A DNA stretch of 64,000 nucleotides, taken from Sphingobium sp. (GTDB lineage: Bacteria; Pseudomonadota; Alphaproteobacteria; Sphingomonadales; Sphingomonadaceae). Shown piece by piece: positions 1 to 64,000 of the stretch (position 1 is the stretch's first letter; each line of letters opens with the position of its first letter). The translations under genes and the position numbers were made by a program. Under the pieces are notes generated by a model, which worked only from the letters and a program-made list of their open reading frames with translations, was not told where the DNA came from and searched no databases. Location: NCBI GenBank assembly GCA_020446425.1, contig JAGRES010000013.1:231041-295040 (forward strand), given 5' to 3'.

Positions 1-983
1 ACCCCGGCGATTACAAGGCGATGGAGCTTGTCGGCAAGCCAATACTGATTACCCGTAAGAGCGACGGAACCGTTGCCGCCATGTATAATGTCTGCACCCA
101 CAGAGGCATGATGCTCACGCCGGAAGGCCATGGCAGCAAGAAGCGTTTCTCCTGCCCCTATCATGCCTGGACCTTTGGTAATGACGGAAAGCTGATCGGC
201 GTCGCCGAGCCGCAGAAATTCGGTCCGATATGCAAGGAAGAACGCAACCTGACGGCCCTGCCGGTGGCTGAGGCAGGCGGGATCATATGGGTATGCCTCA
301 CGCAGGGCCTCGAATTCGATATCGAAAAGCATCTGGACGGCATGCTCGCCGATCTGGAAGTCTATGACCTTGCCTCCTGGCATTTCTGCGGTCAGCGCCG
401 CATCTATGGCCCCAACTGGAAGATCGCCTATGACGGCTATCTGGAGGGCTATCATTTCGCAGCCGCGCATCCGGAGACCATCCATCCGCGCAGCTTCAGC
501 AACATCATGCACTTCACCGCCTTCGGCCCGCACATGCGCGTGGGCTATCCGCAAAACCGGATCAAGGAGGCGCTGGGCGCACTACCGCGAGAGACATGGG
601 GGGAGCATGAAAATGAAGGCTATGACTTCGTGCGCACCATTTTCCCGAATGTGAGCATCTTCTTCGCGCCTGAAATCACACAGATCGCCCAGCTCATTCC
701 CAGCGAAACGCCAGACAAGAACATCACCAACCTGATGTTCCTGCGGCGCGACCCGCCAAAAGACGACACCGATGCCGCAAGCATCGAAGGAATGATGGAC
801 TGGCTGCGCGATGTCGTAAATGATGAGGATTATGGTGTCGGCCTGCAGGTGCAGAAAGGTCTGGAGTCCGGTGCGGTCAAGTCCGTCATCTTTGGCCGTA
901 ACGAGCGCGGCAACCAGTATTTCCACAAATATGTCGATTACCTGCTGGGCGGTACCACCAACGCGGCCCCGCCTGAACTGTAA
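1..983 (+). CDS. Rieske [2Fe-2S] ring-hydroxylating oxygenase, large subunit (5' end outside window)
   Basis: Terminal-oxygenase component that would insert oxygen into an aromatic or alicyclic ring using electrons from a partner reductase. The frame is open from base 3 and already inside the Rieske domain: PGDY lies just upstream of the first ATG (base 21), so the gene begins before the window. The cluster motif is CTHRG followed by CPYHAW, i.e. C-x-H then C-x2-H. The C-terminal catalytic part has the expected mononuclear-iron region (GYLEGYHFAAAHPE, with two His). It ends in TAA just before a strong terminator, so it is the last gene of its transcript. Substrate cannot be predicted. Confidence 0.9.
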   Translation, partial: PGDYKAMELVGKPILITRKSDGTVAAMYNVCTHRGMMLTPEGHGSKKRFSCPYHAWTFGNDGKLIGVAEPQKFGPICKEERNLTALPVAEAGGIIWVCLTQGLEFDIEKHLDGMLADLEVYDLASWHFCGQRRIYGPNWKIAYDGYLEGYHFAAAHPETIHPRSFSNIMHFTAFGPHMRVGYPQNRIKEALGALPRETWGEHENEGYDFVRTIFPNVSIFFAPEITQIAQLIPSETPDKNITNLMFLRRDPPKDDTDAASIEGMMDWLRDVVNDEDYGVGLQVQKGLESGAVKSVIFGRNERGNQYFHKYVDYLLGGTTNAAPPEL

Positions 984-1018
984 TTACACGTTCCGGAACC
1001 CTTGTTACTACCGGAGAC

Positions 1019-1047
1019 TGGAGGGGCGTTTGCCCCTCCATTTTTTT
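1019..1047 (+). terminator. Rho-independent terminator
   Basis: A perfect 9-bp stem (TGGAGGGGC / GCCCCTCCA) with a GTTT loop is followed at once by seven T residues. It sits 36 bp after the stop of the first Rieske gene and just before the end of the convergent oxidoreductase gene. Confidence 0.92.
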
Positions 1048-1052
1048 GCCCG

Positions 1053-2084
1053 TTAAAGGGTTGAAACGCTCTCATTCAGACGCACGACCGTCTTGCCGGT
1101 GGTCACGCCCGACATCAGGTTGATGAAGGCGGAGGGCGTATTTTCGATACCGGTCGTCACATTTTCCAGCGCGATCAGCTCACCCGATTTGATCCAGCTG
1201 CCCAGCTGGGCCTCGGCTTCCTCAAGCATGTCCAGATGCTCATAGGCGAGAAAGCCTTTCATCGTGATCCTGTGGACCAATACCTGCCACAAATTATGGA
1301 TCGGGATCGGGTTATTCTGATCGTTATAATTTGCGACCATGCCGCACACCACAATACGCCCGAAATCGCTCATCAGCGGCAGCATGGTGTCGAGAATGGT
1401 GCCGCCGACATTATCGAAATAGAGATCGGTCCCATCCGGACAGGCCGCCTTGATGGCCGCCGCAAGATCGCCGGTATCCCGATAATTGATCGCCGCATCC
1501 AGACCAAAAGTGCCTGTAACCAGCTCCGCCTTGCTGGGCGATCCGACAATACCGACACTGCGGCACCCCGACAGCCTGGCGATCTGGCCGCCAACGCTGC
1601 CCACCGCTCCGGCAGCCGCGCTCATCACCACCGTATCGCCCGCCTTCATCTCGCCGATTTTCTTGAGGCCGATATACGCCGTGATACCCGACCAGCCGAG
1701 CGCCCCCATATAGGCCGTCAACGGTACGGTCGGGTCGACATGAACATTCTCGATCGCGAAGTTGGACGGGTTGAGGATCGAATATTCCTCCCAGCCCGCG
1801 AAACCACGACCATAATCGCCTTCCTTGAATGCGGAATTACGCGATTTGACCACACGTCCCAGCACCATCGTCGGGATCAAGCCGTCAATAGGAACGGCCG
1901 GCAAATAGCTGTCCTGAATATCATCCAGCATACCGCGTATGGCCGGGTCGATAGCGAACACCTGATTCTCGATCAGAATCTCGCCGTCCTCCAGTTCACG
2001 CACCGGATTCTCCACCAGCTTGAAATTCTCAGGCGTGGGGACTCCCGACGGGCGTGAAGCGAGCACGATCTGACGGTTGATCAC
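1053..2084 (-). CDS. NADP-dependent MDR-family oxidoreductase (CurA / leukotriene-B4-dehydrogenase type)
   Basis: Zinc-free medium-chain reductase of the prostaglandin-reductase/CurA group, which usually reduces the C=C bond of alpha,beta-unsaturated ketones with NADPH. The 343-residue length is normal. The N-terminus (NRQIVLASRPSGVPTPENF) and the FAIDPAIRGM segment are typical, and the nucleotide-binding loop reads AAAGAVGSVGGQIA. It lies directly downstream of the tandem SnoaL gene on the same strand (30-bp gap), so the two are probably co-transcribed. A role in reducing an enone intermediate is inferred. Confidence 0.88.
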   Translation of the reverse strand: MINRQIVLASRPSGVPTPENFKLVENPVRELEDGEILIENQVFAIDPAIRGMLDDIQDSYLPAVPIDGLIPTMVLGRVVKSRNSAFKEGDYGRGFAGWEEYSILNPSNFAIENVHVDPTVPLTAYMGALGWSGITAYIGLKKIGEMKAGDTVVMSAAAGAVGSVGGQIARLSGCRSVGIVGSPSKAELVTGTFGLDAAINYRDTGDLAAAIKAACPDGTDLYFDNVGGTILDTMLPLMSDFGRIVVCGMVANYNDQNNPIPIHNLWQVLVHRITMKGFLAYEHLDMLEEAEAQLGSWIKSGELIALENVTTGIENTPSAFINLMSGVTTGKTVVRLNESVSTL

Positions 2085-2114
2085 CTTATTTCTCCTATAT
2101 GATATTCTGCGGTT

Positions 2115-3164
2115 TCAGCGGGGCCAGACCGCATAGACCGGGTCCTGGCTCCCGAAACATCCTCGCGTGGTCAGGGATGCATAGAAACCGTCGCCTTCAT
2201 ACGTCGTGGGCTGTGTGCTGTTCCAATCCATCACAAAACTGCGGCTGGCGAATTTCCATACGCCCCCGCGCCGCTCATAGCGGTCGACATATCTGCCGCC
2301 GGTCATGATATCGTTGCCGCCAGCTGTCATATGGGCGATGACATAATGCTCACCCACACCCGCATCGCCGTCAACCTCGACCCAGCTATTCGACGTCGAA
2401 TGGAAACATCTGTCGAGATTGCTGGTGACGAAATCCACAATGGCGTCGGCAAATTCAACGCCATTTCCATTGGCGATACCGCACATCGCGGTCGCATCGT
2501 CATGGAACAATGTTCGCAGCAAGGCTGCGTCTCCCCTGTCGACACCACGGGCATAGGCATGGACCAGGTCCATGATAGCGGCCCGGGAGAGAAGCCGGTC
2601 GACTTGCTCTTCAGCCATTGAAGCACTCCTCTTCTGCATATGTTGCGATGACGGCATCAGCTGATGATGATTGAGCAGCGCCGCTCCCGGATCCTGCGCG
2701 CCCTTGGAGCCCTGCGGCGCGAAGCCAGTGGAACCGGCGGGCGCTGCTGGCCTTGCAACGCTGCTTGGCGTGTTGGTGTTCGCATCCATCACATAGGTGC
2801 GGTGCGCGATTGCCCACTTCCCATCCACCAGCCTGTGCTGGTCGAGATACCGGCCCATAACCAGCCGCTGAAGTTCGGGCTCCTCCACATATGCCAGCAC
2901 ATAGGATTCCGAAACCGCTCGGTCACCGTCGACATCAATCCACATGTTCGATGTCCGGTGCAAAGTCGATGGAGCGGCGGCCTGTGCCGTACTCAATATC
3001 TGCACCAGATCGCTCGCTGGCCCGGAAAAAAAGCCATAATCGACGGTCGCGTCTTCATGATAGGCGCTGGCGAGCAAGGCCGCGTTCGCCCTGTCCACGC
3101 CCCGGCTGTGGCAGGCCAGCACATTGGCTATGGCGTCCCGAGCGGCCAGCGTCGCAATGCTCAT
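2115..3164 (-). CDS. Tandem two-domain SnoaL-like (NTF2-fold) protein
   Basis: Two SnoaL-like domains of about 130 residues lie in one polypeptide joined by a Ser/Pro/Ala/Gln-rich linker. Both halves repeat the same pattern: HSRGVDRANAALL / YARGVDRGDAALL, YHEDATVDYG / FHDDATAMCG, and HRTSNMWIDVDGDRA / HSTSNSWVEVDGDAG. The ATG at 3164 is chosen because GAGAG precedes it and the domain starts at once; an in-frame ATG 75 bp upstream has no such signal. SnoaL-like proteins are usually one domain and act as cyclases, hydratases, dehydratases or small oxygenase subunits. The reaction here is unknown. Confidence 0.85.
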   Translation of the reverse strand: MSIATLAARDAIANVLACHSRGVDRANAALLASAYHEDATVDYGFFSGPASDLVQILSTAQAAAPSTLHRTSNMWIDVDGDRAVSESYVLAYVEEPELQRLVMGRYLDQHRLVDGKWAIAHRTYVMDANTNTPSSVARPAAPAGSTGFAPQGSKGAQDPGAALLNHHQLMPSSQHMQKRSASMAEEQVDRLLSRAAIMDLVHAYARGVDRGDAALLRTLFHDDATAMCGIANGNGVEFADAIVDFVTSNLDRCFHSTSNSWVEVDGDAGVGEHYVIAHMTAGGNDIMTGGRYVDRYERRGGVWKFASRSFVMDWNSTQPTTYEGDGFYASLTTRGCFGSQDPVYAVWPR

Positions 3165-3314
3165 CCTCTGCTCTCTCCCATAGCCGCGCAGCGGATTGCA
3201 CAAAGCATCCCTGCTTCCATGACTATGATAATAGGCCATTGCCTGCGCACTGCGGACTAGCAGTTTGCACAGGACATAGGGAGATCGACTATGGTGATGG
3301 CGCTTGGATGTCGC

Positions 3315-3986
3315 TCAACCCTGAGGCAGGTCACCGCGATGCACCTGGCACACCGTTTCCGTAATCAGGTCGTAAACCGCCTGAACCCGGCCGCCCGAAC
3401 CGAAAGCATCCCGATTGAGCAAAAGGCCGAGATGTGCGGACATCACAAAATCGCTGACCAGCTGGAGCTTTTCCAGCCGCTCGCGCCATTGCGGAAAGTT
3501 GCGCACCATTTCATCATGCCAGATACGGTCGAACCTCTCGGACAAAGGCATGAATATATTGCGAAGCTGATCGTCGGTGCGCGCCGCGATGGCGATTTCG
3601 AAATAGGCGGCATATTCCCGCGTCTGCACGCTTTCCCAATGAAGTTCCGTCGCTTTACGAACGAAATCCACCTCGTCGCTCAACACCTCGAAATAGTCCG
3701 TGATGAAACGGTCCATGCGCTTGTAGAAAAGATATTCGGTAAGCGCCTCGACAAGCTGCGCCCGTTCCGAAAAATGATGATGCAATGCGCCCCGCGATAC
3801 GCCGGAGCGCATACAGACGTCGGGTATCGACATGCCCGCATATCCATTCTCGACAAGTGAATCGATAGCGGCCTCAAAAATCCGCAGACGGGTCTGGCCG
3901 CTCTTTTGCTGCTGCCATTTTGCATCATCGGCAGCAAGGCTGCCGGGCCGCATCTTTTTCAGCAGTTTCTGCCTTATTTCCTGCAT
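3315..3986 (-). CDS. TetR/AcrR-family transcriptional regulator
   Basis: The N-terminal TetR helix-turn-helix is clear around residues 30-75 (TRLRIFEAAIDSLVENGYAG, then SIPDVCMRSGVSRGALHHHF). The rest is the variable ligand-binding domain. Length 223 aa is normal. GAGGG precedes the ATG. It is divergent from the Rieske/TonB-receptor run beginning at 4175 and lies upstream of the reverse SnoaL/MDR pair, so it is the natural candidate regulator of both. Ligand unknown. Confidence 0.9.
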   Translation of the reverse strand: MQEIRQKLLKKMRPGSLAADDAKWQQQKSGQTRLRIFEAAIDSLVENGYAGMSIPDVCMRSGVSRGALHHHFSERAQLVEALTEYLFYKRMDRFITDYFEVLSDEVDFVRKATELHWESVQTREYAAYFEIAIAARTDDQLRNIFMPLSERFDRIWHDEMVRNFPQWRERLEKLQLVSDFVMSAHLGLLLNRDAFGSGGRVQAVYDLITETVCQVHRGDLPQG

Positions 3987-4096
3987 CCACCCTCATTCCA
4001 TCACGCTCGGCTCAGCATGGAAATTGTGTCCGAGTCGTATCCGAAAGCCACCCTATCCAAAGTCTTAGTTTCGGCACCATAGCCAATATCGCATAA

Positions 4097-4116
4097 AACA
4101 GGCATCGCGTCCTGTT
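4097..4116. promoter_or_regulatory. Inverted repeat, candidate operator of the divergent TetR gene
   Basis: AACAGG, an 8-base spacer, then CCTGTT form a perfect 6-bp inverted repeat in the TetR/Rieske intergenic region. It is 58 bp before the Rieske ATG and 111 bp before the TetR start. Position and symmetry fit a TetR operator; binding is inferred. Confidence 0.4.
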
Positions 4117-4174
4117 ATTTGTGCGCAGCGCAATTGTCAGGGCCGCCGAACAGACCAGAATTCAGGAGGGTGCA

Positions 4175-5590
4175 ATGGTAGACGCAATCAACCCGCACGG
4201 CCTTCCCGCAGATGACGGGCGGGAGTTCGGCGAGGCCCGCTGCCCAGCTCCTTCGGTTCAGGAAATAATCCAGGGCGACGCCATGCCCGCGCCCCCCGTT
4301 CTGGCTCATGAGAGCTATGAATATATGGGGTCGGAAGACATCGGCTATGGCCGTTATTACGAACAGGCCTTCTTCGACCATGAAATCGAGAATATCTGGT
4401 CGAAATGCTGGCAATGGGTATGCCGGGAAGACCATATCCCCGAGCCCGGCGACTATTATGTCTATGAAGTCGCCGACTTCAGCTACCTCGTCGTCCGGCA
4501 AAAGGACGGCAGCGTAAAGGGCTTCGTCAACAGCTGCCTACATCGCGGAACCAAGCTGAAACGGGCTGAAGGTTTCGGATCCGGCAATGATCTGCGTTGC
4601 CCCTATCATGGCTGGACATGGGAGAATGACGGACGCCTGAAGGCCGTGCCATGCGCCTGGGATTTCCCGCATGTGGACTCGGCCAAATACGGGTTGCCGC
4701 AGGTACGCGTCGGCCATTGGGGCGGCTTCATATTCATCAATCCGTCGGACGATGGCCCCGAACTGCTCGATTATCTCGCGCCCTTGCCGGAGCATTTTGC
4801 CGACTGGGGCATGGAGGACAGGTTCGTCGAACTGCATATGTGCAAGGAGCTGCCCTGCAACTGGAAGATGGCGCAGGAAGCGTTTCTCGAATCCTATCAT
4901 GTGCTGGAAACGCACCCGCAGCTGATGACCGGTGTGGGCGACGCCAATGTGCAATATGACACTTATGGCGACCACATATCGCGCTTTTACGCAGCGCTGG
5001 GAGTCAACAGCCCCCACCTTGCCAGCCCGCTCACCGAGCAGGAGCTGATCAACCAAATGCTCGTCGGCGATCGCTCAGTGCTGGATAATGATGCGCTGAA
5101 GGTCGGCGAGGGCGAAAATGCGCGGATCGTGATGGCGCGGTTCCTGCGGAACGTGATGGGCGAAAAATACAAGACCGACCTGTCCCGCTTCTCCGACAGC
5201 GAAATGATCGACACGATAGAATATCATGTCTTTCCCAACATGGTGCTGTTTCCCGGCATATCGCTGCCGATGGTCTATCGCTTTCGCCCGATAGGCAGCA
5301 ACCCAGACCGGACCCTGTTTGAAATCTTGTTCCTGCGCCCCAAGCCCGACAAGGGCCATGCCCCCGAACCGGCAGAGCCGCATTATGTTTCCGAGCATGA
5401 AAGCTATTCCTCGGCGCCCGGCATGGATGCCGCGTTCGGCGCCGTTTACGACCAGGACACCGACAATCTGCGCGTACAGCAGCAGGGCGTGAAAACAAGC
5501 CGCAAGCACGGCGAGACACTGGCCAATTATCAGGAAGTGCGCATCCGCCACTTCAACCGGACAATCGACAAATATCTGGAACAAAAGTGA
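4175..5590 (+). CDS. Rieske [2Fe-2S] ring-hydroxylating oxygenase, alpha subunit
   Basis: Full-length oxygenase of 471 residues. The ATG at 4175 follows AGGAGG by 5 bases; an upstream in-frame GTG at 4121 lacks a ribosome site. The Rieske domain is complete: PGDYYVYE, then CLHRG and CPYHGW (C-x-H...C-x2-H). The catalytic domain carries the usual iron-ligand region (EAFLESYHVLETHPQ). It is followed after 11 bp by a TonB receptor and then by SDR, VOC, SnoaL-like and a further Rieske gene, an apparent operon. No ferredoxin or reductase partner is encoded nearby, so electrons must come from elsewhere. Confidence 0.93.
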   Translation: MVDAINPHGLPADDGREFGEARCPAPSVQEIIQGDAMPAPPVLAHESYEYMGSEDIGYGRYYEQAFFDHEIENIWSKCWQWVCREDHIPEPGDYYVYEVADFSYLVVRQKDGSVKGFVNSCLHRGTKLKRAEGFGSGNDLRCPYHGWTWENDGRLKAVPCAWDFPHVDSAKYGLPQVRVGHWGGFIFINPSDDGPELLDYLAPLPEHFADWGMEDRFVELHMCKELPCNWKMAQEAFLESYHVLETHPQLMTGVGDANVQYDTYGDHISRFYAALGVNSPHLASPLTEQELINQMLVGDRSVLDNDALKVGEGENARIVMARFLRNVMGEKYKTDLSRFSDSEMIDTIEYHVFPNMVLFPGISLPMVYRFRPIGSNPDRTLFEILFLRPKPDKGHAPEPAEPHYVSEHESYSSAPGMDAAFGAVYDQDTDNLRVQQQGVKTSRKHGETLANYQEVRIRHFNRTIDKYLEQK

Positions 5591-5601
5591 GGGGAGTTGT
5601 C

Positions 5602-7938
5602 ATGTTGAAATTGAAAAGGGACTTGTTGGTACAAGGCGCAGCCATTGCAATCATTGCGATGCCGGCCCACGCACAGGCGCAAGATGCGCCGTCAGACGAA
5701 TATGTCGGCATTACCGACATCGTCGTCACCGCCCAAAAGCGAGAGGAAAATCTGCAGGATGTTCCCATCGCGGTTTCCGCTGTTGGGTCTGAAACCCTGG
5801 GTTCGATGCAGGTCACAACACTGCAGGCGCTTCAGGGCAGCATTCCCAATACGCAGATCGAAAATTTCTCCAACACGCCCAATACCGCCGTGTTCACCAT
5901 CCGCGGCATCGGTGTGATCGAGCCGGACCCTTATGCCGGTAACACCGTGTCGATCGTAGTCGACGGCGTGCCGCAGTTTTTCAGCATGGGCGCGCTGCTC
6001 GACATGTATGACGTGGACCGTGTCGAGGTTCTGCGCGGGCCGCAGGGCACATTGTTCGGAGCCAACACGACCGGCGGCGTGGTCAACGTCACCACCGCAC
6101 GGCCAACGGGCAATTTCGGCGGCTACATCAAAGGCAATGTCGGCAACTGGGATCGCTTCGACATTACCGGTTCCATCGAGGTGCCGCTGGTCAGTGACAC
6201 GCTCTCGCTCAAACTGTCGGGCATTCACACGGAGCGCAGCGGCTGGACCACCAATGTGTGGGACGGCAAGTCCATGGGCGACAAGAATATCAACGCCGTG
6301 CGCGGTATGCTGTATTTTACGCCCTCGCCCGATGTCGACATCACATTGCAGGGCGAATATGTCGGCGCGCGCAACGGCGCTCCCATTGTCATCAATGGCG
6401 GCCTGCCGGGCGAAGGCAATTATGTCCCCGCAGGCACATTCTGGAACGGTGCGGTCCTGCCGCAATATGAATCGCCCTGTGCTGTCGCTGGCCAGCCCTG
6501 CAAGGCCCCCGACAAATATTATTCCGGCAACAATGAAGTGCCCGACCAGTCCGACATGGACACATATTTCACCGTGCTGACGATGAACTTCAACAACACC
6601 GGTATTGGCGATGTTACGACCATCACCGGCTATAAGAAGTTCACCCTGTTCGAATATACCGATCAGGACGGCAGCGCGAAAACCAACAATGCCACCCGCC
6701 GCCGCACCGAAGGCTGGCAGTTCAGCCAGGAGGTACGCACGGCGGTCGATATCACGGACAGCATCAACGCTGTGCTGGGCGGCTTCTACATGAAGACGCA
6801 TTTCGATCATTATCAGATGTATCACCTCGATTTTGCGTCACCGGGCCTTGTGCAGTTCAACACGCAAGACCAGGATACGGAGTCCCTCTCGGCGTTTTTG
6901 CAGACCTATACCGAGCTCACCGACAGGCTGACTCTGCAGGCGGGCATCCGCTATACGCATGACAAGGTCGATGCACGCTCGACACTGGATTATGGCGTGG
7001 GCGCACCCGCGCTCACCTCACCGAACTTCGCTGTCATACCCGACATCGTCATTCCCGGCGTGTTCACGCAGGTCGGGCGCGACTTGCGCGATACGCCGCA
7101 CGATATCGACACCGGCGGCAAGGAAAGCTGGGACAATGTCGGCTGGAAGATCGGGCTTGATTACGAGTTCGGGCCAAGGCAGCGCGTCTACGCCAGCTGG
7201 GCGCGCGGCTTCAAGTCCGGCGGATTCACTGGCCGTATCGGGGTGCTGGAGGACGGCAACGCCCCCTATGGCCCTGAAAAGGTCGACACATTTGAAGTCG
7301 GCCTGAAGGCCGACCTGCTTGACCGCCGTCTGCGCACCAACTTCGCGATGTTCTACACCAATTATCGCGACATGCAGGTGGCACAGATCTATTTCGATCC
7401 CAATACCAATGTCCAGGGCAACCGCATCCTCAATGCGGCCAAGTCCGAGATCAAGGGCTTCGAACTGGAAGTGACGGCAGTTCCCGTCGAGCGGCTGACG
7501 CTGCGGAGTTCGCTCGGTTATCTCGACACCAAGTACAAGGACTTCCTCTATTTCGATCCGGTGTCGCTGAACATCTTTGATCTGAAAGGCGAAGCCCTTC
7601 AGAACGCACCCAAATGGTCGACCACATTGGGCCTCAACTATGCGTTTGAACTGGCTGGCGGCTCGGAAATCGTGTTCGACGCGGAATGGAAATATCAGAG
7701 CAAGAAATATTACACCGCCATTCTCAACACCCCGCGTTCGACTGTTCAACCGACCTATCTGGTCGACGGCTCAATCGCCTTCCGGCCAGCCGGAGACCGT
7801 TTCGAGTTTGTGCTGTGGGGCAAGAACCTGTTTGACAAGCGGTACATCGCGTCTGTCTATGACTCACCAGGCTATATGGGCCTGACCGCCTACGCTCCGC
7901 CGCGCCAGTACGGCATTTCCGCGAAGGCAAAATTCTAA
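5602..7938 (+). CDS. TonB-dependent outer-membrane receptor
   Basis: Outer-membrane active transporter of about 778 residues. A signal peptide (KLKRDL, hydrophobic core, PAHAQAQ) precedes the plug domain, which starts with TDIVVTAQKREENLQDVP and contains VEVLRGPQGTLFGANTTGGVVN. The C-terminus ends in aromatic-rich beta strands and a final Phe. ATG 5602 is preferred over GTG 5587 because GAGGGGA lies before it and the signal peptide then begins properly. Its place between oxygenase genes suggests uptake of the hydrophobic substrate of this module rather than iron; that is inference. Confidence 0.93.
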   Translation: MLKLKRDLLVQGAAIAIIAMPAHAQAQDAPSDEYVGITDIVVTAQKREENLQDVPIAVSAVGSETLGSMQVTTLQALQGSIPNTQIENFSNTPNTAVFTIRGIGVIEPDPYAGNTVSIVVDGVPQFFSMGALLDMYDVDRVEVLRGPQGTLFGANTTGGVVNVTTARPTGNFGGYIKGNVGNWDRFDITGSIEVPLVSDTLSLKLSGIHTERSGWTTNVWDGKSMGDKNINAVRGMLYFTPSPDVDITLQGEYVGARNGAPIVINGGLPGEGNYVPAGTFWNGAVLPQYESPCAVAGQPCKAPDKYYSGNNEVPDQSDMDTYFTVLTMNFNNTGIGDVTTITGYKKFTLFEYTDQDGSAKTNNATRRRTEGWQFSQEVRTAVDITDSINAVLGGFYMKTHFDHYQMYHLDFASPGLVQFNTQDQDTESLSAFLQTYTELTDRLTLQAGIRYTHDKVDARSTLDYGVGAPALTSPNFAVIPDIVIPGVFTQVGRDLRDTPHDIDTGGKESWDNVGWKIGLDYEFGPRQRVYASWARGFKSGGFTGRIGVLEDGNAPYGPEKVDTFEVGLKADLLDRRLRTNFAMFYTNYRDMQVAQIYFDPNTNVQGNRILNAAKSEIKGFELEVTAVPVERLTLRSSLGYLDTKYKDFLYFDPVSLNIFDLKGEALQNAPKWSTTLGLNYAFELAGGSEIVFDAEWKYQSKKYYTAILNTPRSTVQPTYLVDGSIAFRPAGDRFEFVLWGKNLFDKRYIASVYDSPGYMGLTAYAPPRQYGISAKAKF

Positions 7939-7954
7939 TCCCCCCCACCGACTT

Positions 7955-7978
7955 GCTCCGCGGCCCAGGCCGCGGAGC
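7955..7978 (+). terminator. GC-rich hairpin after the TonB receptor gene
   Basis: A perfect 11-bp stem (GCTCCGCGGCC / GGCCGCGGAGC) with a two-base loop lies 17 bp after the receptor stop. Only CTTT follows, with no T-run, so it may attenuate or stabilise an mRNA end rather than stop transcription fully before the SDR gene. Confidence 0.5.
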
Positions 7979-8005
7979 GCTTTCGGACAGATGGAGCTGG
8001 CAAGA

Positions 8006-8752
8006 ATGGGAAAATTGGACGGCAGGGTAGCCCTTATCACCGGCGGTGCCTCGGGTCTCGGCGCCGAGGACGCCCGCACGCTTGCCCGCGAAGGCGCGAA
8101 AGTTGTCATTACGGATATTCAGGAAGAGCTCGGCAGCAAGGTCGCCAGTGAAATTCCCGGCTGTACCTTCCTGAAGCATGATGTCTCGAGCGAGGCAGAG
8201 TGGCAGGCCGTCATCGGCAAGACAGTCGAGATGCACGGCACCATAGATATATTGGTCAACAATGCCGGGCTTGTCCGCTTCGGCACCATCGAGGACATGA
8301 GCTTCGCAGACTATAAGCTGCAGATCGACATCATGCTCGACAGTACCTTTCTGGGCTGCAAATATGCCATTCCGCATATGTCGAAAAACGGCAACGGTTC
8401 CATCGTCAATATGGCCTCCATCGGCGGGATAAAGGGCATCAGCGTCATTCCGGCCTATGCCGCGGCCAAGGGCGGTATCATCGCGATGACCCGCTCCATT
8501 GCCATTCATTGCCGCGAGCAAGGCTACAGGATCCGGGTCAATTCCATCGCGCCGGGCGGCATCGTTACACCTATGACCGCGCAAGCGGTGGCCGAGCTGG
8601 ACGCGGACGATCCGGGCCTCAAGCAGAACGTCGATCATGGCATGGGCCAGCCCAGCGATATCGCCAACATGGTCCTCTATCTCGCAAGCGACGACGGCCG
8701 CCATATCACCGGCACGAATATCGTGATCGACAATGGGGAAACGATAGCATGA
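8006..8752 (+). CDS. Short-chain dehydrogenase/reductase (SDR)
   Basis: Classical SDR, about 248 residues, for NAD(P)-linked alcohol/ketone interconversion. Visible are the TGGASGLG cofactor motif, NNAG, the active-site serine region (NMASIGG) and YAAAK with catalytic Tyr and Lys. ATG 8006 is chosen because GGAG lies 9 bases upstream and MGKLDGRVALITGG is the usual SDR beginning; an earlier ATG at 7991 has no ribosome site. The stop overlaps the ATG of the VOC gene (ATGA), indicating translational coupling. It may oxidise a hydroxyl made by the neighbouring oxygenases. Confidence 0.92.
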   Translation: MGKLDGRVALITGGASGLGAEDARTLAREGAKVVITDIQEELGSKVASEIPGCTFLKHDVSSEAEWQAVIGKTVEMHGTIDILVNNAGLVRFGTIEDMSFADYKLQIDIMLDSTFLGCKYAIPHMSKNGNGSIVNMASIGGIKGISVIPAYAAAKGGIIAMTRSIAIHCREQGYRIRVNSIAPGGIVTPMTAQAVAELDADDPGLKQNVDHGMGQPSDIANMVLYLASDDGRHITGTNIVIDNGETIA

Positions 8753-9291
8753 GCGCCATCCCGTCCGAACAGCGCCGGGTGATGCAGGTCTGCTGGGTGG
8801 TCGACGACATCGACAAGGCGATGGCCGACTGGACCAGGGTGATGGGCATTGGCCCCTTTTTCATCTTTCGCGATCTCAAGATCGACAGCGTACGCTATCG
8901 CGGTACGCCGACATCCACCCATTTTTCCATCGCCATGGCGCAGGCCGGCGGCGTGCAGATCGAGCTCGCGCAGCAGCATTGCGACAATCCCTCGGCCTAC
9001 CGGGATCTGGTCTCCAAGGGCGAGAACGGGCTGCATCACATCGCCATCTATGTGGCGGACTATGATGCGGCTCTCGCCCATTTCACTGATCAGGGTTTGA
9101 AGGCGGCTATCGAAGGTACGTTCGGCGAGATGCGCTTCGCTTATGTCGACACGAGCGGCCCGCTGGGCTGCATGGTGGAAATCATCGAACATGATCCGCT
9201 GGAGGATCAGATATTCGCGCGTGTCGCGGAAGGGGCCGAGCATTGGGACGGCGTGACCGACCCGGTGCGGCCCGGCTTCCCGGACGCTTGA
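8749..9291 (+). CDS. VOC-superfamily (glyoxalase/epimerase-like) protein
   Basis: A 180-residue protein with the paired beta-alpha-beta modules of vicinal-oxygen-chelate proteins: VMQVCWVVDDIDKAMADW at the N-terminus and GLHHIAIYVADYDAALAHF in the second half, ending with GCMVEIIEHDP. His and Glu at the expected metal positions fit a metal-dependent epimerase, isomerase or glyoxalase. The start overlaps the SDR stop by four bases. Methylmalonyl-CoA-epimerase-like proteins share this form, but the substrate here is unknown. Confidence 0.85.
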   Translation: MSAIPSEQRRVMQVCWVVDDIDKAMADWTRVMGIGPFFIFRDLKIDSVRYRGTPTSTHFSIAMAQAGGVQIELAQQHCDNPSAYRDLVSKGENGLHHIAIYVADYDAALAHFTDQGLKAAIEGTFGEMRFAYVDTSGPLGCMVEIIEHDPLEDQIFARVAEGAEHWDGVTDPVRPGFPDA

Positions 9292-9306
9292 TCGGAGGAC
9301 AATAAT

Positions 9307-9753
9307 ATGACGCAAATACCGCTTGAAGAACGCATCGCCCTTCAGGACCTGATGGTCGATTACTGCTATGCGGTCGACAAGCTGACGGACGTTGATGAAC
9401 TGCTGGCGCTGTTCACCGACGACGCCGTGCTCGATTTTTCCGACATCGGCCTTCCGGCAATGCCCGGCAAAGACAGCTTCCGGAAATTCTACGATGCCGT
9501 GTTCGCGGACATGAGCCACCATACCCACTATATCAGCAATTTCCGCGTTGAGAGCTATGCCGGAGACACCGCCAACATGCGCGCCTATGTGCAGGGGCTG
9601 GGCCGTGCCAAGGACGGAAACGAGGTCCATGTCCATGTCCGCTATCGCATGGAATGCGTGAAGCAGGGCGGACGTTGGCTGTGCAGCAAATATCAGATAT
9701 TCGCTGGCATGCCCCTGCCCGGATCGCTGGACGAGATTCACGGCGACCGCTGA
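9307..9753 (+). CDS. SnoaL-like (NTF2-fold) small protein
   Basis: A 148-residue single-domain NTF2-like protein beginning 10 bases after a GGAGGA ribosome site. It shows the family pattern of an N-terminal helix with YCYAVDKLTDVDELLALFTDDAVLDF, then HHTHYISNFRVES and a C-terminal strand region (MECVKQGGRWLCSKYQIFAG). It sits 35 bp upstream of a Rieske alpha subunit in the same transcript. Because beta subunits of ring-hydroxylating oxygenases also have the NTF2 fold and similar size, it could be an unusual small subunit; hydratase or cyclase activity is equally possible. Confidence 0.85.
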   Translation: MTQIPLEERIALQDLMVDYCYAVDKLTDVDELLALFTDDAVLDFSDIGLPAMPGKDSFRKFYDAVFADMSHHTHYISNFRVESYAGDTANMRAYVQGLGRAKDGNEVHVHVRYRMECVKQGGRWLCSKYQIFAGMPLPGSLDEIHGDR

Positions 9754-9788
9754 CCCCTTCCCCTTCTGCCCCACCCGGAGGACATATC

Positions 9789-11132
9789 ATGGCTACTACA
9801 GCCCCCGAGAAACCGAACGCCAGCTATCCCACCCATCCCGATGCGCAGCGGCCCGCCGCGCGCGGCGATGCGATAACCGGCGACCGTTACTGGTCGAAAG
9901 ACTTTGCCGACCGCGAATGGGAGCATATGTGGAAGCGCGTCTGGCATGTCGGCGGGCGCACCGCACAGCTTGAGGAGCCGGGCGACTTCATCGTCCATAA
10001 TTTCAAGCATGAATCGGTGATGATGGTGAAACAGGAAGATGGCTCCGTCCGCGCCTTCTTCAATGTCTGCATGCATCGCGGCAACCAGCTTGTCAGTGTT
10101 GCCGAAGGCGGCGTGGTCGATGGCTTTTCCTGCCCCTATCATGGCTGGAAATGGGGCCTCGACGGCGCGCTCAACTGGGTGCAGGATCCCGAGGATTTCC
10201 CGCAGGGCAATCCGTGCGGAAAGCTACGCCTCAAGGAGCTTCCCTGCGAAACATGGGGCGGTTTCATCTTCTGGAGCTTCGACAAGAACGCCAAGCCGCT
10301 GCTGGAATATCTCGACCCCATACCGACGCTGCTTGGCAATCGCGATCTGGAAAATTATGTCCGGGTGGTGTGGCGCACGCTGCGCGTGAACACCAACTGG
10401 AAGTTCGCCTCCGACAATTTCAACGAGGCTTATCATATTCCGGCGGTCCATCCGCAGTTCATGCCGATGATCGACGATCATTATTCGACGACCATTTTCG
10501 AGATGTACCCCACCGGGCACAACCGGATGATCGAAAAGCTGCAGCCCTCATCGCGTACCTCCGACAAGGACGATGTCCAGCCGCTCTGGGCCGACGTGCT
10601 GCGCACATGGGATCTCGACCCCGATGATTTCCAGGGCCGTGCGCAGGAAGGCCGTATCGCCCTGCAACAGGCGCGGCGTAAATTGGGGCCGCAGCGTGGC
10701 TATGGCTATTTCGACAAGCTTACCGATGATGAGCTGACCGATCAGATGCACCACACCTGTTTCCCCAACCTGACGCTCACAGCCACAGCGGAAGGGCTGC
10801 ACATGTTCCGCACAGAGCCGGATGCAGAGGATCCCAACTGGTCGACCTTCGACTATTGGTACATGGTCCCGCGCATCGAAGGCGCCACGGAAGTGGCCAC
10901 CCTCTATGACATGCGCCCCTATCGCGAAACCGAGCATGAAGATGGCAGCTTCGCCGACTATGAAGCCGCGATCGACCAGGGCGATTTCCTGACGCAGGAC
11001 CTATCCCTCGCCGAAACGCAGCAGCGCGGCCTGCGCTCCATGGCGTTCGAGGATTGCTATCTCGCCGATCAGGAAACACGCGTGCGCCGTTTCCATGAGG
11101 TGCTGAACGACTATCTGGAGGGGCGGCGCTGA
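9789..11132 (+). CDS. Rieske [2Fe-2S] ring-hydroxylating oxygenase, alpha subunit
   Basis: A 447-residue oxygenase. The ATG follows GGAGGAC closely; longer in-frame starts run back into the SnoaL gene. Rieske motifs are CMHRG and CPYHGW. The catalytic domain has NFNEAYHIPAVHPQ, with the two His expected to bind mononuclear iron, and a conserved aspartate-rich C-terminal half. It is the last gene of the forward run that starts at 4175 and is the third Rieske gene in 11 kb. It is only distantly similar to the 4175 gene, which suggests successive hydroxylations or demethylations rather than recent duplication. Confidence 0.93.
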   Translation: MATTAPEKPNASYPTHPDAQRPAARGDAITGDRYWSKDFADREWEHMWKRVWHVGGRTAQLEEPGDFIVHNFKHESVMMVKQEDGSVRAFFNVCMHRGNQLVSVAEGGVVDGFSCPYHGWKWGLDGALNWVQDPEDFPQGNPCGKLRLKELPCETWGGFIFWSFDKNAKPLLEYLDPIPTLLGNRDLENYVRVVWRTLRVNTNWKFASDNFNEAYHIPAVHPQFMPMIDDHYSTTIFEMYPTGHNRMIEKLQPSSRTSDKDDVQPLWADVLRTWDLDPDDFQGRAQEGRIALQQARRKLGPQRGYGYFDKLTDDELTDQMHHTCFPNLTLTATAEGLHMFRTEPDAEDPNWSTFDYWYMVPRIEGATEVATLYDMRPYRETEHEDGSFADYEAAIDQGDFLTQDLSLAETQQRGLRSMAFEDCYLADQETRVRRFHEVLNDYLEGRR

Positions 11133-11202
11133 TCAGGGACGGCGCATAGCCGAAGCTGATATAGTTGCTCCATAATGCCGTATGTGAGCCAGCATTAGAA
11201 AC

Positions 11203-12111
11203 CTATGCGGATTGGCCGAGACCTATTTCGGAAAATGTCGACCGCAGGATCGTTATTGTTCTGAGCGCCGTGGGAGACAAAGTTCGCTTCGCGACCGAAA
11301 AAATACCGAAATCCATACTTGGCGGCGACCAGTCTGTAATGGTTAGTTCGACCAGCTCACCCGCAGCGATCTCCTGGCTGACAAGAGAGGGCGTACTAAC
11401 AAACAAGGCATCGCTTTCCAGCGTAAGCGCAATCAAAGCTCTGAAATCGTCACACACGATCGACAAATCGCCGAGGTCGGCAACATATTCTTGCAGGCTG
11501 CGGGCTGTTCGGCCGCCGACTAAAGGATACTCTTTCAAGTCTGCTGAAGTGATTTTGGAGCCAGCCAGAGGGTGGCCTTTTCTGGCGACAAGGCTTCCGC
11601 GAACTCTTCCCAAACGGCTGGAAGCGGAAACACAGCCGGGAGCCGCGAAGCCTGCCCCTGTAACGAAAAGGTCTAATCTATCCGCCAATGCTTCGTCATT
11701 GAGCACCTCAGCGGAGGAAATCATGATCCCCATATGGACCTGTGGTTGCTCTGTCAGGTGGCGGACAAAAAGGTCAGGCAAGATCAGGGCTGCAACCAAT
11801 GGTCCCAACCCTAGCCTGATTTCTCCCGCCTTCCCCCCTGCGAGTTCGGAAGTAAATTGCTCTAACGCGCGTGCATCGCTCAGTAATTTTCTGGCCTGGT
11901 TCATATAAGCCAGACCCGCTGCCGTAAGCCGCGTCCCGCTTCGATCCCTGTCGAACAACCTCAAACCTATAGATGTCTCAAGAGCCTGTATGCTGCGCGT
12001 CAGGGCAGACTGCGTGATGTGGAGGCGCTCGGCAGCCTCTGCGAAATTACCGATTTCACCCAGCACCGCTGCATGCTGGATCTTGTGCAGATCTATATTC
12101 TTAATTCTCAT
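11203..12111 (-). CDS. LysR-family transcriptional regulator
   Basis: About 302 residues with a LysR winged helix at residues 5-65 (IQHAAVLGEIGNFAEAAERLHITQSALTRSIQALE) and a substrate-binding domain behind it. The ATG at 12111 is preferred to an adjacent TTG at 12114. It is divergent from the membrane hydroxylase at 12198 with an 86-bp shared promoter region, the classical LysR arrangement, so it probably controls that gene and itself. The gene is less GC-rich than the Rieske operon. Confidence 0.92.
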   Translation of the reverse strand: MRIKNIDLHKIQHAAVLGEIGNFAEAAERLHITQSALTRSIQALETSIGLRLFDRDRSGTRLTAAGLAYMNQARKLLSDARALEQFTSELAGGKAGEIRLGLGPLVAALILPDLFVRHLTEQPQVHMGIMISSAEVLNDEALADRLDLFVTGAGFAAPGCVSASSRLGRVRGSLVARKGHPLAGSKITSADLKEYPLVGGRTARSLQEYVADLGDLSIVCDDFRALIALTLESDALFVSTPSLVSQEIAAGELVELTITDWSPPSMDFGIFSVAKRTLSPTALRTITILRSTFSEIGLGQSA

Positions 12112-12125
12112 CAAAATAACCTTTA

Positions 12126-12150
12126 ATATGCATTTTTATCATTATATGCA
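12126..12150. promoter_or_regulatory. Direct repeat ATATGCA, candidate LysR-binding region
   Basis: Two copies of ATATGCA start 18 bp apart (12126-12132 and 12144-12150) in the AT-rich DNA between the divergent LysR and hydroxylase genes. The spacing is close to two helical turns. Binding by the LysR protein is inferred from position. Confidence 0.4.
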
Positions 12151-12197
12151 GACTGGTACTTTGCCGCCATGAAAATGTTCAAGGGTGGAGAGATTAG

Positions 12198-13010
12198 ATG
12201 GATCGCACGCAAATCGGCATAGTTCTCGGGGCGTTTCTCGCCCTTTTGATAGTTGAAATCATTGCCGGTCGGCATAAAGGCATATATAAAAAGAACGACT
12301 ATATTGTGAATGGACTATGCAGCACAATAGTAGCGGCAACCACTCAACCTTTCGCAAGCATTGTTATATCAATTATATTGGCTTTTGTGATACCGGGATA
12401 TGTTGGATTATTGTCCGACATATCTTTCTGGATAGCCTTTCCAGCACTAATTCTTTGCGCCGATTTTGTCTTTTACTGGTTCCACAGGCTATCCCACCAA
12501 TCGGTAAAACCAGGGCCATTTCAATGGTTGTGGAAACTGCACCGCACTCACCATTCAGGGTCCTATGTGAACGTTATCCTCTTATACAGGACTCACCCAA
12601 TATGGCCCTTTGTGACACCTATGAGCTGGATTTTCGGCTTGGGCATATATTTGGGACAAGCACCAGCGGTCGCATCGGCACTATTTCTTTACAGCCTCTG
12701 GAATCTCGTAACGCACAGCAACTTCCGGTGGGATGACAAAATTCGCCAGCACCGGGCGCTGGGTCCGATATTTTATGCGCTCGAGCATGTTCTGGTAAGT
12801 CCCGGCATTCATCACACTCATCATGGATATGGACGTGATGGCGCGCCATATCGCAATTTCGGGCTATTGCTGTCGGTTTACGATTGGGTGTTCGGCACAC
12901 TGCATATCCCCCGGGGCAGGCCCCATCGCTATGGATTGCCCGGAAGCAACGCGCATTGGACCGAGGAGGTGTTTTATCCGCTCTTCAGGAACACCAGCAG
13001 TGATGCGTGA
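12198..13010 (+). CDS. Membrane fatty acid hydroxylase / sterol desaturase family protein
   Basis: A 270-residue integral membrane di-iron enzyme. Hydrophobic spans lie near residues 5-22, 38-75 and 77-95. The histidine clusters that bind two irons are visible: HRLSHQ, HRTHHSG and HTHHGYG, together with a His near NLVTHSN. GGAGAG precedes the ATG. Family members hydroxylate or desaturate sterols, carotenoids or fatty acids using O2. The first 500 bp are clearly more AT-rich than the flanks, suggesting acquisition. It is divergent from a LysR gene and convergent with an SDR gene. Confidence 0.9.
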   Translation: MDRTQIGIVLGAFLALLIVEIIAGRHKGIYKKNDYIVNGLCSTIVAATTQPFASIVISIILAFVIPGYVGLLSDISFWIAFPALILCADFVFYWFHRLSHQSVKPGPFQWLWKLHRTHHSGSYVNVILLYRTHPIWPFVTPMSWIFGLGIYLGQAPAVASALFLYSLWNLVTHSNFRWDDKIRQHRALGPIFYALEHVLVSPGIHHTHHGYGRDGAPYRNFGLLLSVYDWVFGTLHIPRGRPHRYGLPGSNAHWTEEVFYPLFRNTSSDA

Positions 13011-13085
13011 ACTGAACTGAACTGGACTGGTAAAGGGAGCGGCTGCCCTCGCTCTTGAACCGGTATCGCGCAAATCCTGCGCCGT

Positions 13086-13874
13086 TCAGCGGAACAGCCA
13101 GCCCCCATCGACGCTGATGCACTGCCCGTTTATCCAGGAACCTCTATCCGACAATAATAGCGCGACGATTGCCGCTATATCTTCCGGCGTTCCATCGCGA
13201 TGCGAATGGGCGATATTCTCCCGCAGATTCTTGTAGAACGCCTCCACGTCATGTCCCATTGCGGTCGCCGCCGCAACTGCCCCCTCCGTCCGCACGGCGC
13301 CGGGAGCAATGGCATTGCATCGAATGCCCTGACGCCCATAAGCGCTTGCAACATGCCGGGTGAGCGCGTTCAGTGCCGCTTTAGAGGATGCGTAGCCGGG
13401 ATTGACCGGCTTGGCGGAAAAGGCAGATGCGGAACTCGTATTGACGATCGCGCCGCCACCAACCTTGAGCATATGCGGAAGGGCATGGCGCATGATGTGA
13501 AATATGCCGGTCAGGTTTGTCTGCAGCGTTCGCTCCCAGACCCAGGTTTCCATGTCGAGTATGGTCGTGTCTTTCACGACGAGCGCAATATCAGCGACAT
13601 TGTTATGGAGGCCGTCAATCCGTCCAAAATGCTCGATGGTGACATCAATCATCTTTCTGACCGATGCATCGTCTCTGACATCGACCGCAGTGGATATTGC
13701 CGAACCACCGGCATCCCTGATGGCCTGCGCAGTGTCCGCCGCGCCTTTCTCATCAATATCGGCAACGACAACTTGAGCGCCGCTGCTGGCCAATTCTTTT
13801 GCCGTTGCAGCGCCGATACCCGATGAGGCACCGGACACGATGATGATTTTTCCTTCCAGGCCTTCCGTCACCAC
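13086..13874 (-). CDS. Short-chain dehydrogenase/reductase with an altered NNAG motif
   Basis: SDR of about 262 residues with SGASSGIG and the YASSK catalytic pair. The NNAG motif reads NNVAD. It resembles the SDR at 25473 through most of its length, including an identical ending (GSWINGQCISVDGGWLFR). The start is uncertain: the ATG at 13955 would overlap the upstream gene by 41 bases, whereas two adjacent GTG codons at 13874/13871 place the start just before the first beta strand, as in the paralogue. It is the second gene of a reverse pair with a carboxymuconolactone-decarboxylase-like protein. Confidence 0.88.
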   Translation of the reverse strand: MVTEGLEGKIIIVSGASSGIGAATAKELASSGAQVVVADIDEKGAADTAQAIRDAGGSAISTAVDVRDDASVRKMIDVTIEHFGRIDGLHNNVADIALVVKDTTILDMETWVWERTLQTNLTGIFHIMRHALPHMLKVGGGAIVNTSSASAFSAKPVNPGYASSKAALNALTRHVASAYGRQGIRCNAIAPGAVRTEGAVAAATAMGHDVEAFYKNLRENIAHSHRDGTPEDIAAIVALLLSDRGSWINGQCISVDGGWLFR

Positions 13875-13914
13875 ATGTCTCGCATCGTTATCTCCAACCG
13901 CCACTTCCGGAGCG

Positions 13915-14490
13915 TCACCGCCCCTTAATCGCGAAATCATCGACCGGCAGGCCAACTGTTTCGATAAAGCGAGCGCCCATCATCCAGTTGCCAACGACCA
14001 TGACGAGTTCGAGAACTTCCTGATCGCTGAACTGGCTTCTGACCTCTTGCAGAGCTGCGTCACTGGGGCGGGCTGATCGAACGAGCTCATCGACAAACCG
14101 TATCGCCGCGCTTTCCGATGCCGTCAGATTTTCGGGTGCCGGCTCAGCCATACTCGAAATCTTGGTCTCCGGTACGCCAAGATTTCTGGCGAAGGACACA
14201 TGATGATGCACTTCATAGGGGCATGCAGACAGGTGACCGATGCGAATGATGGCCAGCTCCCTGATCACGGGGTCCAGACTGGTCGCGTTGAAAAAGCCTA
14301 TTACGAATGCCTTATAGGCGGCGACGAATTCCGGATCGAAATGTTCAAGCATTCGGTCGCCGTTCAATGGCTGGCCTTCGAATAGCAGTTTCCCCGAAAC
14401 TTCCTTCTCGGGAAAAGGTATTCGAAAATGCTGGCTGCCGCCGGATTGGGGCGCAGCTTCTTGGGCGGACATATCGTCTCGCTGGGTCAT
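13915..14490 (-). CDS. Carboxymuconolactone decarboxylase / AhpD-like family protein
   Basis: All-helical protein of 191 residues with the family core REL-AIIRIGHLSACPYEVHHHVSFA and a later ESAAIRFVDELVRS helix. Only the first Cys of the AhpD C-x2-C pair is present (C-P-Y-E), so it is of the decarboxylase-like rather than the peroxidase-reducing type. GAGGAGAGG lies before the ATG. It is the first gene of the reverse pair with the SDR. A copy of the ATCA-N6-TGAT palindrome lies 145 bp upstream. Reaction unknown. Confidence 0.88.
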   Translation of the reverse strand: MTQRDDMSAQEAAPQSGGSQHFRIPFPEKEVSGKLLFEGQPLNGDRMLEHFDPEFVAAYKAFVIGFFNATSLDPVIRELAIIRIGHLSACPYEVHHHVSFARNLGVPETKISSMAEPAPENLTASESAAIRFVDELVRSARPSDAALQEVRSQFSDQEVLELVMVVGNWMMGARFIETVGLPVDDFAIKGR

Positions 14491-14634
14491 CGGCCTCTCC
14501 TCGATCAGGGCTTTTGGGATGGAGCACCATCCATATTAGGCATGCGCACCAGACGAATTCGAAGCGCTACCATCGCGACGAGTATAAATTCGCACTTGGG
14601 TGCCGCAACTGCCGTGACCCCGATACCGCAGTAT

Positions 14635-14648
14635 ATCACATATTTGAT
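14635..14648. promoter_or_regulatory. Cluster palindrome ATCA-N6-TGAT, copy 1
   Basis: The sequence ATCACATATTTGAT has both half-sites exact. It is 145 bp before the start of the reverse carboxymuconolactone-decarboxylase-like gene. It is a member of the family described at 19288, 25380, 26425, 32982 and 43549. Confidence 0.7.
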
Positions 14649-14824
14649 CGGATCAGTGCCGCCGAACTCTCTTGAGGCGGCCAGCGTTTCATAAAATCGA
14701 CGCGCACGAGCAATCCACAGCGCGATGTCGCCAAAGATCTCAATTCAAGGCCAGTCTGGCATCGCTCAGCTGATGCATTTCAGCAGCTGCGCGAGGTGTC
14801 CGAAATCATCAGCCTCTCAGGAGC

Positions 14825-14838
14825 ATCACATATATGCT
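14825..14838. promoter_or_regulatory. Degenerate cluster palindrome, copy 2
   Basis: ATCACATATATGCT keeps the left half-site and the ATAT core; the right half-site has two changes. It is 165 bp before the amidohydrolase ATG at 15003. A second symmetry, GAGCAT...ATGCTC, overlaps it. Confidence 0.5.
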
Positions 14839-15002
14839 CATTTTGGGGAACTATAGAAGTTTGGGCGACACCTCATTAGCATGGTGCACATAAAAGCCGC
14901 GAGAACTGCGGCGTCAGGCGGCCAGTTGTGCATCCCGTGCTGAATGAAAAGCCGGATCGCTCAATTCAGGCCGAGAACGAATATGATAGGAGATGCAGGT
15001 TC

Positions 15003-16172
15003 ATGAGTACCGCTACAATGAAATCTTCGCGGATGATGGCGCTGGAGAATTTGGATGTTTCGCTGAAGCGCGTCCTGAAGGGCAGTTCCGCGAGCCTGCC
15101 GGAGGGCACCGTCCTCATTTCAAGCGATAGCCACTGGAATATTACCGAGGACATATTCTACGACCGCGCGCCTGCCGATCTAAAAGAGCGCATGCCCCGG
15201 ATCTGGACGGACGAAGAAGGCAGACTGTGTATCGGGATAGAGCACAAGAACCTGTTGGCAGGCCCCATTGAGGAGCTGTTGGCGAGCTTCAACCGCCCGG
15301 GTTTTTATGATCTCGATGCGCGCATGGCCGATCTGGATGATGACGGTGTCGCGATGGAAATCGTCTATCCGCAATGGCTGATGTTCTATTTGCACCACCC
15401 CGATCTCGAAATGCGGGAATGGCTGTTCAGAATTTACAACGAATATCTCGCCGAAATATCGGAAAGGTCGAACGGCAGGTTCCATGGGATGGGCATCCCA
15501 ACCTATTGGGACAGTGCGAAAGCGCCCGCTTCGATAGAGCATATCAAGCGGATCGGTCTCAAAGGGGCCATGCTGCCCGTGAACGCCGGCAACAGCCCCG
15601 CAGGCGTCAAGGTGAACTATGCAACCGACGATATGGACGACATGTGGGCTGCCGCCGAAGATTGCCATCTGCCGATAACCTATCACATTGGCGAGAACCC
15701 TCATCTGGAAGGGCCAGGTGGCGTAGGCGCCGGGTTGCTCGGTACATTCGTCCCGTTCAGACGTACCCTCGGAGACCTGATCTTTGGCGGCATTTTCGAT
15801 CGGCACCCGACACTGAAAGTCGTGTTTGCCGAAGCCGGGATCAACTGGGTGCCCGGCGCGCTTCAGGATGCGGAAATGATCTTGGACAGCTGGGGCAAGT
15901 TTCTTGATCCCAAGATCCAGCATCGTCCGACCGATTACTGGCACAAACATTGTTATGCGACCTTCATGGCGGACGAAGTGGGACTGGATCTGGTCGATTA
16001 TATTGGTCGTGACCGGATCATGTGGGCCACGGATTACCCTCATAATGAGGGCAGCCATGGCTATACCGAGAAAGTCGTTCAGAACATCGTTGATCGGATG
16101 GGCCCTTCGGACGCAAAGAAAATATTGGGACAAACCGCTATCGAAGTGTTCGACTTGCAGCTTCCTTCGTGA
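15003..16172 (+). CDS. Amidohydrolase-2 family protein (ACMSD-like decarboxylase/hydrolase)
   Basis: TIM-barrel metal enzyme, 389 residues, of the family of 2-amino-3-carboxymuconate-semialdehyde decarboxylase and related C-C hydrolases. Likely metal and active-site positions are the early DSH (ISSDSHWN), the His in PITYHIGEN, and the Asp in WATDYPHNEGSH. ATG 15003 follows AGGAGA by 9 bases; a longer frame from 14928 has no ribosome site. It is followed by the molybdopterin enzyme on the same strand. It is only distantly similar to the second amidohydrolase at 31608. Confidence 0.9.
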   Translation: MSTATMKSSRMMALENLDVSLKRVLKGSSASLPEGTVLISSDSHWNITEDIFYDRAPADLKERMPRIWTDEEGRLCIGIEHKNLLAGPIEELLASFNRPGFYDLDARMADLDDDGVAMEIVYPQWLMFYLHHPDLEMREWLFRIYNEYLAEISERSNGRFHGMGIPTYWDSAKAPASIEHIKRIGLKGAMLPVNAGNSPAGVKVNYATDDMDDMWAAAEDCHLPITYHIGENPHLEGPGGVGAGLLGTFVPFRRTLGDLIFGGIFDRHPTLKVVFAEAGINWVPGALQDAEMILDSWGKFLDPKIQHRPTDYWHKHCYATFMADEVGLDLVDYIGRDRIMWATDYPHNEGSHGYTEKVVQNIVDRMGPSDAKKILGQTAIEVFDLQLPS

Positions 16173-16210
16173 GGCTGACCATGCGAGCTCTGGCTAGCCC
16201 ATAAATCGGG

Positions 16211-18358
16211 ATGACCGAGACTGCAGCGACATTTTGCCGCCTGTGCACCGCTTCTTGTCCTACTCTGGTGGAGTTCAGCGACGGGAAGCCGGTTCGTGTT
16301 ACCGGCAATCGGTCCTCTTCGCTTTATGGCGGTTATACATGTGTGAAAGGCCGCGCGCTTCCGAAGATTCACCTTAACCCCGACCGGCTGCTGTTCAGCC
16401 TCAAAAGGGATGATGCCGGGAAACATCACCGCATCGACACGGATCAGGCGATTGCGGAGATTGCCGACAAACTGTCCAGCCTGATCGAAGAGCATGGACC
16501 ACGATCGGTTGCCGTTTATTATGGCAACTCGGTTGTTCCCTATCCGGTATTGTCCTTCGTCGCCGCCATGTTCATGACCGCGATCAAGTCGCCAATGAGC
16601 TTTTCCGCAGCGACGCTGGACCAGCCTGGAATACCGATTTCCAATGCGCTGCACGGCAAATGGCTTGGCGGGCGGACAGCCGCTGCGGATGCCGACGCCG
16701 CCCTGATCATCGGCGGCAATCCGGTCATCTCCAAGCAATATCTGTCGCAGAACCCCGCGCGGCAGCTCAAGGATCGCGTCAACGCAGGCATGAAGCTGAT
16801 TGTGATTGATCCACGCCGAACGGAGACAGCGCGGCGCGCTCATGTTCACCTGCAGGTTCGGCCAGGTGAGGATGCGACGGTCCTTGCAGGCATCATCAAT
16901 CTGCTGATCGCACAGGACGCGGTCGACCAGGCGTTTGTTGCCGAAAATGTCGACGGCCTTGATCAGCTCGCCAAGGCTGTTGAGCCGTTCACACCCGAAT
17001 ATGTGGCTGAGCGGGCCGGGATAAGCGGTGACGATTTGCAGGAAGCCGCCAATGTTCTGGGGCAGGCCCGGCGCGCTTATGTTGCAGGCGGAACCGGCAT
17101 CAGCATGACTGGCCATGGCAATCTGTGTTTCTACCTGCTGCTCTGCCTCCAATCCATTCGTGGCTTCTGGCCGCGCGCTGGCGACACGTTCACTGCGTCG
17201 GCGGTGCTTACGGCGCAAGTCGAACCAAAGGCTCAGCCGCAGTCTCCCTCAAGCGCATTTACTGGCGACGCACTCAGAGTTCGTGACCTCAAGCAATCAA
17301 TAGCGGGCTTTCCCACAAGCGGCCTTCCCGACGAAATCCTGACACCGGGCGAAGGGAGAGTGAGAGCACTGATATGCCTTGGCAATCCGCTGGCGGCATG
17401 GCCGGACTCCGCGCTTGCGCACAAGGCCATGTCCGAGCTTGAGCTGCTGGTTGTCCCCAATGTTGAATATTCAGAGACAGCGCGGGTCGCACATTATGTT
17501 CTGGCAACGAAACAAATATTGGAAACTCCGGCGACGACACAGCTGGTCGAGGTGACCAAGAACGTCCACCATGGCTATGGCTGGGATGTTCCCTATGCAC
17601 ATTATACACCGGCATTGCTTGATCCGCCCGAGGAGTCCGATCTGATCGAGGATTGGCAAATCTTCTACCGGGTCGCGCAATTGATGGGCCGCCCGATGCA
17701 GTTCTTTGGCGCAGATGGATCACCATGCGAGCGCGACGGAGAAGAGCCCACGACGGACGAACTGATCGACCTGCTGTGTCAGGGGTCAGGAGTTCCGATG
17801 GAGGAAGTCCGCTGTCACCCAGACGGAAAGATATTTGCGGAGGCGCAGCAGTCAGTCGCTCCTCGCGATCCGAGTTGCACCGGCCGGCTTAATGTTGCCG
17901 ACGATCTGATGATGGCGGAACTTTCTGAGGTTGCTGCGCAACAGCCGCCCAGCGACGACAAATGCACATACCCGTTCCAGCTCATCACCAGAAGAAACGA
18001 CGGTGTCGTCAACTCGATGTTTCGGCGCATACCCGATATGCACAAAGCAGGCTATAATCCGGCATTCATGGCCCCCAGCGATCTGGAGGAATTGGGGCTG
18101 CAGTCAGGCAGCCTGATATCCATCACGTCGCGTCATGGCAAAGTGACAGCGATCCTTGAAAGCGATGCCACATTGCGGCCGGGCGTGGTGTCGATCAGTC
18201 ACGGTTTTGGGCCCGCCATGGGTGAAGATGACGACCCGCTGGCCGTCGGCACAAACGTCAACAGACTTCTCAGGATGGATGTCGGTCACGACCCGATAAG
18301 CGGCATCCCCCGTATGGGCGCGGTCGCCGTGGCAGTGGAGGCTGCTGCTACCGCTTGA
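16211..18358 (+). CDS. Molybdopterin-dependent oxidoreductase, cytoplasmic single-subunit type
   Basis: A 715-residue protein of the DMSO-reductase superfamily. An N-terminal [4Fe-4S] motif is complete: Cys9, Cys12, Cys16 and Cys44 (C-x2-C-x3-C-x27-C), followed by KGR. The molybdopterin domain shows IIGGNPVISKQ and VIDPRRTETARRAHVHLQVRPGED. A molydopterin dinucleotide-binding C-terminal domain starts near residue 590. There is no Tat signal and no electron-transfer or membrane subunit nearby, so it should act in the cytoplasm. It follows the amidohydrolase by 38 bp and is probably co-transcribed. The reaction could be hydroxylation, hydration or reduction; it cannot be chosen from sequence. 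Confidence 0.9.
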   Translation: MTETAATFCRLCTASCPTLVEFSDGKPVRVTGNRSSSLYGGYTCVKGRALPKIHLNPDRLLFSLKRDDAGKHHRIDTDQAIAEIADKLSSLIEEHGPRSVAVYYGNSVVPYPVLSFVAAMFMTAIKSPMSFSAATLDQPGIPISNALHGKWLGGRTAAADADAALIIGGNPVISKQYLSQNPARQLKDRVNAGMKLIVIDPRRTETARRAHVHLQVRPGEDATVLAGIINLLIAQDAVDQAFVAENVDGLDQLAKAVEPFTPEYVAERAGISGDDLQEAANVLGQARRAYVAGGTGISMTGHGNLCFYLLLCLQSIRGFWPRAGDTFTASAVLTAQVEPKAQPQSPSSAFTGDALRVRDLKQSIAGFPTSGLPDEILTPGEGRVRALICLGNPLAAWPDSALAHKAMSELELLVVPNVEYSETARVAHYVLATKQILETPATTQLVEVTKNVHHGYGWDVPYAHYTPALLDPPEESDLIEDWQIFYRVAQLMGRPMQFFGADGSPCERDGEEPTTDELIDLLCQGSGVPMEEVRCHPDGKIFAEAQQSVAPRDPSCTGRLNVADDLMMAELSEVAAQQPPSDDKCTYPFQLITRRNDGVVNSMFRRIPDMHKAGYNPAFMAPSDLEELGLQSGSLISITSRHGKVTAILESDATLRPGVVSISHGFGPAMGEDDDPLAVGTNVNRLLRMDVGHDPISGIPRMGAVAVAVEAAATA

Positions 18359-18367
18359 CGCCAGGCA

Positions 18368-19147
18368 TCATTTTGGAGCCATGCGAATGGCGCCGTCGAG
18401 CCTGATGCTTTCGCCATTGAGATAGACATTGCGGAGAATTTCAAGCGCGAGCGAGGCATATTCCACAGGGTCGCCAAAACGCTTGGGGAAAGGAACGGAG
18501 GCGGCAAGCGCCTGTTTGATGGTATCGGGTGCGCCCGCCATTAGCGGCGTGTCGAAGATCCCGGGCAATATCGTGTTCACCCGGATTCCTTCGTTCATAA
18601 GGTCGCGCGCTATGGGCAGCGTCATTCCGACAATGGCTGCTTTTGAGGCTGAATAACCCGCCTGCCCTATCTGTCCGTCTGTTGCCGCGACACTGGCGGT
18701 ATTGACGATCGCGCCGCGTTCACCTGTTTCAAGCGGGTCGAGAGACAACATTCCAGCTGCGGATTTGCTGATGCACCGGAAGGTGCCCAGGACGTTCACC
18801 TGAATGATGCGGTCGAAGAGGTCGAGAGGATAACTCCTCACCTCGCCGGTCTCGCGATTGCGGGAGGCAGTTTTCACCGACTTCCCGATGCCTGCGCAGT
18901 TTACGAGGATGCGCTCCTGCCCGTGCGCGGCACGTGCACTGGCAAACCCGGCGTCGACCGAAGCATCGTCAGTAACATCGACCTGGCAATAGGTGCCGCC
19001 AATTTCATGAGCAAGCACCTCCCCGGCCTCCTGATTGATGTCGAATAGCGCAACCTTGGCGCCCGCCTGATTGAGCGCGCGCGCTGTCGCAGCGCCGAGC
19101 CCGCTTGCTCCTCCAGTGACGATGGCAGACAGTCCGTTGAGTTCCAT
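18368..19147 (-). CDS. SDR, type II 3-hydroxyacyl-CoA dehydrogenase (HSD10)-like
   Basis: Short-chain dehydrogenase of 259 residues with TGGASGLG, NCAG, the NTASVAA serine region and YSASK. The internal stretch with the RNRETGEVRSYPLDLFDRII insert and the ending with NGESIRLDGAIRMAPK are typical of HSD10-like 3-hydroxyacyl-CoA dehydrogenases. It could supply the NAD-dependent step of beta-oxidation missing from the FadB-like protein at 39676. It is convergent with the molybdopterin gene and divergent from the acyl-CoA dehydrogenase operon; palindrome copy 3 is 141 bp before its ATG. Confidence 0.9.
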   Translation of the reverse strand: MELNGLSAIVTGGASGLGAATARALNQAGAKVALFDINQEAGEVLAHEIGGTYCQVDVTDDASVDAGFASARAAHGQERILVNCAGIGKSVKTASRNRETGEVRSYPLDLFDRIIQVNVLGTFRCISKSAAGMLSLDPLETGERGAIVNTASVAATDGQIGQAGYSASKAAIVGMTLPIARDLMNEGIRVNTILPGIFDTPLMAGAPDTIKQALAASVPFPKRFGDPVEYASLALEILRNVYLNGESIRLDGAIRMAPK

Positions 19148-19287
19148 GCCTGATTATCCACTCCTGATCATGTTGGTTTGCAGAAGTCAGAACGGCCTCT
19201 CGGGCCGCTGTGAAGTCCGCAATTATCATCGAGATGATGCTTATATCCGCCCTGTCGTCGGCTTATGGCAAGATGGATCCGGGGTTA

Positions 19288-19301
19288 ATCACATGCGTGA
19301 T
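19288..19301. promoter_or_regulatory. Cluster palindrome ATCA-N6-TGAT, copy 3
   Basis: ATCACATGCGTGAT is a near-perfect palindrome (ATCAC-N4-GTGAT) 141 bp upstream of the reverse SDR start. Confidence 0.75.
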
Positions 19302-19427
19302 GGTTCGGTCGCATACGTTTCAACCGGACCAGTAATATTGCATAGATACTGTATGTGATCCTCAAGGGAAGAAGGGGAATAAGTGGTTGCAGGCTGTGAC
19401 ATATTCACGGTCATGCGCAAGACGGCA

Positions 19428-19441
19428 ATCATATATGTAAT
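19428..19441. promoter_or_regulatory. Near-match cluster palindrome, copy 4
   Basis: ATCATATATGTAAT differs from the consensus by one base in the right half-site. It is 156 bp upstream of the acyl-CoA dehydrogenase ATG at 19597. Confidence 0.55.
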
Positions 19442-19596
19442 CGAACTGATGGACGACAGGTATCAGGACCGCATTACCTTCACCCGCGAAGATGTGATGA
19501 ATGATCCTCAATCGGCGACGTCAGGTAGGTAAGCGGTTATATTGCCAAACCAGTCAAATGATGACGTGAATTTGAGAGGGTGATCCGAGGCGAAGT

Positions 19597-20715
19597 ATGA
19601 ATTTTGCATTTTCCGAAGATCAGGAGAGTCTGCGCGATCAGGTCCGGCGTTTTTTCGCTGACCGGTGTCCGCCAGAGGCTGTCCGGAGAATTTTCGAAGG
19701 CGAGGACGCTTTCGACCGGTCGCTCTACGGCGAAATGGCGGGCATGGGTTTGCTGGGCGCGGCCATTCCCGAAGACTATGGCGGCAGCGGCATGGGGCCG
19801 CTGGAACTCTGCGTCATTGCCGAGGAAGCCGGACGCGTACTCGCACCTGTACCGCTGCTCTCATCCATCTATCTTGCCGCCGAGCTTTTGATGAATGCCG
19901 GAACAGATGCGCAAAAGAGCAGCTGGCTAGCACGCTTGGCAAGCGGTGAGGCCATTGCCACTTTCGCGCATGCGGAGCGGGCCGGGCCGGTGATAGCGAA
20001 TACTATCAGCGCGTCCATCAGCGATGGAAAGCTGAACGGTGCCAAGGTACCGGTCGCGCATGGCGCGACGGCCAATATGGCGATTGTATCGGCGCGGGAG
20101 GGCGAGCAGGTGTCGCTGTGGCTGGTCGATCTTCATGACCCGACGGTGAAGCGCGAAACGCTTGCAAATCTGGACCCCACTGCGCCGCAGGCACGGTTGC
20201 ATTTTGAGAATACACCCGCCGAGCCGCTGCCAAACTCAGGGTGGATGACCATTAAACACGCGCTTGATCGCGCAGCAGTGTTGCTCGCCTTTGAACAGAT
20301 TGGCGGTGCGGACAGGGCGCTCGAAAGTGCGCGGGATTATGCGCTGGAGCGCATGGCATTCGGCCGGCAGATCGGTTCGTTCCAGGCGATAAAGCATATG
20401 CTCGCGGACATGTATGTTGCTGCGACGCTTGCGCGGTCGAACAGCTATTATGGCGCTTGGGCTCTTTCCACCGGTGCAGAGGAACTGCCCGCTGCCGCAG
20501 CGACTGCGCGGGTGTCTGCCACGGAGGCTTTTCTGCTGTGTGCCAAGAATAATATTCAGGCGCATGGCGGCATGGGGTTCACCTGGGAAGCCGAAAACCA
20601 TCTTTATTATCGCCGCGCAAATGCGCTCGCGCTGGCCCTTGGTTCGCAATCGGTGTGGGAGGATCGCCTGATCGCGAACCTTCGTGACAGCGACCGCGCG
20701 AAATCGGCTGCTTGA
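19597..20715 (+). CDS. Acyl-CoA dehydrogenase family protein, FadE beta-type subunit
   Basis: A 372-residue flavoprotein-type subunit. The N-terminal helical domain and PEDYGGSGMGPLELCVIAEEAGR are typical. The C-terminal helix reads QAHGGMGFTWEAENHLYYRRANALALALGS and lacks the E-G-T/E-G-G segment that carries the catalytic Glu of ordinary acyl-CoA dehydrogenases. Such subunits form alpha2beta2 enzymes with a neighbour in actinobacterial steroid degradation. It is first of three acyl-CoA dehydrogenase genes and lies 10 bp before the next, which suggests a heteromeric complex. Confidence 0.88.
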   Translation: MNFAFSEDQESLRDQVRRFFADRCPPEAVRRIFEGEDAFDRSLYGEMAGMGLLGAAIPEDYGGSGMGPLELCVIAEEAGRVLAPVPLLSSIYLAAELLMNAGTDAQKSSWLARLASGEAIATFAHAERAGPVIANTISASISDGKLNGAKVPVAHGATANMAIVSAREGEQVSLWLVDLHDPTVKRETLANLDPTAPQARLHFENTPAEPLPNSGWMTIKHALDRAAVLLAFEQIGGADRALESARDYALERMAFGRQIGSFQAIKHMLADMYVAATLARSNSYYGAWALSTGAEELPAAAATARVSATEAFLLCAKNNIQAHGGMGFTWEAENHLYYRRANALALALGSQSVWEDRLIANLRDSDRAKSAA

Positions 20716-20725
20716 GGACTGTCAG

Positions 20726-21961
20726 ATGGATTTCAATGACACCGCAGAAGAAGCCGAATTCCGGGCCAAAGTAAGAAGCTGGATCCATGCGAATGCTCCC
20801 AAGGATCTGGAGCCGGAACTCAGCAGAGCCGCCTTCGGAACGAGCGGCATTGTCAGTCAGGATCCGCTAACGGCGTCAAAGGCGTGGCAGCGGAAAAAGG
20901 CAGATGCGGGTTATGCCTGCCCACGCTGGCCGACGGAATATGGCGGCGCTGGCTTCTCCCCGATTGAAAGCGTGATCTGGAGCCAGGAAGAGGGGCCGTT
21001 TGCTGCGCTGTCGGCACAATTCACCGTGGGTCACGGAATGTGCGGCCCAACGATGATGGAATGGGCGAGCGAAGATCAAAAGCACCGCTATCTGCCGCCT
21101 CTCGCGGCCGGAGAGGAAATATGGTGTCAGCTGTTCTCTGAACCTGCTGCCGGGTCCGATCTCGCCGGCATACGCACACGCGCGCAAAAGGACGGCGACG
21201 ACTGGATCGTCAACGGGCAGAAAATATGGACCAGTGCCGCGCATCTGGCGAGTTTCGGGCTATTGCTTACCCGGACTGACCCTGATGTCCCCAAGCACAA
21301 GGGTTTGACCATGTTCTTCCTGGACATGCATTCCCCCGGCGTAGAAGTGCGGCCGATCAAACAGGCAAATGGCCGGTCCGGTTTCAACGAGGTGTATTTC
21401 ACCGACGTGCGCATTCCCGACGCCCAGCGTCTGGGTGCTCCTGGCGCCGGATGGCAGGTTTCGCTCACCACGCTGATGAACGAACGCCTCTCGCTCGGTT
21501 CCGCCATTTCGACCGGATTTCCGGCATTGCTCGATTATTGCAGGCACCTGGAACTGAACGGCAAACCGGCAGTGGACGATCCCATGGTGCGATCCCGGCT
21601 CGCGAAACTGGCGATAAAGGAAAGCGGGCTCAAATATACCGCTTTCAGGGCGATCACAGCCTTGTCGAAAGGTGAGGCCCCCGGCCCGGAAAACTCGATC
21701 GGTAAGCTGGTGGCAGGCCTTACGATGCAGGAGCTCGCCATGTTCGCGCTCGATCTGCAGGGGCAGGCAGGCGTGCTGGGCGAAGAGGCTGACGGCTATT
21801 TCCAGACCCTGCTGATGCGCGCGCCCGCCATCCGGATAGAGGGCGGGACGGATGAAATCTTGCGCACAATCATTGGAGAGCGCGTTCTGGGCTTACCGCC
21901 GGACCTGCGCGCCGATCGGGGTATCCCGTTCCGCGACATACCGACAAGGGGCCGCGACTGA
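20726..21961 (+). CDS. Acyl-CoA dehydrogenase, FadE alpha-type subunit
   Basis: A 411-residue acyl-CoA dehydrogenase. It starts at the ATG after GAGGA; the longer frame from 20684 would overlap the upstream gene. It shows WPTEYGGAGF, the FAD-binding SEPAAGSDLAG, WTSAAH, and a C-terminal RIEGGTDEILRTIIGERVLGLP that retains the Glu. Together with the 19597 protein, which lacks this Glu, it forms the arrangement expected for a heterotetrameric enzyme acting on a bulky cyclic acyl-CoA. The substrate is inferred only in general terms. Confidence 0.9.
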   Translation: MDFNDTAEEAEFRAKVRSWIHANAPKDLEPELSRAAFGTSGIVSQDPLTASKAWQRKKADAGYACPRWPTEYGGAGFSPIESVIWSQEEGPFAALSAQFTVGHGMCGPTMMEWASEDQKHRYLPPLAAGEEIWCQLFSEPAAGSDLAGIRTRAQKDGDDWIVNGQKIWTSAAHLASFGLLLTRTDPDVPKHKGLTMFFLDMHSPGVEVRPIKQANGRSGFNEVYFTDVRIPDAQRLGAPGAGWQVSLTTLMNERLSLGSAISTGFPALLDYCRHLELNGKPAVDDPMVRSRLAKLAIKESGLKYTAFRAITALSKGEAPGPENSIGKLVAGLTMQELAMFALDLQGQAGVLGEEADGYFQTLLMRAPAIRIEGGTDEILRTIIGERVLGLPPDLRADRGIPFRDIPTRGRD

Positions 21962-21995
21962 CCGTGCCAAAGGGTGAGAGAAGATAGGAACGTCC

Positions 21996-23159
21996 ATGAA
22001 TTTTGATCTGACCGATGAACAGGAGAGCCTGAAAGAGGCCGCCAGGCGTTTCGCCAGCGAGCAGCTGCCGGAGCTTGCGGTCGAACTGGAAAAAACGTCG
22101 GACCCGGTGCCGGACGAATGGCTGAAGCGCTATGCAGACCTGGGTTTTCTCGGCGTCAATATCGGCGCGCAATATGGCGGTCTTGGCTTGGGACCACTGG
22201 AAGCGCTGATTGTGATGGAAGAGTTTGCAAAGGTTTCCGGCGCTGTCGCGTTTCCCGTGTTTGAATCATGTACGGGGCCTGTGAAGGTGATCGAACGCTA
22301 TGGTTCCGATGCGCTTAAACAGCGCGTCATTCCGCGCGTTTGCGCCGGCGAGATGATCATTGCGATCTCGATGTCCGAAGCGGACGCGGGAACTGCGCTC
22401 ACCGACCTCAAGACAGTCGGCAAAATCAATGGCGACACTATTATTCTGAATGGCGCAAAGCGGTGGTGTTCCGGCGGCGGTCATGCCGACGGATATCTGG
22501 TATATTGCAGGCTGGACGATACACCGGGCGCCAAGGGTATCGGTGCCGTCTATGTGGACAAGGATACACCGGGATTGTCGTTCGGCGCGCGCGAGCAGCT
22601 GATGGGCTTTCGCGGTGTAGCATCGGCAGACATCTATCTCGATAATGTTGAAGTGCCCGTCGACCAGATCGTCGTTCCCGCCGGCGGCTTCCCGAAACTT
22701 ATGGCGGCATTCGGACTGGAGCGTTGCGGCAACGCCATCATGTCGCTGGCACAGGCGGCAGGAGCATTGGAAGATGTAACCGCCTATGTGCAGGAGCGTC
22801 AGCAGTTCGGACGGCCGATAGTCGAATTCCAGGCGGTCCAGCTGCGCCTTGCAGAGATGAAAATGAAGGTCGAGGCCGGACGCCTGTTGATCTACCGAGC
22901 GGCATGTAATGCTGGATCGGAAAATCCCAGCATTCTGGATTCATCGTTGGCCAAATGCTTTGCCAACGAGGTTTCACGCGAAGTGACCGGGTCTGCGATT
23001 CAGCTGATGGGCGGATATGGCTATTCCAAGGAAAATGCGATGGAGCGCCGGTTCCGCGATTCATGGGGCTGGGGTATCGCCGGCGGCGCAATTGATATTC
23101 AGAAAGTGAATATCGCGTCCGCCATGGTTGGCCGCCGTTTCAACCAGCGTGCATCCTGA
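21996..23159 (+). CDS. Acyl-CoA dehydrogenase family protein
   Basis: A 387-residue member with SMSEADAGTALTDL at the flavin loop and FGRPIVEFQAVQLRLAEM in the C-terminal domain. The C-terminal catalytic region reads RDSWGWGIAGGAIDIQKVNIA, with Ala where the usual Glu-containing E-G-T segment is expected, so its catalytic base is either elsewhere or supplied by a partner. It is the third gene of the triplet, 34 bp after the previous one, and followed by an acyl-CoA ligase. Confidence 0.88.
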   Translation: MNFDLTDEQESLKEAARRFASEQLPELAVELEKTSDPVPDEWLKRYADLGFLGVNIGAQYGGLGLGPLEALIVMEEFAKVSGAVAFPVFESCTGPVKVIERYGSDALKQRVIPRVCAGEMIIAISMSEADAGTALTDLKTVGKINGDTIILNGAKRWCSGGGHADGYLVYCRLDDTPGAKGIGAVYVDKDTPGLSFGAREQLMGFRGVASADIYLDNVEVPVDQIVVPAGGFPKLMAAFGLERCGNAIMSLAQAAGALEDVTAYVQERQQFGRPIVEFQAVQLRLAEMKMKVEAGRLLIYRAACNAGSENPSILDSSLAKCFANEVSREVTGSAIQLMGGYGYSKENAMERRFRDSWGWGIAGGAIDIQKVNIASAMVGRRFNQRAS

Positions 23160-23226
23160 TGCACCGCCCGCCAGTTGAATGAACGGCCTCTTGTCGTTTG
23201 CAGCGAAATGATCGGATCTATTTGAT

Positions 23227-24762
23227 ATGCATCCCGCGAACCATGTTCAAACTGCGCCCGATCGCCCTGCCCTGATCATGGCAGGTAGTGGCGAGACCAT
23301 TACCTACAGCCAGCTTGAGCACCGCTCGAACCAGGGCGCGCATCTTTTCCGGTCCATCGGCCTGAAAACGGGGGATGTCGTTGCCATATTGATGGAAAAT
23401 AACCCCCGCTTTCTCGAAATCGCGTGGGCCGCCCAGCGTGCAGGCCTGTATTTCACATGCATCTCGACCAAGCTGACGGCTGTTGAAGTCGAATATATTT
23501 TGAACGACTGCGCTGCTCAGGCGCTCATCACCTCTCCCAACATGCAAATCGCGGATGAGCTTGCGGGCCTGATGGAGGGTCTACTGCTGTATATGGTGGA
23601 TGAGGCACATGCTTCGTTTCGCAGCTATGAGCAGGAAATCAGCCAGTTTCCGGTCACTCCGATAGCGGATCAGGCACCCGGAGCAGATATGCTCTACACG
23701 TCCGGTACCACCGGCAGGCCAAAGGGCGTTAAGCTGGAGTCCACCGCAACCGCCTTTGACGACGAAGTCCGTATGGAAGTGGTGTGCCGTGCACTTTTCG
23801 GCTTCCGCGAAGGAACCGTCTATCTATGCCCTGCTCCGCTATATCACTCGGCACCGCTCCGTTTTGCGATGACGGTGCAGCGTCTGGGCGGGACCGTTAT
23901 ATTAATGGAGAAATTCGATCCGGAAGCCGCGCTGGCGCTTATCGAAAAATACCGGATAGACTCTGCCCAGTTCGTTCCCACACACTTCATCCGCATGCTC
24001 AAGCTGCCGGCGGAAATCCGGGAGCACTATGATGTCTCTTCGCTCCAATCGGTCATTCACGCATCGGCTCCCTGTCCGGTACCGGTGAAAGAGCAGATGA
24101 TTGCCTGGTGGGGCCCTGTCATCCACGAATTTTATTCGGGTACCGAACCGGTAGGCATGTGTCACATCACCTCAGCGGAATGGCTGGCGCACAAGGGGTC
24201 AGTGGGCAAGGCGGTGAGAGGCACATTGCACATCTGCGATGATGACGGGAACCCCCTGCCCCCAAGAGCCGAAGGCCTCGTCTATTTTGAGGGCGGAACC
24301 GAAGTTTCCTACCATAACGACACGGAAAAAACGAAAGAGATACGCAACCAGCACGGCTGGTCCACCCTGGGAGATGTGGGTTGGGTCGATGAGGATGGCT
24401 ATCTGTATCTGACCGACCGCAAGAGCTTCATGATCATTTCAGGCGGCGTCAACATCTATCCTCAGGAGATCGAGAATCTGCTGATCGGCCATCCCAAGAT
24501 TGCCGACGTTGCAGTCGTGGGCGCGCCCCATCCGGAAATGGGCGAACAGGTGGTTGCCGTCGTTCAGCCCATGCCCGGTATCACGCCTGATGCCGGGCTG
24601 GCGGCAGAGATTACAGAATTTGCGCGGGATCATCTCAGCCATGTAAAGGCCCCGCGGCGCGTTGACTTCATGGAAGAGCTGCCGCGGCATCCGACCGGCA
24701 AGTTGTACAAGCGGCTGATCAGAGACGCCTATTGGGGCAAGACCGACACCAGCATCGTGTAA
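23227..24762 (+). CDS. Acyl-CoA synthetase (AMP-dependent ligase)
   Basis: An adenylate-forming enzyme of 511 residues. The P-loop-like motif is YTSGTTGRPKGV, the A5 motif is FYSGTEPVG, A7 is STLGDVGWVDEDGYLYLTDR and the C-terminal catalytic Lys region reads PRHPTGKLYKRLIR. It converts a carboxylic acid to its CoA thioester with ATP, presumably feeding the acyl-CoA dehydrogenases in the same operon. The ATG at 23227 has a weak ribosome site, so the start is not certain. It resembles FadD17/FadD3-type ligases of steroid degraders in general layout; specificity is unknown. Confidence 0.92.
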   Translation: MHPANHVQTAPDRPALIMAGSGETITYSQLEHRSNQGAHLFRSIGLKTGDVVAILMENNPRFLEIAWAAQRAGLYFTCISTKLTAVEVEYILNDCAAQALITSPNMQIADELAGLMEGLLLYMVDEAHASFRSYEQEISQFPVTPIADQAPGADMLYTSGTTGRPKGVKLESTATAFDDEVRMEVVCRALFGFREGTVYLCPAPLYHSAPLRFAMTVQRLGGTVILMEKFDPEAALALIEKYRIDSAQFVPTHFIRMLKLPAEIREHYDVSSLQSVIHASAPCPVPVKEQMIAWWGPVIHEFYSGTEPVGMCHITSAEWLAHKGSVGKAVRGTLHICDDDGNPLPPRAEGLVYFEGGTEVSYHNDTEKTKEIRNQHGWSTLGDVGWVDEDGYLYLTDRKSFMIISGGVNIYPQEIENLLIGHPKIADVAVVGAPHPEMGEQVVAVVQPMPGITPDAGLAAEITEFARDHLSHVKAPRRVDFMEELPRHPTGKLYKRLIRDAYWGKTDTSIV

Positions 24763-24794
24763 CCATTGTCCGGATAAACGCGGGCCCGGAACAG

Positions 24795-25268
24795 TCAGCT
24801 TCTGGGGTGTCCGCCGATCAAAACGACGAACACGCTCGCCGGAACATCACCGCGATTATACCAGCAGTGGGATGTGCCGTTCTGCACGAAAATATCTCCC
24901 GTGTTGAATTGCAGCACTTCCCCCGTATCCAGTTCCATATGCACCGTCCCTGCGGTCACGATGCCAATATCGACTGTGTCGCTGCGATGCATGCCCGGCG
25001 CCTCGCCTGTGACGGCACCATCACGTTCAGCCGCCAGGACGGTTTGTGAGGGAAGGATGTGCATGAAGGTTGCCCGGTAACCGTTGGGCCCTGGAAAGAG
25101 ATCGCCGAAAGCTGGCGGAGTGCCGTCATTGGGAAAGCTGGGGGCTTCGTCGCTGCCCCAGATATGCGCGAACAGAAACCCGCCGCCAAGCGCCTGAAGC
25201 TCGATTTCGCTGCTTGCGGCATGAGAGCGGCCATTCGCGCTTTCACCTGTCACAAAGCATTTTGCCAT
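24795..25268 (-). CDS. Cupin-domain protein
   Basis: A 157-residue single cupin. The two motifs are visible: HRSDTVDIGIVTAGTVHMELDTGEV with the His/Asp side, and GDIFVQNGTSHCWYNRG with the second His. GAGGAGAAG precedes the ATG. It is convergent with the acyl-CoA ligase gene and divergent from the SDR at 25473, with palindrome copy 5 between them. Cupins of this size may be dioxygenases, isomerases or sensors; no function is assigned. Confidence 0.85.
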   Translation of the reverse strand: MAKCFVTGESANGRSHAASSEIELQALGGGFLFAHIWGSDEAPSFPNDGTPPAFGDLFPGPNGYRATFMHILPSQTVLAAERDGAVTGEAPGMHRSDTVDIGIVTAGTVHMELDTGEVLQFNTGDIFVQNGTSHCWYNRGDVPASVFVVLIGGHPRS

Positions 25269-25379
25269 TCAACTTCTCCTCATATTCAGGCTTTTGATTA
25301 TGCATCGACCGTCGGTTTTGATGCAGTATGAGCCCGATCGTAATCGAACGACAGACCCGGAAAAGAGCACTCGCCCCTT

Positions 25380-25393
25380 ATCATATATATGAT
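25380..25393. promoter_or_regulatory. Cluster palindrome ATCA-N6-TGAT, copy 5 (perfect)
   Basis: ATCATATATATGAT is a perfect 14-bp palindrome, extended by T and A on either side to 16 bp (25379-25394). It lies 112 bp before the cupin start and 80 bp before the SDR start. A shorter ATCA-TC-TGAT variant follows at 25421. Confidence 0.78.
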
Positions 25394-25472
25394 ACCGTCC
25401 TCCTGCAGGTTACCTTGTGCATCATCTGATATACGATAACGGGCTAGCGCGATCGGCGCCCAGGAGAGGCTC

Positions 25473-26255
25473 ATGGAAGGTCTGAAGGATAAAGTTGTTG
25501 TGGTTGCTGGTGCCTCTTCTGGCATTGGAGCCGCTAGTGCGCACAAGCTTGCAAAACATGGTGCAAATGTCGTGGTCGCTGACATCAGCGACGATGGCGC
25601 CAGAGCAACCGCCGAGGCAATCATGTCTTCTGGCGGTTCGGCTATCCCTTTCCGGTTTGATGTCACCGACGAAAGCACGATCGTCGCTCTGATCGCGCAT
25701 GTTGTTGAAACTTATGGCCAAATTGATGGCTTGCATTACAATGTGGCCGATGTCGCGCTTACGCCGAAGGATACCAATCTGCTCGATATAGACCCTGCAG
25801 ATTGGGAACGGATGCTGCGTGTAAATCTGACCGGTCTTTTCCTGACCATGCGCCAAGTTATCCCCCATATGCTGAAGCAGGGCGGAGGCGCCATCGTCAA
25901 CACAAGTTCAGCAGCAGCCTTTTCCGGCGAACCCAACATACCCGCCTATGCGTCATCGAAAGCTGGCATGAATGCACTAACCCGTCATGTCGCGAGTGCT
26001 TATGGCAGGCAAGGTGTCCGGTGCAATGCGATCGCGCCAGGCGCGATCGCTACCGAAGGAGCGCTTGCCGTGGTCAATGTAATGGGTGCCGACAAGGACG
26101 AGTGGTATGGACGTGTCCGCGAAACCCTCGCTCATTCCCATCGCGACGGTGAGCCGGAGGATGTTGCGTCTCTGGCCGCATTCCTGATGTCGGACGAAGG
26201 ATCGTGGATAAACGGTCAATGCATCAGCGTGGATGGCGGCTGGCTGTTCCGCTAA
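25473..26255 (+). CDS. Short-chain dehydrogenase/reductase, paralogue of the SDR at 13086
   Basis: A 260-residue SDR with AGASSGIG, YASSK and the identical ending GSWINGQCISVDGGWLFR found in the 13086 protein. Here the NNAG motif is YNVAD. AGGAGAGG stands before the ATG. The two paralogues share unusual residues along their length (HVASAYGRQG, CNAIAPGA, AHSHRDG), so they probably act on related hydroxy or oxo intermediates. It stands alone behind palindrome copy 5 and ahead of a TonB-receptor gene with its own palindrome. Confidence 0.92.
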   Translation: MEGLKDKVVVVAGASSGIGAASAHKLAKHGANVVVADISDDGARATAEAIMSSGGSAIPFRFDVTDESTIVALIAHVVETYGQIDGLHYNVADVALTPKDTNLLDIDPADWERMLRVNLTGLFLTMRQVIPHMLKQGGGAIVNTSSAAAFSGEPNIPAYASSKAGMNALTRHVASAYGRQGVRCNAIAPGAIATEGALAVVNVMGADKDEWYGRVRETLAHSHRDGEPEDVASLAAFLMSDEGSWINGQCISVDGGWLFR

Positions 26256-26586
26256 CCGCGCCGCACCGAACAACGATAGGCTAGGGTCATTCCAAAGTCC
26301 GTTTGAAACGGAGCGTTCTACCGATTCTTGCTGGTGTGGCGCTCCTTCAAGCGTCAATCGCCATCCACATGACCAGAATATGGGTGTTCTGCCCCTTTGT
26401 TACTCATGGTCATTTTAGAAACCCATCACACATCTGATATAATAGGTCAGAATCTTGCCGAACCCGCTCTCGGCGGTACAGTAACTTTCGAAGATTAGAG
26501 CCCGCTGCATCAATAAACCCATCTCTAAAATAATGATTGGGATGCAGCAAATATCGCTCACCATAATTGGAGGGGAGGTTACTTCA
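26256..26586. other. Promoter region of the second TonB receptor
   Basis: About 330 bp without a gene. The only structure seen is palindrome copy 6 at 26425 and a strong ribosome site (GGGGAGG) next to 26587. Confidence 0.6.
26425..26438. promoter_or_regulatory. Cluster palindrome ATCA-N6-TGAT, copy 6
   Basis: ATCACACATCTGAT has exact half-sites and lies 149 bp before the TonB-receptor ATG at 26587. Confidence 0.72.
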
Positions 26587-28830
26587 ATGCATAGGTCATT
26601 TATTAAGAAATCCCATATCGTCTTGTGGGGAAGTTCGTTTGCCGTAATGACGGCTGCTCTGGGTGGCACGCCTGTACAAGCAGCGGCTGCCGAGGCCGCA
26701 GACAGCGGAGCAGAAGTAAGAGAAATAATCGTGACTGCGCAGCGGCGATCAGAGTCTCTGCAGAAGGTCCCGATCGCGGTGACAGCCATTACGCCCGAGA
26801 CGATCGAAAACGTCAATATTACGACTGTCGATGATATCGAAGCCGTTACTCCGGGGCTGGTATTCGATAACGGGTATCTGTTCCCACAAATGTATATCCG
26901 CGGCATTGGTGTTGTTACCAGCACGCCAGGGCTTGAGCAGCCCGTCGCGCTTTATGTCGATGGGTCCTACATGCCCCGGTCAAACGGAACGCTGTTCGAT
27001 ATGCTGGACGTAAGCTCTGTTCAGGTTCTGAAAGGACCACAGGGCACTCTCTACGGACGTAACGCCACGGGGGGCGCTATCCTGGTAACCACTGCCGATC
27101 CAACCAACCAGCTGGAAGGTAAGGCGTCAGTCGAATATGGCAGGTTCAACCATACCCGCCTCGAAGGCGTTCTGAACGTTCCAGCGAGTGACAGCGTGTC
27201 GTTCAGATTTGCCGGCCTTTATGCCCATGATGATGGGTTTGTGAAAAACCTGGCAACCGGGAAAAAGGTTCGAGGTACTGACGGATACACGCTTCGCGCC
27301 AAAATGAAGTGGGAGCCGAGCAGTGAATTTTCCGCGGTTCTGTCAGGCGAGTATCAGCACAATACAATTAAGTCCGGTGCTGCGGGACGACAGGCAGCTC
27401 CTGCTCCGTTCTGCGTGCCCTGCTTGTTCGGGGCTCCGAATGCGCCTGGATTTTATGAGGTAAGCGAAGACCTTACCGTTACCATCCCACAACGCGCAAA
27501 AAGCGTGGCCTTAAAGATGGACTATACAGGCGGCGATATTTCGCTGGGCAGTATCACGACCTATCGCAGCATCGACTGGGCGAGCGCGTCTGACGTTGAT
27601 CACTCTGCCTTGTCACTACTCGGTTTCCGGGGCTGGTTCGGCGGCAAGACGTTCGAGCAAGACTTCCAGGCTTCCAGTTCGTTCGGCGGGATGTTCGATT
27701 TCCTCGTCGGCGTGCAGTATATTCATGACAGGGCTTATGCCCGTCAGACGTTGTTTGGTGGCCTGTTCGGAATTCCCAAGGACGTTCCGGAGATACAGCA
27801 AATCTACAGCGACGGAATCGTGACCACGGAGTCCGCTGCGATATTCGGCGAAGTCTACATCACGCCTGTCGAAAACCTCAGGCTTACGATTGGTGGCCGC
27901 TATTCCAGAGACCGGCGGCAAAACACCGCATCGGTTTCACCTTTGGGCCTGGCGTTTTTCGCACCGGCCGGATCGCCATCGACCTTCACCGAAAAGACCA
28001 AGTATAGCAAGTTTACGCCTCGTTTCGTCGTCGCCTATGATGCTGGAGCCGTGAACCTGTATGCAAGCTATACCAAAGGCTTCAAAGCGGGTGGTTTGAC
28101 CAACCGTTACGCAGCTGGCGGTTCTCCGCTCGGTCAGGAGAACATCGAAAGCTATGAAATCGGTGCGAAGTTCGAAAGCCCGGATCGGCGTGCATCTGTA
28201 AACGTCGCTGCATTCCTGTATAATCACAAGGATGTGCAGGTGACGGTTGTCAACGCCGCCGCGGGTGGCAGCGTCAATACGAACGCCGCCAGTTCGCGCG
28301 GCAAGGGCATCGAAATCGAGTCCAGTTATCGTGCGAGCGACTGGCTGACCCTGACCGGTGGCCTTGCTTATCTCGATACGGAATATCGCAAATATGAAAA
28401 CGCCACTGTGTTCCTCATTGCCACCGACGCAATGAACCAACCGATAGGATATGTGGCCGGTGCGGAAGACCTTTCGGGTTATCGCCTGCCCCGCGCGCCC
28501 AAATGGACGTTTACCGCCGGTGCAGACATAAACATACCTGTCGGATCGAGCTGGACGGCGCGATTGACGCCAAATCTCCGGCATACATCAAACTATGATT
28601 TCGTGATCGGCGCCGGTGGCCCTGCTCGAAACGACAAGCAACCGAATCTGACTATAGTCAATCTGTCGGGAGGTGTTGGACCTACCAACGGTAATTATGA
28701 GATTGGTTTCTACGTCGATAACTTGCTCGACAAGAAATACTACACTCATATCGCCACCAGCACATTCGGTTACGAGGTCTATGCGGCGCCTCCGATCACA
28801 TACGGCCTCAGACTGAAAGCCCGTTATTGA
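26587..28830 (+). CDS. TonB-dependent outer-membrane receptor
   Basis: A 747-residue outer-membrane transporter. The signal region (HRSFIKKSHIVLWGSSFAV...) precedes a plug beginning REIIVTAQRRSESLQKVPIAV with VQVLKGPQGTLYGRNATGGAILV. ATG 26587 follows GGGGAGG by 8 bases; an ATG at 26533 lacks such a signal. The product ends in a beta-strand with LRLKARY. It has its own palindrome-bearing promoter and is followed by the GMC oxidoreductase gene on the same strand, so it is likely the importer for the substrate of the central block. Confidence 0.93.
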   Translation: MHRSFIKKSHIVLWGSSFAVMTAALGGTPVQAAAAEAADSGAEVREIIVTAQRRSESLQKVPIAVTAITPETIENVNITTVDDIEAVTPGLVFDNGYLFPQMYIRGIGVVTSTPGLEQPVALYVDGSYMPRSNGTLFDMLDVSSVQVLKGPQGTLYGRNATGGAILVTTADPTNQLEGKASVEYGRFNHTRLEGVLNVPASDSVSFRFAGLYAHDDGFVKNLATGKKVRGTDGYTLRAKMKWEPSSEFSAVLSGEYQHNTIKSGAAGRQAAPAPFCVPCLFGAPNAPGFYEVSEDLTVTIPQRAKSVALKMDYTGGDISLGSITTYRSIDWASASDVDHSALSLLGFRGWFGGKTFEQDFQASSSFGGMFDFLVGVQYIHDRAYARQTLFGGLFGIPKDVPEIQQIYSDGIVTTESAAIFGEVYITPVENLRLTIGGRYSRDRRQNTASVSPLGLAFFAPAGSPSTFTEKTKYSKFTPRFVVAYDAGAVNLYASYTKGFKAGGLTNRYAAGGSPLGQENIESYEIGAKFESPDRRASVNVAAFLYNHKDVQVTVVNAAAGGSVNTNAASSRGKGIEIESSYRASDWLTLTGGLAYLDTEYRKYENATVFLIATDAMNQPIGYVAGAEDLSGYRLPRAPKWTFTAGADINIPVGSSWTARLTPNLRHTSNYDFVIGAGGPARNDKQPNLTIVNLSGGVGPTNGNYEIGFYVDNLLDKKYYTHIATSTFGYEVYAAPPITYGLRLKARY

Positions 28831-28835
28831 TCAAT

Positions 28836-28857
28836 CGACGGCAGTAGCTGCTGATCA
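28836..28857. terminator. Possible hairpin after the TonB receptor
   Basis: The receptor stop lies in an ATTGATCA segment whose inverted copy TGATCAAT follows about 18 bases later, with an inner GCAG/CTGC pairing. There is no T-run, so it is at best a weak terminator. Confidence 0.3.
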
Positions 28858-29029
28858 ATGACGCATCCCTCTCAGCCGACCATCAGCAACCGAGCACCCT
28901 CGCGAGCTGATGGCCGGCTGAATATCATTTCTGCGGGTCCGCAACCGATATCGAAATCGGGGCTATCTCTGGCCTGGCGTTGCGCGTTCGATTTTGCCGC
29001 AAAGTCATGACAACGTCACGGGAGGACTA

Positions 29030-30652
29030 ATGGCCGACGCGAAATCAGATCCGATGGACGTGGCGGATTATATCATCGTAGGCGGCGGCAGCGCCGGCTG
29101 TGTAATCGCGGCACGGCTGTCAGAAGATCCCGCAACCCGCGTCATCCTGTTGGAAGCAGGTGGCGAAGCCGGATCCTTCATGGTCCAGATGCCTGCAGGC
29201 TTCGCCAAGATGCTGCTGAACGACCGGTTCGATTGGCAATATGAGCAGCTTCCGGATCCATCAATCGGCAACAGACGATTCATCTGGTCGGCGGGCAAGA
29301 TGCTGGGCGGCGGCAGCAGCCTGAACGGTCAGGTCTATATTCGCGGTACGCGCAATGATTTCGATCACTGGTTGCAACTGGGCGCCACGGGCTGGGGCTG
29401 GGATGACGTCTGGCCCTATTTTCTGCGCTGCGAACATTGGCATGGCCCGGCCAATCAGAATCATGGCAGCCATGGCCCCGTCGCCGTATCGCCCATGCGT
29501 GACCCCCATCCGCTCTGCGCTGTTTTCATGGACGCATGTGCGCAAGTCGGCCTGGGCGAACTGGAAGACTATAATGGCGGCGCAATGGAGGGCAGTTTTC
29601 TGACGCAGGCGACACAATTGGACGGTTGGCGCTGCAGCACGGAAAAGGCGTATCTTCGCGATGCGCGCAAACGGCCTAACCTCAGGGTGATTACGAACGC
29701 CGACGTCGAGACAATCATCATGGAGAACAGCCGGGCTGTCGGCGTTTCTTACAGACGCGACGGACAATATGAGACTGTTCGTGCGGCGCGCGAGGTGATC
29801 GTGAGCGCGGGAACTATGGGCTCGCCTGCCCTACTGATGCGTTCAGGAATTGGGCCAGCCGACAGCCTTCGCGAAAGCGGTATAGAAATAATCCAGGACC
29901 ATCCGGAAGTCGGAGAAAATCTTCAGGAACATCCCGGGGTTACGCAAAACAAGTTTGTGAACCGGCCAACGATCAACAGTCAGTTGCGGCCGCATCATAT
30001 CATGCGCGATCTTGTCAGGTTTTTATGGAACCGCACCGGCCCGTTAGGTGCTCCCGCAGTTCAGGCAATGGCAATGGTGCGCACCCATGACGGTCTCGAA
30101 GAACCCGATGCGCAAATCCATTTCCTTCCCCTCGCCTATAATGTGGAACAGGACACGATTTCATCGGCGGAGGCAGAAATGCCGAAGGAACCCTGTGTCA
30201 GCATTATCGCTTCGCTGACTCGTCCAAAATCTCGCGGCCGGATAAAATTGGGCGCCGACAAGCGCCCGGTAATAGATCATCAGCTGCTTGGCGATGAACG
30301 CGACGTTGCCTCGATGGTGAAGGCAATGAAGTTCGTAAACGGGGTTTTCGCAACCAGCGCAATGCAGCAAATCATTATCGGCGACCGGTCACCCGACCCC
30401 ATTCCAGCAAATGATGAAGAGTGGACGCAATATATCAGAGACAAGGCTTTGGTCACATATCACCCCGTCGGCTCCTGCCGCATGGGTGCGGATGATCGCG
30501 CAGTGGTCGATCCGCAATGCCGCGTCCGGGGAATTGGTGGGCTAAGGGTTGCGGATGCATCAATCATGCCGCGGATAACCAGCGGCAATACCAATGCAAC
30601 GGCCATCATGATCGGTGAGAAGGTAGCTGAGACAATCCGTTCGGGACGCTGA
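29030..30652 (+). CDS. GMC-family FAD-dependent oxidoreductase (choline/alcohol dehydrogenase-like)
   Basis: A 540-residue flavoenzyme. The FAD-binding start is DYIIVGGGSAGCVIAARLSE, the GMC signature region KMLGGGSSLNGQVYIRG is present, and the C-terminal active site shows VTYHPVGSCRMG (His) and SGNTNATAIMIGEK (Asn). ATG 29030 is preceded by GGGAGGA. These enzymes oxidise alcohols to aldehydes or ketones, passing electrons to quinones or O2. The gene lies 199 bp after the TonB receptor. Its stop is 5 bp from the convergent HIBADH-like gene. Confidence 0.93.
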   Translation: MADAKSDPMDVADYIIVGGGSAGCVIAARLSEDPATRVILLEAGGEAGSFMVQMPAGFAKMLLNDRFDWQYEQLPDPSIGNRRFIWSAGKMLGGGSSLNGQVYIRGTRNDFDHWLQLGATGWGWDDVWPYFLRCEHWHGPANQNHGSHGPVAVSPMRDPHPLCAVFMDACAQVGLGELEDYNGGAMEGSFLTQATQLDGWRCSTEKAYLRDARKRPNLRVITNADVETIIMENSRAVGVSYRRDGQYETVRAAREVIVSAGTMGSPALLMRSGIGPADSLRESGIEIIQDHPEVGENLQEHPGVTQNKFVNRPTINSQLRPHHIMRDLVRFLWNRTGPLGAPAVQAMAMVRTHDGLEEPDAQIHFLPLAYNVEQDTISSAEAEMPKEPCVSIIASLTRPKSRGRIKLGADKRPVIDHQLLGDERDVASMVKAMKFVNGVFATSAMQQIIIGDRSPDPIPANDEEWTQYIRDKALVTYHPVGSCRMGADDRAVVDPQCRVRGIGGLRVADASIMPRITSGNTNATAIMIGEKVAETIRSGR

Positions 30653-30657
30653 CCTGT

Positions 30658-31560
30658 CTATGCGTCTTTCGATTTCGGCGATGCGGCCTGACCCAGCCCG
30701 ACCAGCTCTTCGCCGCTGTCGCAAACCAGCTTGATCAGCGAAAGGTCCATATGTGTCACATCGGCAAGCTCAAGCGCGGCCTGTGCGTCCTTGACGATCA
30801 TACCCCATAAATTTTCGCGCAAGGACGCTTCTGCTGGATCTGTTGCAGGATCCTGTTCCCGGCTCCAGAAGATCATCGGTCCGACATTGGCATCGGCGGT
30901 GTCGTCAATCGCCTGAATGAGACGCGGTAGGTCGGTCCCAGTGGCCTTAGCCAGCTGGGCCGCCTCATACCCCGCCCTCAGACATCCTACAGCAGCGACA
31001 TTCCGGACGATCTTTGCGGTCATGCCCGCACCGGGGCCACCCATATGCGCGACATAACGGGCAAACCCCTCAAGTACGGGTCTGACCCTGTCGAGCGGCT
31101 CTTGATCGGCGCCCACCAGACAAACCATACCGTGATCCGCCGATCGCGCAGCCCCCATGACACCACAATCAATCAGCGTGACCCCTGCGGCATCCGTAAC
31201 GGCGCGAATACGCTCAAGGTCGCTGAGCGCAACAGTGGCGAGCAGGACGATAATCTGATCCTTGTTGCCAGCCGCCAGAACGCCGTTCGGGCCGCGGAGA
31301 ACATCAATCGCCTGATCGGCCGTAACGACCGCGATCAGGACGACATCGCATTTCCTTGCCAGTTCGATTGGCGATTGTTCGATCGGCGGCAAATCATCGC
31401 CCAGATTGTCTCGCACATCGTAAATTGCAGAGAGCAGCCCCTTTCGTTGCAGGCACAGTGCGACCCCTCGCCCGACCTGGCCTATACCAATCACGCCTGC
31501 CCGGACGGTGTCGCCACCGCGCGAGCCTTTGTCTTCTGGATGCGAAAGTTCAATGTTCAT
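30658..31560 (-). CDS. 3-hydroxyisobutyrate-dehydrogenase-like NAD(P)-dependent reductase
   Basis: Beta-hydroxyacid dehydrogenase of 300 residues. The Rossmann loop is GVIGIGQVGRGVALCL, the substrate region is DCGVMGAARSADHG, and the catalytic Lys/Asn helix is GPGAGMTAKIVRN. It oxidises beta-hydroxy acids or reduces small oxo acids; the natural substrate is unknown. No clear ribosome site is seen before 31560, so the first 15-20 residues are uncertain. It follows the second amidohydrolase by 47 bp in a reverse operon. Confidence 0.9.
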   Translation of the reverse strand: MNIELSHPEDKGSRGGDTVRAGVIGIGQVGRGVALCLQRKGLLSAIYDVRDNLGDDLPPIEQSPIELARKCDVVLIAVVTADQAIDVLRGPNGVLAAGNKDQIIVLLATVALSDLERIRAVTDAAGVTLIDCGVMGAARSADHGMVCLVGADQEPLDRVRPVLEGFARYVAHMGGPGAGMTAKIVRNVAAVGCLRAGYEAAQLAKATGTDLPRLIQAIDDTADANVGPMIFWSREQDPATDPAEASLRENLWGMIVKDAQAALELADVTHMDLSLIKLVCDSGEELVGLGQAASPKSKDA

Positions 31561-31607
31561 TGTTCACCACGCGTGACCGGATAACTTGCTTGTTGCCTTC
31601 CCATGCA

Positions 31608-32834
31608 TCAATCGGGTGTCAAAAGAAGGCCGTTATCGCGGAAGAACTTGCGGCGGATGCGCTCTCCACAATTCTTCAGATTATCGGAGAAGCGCTGCTT
31701 CGATGCCTTACCGCCCTCTCGATGGGGATAGTCCGTCGAAAAACAATAGACATCTTCGAGATGCGGAAAGCGCTCGAAATAGCTCGCCACGTCTTCAAAA
31801 TAGAATGGCGTAACCCGAACCTGCCGGTTCAGATACTCGGAAGGTTTCATCGACAGGAACCCTGACATGCGATCCTTGAACTGAGCGGACCATAGGTCCA
31901 TCCGTTCAGCCAGAGGGCCAACCCAATTCGCGCCTACCTCGATAGACCCGATGCGTAGCTCCGGGAATCTCTCAAGAACGCCGCCCATGATCATGGCAGA
32001 GAGAAAGACCTCTGATGCGAAGCCCAAAGTCGAACCCCAATAGGGCTGGATTCCCAGTTCTAAAGACTGATGCGCGGATTTGAAGGCAGGAACATTGCGG
32101 TCCCATGCCTGCGATCTGAATAGCGGGAATTCCGTGCCGATATGGAATGTGAGAGCGGACTGCGAAGAGGATATCAGGTCCCAGAACGGGTCAAGCTCTG
32201 CATCGGCCGGAGACAATCCGGCGGGCGGGGTGCCATTGGGAATCACGAAAGCCCTGATGCCCTTGTCGATCAGGTGCTTGGTGTCTTTCAGCATCTGCTC
32301 GATGGAGTCGGTCGGGATCATGCCGATCGGCCGTCCCCGGATACCCATTTCCCGGGCGATCTCGATACACCATTCGTTGTGACCACGGGCAATGGTTCTC
32401 GACAGGCCCAATGCATCAACTGTACCGGGCTCGAAACCCATATAGTCCGGGGCAGAAGGATTATGCTCCAGGAACAGGGCGACGGTGCCATAGCCCGGAT
32501 AGATTAGCTGGCGGTCGATGCCCATCGCATCCATTGCTTCGATGCGACGGGAAAAATCAATCGCAGCCGGTGCGCCAGGCCCCTTGACGTTCCAAACGCT
32601 GTCCTCGTTGATTTCGATGTCGTCTGCGGCAATGTCAGGCCGAACCAGACTATTGGCGCCGCCGTCAACCAGCCGCTCCATATTGCTGCATAGCCTTACC
32701 GCCTCTTCGGCAGATTCGCCGAACAGATCTTTCCAGAAATGAACGGGCGCCATTTCATGGGAGTCCAGGTCTATACTGTGGGTCAGATAATCCTGCTCAG
32801 CCTGTTCGTGGCTGGCTAACGCGGACGATTGCAT
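31608..32834 (-). CDS. Amidohydrolase-2 family protein (ACMSD-like), second copy
   Basis: A 408-residue TIM-barrel metal enzyme. Active-site landmarks are DLDSHEMAP at the N-terminus, LTFHIGTEFPLF in the middle, and FSTDYPHREGG towards the C-terminus. The ATG at 32834 follows AGGAGAG by 7 bases; a longer frame from 32912 has no ribosome site. Like the protein at 15003 it may decarboxylate or hydrolyse a C-C bond in a ring-cleavage intermediate, but the two are only distantly alike. Palindrome copy 7 is 148 bp upstream. Confidence 0.9.
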   Translation of the reverse strand: MQSSALASHEQAEQDYLTHSIDLDSHEMAPVHFWKDLFGESAEEAVRLCSNMERLVDGGANSLVRPDIAADDIEINEDSVWNVKGPGAPAAIDFSRRIEAMDAMGIDRQLIYPGYGTVALFLEHNPSAPDYMGFEPGTVDALGLSRTIARGHNEWCIEIAREMGIRGRPIGMIPTDSIEQMLKDTKHLIDKGIRAFVIPNGTPPAGLSPADAELDPFWDLISSSQSALTFHIGTEFPLFRSQAWDRNVPAFKSAHQSLELGIQPYWGSTLGFASEVFLSAMIMGGVLERFPELRIGSIEVGANWVGPLAERMDLWSAQFKDRMSGFLSMKPSEYLNRQVRVTPFYFEDVASYFERFPHLEDVYCFSTDYPHREGGKASKQRFSDNLKNCGERIRRKFFRDNGLLLTPD

Positions 32835-32981
32835 CGAAATCTCTCCTGTACTGCACTTGGACGATCGGTAAACAGGGATAGTCCCATCGCGGACTTTGCA
32901 ACCAGTGCTCACTCCTGATCGTCTACTGACTTGCTACAGTGTATGGGAAAGGCGGCCTTTCACAAAGTCGAGCCCGACTAA

Positions 32982-32995
32982 ATCATATGCGTGAT
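32982..32995. promoter_or_regulatory. Cluster palindrome ATCA-N6-TGAT, copy 7
   Basis: ATCATATGCGTGAT has exact half-sites and lies 148 bp before the amidohydrolase start at 32834. Its right side and flank (ATGCGTGATGG) match copy 3. Confidence 0.75.
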
Positions 32996-33042
32996 GGCAG
33001 CTGCTTAAAAGCCGGGGACCAGGTGGCTAAGCCGATGCTGCG

Positions 33043-33762
33043 TTATTGGCCGGGAGCAAGTTCCGCCCAAGTGATAAGGGCAGCATCTATTTCGTCTCGT
33101 GCGTTCTGGCGGCATGCGCCAGCGACCATTGTCAGTACGCCTTTAATGATGATCGGTCCGAAATCGGCGCCTTCAACACGGCCAAGTGCCCAGTCCAAAC
33201 CCAAGGCATAGCGATAACGAACCAGATCTTCGATCAGTATCTGGGGGTCTACCCATGGTTGTAATTGGCCATCGCGATACAGGCGTTCGACCCACGGCCG
33301 ATGCGAGTGGGCCGCGATTTCAAAAATCGTACGCCGAACGTCATCGTCCGCATCCGGGGAAAAGAATGCCGCCAGCAAAGCGCGTGTATAACTGCGGACT
33401 TCCAGATTACGGCGGATCACAACATCCAGATGTTCGATCATACGCGCAGGCGAGGCTGGCTCCGTCCGGTAACGTATCTTTTTCTCGAAATCTTCGAAAT
33501 ATTTGTAGATCGCTGCTGCAATCAGAAGATCGCGGTTCCTGAATATATTGTACAAGGTACGCTTCGCCACCTGGGCCTGTTCGGCGACCTCATCCATGCT
33601 GATGTCATGTATATCTTTTTCGGCGATCAATTGTCTGGCCGCCGCCAATATACGGTGCCGCCGCTCGATAATGGACGGACTGGAATAGCCCCCTCTGCGA
33701 CCGGAACGTGGAGCGTCTGTTTTCTCGTCAGCCTGCAATGTGGTTTTCTGTCCTACTGCCAC
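33043..33762 (-). CDS. TetR/AcrR-family transcriptional regulator
   Basis: A 239-residue regulator beginning at GTG. The helix-turn-helix spans roughly residues 38-85 (RRHRILAAARQLIAEKDIHDISMDEVAEQAQVAKRTLYNIF split over two helices). It follows the acyl-CoA dehydrogenase pair by 7 bp and is probably co-transcribed with it. It is inside the region marked by the ATCA-N6-TGAT palindromes and is one of two candidate proteins for binding them, the other being the IclR protein at 42523. Confidence 0.9.
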   Translation of the reverse strand: MAVGQKTTLQADEKTDAPRSGRRGGYSSPSIIERRHRILAAARQLIAEKDIHDISMDEVAEQAQVAKRTLYNIFRNRDLLIAAAIYKYFEDFEKKIRYRTEPASPARMIEHLDVVIRRNLEVRSYTRALLAAFFSPDADDDVRRTIFEIAAHSHRPWVERLYRDGQLQPWVDPQILIEDLVRYRYALGLDWALGRVEGADFGPIIIKGVLTMVAGACRQNARDEIDAALITWAELAPGQ

Positions 33763-33769
33763 CTGCGTA

Positions 33770-34921
33770 TTATACTCCGATCAGTCTCGCGGCTCTTTCG
33801 CGATGATAGGCGACATTCCCGCAGAACATGTCGGCCGCATAAGCGCGCTTCAAATACAGACCTGCATCATGCTCGTCGGTCATCCCGATACCGCCATGCA
33901 TCTGTATCATTTCCCGGGCAACCTTATGGAAGACCTTTCCCGCCATTATTTTTGCAACGGATGCCAGCAATGGGGCCCTCTCCTCCTGCCGGTCAATGGC
34001 GCGCAAGGCATCATAGACCGCCGCCCGGGCCAGGCCGATTTCACCAAGCATGTCCGCTGCGCGGTGCTGCAACGCCTGGAATGATCCAATCAGTTTTCCA
34101 AACTGAACCCGGGTTTTGAGATAGTCTATGGTGGTCTCGAATGCCTGGGTAGCGCCGCCCAGCATTTCCGCCGCTACGACGGCGGATGTTCGCTCCAGCA
34201 CGGCCTCTGCCAAGGTTGCTCCCTCGTTCAATTGGCCGAGGATGTGGTCATCCGTCACCACAACATTGTTGAATGTAATCGTCGCGCGGCCTCGCACGTC
34301 CGCTTCTTCCAGAGGTCGACGGTCGATGCCGCTTTGGTCCGCAGAGCACAGAAAGAGCGTGATGCCCTTTTTGCCCGGCTGGCCCTTTCCCGACTGACTT
34401 TGCGTTTGCGCAGCCACGACAATGACATGTGCGGCCATTCCCGCCTCAACAGCATGTTTGCAGCCGCTGAGCGTCCAGCCATTATCTACCTGTATCGCTT
34501 CGACGCTCGAACGGGTGAGATCGGTCCGGCGGCCCTCTTCGATCGCGAGAGTTCCTATGCAGTCGCCCGAGGAGAGAATTGGCAGCAATTTTTGCTTTTG
34601 CTCTTCCGTGCCGCCGAGAATGAGGGCCGAAACGGCTCCGACTGCGCTGGGGATCAGTGGCGAAGGGGTCAAGGTGCGGCCCAGCTCCTCGACAAGCATG
34701 CCCATGCTCTCGAACCCGAAATCATGGCCGCCATATTCTTCGGGGACAAGCATGCCGGCCCACCCCATTTCGGCCATTTCGGCAAAGAGGGCAGAGTCAT
34801 AGCCCAGCTCCGAATGGTTCTTGCGTATGTCGCGTACAAGCGTTGTGGGCGCACGCTGGCGCACCCATGCGCGCGCCGCATCGGCCAACATTTCACGTTC
34901 TTCATAAGTGACTTCGGTCAT
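33770..34921 (-). CDS. Acyl-CoA dehydrogenase family protein, FadE beta-type subunit
   Basis: A 383-residue subunit starting at the ATG 13 bp after the upstream gene; a longer frame would overlap it. VPEEYGGHDFGFESMGMLVEELGR is typical. The C-terminus reads MHGGIGMTDEHDAGLYLKRAYAADMFCGN without the E-G-T segment, as in beta subunits of heteromeric acyl-CoA dehydrogenases. It pairs with the preceding gene at 34935 and would form an alpha2beta2 enzyme with it (inferred). Confidence 0.88.
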   Translation of the reverse strand: MTEVTYEEREMLADAARAWVRQRAPTTLVRDIRKNHSELGYDSALFAEMAEMGWAGMLVPEEYGGHDFGFESMGMLVEELGRTLTPSPLIPSAVGAVSALILGGTEEQKQKLLPILSSGDCIGTLAIEEGRRTDLTRSSVEAIQVDNGWTLSGCKHAVEAGMAAHVIVVAAQTQSQSGKGQPGKKGITLFLCSADQSGIDRRPLEEADVRGRATITFNNVVVTDDHILGQLNEGATLAEAVLERTSAVVAAEMLGGATQAFETTIDYLKTRVQFGKLIGSFQALQHRAADMLGEIGLARAAVYDALRAIDRQEERAPLLASVAKIMAGKVFHKVAREMIQMHGGIGMTDEHDAGLYLKRAYAADMFCGNVAYHRERAARLIGV

Positions 34922-34934
34922 GACGCTCTCTTCA

Positions 34935-36107
34935 TCATGATGGCAACTGCAATACTTGTTTTGCAGTGATGTTGTTCTGGATTTCATGGCTGCCGCCATA
35001 AATGGAGAATGCGCGGCTATAGAGCCACTCGCTTACAATCTCCTGTTCTTCGCTATCGTTGTTGGAAGGAAGCCATCCAAGAGCATGACTGCCCAATATC
35101 TCCACCGCGAGATCATATCGTTCCTGCGCCACACGCGCGCCGATATTCTTGAGCGAGGAATTGGAGATGGCGCCGGGCAGGCCGCGTTCCTTTGCTTCGA
35201 GCTGGGCACGCATCGCGGCTTCGAACGCCGTACCGGTCACCAGATGGTCGACAAGCCTGAACCGCAGATCAGGGTCTGCGAGCCTGCCCTGTTCGTCCAA
35301 TCCAACCTGTTCCAGCGCGAGAGGCAGAAGATCGAGCGTCGCCCGGCGGCTTTCCGACAGGCCGTTTCGTTCGTGCTGCATCAACCTCTTGGCAACGGTC
35401 CATCCACCGTTCACTTCGCCAACGGTTTCGCTTTTGGGGACCTTCACATCCTCAAGAAAAACTTCGCAAAAATGTGTCACGCCATTGATGAGTTCGATTG
35501 GTCTGGCTTCGACACCAGGCGTCCGCATATCTATCAACAGGAAAGAGATGCCGCCCTGTTTGCTGCTGGTGTTGGTGCGCACCAGGCAAAAGCACCAGTC
35601 CGAAATATTGGCGAAGGACGTCCATATCTTCTGGCCGTTGACAAGCCAATGGTCGCCATGATCTTCGCAGCGTGTCTGAAGCGATGCCAGATCGGAGCCC
35701 GACCCCGGCTCGGAGAAACCCTGGCACCAGCGAATTTCTCCGCGCGCCATTGGGGGAAGGTGGCGCAGCTTTTGTTCTTCCGTGCCAAATTCAAGCAGGG
35801 TCGGACCAAGCATCATATTGCCCAAACCAACGATAGGGTTGAACGCGCCCGCCCGCGCCAGTTCCTGCTGAAGTATCTCTACCTGATCGGAATTGAGGCC
35901 GCCGCCGCCATATGCGGTCGGCCATGCCGGAGCGCCCCAACCCTTGGCCGCCATCAGACTGACCCATTGCTGGTAGTCATGGGATCTGTGGCGCTCGGTC
36001 GCTTCGGCGGGATTGTATGATGCGGTCAAACCCGCAAGCGACGAGGGAAAATTCTCGCTTATCCAAAGACGCGTTTCGTTGCGAAACCCTTCCAGATCGC
36101 TCTCCAT
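34935..36107 (-). CDS. Acyl-CoA dehydrogenase, FadE alpha-type subunit
   Basis: A 390-residue acyl-CoA dehydrogenase with WPTAYGGGGLNSDQ, flavin loop SEPGSGSDLASLQT and C-terminal FSIYGGSHEIQNNITAKQVLQLP. The ATG at 36107 follows GAGGAA; a longer frame to 36149 has no ribosome site. It is the promoter-proximal gene of a reverse set with a second acyl-CoA dehydrogenase and a TetR regulator, and is divergent from the crotonase at 36305. Confidence 0.9.
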   Translation of the reverse strand: MESDLEGFRNETRLWISENFPSSLAGLTASYNPAEATERHRSHDYQQWVSLMAAKGWGAPAWPTAYGGGGLNSDQVEILQQELARAGAFNPIVGLGNMMLGPTLLEFGTEEQKLRHLPPMARGEIRWCQGFSEPGSGSDLASLQTRCEDHGDHWLVNGQKIWTSFANISDWCFCLVRTNTSSKQGGISFLLIDMRTPGVEARPIELINGVTHFCEVFLEDVKVPKSETVGEVNGGWTVAKRLMQHERNGLSESRRATLDLLPLALEQVGLDEQGRLADPDLRFRLVDHLVTGTAFEAAMRAQLEAKERGLPGAISNSSLKNIGARVAQERYDLAVEILGSHALGWLPSNNDSEEQEIVSEWLYSRAFSIYGGSHEIQNNITAKQVLQLPS

Positions 36108-36200
36108 TATAGATTCCTCAGGCCGTTGTGATGCCGGGTATCCGGTCACCGGCGATGCGCCAGAATGTGCACACCCGCAGCAACTTCGTCAAATGAAATA

Positions 36201-36213
36201 TGCACGATGTGCA
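36201..36213. promoter_or_regulatory. Palindrome TGCAC-GAT-GTGCA in a divergent promoter
   Basis: A perfect 5-bp-arm palindrome flanked by AAAT and ATTT lies between the divergent acyl-CoA dehydrogenase (start 36107) and crotonase (start 36305) genes. It differs from the cluster palindrome and may bind another regulator, such as the TetR protein two genes downstream. Confidence 0.4.
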
Positions 36214-36304
36214 ATTTTAGTTGCGTTTTAATCGCTGTGCTGCAAGAGTATGGAAAAGCTGCAGCACTTTCGCGCTGCGCGAAAACACGCTTTTGGGAGA
36301 CAGT

Positions 36305-37195
36305 ATGACAGGCACCCCCTCCTCTCCGTTGCAACGCGTTCAAAGCGGCGAAGAGCCTGAATTCGTCAGCTACTCAGTGCGCGATAATGTCGCGTGGGTG
36401 ATGCTGGAGCGGCCAGACGTCGCAAACACCCAGAATCTGCGCTTGCTTGGCCAGCTCGATGACCTGTTCCGCTGCGCCGTTGATGACGCGGAAGTAAAGG
36501 CGATCGTGCTAGGAGGGCGCGGAAAGCATTTTTCGGCGGGGCATGATCTGGGCACGCCTGAACGCGACAAACATCTGGAACGTGATCGCGTGCACCTGTG
36601 GCCCAGCCACCTCGGGCTGGAGGGCGCCGAGAGCCAATATGTTCTGGAACAGGATGTGTATCTGGGCCTGTGCCGCCGGTGGCAGGAAATTCCCAAACCG
36701 ATGATCGCCATGGTGCAGGGCGGCTGCATTGCAGGTGGCCTCATGCTGGCCTGGGTCTGCGATCTGATCATAGCGTCGGACGATGCGTTCTTTCAGGACC
36801 CCGTGGTGCGCATGGGCATACCCGGGGTCGAATATTTCGCGCATGCATTTGAATTGCCGCCGCGTGTGGCGAAGGAATTGCTTCTGCTGGGTGAACGCAT
36901 GCCGGCCGAACGCGCCTATCAGTTTGGAATGGTGAACCGCATTTTCCCGCGCGATCAGCTTGAAAAGGGAGTGGAGGAGATCGCACAGGAACTGGCGGCC
37001 CGGCCCCGCTTTGGCGTGACGCTGACCAAGCAGGCCATCAATCATATCGAGGACCTGCGCGGGAAGCGCGCCGGAATGGACAGCGTCTTTCATATGCATC
37101 ATCTCGCGCATGCCCATAACCAGCTGACAAACGACCATATTGTTGGCGGAATGGACGCCAAGAAGATGGCAGCCGCGAACAAGCGGAAAGCATAA
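36305..37195 (+). CDS. Crotonase / enoyl-CoA hydratase-family protein with unusual active site
   Basis: A 296-residue crotonase. The oxyanion-hole loops are GKHFSAGHDLG and MVQGGCIAGGLMLAW. The two catalytic Glu of ordinary hydratases are absent: GGLMLA replaces G-G-x-E-L-A and DPVVRMGIPG replaces the P-E-x-x-x-G segment, with a Glu just after it (GVEYFAH). ATG 36305 follows GGGAGA. It may be an isomerase, a hydratase of a different kind, or a C-C hydrolase. It is the first gene of a forward pair with the flavin oxidoreductase. Confidence 0.88.
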   Translation: MTGTPSSPLQRVQSGEEPEFVSYSVRDNVAWVMLERPDVANTQNLRLLGQLDDLFRCAVDDAEVKAIVLGGRGKHFSAGHDLGTPERDKHLERDRVHLWPSHLGLEGAESQYVLEQDVYLGLCRRWQEIPKPMIAMVQGGCIAGGLMLAWVCDLIIASDDAFFQDPVVRMGIPGVEYFAHAFELPPRVAKELLLLGERMPAERAYQFGMVNRIFPRDQLEKGVEEIAQELAARPRFGVTLTKQAINHIEDLRGKRAGMDSVFHMHHLAHAHNQLTNDHIVGGMDAKKMAAANKRKA

Positions 37196-37243
37196 TGCCT
37201 TCCCTCATTTCCAGAACGGGCCGAAGGCCATCCTGAGGTAAAC

Positions 37244-38389
37244 ATGACGCATACCAAATTGTTTTCCGAGCTCTCGCTGCGCGACGTGACGCTCAAGAAC
37301 CGCATCGTTGCTTCGCCAATGTGGCAATATAAGGGTGACAACGGTCATCCGACCGACTGGCATCTCATGAATCTGGGCCGGCTGGCCGACGGCGGTGCAG
37401 GCCTGGTCTTTCAGGAAGGAACGATCGTCAGTCCAAGCGGTCGCGGAACTGTTGGCGATATCGGCATTTGGGACGATGCGATGATACCGGAATATGCACG
37501 CATCGTTTCGCTGATTCGCGAAAATGGCGCAGTTCCGGGCATTCAGCTCATGCACGCGGGGCGCAAGGGCAGAATGATATCGGCAGCTGATGGAGGCGGC
37601 CCTCTTACGGCCGAGCATGGCGTCGAAGGCTGGGAAGACTGGGAAGTCGTCGCTCCCAGCGCGCTCGCGCATCCCGGTTATCCGCTACCACGTGAACTTG
37701 CCCGATCAGAAATTCTCTCCCTGGTGGATGACTGGATTGCTGCCGCACGGCGGGCGGCAGCCGCTGGATACGACGTTCTCGAAATCCATGCCGCGCACGG
37801 CTATCTGATCCATGAATTCATGTCGTCGGCGTCCAATATACGCACCGATGACTATGGCGGCAGCTTCGATAACCGCATCCGCTTCCTGACGGAAATCGTT
37901 GAGGGAATTCGGAGCGTCTGGCCTGCGTCCAAGCCGATATTCATCCGCATTTCGGTCGTCGATGGTGTAGGGTGGGAAATCGAGGACAGTGTGGAGCTGG
38001 TTAAACGCGTGGCTCCATTGGGCGTTGACCTGATCGACTGCTCTTCGGGCGGCATGACCGGCGCGGTCCTGACAGCCTCTACCTATGGCTATCAGGTGCA
38101 TTTGGCCGAAGCAGTCCGCAGGGAGACTGGGGTCCCGACATCCGCCGTCGGACTGATCGCCCATGCCCAGCAGGCCGAGAATATTCTTCAATCAGGCGCC
38201 GCCGATCTCGTATTTCTGGCGCGGGAACTAATCTACAATCCGAATTGGCCGATTGATGCCGCACAAAAACTGGGCGACGATAATGGATTTTCGGTTGCCA
38301 ATCGCCGGGCAGGATATTTCCTTAACCGGCGCGCGTCCGTAATGCCGCACTTTCTGCCCTCGACATTCCCCTCACCGGATGACGTTTGA
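37244..38389 (+). CDS. Old Yellow Enzyme-family NADH:flavin oxidoreductase
   Basis: FMN-dependent TIM-barrel reductase of 381 residues, YqjM/xenobiotic-reductase branch: TLKNRIVASPM at the N-terminus, QLMHAGRKG, the substrate-binding HAAH pair in EIHAAHGYLIHEF, and RTDDYGGSFDNRIRF. It would reduce activated C=C bonds of enones or 2-enoyl compounds. The position equivalent to the flavin-tuning Cys of YqjM (PMCMY) reads PMWQY, a non-standard residue. It follows the crotonase by 48 bp with GAGGT before its ATG. Confidence 0.92.
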   Translation: MTHTKLFSELSLRDVTLKNRIVASPMWQYKGDNGHPTDWHLMNLGRLADGGAGLVFQEGTIVSPSGRGTVGDIGIWDDAMIPEYARIVSLIRENGAVPGIQLMHAGRKGRMISAADGGGPLTAEHGVEGWEDWEVVAPSALAHPGYPLPRELARSEILSLVDDWIAAARRAAAAGYDVLEIHAAHGYLIHEFMSSASNIRTDDYGGSFDNRIRFLTEIVEGIRSVWPASKPIFIRISVVDGVGWEIEDSVELVKRVAPLGVDLIDCSSGGMTGAVLTASTYGYQVHLAEAVRRETGVPTSAVGLIAHAQQAENILQSGAADLVFLARELIYNPNWPIDAAQKLGDDNGFSVANRRAGYFLNRRASVMPHFLPSTFPSPDDV

Positions 38390-38422
38390 GCCAGTATCCG
38401 CCGCGCCACTGCGGACGGCGTT

Positions 38423-39676
38423 TCAAACCCGTTCGATTATGATCGCAGGAGCCATGCCACCCGCCGCGCACATGGTGATGAGCGCGTAGCGCCCGCCGGT
38501 TCGCTCCAGCTCGTCGAGCGCCGTTCCGATCAGGATTGATCCTGTCGCGCCGATCGGGTGACCGAGCGCAATGGAACCGCCATTTACGTTCACTTTTGAG
38601 CGGTCGAGCTGCAAGTCCCGCACGCATTTCTCGACAACGACGGCAAATGCCTCATTGATTTCCCAGAGGTCGATATCCTCGATACCAAGTCCGGCCTTCG
38701 CCAAAACCTTGCGGATCGCGGGGACAGGCGCATTGAGCATCAATGTGGGATCATCGCCGACATTGGCGGTCGCGACGACCCGCGCGCGCGGCGTCAGGCC
38801 ATGTTCCGCCGCATATTGCCGGGAAGCAAGCAGCAGGCCCGCCGCCCCGTCAACCACCCCGGATGACGACCCGGCATGATGCACCGGCTCAATCGTGAGG
38901 CCGGGATGTTTCCGGCGGATCATGTCGCCGAAGCTTGGCCCATCCTTGTCGGGCGACATATCGGCGATTTGCGCAAAGGCGGGCTTCAGCGCGGCCAGGC
39001 CTTCGGCTGTTGTGTCAGGGCGCGGATATTCGTCCTTCGCCAGCACGACTTGCCCCGTATCGTCGATAACAGGGACGATGCTGCGGTCGAAACGCCCTTC
39101 GGCAATCGCGGCGGCCGCGCGTTTCTGGCTTTCCAGCCCCAGCGCGTCCAGCGCTTCGCGCCCGATCCCTTCCAGCGAAGCAATGGCATCGGCGCACACG
39201 CCCTGCTGGGGTTGCGGATATTTCGCAGCAAGACGGGCATTATGAGCCCCCATGCGCATGGGCGTGAGCCCCGCGGCGATATCTTCCTGCATCATGGTCG
39301 CGGTCAGCGACATCATTTCCGTGCCGCCAGCGATGAGCAGGTCTTCCATACCGGACATGATTTGCGCCGCGGCGAGGCTGACCGAAGTTATGCCGCCACC
39401 GCAAAAGCGATCCAGCGTGGTTCCGCTGGCCTTGATATCATATCCCGCATCGAGCGCCGCCATGCGTCCGAGATCTCCGCCTTGCTTGCCGCGCTGCATG
39501 CTAGTTGACCAGATAATGTCGTCGATTTCGCCTGTATTCAGAGCGTTTCTCTCAGCAAGCGCTGCAAGAACGGTCGCGGCCAGATGCTGAGGATGGAGGT
39601 GCGCCAAGGCGCCCTTGCCGACCTTACCTATGCCCCTGGGCGTACGCACGGCGTCGATGATATAGGCGTCTGCCAT
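38423..39676 (-). CDS. Thiolase (acetyl-CoA acyltransferase)
   Basis: A 417-residue thiolase with nucleophile Cys in LDRFCGGGITS, the NEAF His/Asn region (WEINEAFAVVVE), GHPIGATGS and a C-terminal TMCAAGGMAP with the second Cys. It cleaves 3-oxoacyl-CoA to a shortened acyl-CoA plus acetyl-CoA or, if another acyl unit is released, propionyl-CoA. Its ATG overlaps the stop of the upstream FadB-like gene by one base, so the two are translationally coupled. It is longer than and unlike the PcaF-like thiolase at 51502. Confidence 0.93.
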   Translation of the reverse strand: MADAYIIDAVRTPRGIGKVGKGALAHLHPQHLAATVLAALAERNALNTGEIDDIIWSTSMQRGKQGGDLGRMAALDAGYDIKASGTTLDRFCGGGITSVSLAAAQIMSGMEDLLIAGGTEMMSLTATMMQEDIAAGLTPMRMGAHNARLAAKYPQPQQGVCADAIASLEGIGREALDALGLESQKRAAAAIAEGRFDRSIVPVIDDTGQVVLAKDEYPRPDTTAEGLAALKPAFAQIADMSPDKDGPSFGDMIRRKHPGLTIEPVHHAGSSSGVVDGAAGLLLASRQYAAEHGLTPRARVVATANVGDDPTLMLNAPVPAIRKVLAKAGLGIEDIDLWEINEAFAVVVEKCVRDLQLDRSKVNVNGGSIALGHPIGATGSILIGTALDELERTGGRYALITMCAAGGMAPAIIIERV

Positions 39677-40971
39677 CAGTTCACCTCACTTTGATCAAAT
39701 TGCGCCCGCGCGCGATCAGGCTCCGCCGCTTTCTTCGGCGCTCCGGCCCTGTCCGCCCAGAACATCGGGCCGCCCTTGTAAACCGGCCAATGGCAGCAAT
39801 GGATCGCCGCAACATCAATGTCCGATGCGTGCGGGACGATGCCCTGCTCAAGCATTCGCGCTCCCTCCTTCGCTACGGAAAAGAGCAGGCTTGTCAGAAG
39901 AGACTCGTCGGCTTTCGCCGTTGCGCCCGAAGCAGGGGCGTTGCCGGGATTGACGCCGATCGTCTGAAGATAGTCTGGAGGAAAGCCATAGTCGTAGAGA
40001 ACATCATCAATTTGGCGCGGGGATGTGCCGCCTGAAATCGCGGCTTCGGCCTGATCGGCCAAGGCTTTCCTCATGCGGTCGGCGACAATATCTTCGCTGG
40101 CATCGCTGTTCGCGAACGATTTATCCGCTTTGCGCTTCGCGAAGAAATAATATCGCTGCGCATCTGATTCCGGCGACTCGCGCAGTTCCCCGAACAGCGC
40201 TCGCTCACGTGCGATACCGTCGTCGAATGGCAAGCTGACTGCCGCCTCAATCGCCCGGATAATATGCTCAGGCGCCTTGAATCCGCGCATCGCAGATGCA
40301 TTTGCCCTGCGGAATTCATCGAACAGTTTTGGATCGAAAGATCCAGGCGCGATTTTATCGCCTCGGTCCCTTACGCGGTATAATGGGAGATTTTGCGCGA
40401 CGACGCTGCGCGCATATTCGACAGCCATCCGGTGAAGCTGGCCTTCGTCCGCCAGTGCGTCGATCATTCCCAGTTCCAACGCCTTGGGCGCGGGCACCGG
40501 GTCACCATTGACGATCAGTTCAAGCGCGATCTTGGGACCAACCAGGCGCGGCAACCGCTGGGTTCCACCCGCTCCCGGAAGCAGGCCCAGTTTGACCTCG
40601 GGCAGGCCAACCTTCGCGGAAGGTACAGCGATGCGATAATGGCAGTTGAGCGCGAGTTCGTAGCCGCCGCCAAGCGCGGTTCCATGAATCGCGGCGATTA
40701 CCGGTTTCGGACAATTCTCAATATGCTCGAGAACTTCCGGCAGGTTCGGACTCTGCGGAGGTTTCCCGAATTCCGAGATATCGGCCCCCGCGAAAAAGGT
40801 CCGTCCAGCGCATTGGATTACTATAGCGCTGACAGTATCGTCTTGTGTCAGTTGAGTAATTCCGGAAACAAGAGCGCGCCGGACAGCGGTTCCCAAGGCG
40901 TTCACAGGCGGCGAGTCTATCGTCAACACGCCAACTGCATCCTCAATTGCAATCCTGCTTATGTCATCCAT
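39676..40971 (-). CDS. FadB-like protein lacking the NAD-binding domain (hydratase plus C-terminal remnant)
   Basis: A 431-residue protein. Residues 1-280 match the enoyl-CoA hydratase half and linker of the complete FadB-like enzyme at 52735, with both catalytic Glu (GGGYELAL and GLPEVKLGL) and the same [13 protein letters not shown]. After [11 protein letters not shown] the Rossmann domain (GxGxxG region, about 170 residues) is missing. The sequence resumes in the 3-hydroxyacyl-CoA-dehydrogenase C-terminal part: [12 protein letters not shown]...[12 protein letters not shown], then [25 protein letters not shown]. It should therefore hydrate but not dehydrogenate. It is coupled to the downstream thiolase. 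Confidence 0.9.
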
Positions 40972-41227
40972 CGGGCTGCGTCCTGCCTTGTTCTGTCACC
41001 TGGTGCGGTCCAAGCTTTGATACTGTTGGCCGAACTATACTGGCACCGCGCGCATTTCCGACGGTCAGGCCGAAACATTCAGATATGTGATGAATCCCGC
41101 TGGCACTTGTGCGCGCTCGGCAAGCGTGCGCATGCTAGCAATACTTTGAGAGGATCGTGCATCATAAGTGATCGTATCAAGGGAACAAGCAACCCTGGGG
41201 CAATCAACCAATAGATGACAAGTTTCC
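40972..41227. other. Divergent promoter region, FadB-like / CoA-transferase
   Basis: 256 bp without a gene, holding palindrome copy 8 at 41078 and a variant with a 4-base spacer (ATCA-TAAG-TGAT) at 41161-41172. Confidence 0.6.
41078..41091. promoter_or_regulatory. Near-match cluster palindrome, copy 8
   Basis: TTCAGATATGTGAT differs from the consensus by one half-site base. It is 107 bp before the FadB-like start at 40971 and 137 bp before the CoA-transferase start at 41228. Confidence 0.55.
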
Positions 41228-42478
41228 GTGAACAAGAAGCCTATCGAACAACACTCTATTGCTGACGGTCAAAATGCCGCGACGATGGCGCATGCGTTGC
41301 AGGGCACGCGCATTCTTGACCTCACCAGCGTCATCATGGGCCCGTACGGCACTCAGATTCTCGCGGATCATGGCGCAGACGTCATTTTCGTCGAACATCC
41401 GAAAAGCACAGGCACTCGTGAATTGGGTGCACAGGATTTTGCCGAGCTGTCCGGCATCTCGTTAAACCTCCTGAGAAACAAGCGTAGCCTCAGCATTGAT
41501 CTCAAAAAGCCCGAAGGGCGTAGCGCGCTTTTGCATGTTGCGGCCAGCTGCGATGCCGTCGTCACCAATCTTCGCCCCACGCCCTTGAAAAGACTGGGCC
41601 TTACCGGCGACGACTTTCTCGCGGCAAATCCTGAGATCATATTTTGCCAGGCAATAGGGTTTCCAGGCGATAGCGAACGCGCCGACGACCCAGCCTATGA
41701 TGACATCATCCAGTCGGAATGTGGGCTGGCCGATGCCTATCAGCGCGTTACAGGGCTGCCCCAGCTATGCCCGACAATTCTTGCAGACAAGGTGTGCGGT
41801 CTTGTTATCGCCAATTCCATCATGACAGCGCTTCTCCACAAGCAGAAGACGGGACAGGGGCAGAAAATCGAAATCCCGATGATTGATGTGATGAAGGCGT
41901 TCATGATGGTCGAGCATGGGGCCAACGGAGTCACTGACCCTGATGCTGGCGATGCGGGCTATATGCGCATATTGAATAGCGAACGCGGGCCACAAAAAAC
42001 CAGCGATGGCTGGATCATGATACTCCCATATGGGCCGGAAGCCTATGACGCGATCTTCCAGGCGGGCGGACGTAACGACCTGGTGGGGGATCCGCGCACC
42101 CGCGGCCGGGGTCTCATGACCAACGCCGAATATCTTTACGCACAGTTGAGACCGATCATCGCCACGCGCACTACCGCAGAATGGCTTACTTTCTGCCGCC
42201 AGAACAAGATCCCTGTGGGGGCTGTGGAAGGGCTGAACGATATAGTGAGAGATTATCCGGTTGCCGATCACCCGGTGGTTGGATCCTATCGCCTGGTGCC
42301 GCCGCCCGTGCGCTTCTCGGTCACGCCGGCACAAATCAGGCAACCTGCGCCGATGCCGGGTGAGCATACCGAAGAGCTTCTTCTGGAGGCAGGATTGGAC
42401 GAACCGAGCTTGGCGTCTATGGAAAAGCGGGGTATTATCCGCCGAAGGCCGGCCAAGGAACCCGTTGCGGGTCTATAA
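41228..42478 (+). CDS. CaiB/BaiF (family III) CoA-transferase
   Basis: A 416-residue CoA-transferase. The N-terminal GTRILDLTSVIMGPYGTQILADHGADVIFVEHP and KPEGRSALLHVAASCDAVVTNLRP are family hallmarks; the catalytic Asp is expected in PTILADKVCGL. It would move CoA between acids such as succinate and a pathway acid. The listed start is GTG with poor ribosome-binding context; an ATG at 41285 (MAHALQG) would match the N-terminus of the AMACR-like protein at 46692. The IclR regulator follows after 44 bp. Confidence 0.9.
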   Translation: MNKKPIEQHSIADGQNAATMAHALQGTRILDLTSVIMGPYGTQILADHGADVIFVEHPKSTGTRELGAQDFAELSGISLNLLRNKRSLSIDLKKPEGRSALLHVAASCDAVVTNLRPTPLKRLGLTGDDFLAANPEIIFCQAIGFPGDSERADDPAYDDIIQSECGLADAYQRVTGLPQLCPTILADKVCGLVIANSIMTALLHKQKTGQGQKIEIPMIDVMKAFMMVEHGANGVTDPDAGDAGYMRILNSERGPQKTSDGWIMILPYGPEAYDAIFQAGGRNDLVGDPRTRGRGLMTNAEYLYAQLRPIIATRTTAEWLTFCRQNKIPVGAVEGLNDIVRDYPVADHPVVGSYRLVPPPVRFSVTPAQIRQPAPMPGEHTEELLLEAGLDEPSLASMEKRGIIRRRPAKEPVAGL

Positions 42479-42522
42479 ATATAACGGACGTCCAAAGCGA
42501 TTGAGAGGAAGCATGTGTTTCC

Positions 42523-43383
42523 ATGGCGAAAGCGCATAAAGACCTTGCCAATGCACTAGCGGCAGACAGGATTGCCGGTGAACAAGCGCTGCTGCCCGAC
42601 GGAGTAATCAAATCGGCCGGGCGGGCACTGCAGGTTCTGGAACTGTTCGACCTGTTGCAGCGGGAATCGACCGTAGTTGAAATTGCCGACCTGCTTAAGC
42701 TTCCGCAGTCCAGCACGTCGATGCTTTTACGCAGCCTGGTCCGGATGGGCTATCTGCACCATGATCCTCATGCCCGCACATTCATCCCGACTATGTCGGT
42801 GGCCTTGCTGGGTAACTGGATCGACAGAAATGTCGTTGGCGACGGAGACCTTTTGCTGTTGATGAAGCGGCTTAACAGGGAGACCGGCCAGGCGGTCGTT
42901 CTGGCCTCGAGGACCGGGCTTTTCGCGCGCTACATTCACGTTATTCAGGCGACGGCTGCGGCGCGGCTATATATTGTACAAGGATCCCTGCGGTCACTTG
43001 TCCGCTCTGGCGTCGGCTATGTTCTGCTCTCTCAGATGGGGGACATGATGGCGCGCAGGCTGGCTTTGCGCATCAATGCCGAAGCGAAGGACGACGCGGA
43101 AAAGGTCGACATCCCGACCCTTCTCGAAAATCTGCAGACGGTCAGGGAACAGGGATACGCACTGACCACGAATCTCGTGACACTCGGCGGGGGCGTAATA
43201 GCGATGCAGCTGCCCGGCCCCCGTGACGGGGACTGCTCGCTGGTTATCGCTCTTGCGGGCATTACGGAAGTGCTGCGCACCCATGAGGCTGATTTTGTGG
43301 CAGCGATGCGCAATGAAATCAGTAACTACGGAAAATCTGTGGCGAGGAACCGCCCCATAAAGCCCTCCTCCGATCGGGAGTAA
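42523..43383 (+). CDS. IclR-family transcriptional regulator
   Basis: A 286-residue regulator. The winged helix covers about residues 28-90 (IKSAGRALQVLELFDLLQ, VVEIADLLKLPQSSTSMLLRSL) and is followed by the IclR effector domain (GQAVVLASRTG...GVGYVLLSQM...GYALTTN). IclR proteins typically control aromatic and acid catabolism in response to a pathway metabolite. It lies in the centre of the palindrome-marked region, downstream of the CoA-transferase, and is a candidate master regulator. Confidence 0.92.
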   Translation: MAKAHKDLANALAADRIAGEQALLPDGVIKSAGRALQVLELFDLLQRESTVVEIADLLKLPQSSTSMLLRSLVRMGYLHHDPHARTFIPTMSVALLGNWIDRNVVGDGDLLLLMKRLNRETGQAVVLASRTGLFARYIHVIQATAAARLYIVQGSLRSLVRSGVGYVLLSQMGDMMARRLALRINAEAKDDAEKVDIPTLLENLQTVREQGYALTTNLVTLGGGVIAMQLPGPRDGDCSLVIALAGITEVLRTHEADFVAAMRNEISNYGKSVARNRPIKPSSDRE

Positions 43384-43881
43384 CCAGCTCCGTCGTGATT
43401 GGCACGCTCCCGGACAATATCCTCTGACGGTGACTCTCTGAACATTGTTGTCGTGCTTCGCGAGCAGAATGGACTGTTCTCAATGGCGCCGTCCAGCAAC
43501 GCGCATGATGTGCCCTTCATTAGGGTCAGCTCAACACTCTGCCACTTCATCATATATCTGATTAATGGCTCAATACCTGCCGAAATCACGAGCATTACAT
43601 TGCCCCGCAACTGGCGAGCTTGTACCGTTTTGGAAGTGAAGATCGACATCAGATACGAAACAAAGGAGAGGTTATCGACGTGGCAACCGGGTGGTGGCCT
43701 CGTCATACGGTGGACGGCCTTCAAGATCGCTGCCAGCGGTTAGCCTCCATATTCCGCAATGCTCGAATGATAAGATTTTCGATGTCTTCAGGGCGCACTG
43801 CCTCAACTCGAAGTACATCAGTTCGATGTGGTTCCAATAGTTTCTGTTGGTGCATGCTCAAGTTTCGACGGAGTGTTTTCG
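43384..43881. other. Long leader region before the monooxygenase gene
   Basis: About 500 bp without a convincing gene. It contains palindrome copy 9 and, at 43680-43889, a 69-codon open frame starting with GTG behind GGAGAGG. Its Ser/Arg/Cys-rich product is not recognisable and overlaps the monooxygenase start. Confidence 0.5.
43549..43562. promoter_or_regulatory. Cluster palindrome ATCA-N6-TGAT, copy 9
   Basis: ATCATATATCTGAT has exact half-sites. It is 320 bp before the monooxygenase ATG, farther than the other copies. Confidence 0.72.
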
Positions 43882-45705
43882 ATGAGTAAAATTGATGCAA
43901 TGTTCAAGGACGATCGGTATGAATTCTTGCGCAAAAAATATCGTGAAGAGCGCGACCGGCGGATGCGTCCCGAAGGCGATGCGCAATATGTCCCCGTCAA
44001 AGGCAAATATGCACGTTATGTAGATCACGATCCCAATGTGGATGAAGTGATCGAGCGCGAACCCATCAACGACGAAGTCGGCACGATCATTATAGGCGGC
44101 GGGTGGGCCGGCCTGATGGCGGCGGGCCGCCTGACCGAGCAAGGTGTGCACGACATCCGTATCATTGATGATGCCGCGGATTTCGGCGGTGCATGGTACT
44201 GGAACCGATATCCGGGCTGCCAGTGCGATGTAGACAGCTACTGCTATCTCCCAATGTTGGAAGTAACTGGCTACATGCCGGAAAAGAAATATTCCGACGC
44301 ACCGGAAATCTACGGCTATGCGCAGATTCTCGCCAAGCATTACAACCTGTATGACAAGGCTGTATTTCAGACGAGAGTGACGGAGATGCGCTGGAATGAA
44401 TCCGCCAAGCGCTGGATATTGAAGACCAATCGCGGTGACGTAATGACGGCGCAATTCGTCGTCCTGGCTCCCGGTTTGACCAGTCGCGCAAAGCTGCCCA
44501 ACATACCCGGGCTGGAGGATTTCAAAGGGCACGTGTTTCATACGTCACGCTGGGACTATGACTATACCGGCGGCAGCTACACTGACCCGCATTTGACGAA
44601 TCTTGCCGACAAGAAAGTCGGTATCATCGGAACGGGTTGCACGGCTATTCAGTGCATTCCGTATTTGGCCGAGTCATCCGAGCATCTCACCGTATTTCAG
44701 CGGACGCCGTCAGCGATTGACGTTCGGGCCAATAAAGAGACCGATCCGGAGTGGTTCAGATCGCAGGAACCGGGATGGCAGATACGCCGCCGCAAGAATC
44801 TCGATGATCTTATCAACAATCGCACCGTTGAAGAGGACATGATACGCGACGGCTGGACGGATATAGCCTGGCGGCTGCAAGCAGGCGAGTTCCCGGTGGG
44901 CCAGATATCCTTCGACGATGACAGTCCAACCAAGATCGTGAAAGCCTTGGAACTGGCCGATTTCGAGAAGATGGCGGAGATTCGCGATCGCGTCGACGAA
45001 ACCGTAAAAAACCCGGAAGTCGCGGAGAAACTGAAGGCCTGGTATGGCCATTTGTGCAAGCGGCCTACTTTCAACGACCAGTATCTCGATACGTTCAACC
45101 GGCCGAATGTAACATTGGTCGATACGGCGGACACTCAAGGCGTGGAACGCGTGACTGAAAATGGCGTGGTCGCAAACGGGGTAGAATATCCGCTGGATTG
45201 CCTCATCCTTTCGACCGGATTTGAGCAGGCCAGCAGCTATGATCTCCGCCTGGCAGTCGACATTTTCGGCCGTGATGGAGAATCGCTATACGATCATTGG
45301 GGGCAAGGCATGCGGACCTTGCACGGGCATTCGGTTCATGGTTTTCCCAACTGGTTCTTCATAGGGGCTTCCCAAGTGGGCGTGACATTCAATTTTGTCG
45401 CCGTTGTGGAACCGGTAGCGGAACATGTCGCCCACATCATCGCGGAAGCTCAACGCCAGGGCGCTGAAACGGTAGAAGCCACAGCGGAAGCAGAAGAGGC
45501 ATGGGTCAAGGAAGTTAAGAAAAACATGCTGAACCTTGATTTCCTGGATGCCTGCACGCCCGGCTATTATAACAATGAGGGCAAGTTCCGGGAAGCAACC
45601 GCAACCTTCTGGGGCGACTGGTATTATGGCGGACTGTTCCATTTCATCGACATGCTGGCGGATTGGCGCAAGGCTGGAGATATGGAAGGCATGACGGTCG
45701 AATGA
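43882..45705 (+). CDS. Flavin-containing Baeyer-Villiger monooxygenase (type I)
   Basis: A 607-residue FAD/NADPH enzyme that inserts oxygen next to a ketone to give an ester or lactone. Visible are the FAD loop GGGWAG (residues 72-77), GGAWYWNRYPGCQCDVDS, the Baeyer-Villiger fingerprint FKGHVFHTSRW (residues 214-224, exact F-x-G-x3-H-x3-W), and the NADPH loop GTGCTAIQ. ATG 43882 follows GGAG by 8 bases; a longer frame from 43828 does not. The length and the N-terminal extension fit the phenylacetone/cyclohexanone-monooxygenase group. It is followed after 92 bp by a crotonase with retro-Claisen residues and then an AMACR-like gene. Confidence 0.95.
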   Translation: MSKIDAMFKDDRYEFLRKKYREERDRRMRPEGDAQYVPVKGKYARYVDHDPNVDEVIEREPINDEVGTIIIGGGWAGLMAAGRLTEQGVHDIRIIDDAADFGGAWYWNRYPGCQCDVDSYCYLPMLEVTGYMPEKKYSDAPEIYGYAQILAKHYNLYDKAVFQTRVTEMRWNESAKRWILKTNRGDVMTAQFVVLAPGLTSRAKLPNIPGLEDFKGHVFHTSRWDYDYTGGSYTDPHLTNLADKKVGIIGTGCTAIQCIPYLAESSEHLTVFQRTPSAIDVRANKETDPEWFRSQEPGWQIRRRKNLDDLINNRTVEEDMIRDGWTDIAWRLQAGEFPVGQISFDDDSPTKIVKALELADFEKMAEIRDRVDETVKNPEVAEKLKAWYGHLCKRPTFNDQYLDTFNRPNVTLVDTADTQGVERVTENGVVANGVEYPLDCLILSTGFEQASSYDLRLAVDIFGRDGESLYDHWGQGMRTLHGHSVHGFPNWFFIGASQVGVTFNFVAVVEPVAEHVAHIIAEAQRQGAETVEATAEAEEAWVKEVKKNMLNLDFLDACTPGYYNNEGKFREATATFWGDWYYGGLFHFIDMLADWRKAGDMEGMTVE

Positions 45706-45797
45706 GGTAGATGCCTTTATTTTGCACGAACGCACGTTACTCAACGGCGTCTGCAAATATTCGCTGCCACCAGAAAATAGAGAGGGAGCCCGGCATA

Positions 45798-46598
45798 ATG
45801 GCCCAGACAAATTTTGTACCGCCTTATAGTTTCGATGAATATAGCAAACGGTTTGCCGAACATTTCATCATGGAACGCACCAACGGCGTTATCGAAGTGC
45901 GTTTCCACACCAAGGGGTCGGAGGTGCTGTGGAGCATGGAGCTTCATCGCGCGCTCTGGCAGATGTTCCATACCATCGGGCAGGACCCGGAAAACGAGGT
46001 GATGATCCTCACCGGGACAGGAGATAACTGGATCCAGAAGCGCGACATGGAGAGTTATCACGAGAATCCAGCCGGCACCTACGACATCTGGTACAGGGAT
46101 TCCACGAAGCTGATTGAAAGCATTTTATGGTCCGTCGATATCCCGACCATAGCTGCGATCAACGGCCCCGGGTTCCACACCGAGTTCGGCCTGTTGTGCG
46201 ACCTTACCATTGCTGCCGAAGAAGCGGTGTTTTTCGAACCGCATTTTTCGATCGGTGTCGCACCGGGCGACGGCCAGTTCCTCACCTACCAGGCTCTCAT
46301 GGGCGTCAAGCGCGCCAGCCATGTCATGTATCTGCGTGATGAAGGCATCAGTGCGGCGGAAGCGCTCGAATGGGGACTTGTGGGAGAAGTGCTTCCCAAA
46401 GAGCGTCTGATGCCGCGGGCCCGGGAAATGGCGGCGCAACTGATGAAGCAGCCGCGCACCGTTCGCCGCCTCACCACGCAGCTCGCGCGCAGGCCGCTGC
46501 GCCGTGCGGTGCAGGACGATTTGGGAACGCACATCGCGCACGAAATTTTCGGGGTGCATGAGACGCCGCGGTCGCTGAGCCATTTTGAGGACGATTGA
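45798..46598 (+). CDS. Crotonase-family beta-diketone hydrolase, 6-oxocamphor-hydrolase-like
   Basis: A 266-residue crotonase. Instead of hydratase Glu residues it carries His127 (GPGFHTEFG), His149 (EPHFSIGV) and Asp158 (APGDGQF). The order and spacing match, as recalled for the family, the catalytic His122, His145 and Asp154 of 6-oxocamphor hydrolase, which cleaves a cyclic beta-diketone by retro-Claisen C-C hydrolysis. The N-terminal FDEYSKRF...VRFHTKGSEVLWS and C-terminal RRLTTQLARRPLRR also fit that enzyme. ATG 45798 follows GGGAG. It likely opens a non-aromatic ring next to the Baeyer-Villiger step. Confidence 0.85.
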   Translation: MAQTNFVPPYSFDEYSKRFAEHFIMERTNGVIEVRFHTKGSEVLWSMELHRALWQMFHTIGQDPENEVMILTGTGDNWIQKRDMESYHENPAGTYDIWYRDSTKLIESILWSVDIPTIAAINGPGFHTEFGLLCDLTIAAEEAVFFEPHFSIGVAPGDGQFLTYQALMGVKRASHVMYLRDEGISAAEALEWGLVGEVLPKERLMPRAREMAAQLMKQPRTVRRLTTQLARRPLRRAVQDDLGTHIAHEIFGVHETPRSLSHFEDD

Positions 46599-46691
46599 CA
46601 TATCCTCGCCAACAGATGCTTTTTCGCAATGTCGGCAGGGAAAGTAGGCTAACTTGGTCGCTGGGGCGCCGATCGAATAAAGGGGCGGATA

Positions 46692-47831
46692 GTGGCTGGA
46701 GCGCTACAGGGCATAAGAATCATTGAGTTTGCGGGCCTTGGGCCTGCTCCATTTGCGGGAATGATGCTCGCTGATCATGGCGCAGAGGTCATTCGCGTCG
46801 AGCGACCGGGCGGACGGTTTTTCAGGGAAGAGGCTGCATCGCGCTCGCGCAGATCCATCATCGTCGACATGAAAAAGCCGGAGGGCGTGGAGCTGATAAA
46901 ACGCCTTTGCAGGACAGCTGACGGGATAATTGAAGGCTTCCGTCCGGGGGTGATGGAAAAGCTGGGGCTGGGCCCGGATGTATTGCTGACGGACAATCCC
47001 AAGCTGGTTTATGGGCGGATCACCGGGTGGGGACAGACCGGCCCCTTGGCTCATGCGGCGGGGCACGATATCAATTATATCGCGCTTTCCGGCGCCCTTC
47101 ACCTCGTTGGAAGAAAAGGCGAACCGCCCGTACCCCCTGTGAACATGGTCGGCGATTTTGGCGGTGGCGGAATGTTGATCGCATTCGGCATTGTATCCGC
47201 CCTGCTCGCCGTGAAAATGGGTCATCCAGGACAGGTCGTCGACGCAGCAATGACGGATGGCTCCGCATTGCTCGCTGCGATGCCTTATGGTCTCTTTGCG
47301 GCCGGTTATTACCGTGATGAGCGCGGGACAAACATAATCGACGGCGGGGCGCATTATTATGACTGTTATGAATGTGCCGATGGCCGCTATATCTCGATCG
47401 GTTCGATCGAGCCTGCGTTTTACGCTATTCTTCGGGAGAAATTGGGGTTGGCGGATGATCCAGCCTTTGATGCACAGCGAAATGTTGCGGCATGGCCGGA
47501 GCTGAAGCAAAAACTGGCATCGCTTTTCCGCAGCCGCTCCAGCGCTGAATGGTGCGCATTGCTGGAAGGTACGGATGCCTGTTTCGCACCTATTTTATCA
47601 ATGACTGACGCCCCCCATCATCCGCACAATGTGGCTCGCAAAACCTTCCTGGAACTGGATGGGGTTGTTCAACCAGCACCTGCACCCCGTTTTTCCGAAA
47701 CGCCGGCAGATACGCCATCGGCAACTGAAATGGGGCAGGATGGCGAGGCATTGTTGCGCGAACTGAATTACAGCGAAGAAGAGATCGAAAAAATGCGCGA
47801 TATTATCGGTGCTTCTGGAATGACGCCCTAG
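46692..47831 (+). CDS. Alpha-methylacyl-CoA racemase-like protein (CaiB/BaiF fold)
   Basis: A 379-residue family III CoA-transferase-fold protein with the racemase signature: AGHDINYIALSGALHLVG with the catalytic His, VGDFGGGGMLIAFGI with the catalytic Asp, and a Glu in YYDCYECADGRYISIGSIEP. It should equilibrate 2R/2S methyl-branched acyl-CoA esters so that acyl-CoA dehydrogenases can act on them. It starts at GTG behind AAGGGG and follows the retro-Claisen crotonase by 93 bp. Presence of a racemase implies a methyl-branched intermediate, as expected from terpenoids or steroid side chains. Confidence 0.9.
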   Translation: MAGALQGIRIIEFAGLGPAPFAGMMLADHGAEVIRVERPGGRFFREEAASRSRRSIIVDMKKPEGVELIKRLCRTADGIIEGFRPGVMEKLGLGPDVLLTDNPKLVYGRITGWGQTGPLAHAAGHDINYIALSGALHLVGRKGEPPVPPVNMVGDFGGGGMLIAFGIVSALLAVKMGHPGQVVDAAMTDGSALLAAMPYGLFAAGYYRDERGTNIIDGGAHYYDCYECADGRYISIGSIEPAFYAILREKLGLADDPAFDAQRNVAAWPELKQKLASLFRSRSSAEWCALLEGTDACFAPILSMTDAPHHPHNVARKTFLELDGVVQPAPAPRFSETPADTPSATEMGQDGEALLRELNYSEEEIEKMRDIIGASGMTP

Positions 47832-47935
47832 ATACAGCAAGGCTGATGAGCACCAGTCCCCGGTCAGCAAAATCTTAGACCAAGCTATGCCCATGCGATA
47901 CATAAACATCCTGCATCCGGGGGCCAATACGGTAG

Positions 47936-48280
47936 CTGGCCGACTGGCTGGCGGCGAGCGTCGATGGCCTTTTCCATAAAAGCGCCACACCCGATGAAAT
48001 GCAACGTGGCTTGACCGAGATATTGGCGGGCGGCAAGTTCGTAGTTGCGGAAGTGGCTGAGAAGCTGGAGGCCGAGCCGGAGCGCGCATCGCTTCCCAAC
48101 ATCATGAAGGCGCAGTCCAAGCCGCTCGCGCAGAAGAAGCCGGAGGAGTATGGCGTCGACATTACCCCGCGCCTTACCACGGTGACGGTATCCGAACCGC
48201 CGGTACGCCAGGCGGGCGTGAAGGTTGCTGACGTGGATGAACTGGTCGCCAAACTGAAAGCTCTGGGAGTGGCCGCTTAG
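47936..48280 (+). pseudogene. etfB: Remnant of electron-transfer-flavoprotein beta subunit, fused to another fragment
   Basis: The last 60 or so codons read SLPNIMKAQSKPLAQKKPEEY, then GVDITPRLTTV..SEPPVRQAGVKVADVDELV, the conserved C-terminus of ETF beta. The first three quarters of that protein are absent. Upstream in the same open frame is VDGLFHKSATPDEMQRGLTEILAGGKFV, which resembles the end of a response-regulator receiver domain rather than ETF. The frame begins after a stop at 47933 and has no good ribosome site. It looks like a deletion junction joining two broken genes. Intact etfB must lie elsewhere if the acyl-CoA dehydrogenases work. Confidence 0.7.
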
Positions 48281-48290
48281 TTTGTAGGGT

Positions 48291-48668
48291 TTGCCTGAGC
48301 CAGTTTTTCAAGAACGCCAAAGCGGTGTTTTCCAAGTGTCTGTTATTCTCAAAAATAATGTAGAGCACCGCAAATCATTTGTGCGAGCTGAGGCAATGCC
48401 AGCGGTTGTTGATCCATTGATTTATGAAAGCCTAACCACAGAGGAACGCCTACTGACCAATTGGGCGGCGGAAGGAAAACATATGACAGTTAAGGATGCG
48501 CAAAACGTGCTTGGTGATGGCGTTGATTGGCGCAAGGCCAAAAGCGTTCTCGATAGCTTGACTACCAAATATGTCTTGGAGCGCAAACCCGGAAAAGACC
48601 AGAATCGTCATAGAACATGGTATTTACGGAAAAAGCGTGGGCGCACGCCACATGCGTCATGGGGATAA
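48291..48668 (+). pseudogene. Unrecognised AT-rich ORF fragment, possible winged-helix remnant
   Basis: An open frame of 125 codons with only TTG at its beginning; an internal ATG at 48396 behind GAGG would give 90 residues. The product (LTTEERLLTNWAAEGKHM, DAQNVLGDGVDWRKAKSVLDSL, then a basic tail) suggests a small helix-turn-helix C-terminal domain, but I do not recognise the family. Base composition is lower in GC than the neighbours and it adjoins the ETF remnant, so it is probably part of a foreign or decaying segment. Confidence 0.45.
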
Positions 48669-48742
48669 ACGGGTTGAAGTGATTGTAGAAGCAGTGGTGT
48701 ACCGAGGCGAGCTACTGAATGCCTCGTTGCTCTGACAGCCCC

Positions 48743-50155
48743 CTATATATGAAGCGCACGCCCATCGGAAGCGAGCACACTTTCATGCAGCATTTCCGAC
48801 AATGTGGGGTGCGGGAAAATCGTCGCAGCCAGCTTCCGGTCGGTGGCGCCCAGCTCCCTGCCAACCACATAACCGTGGATCAGTTCGGTGACTTCCGCCC
48901 CCACCATATGCGCACCGAGTAACTCGCCGGTCTTGGCATCTACCACAGTCTTGATGAAACCCTCGGCCTCGCCAAGCGCAATCGCCTTTCCATTGCCCGC
49001 AAAGGGGAATGTACCGACCTTTACCGAATAGCCTTCTTCTTTGGCCTTGGCTTCCGTCAGGCCAACCGATGCGACCTGCGGATGGCAATAGGTGCAGCCG
49101 GGAATGTTGCGCCTGTCCATCGCATGGGGCGCTTCGTCCTCTTCTTCCAATTCATATGCGATCATTTCCGCGGCGATAACGCCCTCGTGACTAGCCTTGT
49201 GTGCGAGCCACGGGCCGGGCGTCACATCGCCAATAGCCCACACGCCCGGAACATTCGTGCGGCCGAAACCATCTACCTCGATGATCCCGCGATCGGTCTT
49301 CACACCAAGATCCTCCAGTCCGATATTCTCGGTGTTGGGCTGGATCCCGATCGCAACAATCACATGGCTGAACTCGGTTTCCCGGACATTGCCGTTCTTG
49401 TCCTTGATCTTAGCAAAAACACCTTCGTCGTCGATGTCCAGCGCCTCGACGCTCGCCCCGGTCATGATAGCGATGCCCTGATTCTTGAGTGCTTTTTCGA
49501 GGAAGGCGGAAACATCGGCATCCTCGACAGGAACGATGCGGTCCATCATCTCGACGACCGTAACGTCCGCGCCCATGTCGTTGTAGAAGCTGGCAAACTC
49601 GATGCCGATGGCACCTGATCCGATCACCAGCAAATCTTCGGGCATCTCGCTGGGTGTCAGCGCATTGCGATAGGTCCAGACACGATTGCCGTCTGCCTGC
49701 GCGAAAGGAAGATCGCGCGCGCGCGCGCCAGTCGCGATGATGACATGCTCCGCCTTCAGCGTTTCTGACCCCTGCTCGTTCTTCACCTCGATTTCGCTCG
49801 GAGTGACCAGCCGACCTTCGCCCATATGAACCGCGATGCGGTTCTTCTTCATCAGGAAGGAGACGCCCTGACTTAGTCGATCCGCAACGCCGCGCGAGCG
49901 CTTCACCACTGCGTCGAGATCCGCCGTAATGTCCCTAGCGGCCAAGCCATAGTCCGCCGCATGCTTCATGGTGTGATAGACTTCGGCGGACCGCAGCAGT
50001 GCCTTGGTTGGGATGCAGCCCCAGTTGAGACAGATTCCTCCGAGATTTTCGCGCTCGACAATAGCAGTGTGCAGGCCGAGCTGCGCGCAACGGATCGCCG
50101 CGACATATCCTCCGGGACCAGAGCCCAGGATTACAACATCATAATTCCCAGAAAT
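48743..50155 (-). CDS. lpdA: Dihydrolipoamide dehydrogenase (E3), apparent ATT start
   Basis: E3 flavoenzyme that reoxidises lipoyl groups with NAD+. The frame is complete from ATT TCT GGG AAT: FAD loop GSGPGGYVAAI, redox disulfide Cys42-x4-Cys47 (GICLNWGCIPTK), NAD loop GSGAIGIEFAS, and the C-terminal HPTLSE active-site His. No ATG, GTG or TTG precedes the FAD loop before an in-frame TGA; the ATT at 50155-50153 stands 5 bases after GGAGG and gives 470 residues, the normal length. The first ATG in frame (49969) would remove the FAD loop and disulfide. It is the last gene of the acetoin-type array. Confidence 0.85.
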   Translation of the reverse strand: MSGNYDVVILGSGPGGYVAAIRCAQLGLHTAIVERENLGGICLNWGCIPTKALLRSAEVYHTMKHAADYGLAARDITADLDAVVKRSRGVADRLSQGVSFLMKKNRIAVHMGEGRLVTPSEIEVKNEQGSETLKAEHVIIATGARARDLPFAQADGNRVWTYRNALTPSEMPEDLLVIGSGAIGIEFASFYNDMGADVTVVEMMDRIVPVEDADVSAFLEKALKNQGIAIMTGASVEALDIDDEGVFAKIKDKNGNVRETEFSHVIVAIGIQPNTENIGLEDLGVKTDRGIIEVDGFGRTNVPGVWAIGDVTPGPWLAHKASHEGVIAAEMIAYELEEEDEAPHAMDRRNIPGCTYCHPQVASVGLTEAKAKEEGYSVKVGTFPFAGNGKAIALGEAEGFIKTVVDAKTGELLGAHMVGAEVTELIHGYVVGRELGATDRKLAATIFPHPTLSEMLHESVLASDGRALHI

Positions 50156-50232
50156 AATATCCTCCGTTCAACTCCGAGCGATATCTTTGGAATTGTTCTC
50201 CGGCTCGCTCACCTGACCGTACGCCTTCGCCT

Positions 50233-51363
50233 TCAAGGACGAACAACCATGCCTTGCGATGGATGAATCTTGCCCATGACCAACTTGTCATATGTTGCCA
50301 AAGTGGCCTCCGCGCCATCGACATAGGCGACGCCCATCCATTGACTGCTTCCGGTCACGAAATCCTCTGAATCCCGGTCGACGCGCTCTTGGAACACTTC
50401 CTGTCCCCACGCCCCGACGCGATCGCGGACATAATCCGGCCCAAACGCGAATTGCGGTGCCGGCCCGGGTATGGGAGGTGCCTGTTCACCCTCCGCCGCG
50501 TCGCCGGGCACAGCCGATAATAATCGGCTGGCAGTATGCGTGATACCGACAAGAAAGCTGTGCCTGAGCTTATCGCCAAGCGTTTCGTGAACCTGTTTCA
50601 GAATGTCCTCATTGCCGGACATATCCACTGATACCGCGGATTCCAAAGCGGTCAGCGCGGCGATATCGTCATAGGAAACGACTCTGTCGTAAAAGCCGGT
50701 CGAGCGGGTGAATTCGACATTCGCCGCGCTAGTGAGGCCAACCACTTCCCCTGCGTTCCTCCGCTTCAAAAGATAAGCGAGGCCGAGCGAGGTCTTGCTC
50801 GAAGCGCTGATGATGAGAATAGATTTCGCGCCATATTCACCATGCTGCTTGATGTCGTCGTCCATCACGAATGACATGAGGAAAACCGGTTCAAGCAGCG
50901 ACCGTCGATCACGCTGATCTTCATTCCGCCGAGAGTCGCGATGATAGAGATTGTAGACCGCCGGAAGATGGGCCCGATGCGGCGATCCATCTGATATGGT
51001 CTTGGCGGTCGGCGCATTGACGGCAATGACCAGATGACTCGACATCGGCATATAGCCAAAGATGCGTTCGCCGGCTTTCAATTCGGGATGAAGGCTTTCC
51101 ACGACTTCGGCATAGCCCCAGGTCGGTACGCGCCCCCAGCCATCGGGCGCCGGAAAAAATTCCCAGAAGCCGAGCTGATCCGCGGACGCCGCATAACTCA
51201 GCGTGTTCGCGGTCATGGCATAGCGCTCGATCCGCAAAAGAGCCTGGCCGGGCTGCAATTGGGGCACGACAGCCCCAACCACCCGCGCGCTCGAAAGATC
51301 GTCACGCCGAACGAGAAAATCATATGCTTCTGTCGCCGCCGCGGTTTTCTCTACCACCTGCAT
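50233..51363 (-). CDS. DUF2855-family protein
   Basis: A 376-residue protein of the DUF2855 group, which resembles medium-chain dehydrogenases in layout but has no assigned activity. Visible features are LRIERYAMTANTLSYA near the N-terminus, PTWGYAEVVES, MPMSSHLVI, a nucleotide-binding-like strand-loop (SILIISASSKTSLGLAYLL), and a C-terminal MGKIHPSQGMVVRP. GAGAGGACGG precedes the ATG. It lies between the thiolase and E3 genes. An enone-reducing or CoA-related role in the array is possible but unproven. Confidence 0.85.
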   Translation of the reverse strand: MQVVEKTAAATEAYDFLVRRDDLSSARVVGAVVPQLQPGQALLRIERYAMTANTLSYAASADQLGFWEFFPAPDGWGRVPTWGYAEVVESLHPELKAGERIFGYMPMSSHLVIAVNAPTAKTISDGSPHRAHLPAVYNLYHRDSRRNEDQRDRRSLLEPVFLMSFVMDDDIKQHGEYGAKSILIISASSKTSLGLAYLLKRRNAGEVVGLTSAANVEFTRSTGFYDRVVSYDDIAALTALESAVSVDMSGNEDILKQVHETLGDKLRHSFLVGITHTASRLLSAVPGDAAEGEQAPPIPGPAPQFAFGPDYVRDRVGAWGQEVFQERVDRDSEDFVTGSSQWMGVAYVDGAEATLATYDKLVMGKIHPSQGMVVRP

Positions 51364-51501
51364 GGTCCGTCCTCTCTCGGTATCGAATTCTAGCTATTAT
51401 TCATATCGGCGCGCGCTGTGATATTAAGACCACAATCAACCGGCCTGCCCTGCCGCCATACGTCAGTTTTTTGGCTTCGCGCGACATTCCTAGACATTGC
51501 A

Positions 51502-52704
51502 TCACACCCGCTCGATAGCGAGCGCAAGTCCCTGCCCCACGCCAATGCACATAGTCACCAGTGCGCGGTGCCCGTTTCGCTTTTCGAGCGCTCGCGCGGC
51601 TGTCAACGCCAGGCGCGCACCGGACATGCCGAGCGGATGTCCCATCGCTATCGCCCCGCCATGCGGATTGGCATGGGCACTGGCGGGATCGACGCCGAGC
51701 GCGCGCAACGATGCAATCACCTGAGAGGCAAAAGCCTCATTGAGTTCGATCACATCGAAATCGTCGATTTTGAGATCAAGCCGTGCCATCAGCTTCTGGC
51801 TGGCGGGGACGGGCCCGACACCCATTACGCGTGGCTCGACACCTGCCGTCGCCATGCCCAACACGCGCGCCTTGGGAACAAGACCGTGACACGCAATGGC
51901 AGCCTCTGACGCGATGAACATTGCGGCGGCACCGTCATTCACACCTGACGCGTTCCCGGCCGTCACACTGCCGCCTTCCCGCACAACGGGACGAAGTTTT
52001 GCGAGTGTTTCGGTGGTCGTATCCGGGCGCGGATGTTCATCAACCGACACTACGGTATCGCCCTTCTTCCCGCTGATAGTGACCGGCGTGATCTCTCCGG
52101 CGAAATATCCCTCAGCCTGGGCCGTAGCCGTGCGCTGTTGGCTGCGAAGCGCATAGGCATCCTGATCCTCGCGGCTGACGCCATGATCAACGGCCACATT
52201 TTCCGCGGTTTCTGGCATGGAATCGACGCCATGCATCTTCTTCATCGCTGGATTGACGAACCGCCAACCGATGGTCGTATCCTCCAGCATCGCCTTGCGC
52301 GACCATGCAGCCTCGGCCTTGCCCATCACGAACGGCGCCCGCGACATGGATTCCACGCCTCCCGCGATTGCAAGGTCGATCTGTCCGGTCATCACCGCTC
52401 GCGCCGCCGTGCCCACGGCATCCGCGCCGCTGGCGCACAGACGGTTGATGGTGGTTCCGGGTACACTGACCGGCAGCCCGGCCAGCAGGGCGGCCATGCG
52501 CGCCACATTGCGATTGTCTTCACCGGCCTGATTGGCGCATCCCATAATCACCTCGTCGATCGACTGGGGATCGAGGTTCGGAACGCTTTCCAGCAAAGCC
52601 CTGATAGGGATGGCAGCCAGATCGTCGGCCCGAACCGGCGCGAGCGCGCCACCAAACCGGCCTATGGGAGTACGAAGCCCTTCGCAGATGAAAGCCTGTG
52701 TCAC
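51502..52704 (-). CDS. Thiolase, 3-oxoadipyl-CoA thiolase (PcaF)-like
   Basis: A 400-residue thiolase, the exact usual PcaF/PaaJ length. The nucleophile lies in TTINRLCASGADAVG, followed by ELNEAFASQ, GHPLGMSGAR and a C-terminal TMCIGVGQGLALAIERV. These features fit 3-oxoadipyl-CoA thiolase, which forms succinyl-CoA and acetyl-CoA, though other short-chain 3-oxoacyl-CoA substrates are possible. It is 30 bp after the complete FadB gene in the reverse array. Confidence 0.92.
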   Translation of the reverse strand: MTQAFICEGLRTPIGRFGGALAPVRADDLAAIPIRALLESVPNLDPQSIDEVIMGCANQAGEDNRNVARMAALLAGLPVSVPGTTINRLCASGADAVGTAARAVMTGQIDLAIAGGVESMSRAPFVMGKAEAAWSRKAMLEDTTIGWRFVNPAMKKMHGVDSMPETAENVAVDHGVSREDQDAYALRSQQRTATAQAEGYFAGEITPVTISGKKGDTVVSVDEHPRPDTTTETLAKLRPVVREGGSVTAGNASGVNDGAAAMFIASEAAIACHGLVPKARVLGMATAGVEPRVMGVGPVPASQKLMARLDLKIDDFDVIELNEAFASQVIASLRALGVDPASAHANPHGGAIAMGHPLGMSGARLALTAARALEKRNGHRALVTMCIGVGQGLALAIERV

Positions 52705-52734
52705 GTCATTCTCTTTCTTCAGCCCCTGGCCATT

Positions 52735-54798
52735 TCAAAGATTGCCAAACCCCTTGCCCTCGTCGGCAAGGCGGCAGAGTAATTCAGACGGCAGGAAATC
52801 CGCGCCATGGATCGACGCATAGTGGGACAGCCGGTCCCTCACATGGGCAAGTCCGACCGTATCCCCATAGAGCATCGGCCCGCCGCGATAGACCGGCCAG
52901 CCATAACCATTGACCCATACCACGTCGATGTCGGACGCGCGAAAGGCAATGCCTTCATCCAGGATTTTCGCGCCTTCGTTGATCATCGGATAGACGCAGC
53001 GTTCGAGAATCTCTTCGTCGTCAATCGCGCGCCGCTCTATACTCTGCCGCGCAGACATTTCCAGAATCACCTGCTCGACGAGCGGCGAAGGTGTCGGTCG
53101 GCGTTTCTCGTCATAATCGTAGAAACCCGCGCCGGTTTTCTGCCCGCGCCGGTCCATCTCGCACAAACGTTCGCGGATGGTTTCGCCTTTGGAGCTTTCT
53201 TTGCTCCACCCCAGATCCAGTCCCGCCAGATCGCTGATCTGGAACGGCCCCATCGGCATGCCGAAATCGTAAATCACGCGATCGACATCCCAGGGCATCG
53301 CGCCTTCTAGGATGAGCCTGTCAGCCTCGCGCCTGCGCTGCGCCAGCATGCGGTTGCCGATAAAACCGTGACAGACGCCGGACACCACGGCGACCTTGCC
53401 AATGGTTTTTGCGAGCTTCATGGCCGTCGCCAACACCGACGCATCCGTCTTTGCGCCGCGCACGACTTCCAGAAGCCGCATCACATTGGCGGGCGAGAAG
53501 AAATGCAGGCCGATGACCGACTCCGGGCGCGATGTCGCGGCTGCTATCTCATCGAGATCGAGATAGCTGGTGTTGCTGGCGAGGATCGCTCCGGGCTTGC
53601 ATATGGTGTCGAGCTTGCCGAAAAGGTCGCGCTTAACGTCCATATTCTCATAGACCGCCTCGATCACCAGATCGCAACCGGCGAGCGCCTCCAGGTCCAG
53701 CACCGGATTGAGCAACGCCATATTGGCATCGACTGCCTCGGCGGTGATACGGCCGCGCTTCGCGCTATTCTCATAATTTTTGCGGATGGTGGCCACGCCG
53801 CGGTCGAGCGCCTCCTGCTGCATCTCAACGATTGTGACGGGGATGCCCGCAGACAGGAAATTCATGGCTATGCCGCCGCCCATCGTCCCGGCGCCGATAA
53901 CGCCCACCTTGCCGACCGGGCGTATTTCAGCATCGCGCTGCAAGCCGGGGATTTTCCCTGCCTCCCGTTCGGCGAAGAAAATATGGCGCTGTGCTTTGGA
54001 CTGGGTTCCCGCCCGCAATTCTTCGAACAACCGCCGCTCCAGCTTCATGCCTTCATCGAACGGCAAGCTGGACGCCGCCTCAATGGCCTGAATATTGGTT
54101 TCCGGTGCTGCGAACCCGCGGAATTTCCTCGCTTTGGCCTTGCGGAATTCAGAAAACAACTCGGGCGTCGCACCTTCGACCGGTAGATCGCGCGCGCGCC
54201 GGAGCGGTCGCTTTTCGCTCACGATTTTTCTGGCAAATGCAATGGCCGCCTCGCGCAGCCCGTTGGCTGGAGCCAGTTCGTCGATCAACCCTGCGTCCAG
54301 TGCCGTTTTCGCGCCGATGGGCGAACCACTTGTCACCATCTCCAGCGCCATGGCGGCTCCGATAAGGCGCGGAAGCCGCTGTGTCCCGCCCGCACCTGGT
54401 AGCAGGCCAAGCTTGACTTCGGGCAATCCGAGTTTTGCTGACGGAACGGCAACGCGATAATGGCACACAAGCGCAGTTTCCAGCCCGCCGCCGAGCGCCG
54501 TGCCATGGATCGCGGCGATCACTGCCTTGGGCGCGCCCTCGATCATCGCGAGCAAATCAACAAGGCTGGGTTCCTGCATCGGTTTGCCGAATTCGGAAAT
54601 ATCGGCCCCGGCAAAGAACGTCCGGCCTTCGCAGATGAGGACAATTGCCTCAACACCATCGTCCGCAAAGGCGTTTTCAAATGCCTGCCACAATCCCTGA
54701 CGCACGGCAAAAGACAGCGCGTTTACCGGCGGAGAGTTGACTCTGATGACAGCGACGCCGCCATCAACGGTCAGGGATATGATATTCTGCTCGCTCAC
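52735..54798 (-). CDS. Complete FadB-like enoyl-CoA hydratase / 3-hydroxyacyl-CoA dehydrogenase
   Basis: A bifunctional beta-oxidation enzyme of 687 residues. The N-terminal hydratase has both Glu ([17 protein letters not shown]). The NAD-binding domain begins [19 protein letters not shown] near residue 300, and the dehydrogenase C-terminal domains include HGFIGNRM and [21 protein letters not shown]. The start is GTG at 54798 behind GAGGAAAG; the ATG at 54831 overlaps the upstream gene. It is the full-length relative of the 39676 protein and shares its unusual N-terminal layout (short, with no thiolase-binding extension). Confidence 0.93.
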
Positions 54799-54820
54799 TT
54801 TCTTTCCTCGTTTTGAAGCG

Positions 54821-55981
54821 TCAACCGCCACGCTTCACGGTTTCCCGCGCGATCACGATCTGCTGGATTTGGCTGGTGCCTTCATAGATGCGAAGAGGCC
54901 GGACATCCCGGTAGAAGCGCTCGATCCCCGGTCCGGCGACATAGCCCGCTCCACCGTAAATCTGCACCGCGCGGTCGGCGACGCGCCCGACCATTTCGGA
55001 AGCGAACAGCTTGGCCGCAGAGGATTCCAGAGTAACGTCCGTACCGGCATCACGCTGACGCGCCGTCTCAAGCACCAGCGCGCGCGCCGCCAGTGTTTCT
55101 GTCTTACAGTCCGCGATCATCGCCTGGATCATTTGATGCTCGGCTAGCGGCTTGCCGAATTGATGCCGGTTTGCGGCATGCGCGACGCTGTCGGCAATCA
55201 GGCGCTCCGATATACCCACACAGAGCGCCGCGATATGCAGACGGCTGCGGTCCAATATGCGCATCGCGATCTTGAACCCCTGCCCCTCTTCACCCAGCAG
55301 ATTGGCGGCCGGAACCAGAGCGTCTTCGAAATGAATGTCAGCAATCGCCGTGCCACGCTGGCCCATTTTCTTCTCGGGCATCCCCACCCGCACACCTGGC
55401 AGATCGCGCGGCACGAGAAATGCCGAGATGCCGCGTGCGCCGGGCGCGTCACTGGTGCGGGCCATCACGGTGAAAAGCTCAGCCTTATCTGCGTTGGTAA
55501 TATAGATCTTGGTGCCGTTCAGCCGATAGCCATCGCCTTCGCGAACCGCTCGCGTCTGGACATTGCCTGGATCCGATCCTGCCTCGGCTTCGGTCAGGGC
55601 AAAGCTGGTGAGGATTTCGCCGCAGGCAATTTTAGGCAGCCAGTACGCCTTCTGTTGGTCGGTACCGGCCAGAATGATCCCCTGGCTGCCGATCCCCACA
55701 TTGGTGCCGAACGTCGCGCGAAAGGATGGCGATGTCCTTCCCATTTCGAACAGGATGCGGGCTTCCTGTTCCATATTGAAGTCTAGCCCGCCATATTCTG
55801 TCGGGATCGACAAACCGAAGAGCCCGAGATTACGCATCCTGTCGACAAGATGCTCCGGCACTTCATCCTGTTCCTCAACCTGAGCCTCAGCAGGCCTCAG
55901 CCAATCCGTCACCAGATTGCGGACTCGCTCCAGAAATATGTCGAATGTCTCTCCGGAGGGAGTCACTTCATTCTCCAACAC
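54821..55981 (-). CDS. Acyl-CoA dehydrogenase, canonical type
   Basis: A 386-residue acyl-CoA dehydrogenase with IPTEYGGLDFNMEQEARI, TEAEAGSDPGNVQT, KIYITNADKA and C-terminal RIYEGTSQIQQIVIARE with the catalytic Glu in Y-E-G-T. It is thus a self-sufficient homotetrameric enzyme, unlike the subunit pairs at 19597 and 33770. It begins at GTG (55981), close behind GGAG. It heads the second part of the reverse array, after the hairpin at 56002. Confidence 0.92.
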   Translation of the reverse strand: MLENEVTPSGETFDIFLERVRNLVTDWLRPAEAQVEEQDEVPEHLVDRMRNLGLFGLSIPTEYGGLDFNMEQEARILFEMGRTSPSFRATFGTNVGIGSQGIILAGTDQQKAYWLPKIACGEILTSFALTEAEAGSDPGNVQTRAVREGDGYRLNGTKIYITNADKAELFTVMARTSDAPGARGISAFLVPRDLPGVRVGMPEKKMGQRGTAIADIHFEDALVPAANLLGEEGQGFKIAMRILDRSRLHIAALCVGISERLIADSVAHAANRHQFGKPLAEHQMIQAMIADCKTETLAARALVLETARQRDAGTDVTLESSAAKLFASEMVGRVADRAVQIYGGAGYVAGPGIERFYRDVRPLRIYEGTSQIQQIVIARETVKRGG

Positions 55982-56001
55982 ATGGCTCCGTTAGGACAGA
56001 A

Positions 56002-56029
56002 GAGCGGGAGCCCGTCCGGGCTCCCGCTC
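56002..56029 (-). terminator. Strong hairpin between E2 and acyl-CoA dehydrogenase genes
   Basis: A perfect 12-bp stem (GAGCGGGAGCCC / GGGCTCCCGCTC) with a four-base loop lies 51 bp after the E2 stop and 20 bp before the next start. On the reverse strand TCTTCTGTCC follows, so it is a terminator or attenuator without a full T-run. It may lower expression of the distal genes relative to E1/E2. Confidence 0.55.
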
Positions 56030-56080
56030 TGGCAGGCATTAAGTCGTCATCCAAGGCTGCACCCCTTGGCGACCGCTTGC

Positions 56081-57193
56081 CTAACCTGCCAGAAAGTCAG
56101 CGACCAATGCATTAACGGCAGCGGCGCTTTCGAGGTGGGGCATATGCCCCGAGTTCGGGAGGGTTTCGACTTTACCGCCAAACCCACCAATATTGCGGCC
56201 GGTGACGATCTGATCCTTTTCGCCGAACACCGCCAATGCAGGAGCAGTTACGCCAGAGGCTTTGCTGCGCAAGTCAGCCAGTGCGGCATCGCTCAGGGCG
56301 TTGTCAGCAATCTTCTGCAATGCGTCGTTTGCACCATCGACGCGTTTCGCGGCGATGAGGTCATCCAGCATTTCACGGGTCACCAGCGCCGAGTCAGCGA
56401 ACAGCATTTCGACGAACGGTTGAATGGCCTTGCGCCGCTGCGCCGAGACGAAGCCCTCAATATACTCGTGATTGAGCGCCTCCCCGAATGCCGGCGGGCA
56501 AAGCAAAGCCAGCGACTTGACCTTATCAGGTGCCTTCAGTGCTACAACCTGTGCCACTGCGGAACCCATGGAATGGCCCGCAATGTGGAAGGTGTCGAGA
56601 CCGACAGCATCCGCCCATGCGAGAATAGTGTCGGCAAGGGTATCGAGCGTGCCGTCGCCGACATCCTTAGACGAGCCGCCATGGCCGAGAAGATCCACCG
56701 CATAGGTGTCGCGCACCTGTGCCAAATCTGCCTGATTGAACATCCAGTTCGCGTGATCGCCGCCGAAGCCATGTAGCATGATAAGAGGCGTTTCTGCGTC
56801 CTCCGCCGCGGATGCGACTTTCATGAACCGGACTCGCTTGCCACCAGCTTCAATCGTTTCCGGCTCCGGCGCCGCAACGATATTGGCCGCTTCCAGCGCT
56901 TCGCGCTCTTTGTACTCGGCAATGAATGCCTCAATCGCAGCATCGTCCTCATCGGCGTCAGAAACGACGGCAATCAAATTGCCGACGCGCTTCACTTCGC
57001 CTTCATCCGCCGTCAGCGCGCGCAACGTACCAGAGACAGTGGCTTCCAGCACATTGGCGATCTTGCTTGTCTCAATGTCGACAATCTCCATGCCCGACTT
57101 GATCTCTGCGCCCTGTTCAACCTGCCATTTGGCGATGGTCCCTTCTTCCATGGCGAGTCCCCATTTGGGGACGAGGATAGCGTGCAAGCTCAT
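56081..57193 (-). CDS. acoC: Acetoin dehydrogenase E2: lipoyl domain fused to alpha/beta hydrolase
   Basis: A 370-residue protein. Residues 1-75 are a lipoyl domain with the lipoylated Lys44 in DIETSKIANV. After an acidic linker comes an alpha/beta hydrolase fold: MLHGFGGDHANW, nucleophile Ser in AGHSMGSAV, Asp in FGEKDQIV and His in NSGHMPHLE. This fusion is diagnostic of acetoin-dehydrogenase E2 of the AcoC type, in contrast to the CAT-domain E2 of pyruvate dehydrogenase. Its start overlaps the E1 beta stop by four bases. Confidence 0.92.
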   Translation of the reverse strand: MSLHAILVPKWGLAMEEGTIAKWQVEQGAEIKSGMEIVDIETSKIANVLEATVSGTLRALTADEGEVKRVGNLIAVVSDADEDDAAIEAFIAEYKEREALEAANIVAAPEPETIEAGGKRVRFMKVASAAEDAETPLIMLHGFGGDHANWMFNQADLAQVRDTYAVDLLGHGGSSKDVGDGTLDTLADTILAWADAVGLDTFHIAGHSMGSAVAQVVALKAPDKVKSLALLCPPAFGEALNHEYIEGFVSAQRRKAIQPFVEMLFADSALVTREMLDDLIAAKRVDGANDALQKIADNALSDAALADLRSKASGVTAPALAVFGEKDQIVTGRNIGGFGGKVETLPNSGHMPHLESAAAVNALVADFLAG

Positions 57194-58200
57194 TTCATCA
57201 CCTTCTTGACAGCGGTTATGATCTTGTCGACCGAAGGCATGTAAATATCCTCCAGCGACGGCGAGAAAGGCACCGGCGTATGCGGCGCGGTCACGGTCGC
57301 GATCGGCCCCTTGAGATCATGGAAAGCGTGCTCCGCGACCAAGGCCGCAATATCGGCAGCCATGGAACAGCGCGGCGGACTTTCATCGACAACTACCAGG
57401 CGTCCGGTTTTCTCGACGCTCTCAAGAATGGTATCGACGTCAAGCGGACTGGTTGTCCGAGGATCAATTACCTCGACAGAAATGCCCTCCTTGGCAAGAA
57501 CATCGGCAGCCTTGGCCGCGCGCTTTGCCATCATCGAGAATGCAACGATTGTCACATCATCGCCGTCTCGCGTAACAGCAGCTTCGCCGAACGGGATGAT
57601 ATACGGCTCGTCCGGAACTTCACCGGTCATGTCGTACATCGCCTTGTGCTCCAGGAAGATGACCGGGTCGTCATCGCGGATCGCCTGAATCATGAGCCCT
57701 TTTGCGTCATAAGGATTGGAAGGCATTACTACCTTCAGCCCCGGCACCATGGTGAACATTGGGTGCAGCGTCTGGCTATGCTGAGCGGCCGCTCGGAAAC
57801 CGCCGCCAATCATCGCACGGACAACAAGCGGCGTGCGCGCCGTTCCACCGAACATGTATCGAAACTTCGCCGCCTGATTATAGATCATGTCGAAACACAC
57901 ACCGAGAAAGTCAACGAACATCATCTCGGCCACGGGGCGTAGACCGGTCAGCGCCGCGCCAGCAGCGGTTCCCATGATGGCGCTTTCAGTGATCGGCGTA
58001 TCAATGACGCGGCGGCGGCCATATTTGCCCACCAGTCCCTTGGTAACGCCCAAAACACCGCCATAGGCATCTTCCGCATCGGGACCTTCACAGCCCGCGC
58101 CGCCGGACACATCTTCGCCAATAACGATAACATTTTCATCGCGCGCCATTTCGTGGTCGATCGCCTCGTTGATGGCTTCGCGGTATGATTTGGTTGGCAT
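57190..58200 (-). CDS. acoB: Acetoin dehydrogenase-type E1 beta subunit (transketolase-like)
   Basis: A 336-residue beta subunit starting MPTKSYREAINEAIDHEM; GGAG lies before this ATG, whereas the ATG at 58218 adds six residues overlapping E1 alpha. It has VIVIGEDVSGG, RVIDTPITESAIMGTAAGAAL, and the C-terminal VVDESPPRCSMAADIAA. It forms the thiamin-diphosphate heterotetramer with E1 alpha. The stop overlaps the E2 start, showing tight coupling. Confidence 0.92.
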   Translation of the reverse strand: MPTKSYREAINEAIDHEMARDENVIVIGEDVSGGAGCEGPDAEDAYGGVLGVTKGLVGKYGRRRVIDTPITESAIMGTAAGAALTGLRPVAEMMFVDFLGVCFDMIYNQAAKFRYMFGGTARTPLVVRAMIGGGFRAAAQHSQTLHPMFTMVPGLKVVMPSNPYDAKGLMIQAIRDDDPVIFLEHKAMYDMTGEVPDEPYIIPFGEAAVTRDGDDVTIVAFSMMAKRAAKAADVLAKEGISVEVIDPRTTSPLDVDTILESVEKTGRLVVVDESPPRCSMAADIAALVAEHAFHDLKGPIATVTAPHTPVPFSPSLEDIYMPSVDKIITAVKKVMK

Positions 58201-58214
58201 GTCTGCCCACTCCT

Positions 58215-59186
58215 TCAATAATAAGAAACGTAGACGTCGGTCTCGAGCTCTTTGGGGTCCGGGAATGCAGCAGCAGCAGCGCTATCGGCGGCGTCCTCGA
58301 TGGTTTTCACGGCTTCCTTGTCGATCTCGTCCAGCTGGGCTTCCTCCAGCAGATTTGATTCAAGAACCTTCTTCCGGAAGATCTTGACCGGATCCATGAA
58401 CTCACGCGTATGTTCGCGTTCATCCGGCGTGCGGTAGAGCATCGGATCACCGACAAAATGTCCGCCAAACCGGCGATTGACGGATTCAACAACCGAAGGC
58501 CCACCGCCGGACCGGCCACGCTCCACGGCTTCTCTCATCGCCTCATGAACGGCGAAGAAGTCGGTTCCATCTACCTTTACATGCGGCAGACCAAACGCCC
58601 CTGCGCGACCCGCAATATCTTTCGAGCCAACTGCATAATCATGCGACGTGCCTTCACCCCAGCCATTATTTTCATACAGGAAAATGACCGGCAGCTGCAG
58701 GACCACAGCCATGTTCAAAGCCTCGAAAACCAGTCCCTGATTGGAAGCGCCGTCACCCATGGAGCAAACCGACACGCCATCTTCGCCGCGCGTCTTGATT
58801 GTCAGCGCCGCACCGACAGCGAGCGGCGCCGTGCCGCCGACAATGCCGTTGGCGCCCAGCATACCGCGAGACAGGTCGGCGATATGCATCGAACCGCCCT
58901 TACCGCCGCACAGACCCGTGCTCTTGCCGTAGAGTTCCTGCATCATCGAATTGATGTCGCACCCCTTGGCAATCGAGTGCCCATGACCGCGGTGGGTAAT
59001 GCTCAGCTTGTCGCGATCCGTCAGGTTCATGCCGGTGGCAACAGCCGTTGCTTCCTGGCCATAACAAAGGTGGACGAACCCTGGCACATTGCCATTTTCG
59101 AACTCGACGAACACACGTTCCTCAAATTCGCGGATGGTCCGCATCAGGCGGTATGCCCGCAACATGTCTTCACGACTGAGCTGCAT
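58215..59186 (-). CDS. acoA: Acetoin dehydrogenase-type E1 alpha subunit (TPP-binding)
   Basis: A 323-residue alpha subunit. The thiamin-diphosphate motif starts MGDGASNQG and ends FLYENNGWGEGT; upstream are HRGHGHSIAKGCD and GGKGGSMHI. It decarboxylates or cleaves a 2-oxo acid or acyloin and hands the acyl group to the lipoyl arm. The partner E2 type points to an acetoin-like substrate, but the surrounding beta-oxidation genes leave room for a different acyloin or diketone from ring cleavage. Confidence 0.92.
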   Translation of the reverse strand: MQLSREDMLRAYRLMRTIREFEERVFVEFENGNVPGFVHLCYGQEATAVATGMNLTDRDKLSITHRGHGHSIAKGCDINSMMQELYGKSTGLCGGKGGSMHIADLSRGMLGANGIVGGTAPLAVGAALTIKTRGEDGVSVCSMGDGASNQGLVFEALNMAVVLQLPVIFLYENNGWGEGTSHDYAVGSKDIAGRAGAFGLPHVKVDGTDFFAVHEAMREAVERGRSGGGPSVVESVNRRFGGHFVGDPMLYRTPDEREHTREFMDPVKIFRKKVLESNLLEEAQLDEIDKEAVKTIEDAADSAAAAAFPDPKELETDVYVSYY

Positions 59187-59304
59187 TCAATATTCTCCTT
59201 TACACCGGTCAGCGCCGTTCCTTACGGTCCGGCGCCTCCCCCTAGATTTGCCGGGCCCGCGCAACCCGACGGTCGTGCAGCGCGAGATCCCCAAAACTCA
59301 ATGA

Positions 59305-59327
59305 TCCGGGGGGCATGGCCCCTCCGG
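59305..59327 (-). terminator. GC hairpin between TonB receptor and E1 alpha
   Basis: TCCGG-GGGG / CCCC-T-CCGGA pair around a short loop, 9 bp after the receptor stop. There is no T-run. It may partially separate receptor and enzyme expression. Confidence 0.45.
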
Positions 59328-59335
59328 ACCCGGCA

Positions 59336-61648
59336 TCACTGACGGAACTTGTATCCGAGCGAGATGCCCCACCAGCGCGGTTGGCCGAACTGTTCGTTGA
59401 TCGTCGCGAAAGACGTCGTCAGATCGAACGCGCTGGTGAGATATTTCTTGTCAAAGATGTTCTTGACGAATGCCGCGACGCGCCACGTGTCGTCCGGCGC
59501 GCGATATTCCACCCGGCCATTGACCACTGCGTAGGACGGGATCTGCGTTGCCGGGTTATTGACAATATCCGAATGATATTTCGACGTGGCGCGAAAATCA
59601 GCCTGCACCGCCATGTCGCCACCCAATGCGGCAAAATCATACCGGACAAGGCCATTAAGATTCCATTTCGCGGCAAGCGGCATTTCACGATCATAGGTAC
59701 GCAATGCCGGCGGCGGGGTCGTCACATCGTAAATCTTGGTATCGAGCAGACCACCGCCCAGCGAGACCAGCAACCCGTCAACGGGCCGAGCCATGATTTC
59801 AAGCTCGGCGCCGTAAATACGCGCCTTGTTGTTCGCGATGAACCCGCCGATGGTGGCGAAGCCAAACGCGTGGTAGCTCTTATAATCATAGTAGAAGGCC
59901 GAACCATTGACGGTCAGCTTGCGGTCGAGCAGGTCGGTCTTGACGCCTACTTCATACACATAGGCGAGTTCCGGCTTGTAGGGAATCTGGTCGGAGGTCG
60001 CCGAAATTTCGATGAAGCCGTTATTGAAACCGGCCCCTTTGGTGCCGCGGCTTACCGACGCATAGACAAGCGTATCGCGGTTCGGCTTGTAGTTGAGTTG
60101 AACCTTGGCTGCGAGGCTGCCTTTTTTCGACCGCGTCAGCGCCCCAACGGTTTCATCGGTGAAAATGTTGGAGGCGAATACACCTGTAACATTGGCACCG
60201 AACGGACGGCTCGGCCAGAAATCAGCCAGCGCCTCATCGGTCAGGTTATAGAATAGGTCCTGCTCGAAATGCTTGTTGTCCCGCGTCCAGCGCGCTCCAA
60301 CCGCCAACGAAAGCTGGTCGGTAAAGCGGTGCTCGATATTGCCGAAAATCGCATAGGACCGCAGCCTCAGGGAGCCTTCCGCATCGGCGATAAAGAAGGG
60401 TACGCCGCCGCCTGGCCTGTCGTCCGCTGCGAAAACCGGCGCGGAATAGTGAATCCGGCCGTTCTGACGCAGATAATAGACACCCATGGTCCAGTCGGTC
60501 ATCGGGCCGGATTTGGCGAGACGTAATTCCTGCGAGAAATGTTCGCTCTGCGACTGGTAATATGCCTGACCGTCATAGGCACCGAATGTGTAATCCTCGA
60601 TGCTGTCACGGCTGTAATGGTTGAACCCGGAGACCGAGGTGAGCACGACATCACCGAAATCATAATTGAGGTTGAGAGCGGCATTGTAGGAACCCGCACC
60701 GATAAGCTCATGCAGCGTATTGTTGCGGGATGTCTTCCGGGGGCTGCGGCCCGTGCTGGGAGCAGGCGTTTCCACCAGACCGGTTACCGGATCGCGCGTC
60801 GCGAACACATGGTGATAGGTACCAGTGACGCCCTCGACATGACCATATTCAACCTTGAAATTACCGGTAAACGGCCCGCCATTATCGAAACCCAGCTGCC
60901 CGCGGATAGCATAAGTTTCCAGCTCGCCAGCGTCAGGCTGGCCATTGAGATTCTTTATCCAGGGATCATTCTCCTGATAGAGACCGGAAACGCGCACCGC
61001 CAGCCCGTCACCCATGGGCACATTGACGGCAGCCGTGGTGCGAAGCGTGTCGTAACGGCCATATTCGACCTCTCCGTCAAACAGGATTTCATCCTGATCC
61101 GGCTTGTTGGTGATGAAATGAATGATGCCGCCGGTGGTGTTCCGCCCGAAGAGCGTACCCTGCGGACCGCGCAGAACCTCAACCCGGTTGATGTCATAGG
61201 CGGGGAAACTACCCGCACCATTGGCTACCAGATAGACTTCGTCGATATAGGTGGAAACCGAAGACTCCGTGAAATCGTTAAAGTCGGGCAGCGAGACACC
61301 GCGCACCGAGAAGTTCGGGTTGAGCCCCGGGCCGAACACGGAGACGTTCTGAACATTGGGCACCTGGTTCACTACATCAACGGTCTCGCGAACGCCGGTG
61401 GATTCCAGGACATCGCTGGACAGTGCGGTAATGGATATGCCGACGTCCTGAAGGCGCTGCGCGCGCTTCTGGGCGGTCACGATGATCTCGCCGATTGCTG
61501 CGCCAGCCTCGTTGTCTTCAGCAGCTTCCTGAGCATAGGCCTGCGAAGCGACAAGCGCGGCGGCGGACACCATTCCAACGGTCAGATATCTGGATACACC
61601 AATCATGCGCTTCGGCGCGGGTAGCCCGTTACAAAACTTGTTGGTCAT
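59336..61648 (-). CDS. TonB-dependent outer-membrane receptor
   Basis: A 770-residue transporter. The N-terminus (MTNKFCNGLPAPKRMIGVSR, then a hydrophobic core ending ASQAYAQEA) is a signal peptide; the plug begins GEIIVTAQKRAQRLQDVG and contains VEVLRGPQGTLFGRNTTGG. The last residues are GISLGYKFRQ. AAGGA precedes the ATG. It is third of its kind in the window and heads the acetoin-type array after an SDR gene, so it probably imports the compound broken down by that array. Confidence 0.93.
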   Translation of the reverse strand: MTNKFCNGLPAPKRMIGVSRYLTVGMVSAAALVASQAYAQEAAEDNEAGAAIGEIIVTAQKRAQRLQDVGISITALSSDVLESTGVRETVDVVNQVPNVQNVSVFGPGLNPNFSVRGVSLPDFNDFTESSVSTYIDEVYLVANGAGSFPAYDINRVEVLRGPQGTLFGRNTTGGIIHFITNKPDQDEILFDGEVEYGRYDTLRTTAAVNVPMGDGLAVRVSGLYQENDPWIKNLNGQPDAGELETYAIRGQLGFDNGGPFTGNFKVEYGHVEGVTGTYHHVFATRDPVTGLVETPAPSTGRSPRKTSRNNTLHELIGAGSYNAALNLNYDFGDVVLTSVSGFNHYSRDSIEDYTFGAYDGQAYYQSQSEHFSQELRLAKSGPMTDWTMGVYYLRQNGRIHYSAPVFAADDRPGGGVPFFIADAEGSLRLRSYAIFGNIEHRFTDQLSLAVGARWTRDNKHFEQDLFYNLTDEALADFWPSRPFGANVTGVFASNIFTDETVGALTRSKKGSLAAKVQLNYKPNRDTLVYASVSRGTKGAGFNNGFIEISATSDQIPYKPELAYVYEVGVKTDLLDRKLTVNGSAFYYDYKSYHAFGFATIGGFIANNKARIYGAELEIMARPVDGLLVSLGGGLLDTKIYDVTTPPPALRTYDREMPLAAKWNLNGLVRYDFAALGGDMAVQADFRATSKYHSDIVNNPATQIPSYAVVNGRVEYRAPDDTWRVAAFVKNIFDKKYLTSAFDLTTSFATINEQFGQPRWWGISLGYKFRQ

Positions 61649-61743
61649 ATTATTAATCCTTCCCCTCTGTATTCATTCGTTAGAACATGTTTTATTAGTT
61701 ATCCGGCGATCTTCATTTCTGGCTTCATTTCTGGTCGGAGCAT

Positions 61744-62532
61744 TCAACCATAAAGAAACCCTCCATCCACCGGTACGCCGGCACCGGTTACAAATGATGC
61801 GTAATCCGAACACAGGAACATGGTGACCTTCGCCACATCCTCCGGGCTGCCGAAGCGGCCAAGCGGCGTCTTGGCGGTGAGCCAGGACCGGCATTCGTCC
61901 GATCCTCCGAACCACCCCAGGTCGACACACTCATCTATGAGCTGATCGACCATATCGGTCTGTATGATGCCCGGATAAAGGCAGTTCACACGTATGTTGT
62001 AACCGCCCTTGCCAGCCTCAACTGCGGCCACCTTAGTGGCCCGCTCAACCGCCGCTTTCGATCCGGCATAAGCGGCCATGCCGCCTGCAGCAGCCTGAGA
62101 TGAAATCGACGAAAGATTGACGATTGCGCCGCCTTTTCCGACGATTCCTCCCGGTCGCATTGAGCGAAAAGCCCACTTCATCCCGAGAAGCACGCCAACC
62201 ACATTTATGTCCAGCAGTCGGCGCGCCACATCAGCATCGAAATCGACAAGCGGCATCGCAGCCTCAATACCCGCATTGTTGATCAGCACATCAAGGCCGC
62301 CACCCCAATCCGCGCACTGCTCAACAACCTGTTGCCAACGTTGCTCGTCTCGAACATCTTGCTGTAGAAACAGTGCATTGCCAGCAAGCTCTTCTACAAG
62401 CTCGGACCCCTCACGATCCAAAACATCTGACACAATGATATTCGCGCCAGCAGAATGAAACGCCCGGGCAATGCCCGCACCGATGCCGCGCGCGCCGCCG
62501 GTCACCAGTACAGTTTTCCCCGTAAAGTCCAT
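61744..62532 (-). CDS. Short-chain dehydrogenase/reductase
   Basis: A 262-residue SDR starting MDFTGKTVLVTGGARGIGAGIARAF behind GAGGAGCAGG; longer in-frame starts up to 62649 lack a signal. NNAG, NLSSISSQAA and YAGSK are present. The C-terminal DYASFVTGAGVPVDGGFLYG is typical. It is the promoter-proximal gene of the long reverse array, 95 bp before the TonB receptor. Confidence 0.92.
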   Translation of the reverse strand: MDFTGKTVLVTGGARGIGAGIARAFHSAGANIIVSDVLDREGSELVEELAGNALFLQQDVRDEQRWQQVVEQCADWGGGLDVLINNAGIEAAMPLVDFDADVARRLLDINVVGVLLGMKWAFRSMRPGGIVGKGGAIVNLSSISSQAAAGGMAAYAGSKAAVERATKVAAVEAGKGGYNIRVNCLYPGIIQTDMVDQLIDECVDLGWFGGSDECRSWLTAKTPLGRFGSPEDVAKVTMFLCSDYASFVTGAGVPVDGGFLYG

Positions 62533-62873
62533 CCTGCTCCTCATCATTATCGGCACGCCTGCTGTTGAGACGCATCTATAATTGCGGGCTAGGAGAAAGA
62601 GTTCATACACCAGAACAGATACGCAAACGCGCCCTAGGCATCCTCTCACTCTTCAACTGTACCACAACTGCCTTCACTCAAGCCCGTCACGGCTTTGTCA
62701 TGTTGTTTCTATTGAGCCAGCCGGGGAAGCTCTTGCCGAGGTGCGCCGGGAATTTATCTTTGAACGCCAATTTTGGGAGTAAATTGAAAATCCCAGGATT
62801 TCTGCGGAAAATACACCTTCTCTCAATGCATTCCGACTTGACTTCTCTGCGGGCCCGCTCCACCTTGTCTCTG
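62533..62873. other. Intergenic DNA between the SDR array and the thiC leader
   Basis: About 340 bp, AT-richer, with several short open frames on both strands but none with a recognisable product or ribosome site. It must contain the promoters of the reverse array and of thiC; no clear boxes were identified. Confidence 0.5.

Positions 62874-64000
<1,127 letters not shown>

Follow-up and report, generated by a model that had tools for sequence, protein, structure and literature searches.

A conserved palindrome as predicted operator of a local IclR-family regulator in a catabolic block of Sphingobium sp.

The predicted regulon

We propose that the palindrome ATCA-N6-TGAT, repeated across a CoA-dependent catabolic block of Sphingobium sp., is likely to be the operator for an IclR-family protein whose gene lies at 42523-43383; this protein would act as a single local switch over the block. 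This block occupies 14-44 kb of the window, i.e. the whole 64,000-nucleotide stretch of DNA analysed here. An IclR dimer would bind each site (consensus ATCAYATATRTGAT), with one half-site, ATCA or TGAT, per subunit. A second local switch may be provided by the TetR-family protein encoded at 33043, acting through a different box, TGCAA-N6-TTGCA, at the promoter shared by ECH1 and the acyl-CoA dehydrogenase-TetR unit. The proposed regulators and the predicted sites (no strand assigned) are the following, G201 being a genome of another genus used for comparison.

42523..43383, + strand: IclR-family regulator, proposed binder of all nine ATCA sites (from its domains and the upstream test)
33043..33762, - strand: TetR-family regulator (TetR_N, 46.4 bits), proposed binder of TGCAA-N6-TTGCA instead
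14635..14648: predicted operator site ATCACATATTTGAT, precedes CMD-like/SDR (leftward); outside the G201 comparison
14825..14838: predicted operator site ATCACATATATGCT, precedes amidohydrolase 1/molybdopterin oxidoreductase (rightward); G201 counterpart aligned
19288..19301: predicted operator site ATCACATGCGTGAT, precedes SDR2 (leftward); G201 counterpart aligned
19428..19441: predicted operator site ATCATATATGTAAT, precedes acyl-CoA dehydrogenases 1-3 and AMP-ligase; without aligned G201 counterpart
25380..25393: predicted operator site ATCATATATATGAT, between cupin (leftward) and SDR3 (rightward); G201 counterpart aligned
26425..26438: predicted operator site ATCACACATCTGAT, precedes TonB receptor/GMC oxidoreductase; G201 TonB site unaligned
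32982..32995: predicted operator site ATCATATGCGTGAT, precedes amidohydrolase 2 and the HIBDH-like gene (leftward); outside the G201 comparison
41078..41091: predicted operator site TTCAGATATGTGAT, between FadB-like/thiolase (leftward) and CoA-transferase-IclR (rightward); G201 counterpart aligned
43549..43562: predicted operator site ATCATATATCTGAT, precedes BVMO-ECH2-CoA-transferase 2
36210..36225: candidate TetR box TGCAATTTTAGTTGCG, in the ECH1 / acyl-CoA dehydrogenase-TetR divergent promoter; conserved in G201

The nine sites, distributed over seven gaps, would place about 11 transcription units under the local IclR switch, among them those of the TonB receptor and of CoA-transferase-IclR. 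We infer the following target units and borders.

13086..14490, - strand: CMD-like and SDR1
14928..18358, + strand: amidohydrolase 1 and molybdopterin oxidoreductase
18368..19147, - strand: SDR2
19597..24762, + strand: three acyl-CoA dehydrogenases and AMP-binding ligase
24795..25268, - strand: cupin
25473..26255, + strand: SDR3
26533..30652, + strand: TonB-dependent receptor and GMC oxidoreductase
30658..32912, - strand: HIBDH-like and amidohydrolase 2
38423..40971, - strand: thiolase and FadB-like enoyl-CoA hydratase
41228..43383, + strand: CoA-transferase 1 and IclR itself
43828..47831, + strand: BVMO, enoyl-CoA hydratase 2 and CoA-transferase 2

Distribution of the palindrome

The six exact and three near copies listed in an earlier note on this DNA are all present at their coordinates, and all nine are intergenic according to the gene lists used. 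The window contains 12 copies of ATCA-N6-TGAT, where 1.68 would be expected and 100 shuffles reach at most 7; the chance rate of about one per window assumed earlier is therefore corrected to about 1.7, which leaves its conclusion unchanged. The six exact copies that had not been named (723, 16895, 19225, 31303, 58942 and 60965) are coding in five cases and intergenic in one (19225), and by inspection none of them has the YAYRYN spacer.

Counted by pattern inside and outside the cluster over the whole genome (2.73 Mb, 36 contigs), the exact form ATCAYAYRYNTGAT occurs at seven places, six of them in the window; the seventh (C31:28894) lies inside a methyltransferase ORF. With at most one mismatch, a hand count gives 50 places, 41 elsewhere and nine in the window, although the window represents 2.3% of the genome. 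Two outside places were read by eye: C25:49155 lies at the beginning of an ORF flanked by rimM-like and trmD-like ORFs, and C10:94300 within a hydrolase-like ORF. The coding state of the others was judged from open frames and codon scores, with ambiguous readings at C3:83736 and C17:20998, and with C33:118011, C33:183061 and C33:236298 being left out. The exact pattern was also found in 113 other genomes among the 298 searched, with numerous strand matches in G131 (10) and G187 (8).

A matrix built from 14 sites of other genomes ranks the nine window sites first (19.2-24.9, the next in the window scoring 13.4); since these 14 sites were themselves chosen with a matrix trained on the window and G201 sites, this test of the window is not wholly independent. 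In intergenic gaps, nine matrix matches of at least 19 compare with a mean of 0.01 over 300 shuffles. Considering gaps of at least 60 bp, the palindrome is present in 7/10 within the block and in 0/16 elsewhere in the window. The three block gaps devoid of it are those at 23160 and 28831, between same-strand genes, and that at 36150, which holds the TGCAA box. The existence of one local regulon in the block is strongly supported, as the earlier note had proposed, but its claim that one regulator controls all the units was slightly too wide, because no ATCA site lies between ECH1 and the acyl-CoA dehydrogenase-TetR unit (gap 36150-36220).

Conservation in another genus

G201 carries a homologous, syntenic block and an IclR orthologue at 75%. 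Seven promoter pairs were compared: the ATCA sites align in five, the TonB site is out of register and ECH1 has none. In gaps that have otherwise diverged, the alignments show the palindrome conserved at both ends, and the site at 43549..43562 is identical in both genomes, inside a run of 17 identical bases.

The placement of the regulator genes differs between the two genomes: in the window IclR belongs to an ATCA-site unit and TetR lies beside the TGCAA box, whereas in G201 TetR belongs to an ATCA-site unit and the TGCAA box lies in the gap before IclR. The G201 IclR gene, the closest orthologue, has no good site before it (best score 8.6). A possible though rather doubtful reading is that two local regulators run the block through two operators that stay fixed, while the regulator genes swap places between window and G201. 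If so, the two switches may cross-regulate each other, the operator-target wiring being conserved while gene placement is reversed between genera.

Assignment of the regulator

The protein encoded at 42523-43383 belongs to the IclR family, with HTH_IclR (PF09339, 47.3 bits for a cut-off of 22) and IclR_C (PF01614, 45.6 for 24). The earlier note had named this IclR or the TetR at 33043 as the candidate regulator. A palindrome score of at least 14 was found upstream of 10/59 non-redundant IclR homologues, against 0.47 expected (maximum 2 across 60 rounds), and upstream of 0/23 TetR homologues, against 0.12 expected. The matrix was trained on the window and G201 sites; both were left out of the IclR test, as were eight further IclR-homologue places (7 + 1), and three of the ten positives (L053-L055) come from one genus. 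The palindrome is most probably bound by the IclR protein, a prediction drawn from sequence, and the TetR half of the earlier suggestion is disfavoured by the upstream test and by the TGCAA-box data.

The remaining 49/59 IclR upstreams have no palindrome at this threshold. In a tree of 63 IclRs, the palindrome label (score of at least 13, the window IclR being labelled by hand because its site heads the whole unit) requires 8 changes, compared with 11.2 when shuffled, and 6/500 shuffles are as low. On a Variovorax plasmid encoding a 51% IclR, the top site of 30.8 kb is ATCACATATGTGCA (17.4, the next scoring 10.2), located between divergent acyl-CoA dehydrogenase and enoyl-CoA hydratase genes; directly upstream of the IclR gene itself there is no site (score 1.4). 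The Tistrella (46%) and Pontibrevibacter (41%) IclR loci contain no strong site, their whole-locus best scores being 10.8 and 8.8. Over whole loci, the density of ATCA-N6-TGAT is hardly higher around IclR than around TetR genes (0.55 vs 0.41 per 10 kb) and is not informative. A search of the genome contigs for the IclR protein gave 16 pattern matches, none of which was confirmed.

The reversed pairing, in which the ATCA palindrome belongs to TetR 33043 and the TGCAA box to IclR, is improbable. It would suit the arrangement of regulator genes in G201; moreover, at 2/63 IclR loci a TGCAA box lies no more than 400 bp from the gene, and a census of inverted repeats upstream of 25 TetR genes revealed no word common to more than two, so that the TGCAA box is unsupported there as a TetR autoregulatory site. 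However, the upstream test separates the two families in the opposite sense, and a TGCAA box accompanies 4/23 TetR loci, at 83-122 bp from the aligned gene's 3' end and with AT-rich cores. In the block, this box occurs at the sole divergent promoter without an ATCA site. Around the ECH1 and acyl-CoA dehydrogenase homologues of G133 it is found only with two mismatches. TetR 33043 may own the TGCAA box, although this pairing is less well supported than that of IclR with the palindrome; a literature search combining TetR, Sphingomonas, acyl-CoA dehydrogenase and TGCAA found nothing.

Binding by a regulator outside the block, by a global factor or by one of two further window regulators that the earlier note had not weighed, TetR 3315-3986 and LysR 11203-12114 (both with regulator domains by Pfam), is quite improbable. 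Other genomes of the family do carry the palindrome, often in stretches lacking an IclR homologue: among 13 stretches around exact sites (L056-L066 and two of G203), sampled regardless of IclR, a homologue of the window IclR above 60 bits was found in L056 only, and the word is thus not exclusive to this IclR. Nevertheless, a global factor is hard to reconcile with six of the seven exact genome places lying in the block. A tblastn comparison (E 1e-5) with the 80 kb around the G201 block, which keeps the sites, gave no match to LysR (11203) or TetR (3315), and both are disfavoured as binders. LysR boxes have the form T-N11-A; by inspection the palindrome gives T-N10-A and does not fit.

Mode of control

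The IclR protein most likely represses, from sites on or adjoining the -10 region, and would be released by a pathway acid or acyl-CoA. The best promoter candidate of the TonB receptor has a TATAAT that begins at the last base of site 26425..26438; this overlap fits a repressor better, but a single promoter leaves the sign unsettled, and because the operator itself looks like a -10 box, its overlap with -10-like hexamers is in part to be expected. TATAAT-like hexamers are contained in or abut the sites at several promoters, which could make the sites look-alike AT-rich core promoter parts without a specific regulator. This is very improbable given the conservation of both palindrome ends in G201, the site-free gaps outside the block and the enrichment upstream of IclR genes.

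The alternative of an activator or long leaders had been based on a spacing of 137-165 bp to the start codon in 7/9 sites, which we could not reproduce. Measured to mechanical ORF starts, which may not be the true starts, 4/11 site-gene pairs fall within 130-165 bp (144, 140, 155 and 136), and the other seven distances are 69, 79, 89, 94, 106, 111 and 265 bp.

Comparison with known systems

In Suvorova and Gelfand 2021 (PMC8222616), the IclR group 1 motif consists of an inner core YCRYW3-4RYGR and outer GKT...AMC boxes. The palindrome resembles it in its core (YCRYW4RYGR), even spacing, dimer-type symmetry and association with catabolic genes. Over the 12 core positions, one site has no mismatch, five have one and three have two; the window contains four exact core matches, only one of which is a site, and the core by itself is therefore not discriminating. 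The outer boxes differ: at the core-adjoining base, the only one examined, the fit is 1/18 positions, with A on the left (8/9) and T on the right (9/9), whereas the four group 1 subgroups listed there have T and A. The same source describes IclR regulators as generally controlling, besides themselves, one or two neighbouring operons, an extent exceeded by nine sites across 29 kb.

According to PMC13273656, PheR of Sphingobium sp. SHPJ-2 is likewise a catabolic IclR-family regulator of a sphingomonad; it represses its operon, and its deletion also raises expression of a TonB-dependent receptor. It differs in its phenanthrene pathway and its operator, with an essential element GCAACG in one 44-bp footprint. 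The beta-ketoadipate regulators PcaR, PcaU and PobR share the protein family and have palindromic operators; the window IclR scores 53.6 bits against TIGR02431, far under the curated cut-off of 284.75, and the PcaU operator given in PMC8222616, TTTGTTCGATWATCGMACAMA, is different. A literature search for IclR with CACATATGTG found nothing.

Biological significance

An A/T pair in place of T/A beside the core points to a peripheral variant of the group 1 operator, which occurs near IclRs of Alphaproteobacteria and at a single betaproteobacterial locus. IclR is a common family, and the operator prediction is useful and of an ordinary kind. It gives an uncharacterised degradation block a probable regulator and operator with exact coordinates, defines which genes of the block may act together, and provides a site matrix that can be used to seek relatives of the pathway.

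Palindromic sites in the window

The nine palindromes reported in the earlier note, six exact ATCA-N6-TGAT copies and three near matches, were all found at the following positions, which are given with their neighbouring genes and the two candidate regulators.

14635, palindrome, CMD
14825, palindrome, amidohydrolase 1
19288, palindrome, SDR2
19428, palindrome, acyl-CoA dehydrogenases
25380, palindrome, cupin/SDR3
26425, palindrome, TonB
32982, palindrome
41078, palindrome, CoA-transferase 1
43549, palindrome, BVMO
33043-33762 (-), TetR gene
42523-43383 (+), IclR gene

The window contains 12 copies of ATCA-N6-TGAT versus 1.68 expected (at most 7 in 100 shuffles). Six copies are those of the earlier note; the remaining six, five coding and one intergenic (19225), all lack the conserved spacer by inspection. 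The uniform 137-165 bp distance to the gene that had also been claimed was not reproduced, because only 4 of 11 site-gene pairs lay at 130-165 bp (mechanical ORF starts).

A second matrix (14 columns) was built from 14 sites, none from the window: six from G201, a genome of another genus with a homologous block, and eight upstream of other IclR genes. It ranked the nine sites first (19.2-24.9, every one intergenic), the next-best window match (13.4) lying within a coding stretch; this test is not wholly independent, since the 14 sites were originally picked by a first matrix, whose training set came from the window and G201, and one G201 site is identical to 43549. Within 26 gaps of at least 60 bp, taken from 48 genes and totalling 6218 bp, nine matches scored at least 19 versus 0.01 on average over 300 dinucleotide shuffles. 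Sites are present in 7 of 10 gaps between 14 and 44 kb and in 0 of 16 in the rest of the window; the block gaps without a site are 23160-23226 and 28831-28993, both flanked by same-strand genes, and 36150-36220.

IclR as candidate regulator

Upstream regions of 66 IclR homologues, window and G201 left out, were reduced to 59 by removal of near copies. Scores of at least 14 were reached in 10 of the 59 (shuffled mean 0.47, maximum 2 in 60 rounds) and of at least 20 in 4 (0.02 shuffled), whereas none of 23 TetR homologues reached 14 upstream (0.12 expected), so that of the two regulators previously proposed IclR gains support and TetR does not. The IclRs with the upstream word show 28-50% identity and three belong to one genus. 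In a phylogeny of 63 IclRs, labelled at a score threshold of 13 with the window IclR labelled by hand, the site label needs 8 changes versus 11.2 after label shuffling (6 of 500 shuffles were as low). Counting against IclR as binder, the word is missing upstream of 49 of the 59 homologues and from the G201 gap before its own IclR gene. In Variovorax sp. SRS16 (IclR 51%), the best site in 30.8 kb is not before the IclR gene and sits in a divergent acyl-CoA dehydrogenase/enoyl-CoA hydratase gap; neither the Tistrella nor the Pontibrevibacter locus has a strong ATCA site.

In a survey covering 1340 IclR proteins two motif types are distinguished, group 1 being GKTYCRYW3-4RYGRAMC (PMC8222616). The window palindrome would be a peripheral operator variant of this known type, because its inner bases fit the even form of group 1, the base adjoining the core does not, and core CACATATGTG was not found together with IclR in a full-text search of open-access papers. 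It also differs from the element of the Sphingobium protein PheR (PMC13273656), an example that IclR repressors of these bacteria can govern catabolism and affect TonB receptors.

Conservation in G201

G201 encodes orthologues of IclR (75%) and TetR (64%), and its block is rearranged relative to the window with clear homology. Seven promoter pairs were compared, and five have aligned ATCA sites: BVMO (17 consecutive bases identical), cupin/SDR3, SDR2/acyl-CoA dehydrogenase, CoA-transferase 1 and amidohydrolase 1. The TonB promoter has a site in both genomes at positions that do not align; the ECH1 promoter has none in either and shares instead an element around TGCAA-N6-TTGCA. Sites 14635, 19428 and 32982 have no counterpart within these seven comparisons. 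The IclR and TetR genes have swapped promoter contexts between window and G201 (stretches L033-L036), the boxes remaining with the target genes.

A contig of another genome (L052, G152:C542, whole contig, 7915 bp) is letter-for-letter identical to window 24392-32306; this genome is assigned to another genus and is 67% complete, and the identity reflects either recent transfer or a binning error.

TGCAA palindrome and other regulators

TGCAA-N6-TTGCA lies at 36210-36225, between ECH1 and acyl-CoA dehydrogenase-TetR, in the block's only divergent promoter that lacks an ATCA site, and is kept before ECH1 in G201. Allowing one mismatch within 400 bp of the regulator gene, it was found at 4 of 23 TetR loci, always 83-122 bp beyond the gene 3' end, and at 2 of 63 IclR loci; no inverted word was common to more than 2 of 25 TetR upstream stretches. 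It is a candidate TetR box, with thinner evidence than for the ATCA site.

Two further regulators, TetR2 (3315-3986) and LysR (11203-12114), lie close to three Rieske oxygenase genes, and neither is matched in the G201 region; opposite-strand ORFs at 3291 and 11165 lack Pfam matches and are likely to be spurious. A 911-bp gap (47832-48742) has no recognisable gene, and its two 125-aa ORFs have no Pfam match.

Genome-wide and family-wide occurrence

ATCAYAYRYNTGAT has seven exact places in the source genome (2.73 Mb), six of them in the window and the seventh (contig 31, position 28894) within a methyltransferase ORF. With one mismatch there are 50 places (hand count), nine in the window; among 38 fetched outside places, only C25:49155, at an ORF start, scores as high on the first matrix as the weakest window site (21.5 versus 19.9). 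The exact pattern is present in 114 of the 298 genomes of the family search, source genome included, with eight strand matches in the source genome, ten in G131, eight in G187 and 0-2 in most others; a backward control pattern gave three over all 298 rows.

Thirteen stretches were fetched around exact foreign sites irrespective of IclR (L056-L066 and two of G203). Since only L056 holds a window-IclR homologue (>60 bits), the word in other genomes also serves something else or is chance. G131 has the exact pattern at several places, mainly as ATCATACGCTTGAT, and the sole stretch inspected (L066) resembles window genes only through a weak FadB-like match; these copies are possibly another motif or coding repeats. 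G203 has three exact window-type palindromes (C45:376512, C45:383978, C3:186186), no IclR match at 1e-20 and, in the fetched stretches, no window-gene homologues; the word may be used there by a different regulator.

Proposed mode of action

IclR proteins bind DNA as dimers or tetramers, and the family includes both repressors and activators (PMC8222616). The top promoter candidate of TonB has a perfect TATAAT starting on the last base of the site, and at CMD a TATACT starts likewise, but in a candidate ranked only third. These two -10 hexamers weakly suggest repression by occlusion; overlap at other promoters says little, given that the operator is itself -10-like. From the gene content of the block (acyl-CoA dehydrogenases, ligase, CoA-transferases, hydratases, thiolase, BVMO and two amidohydrolases), our guess is that the effector would be a pathway acid or acyl-CoA.
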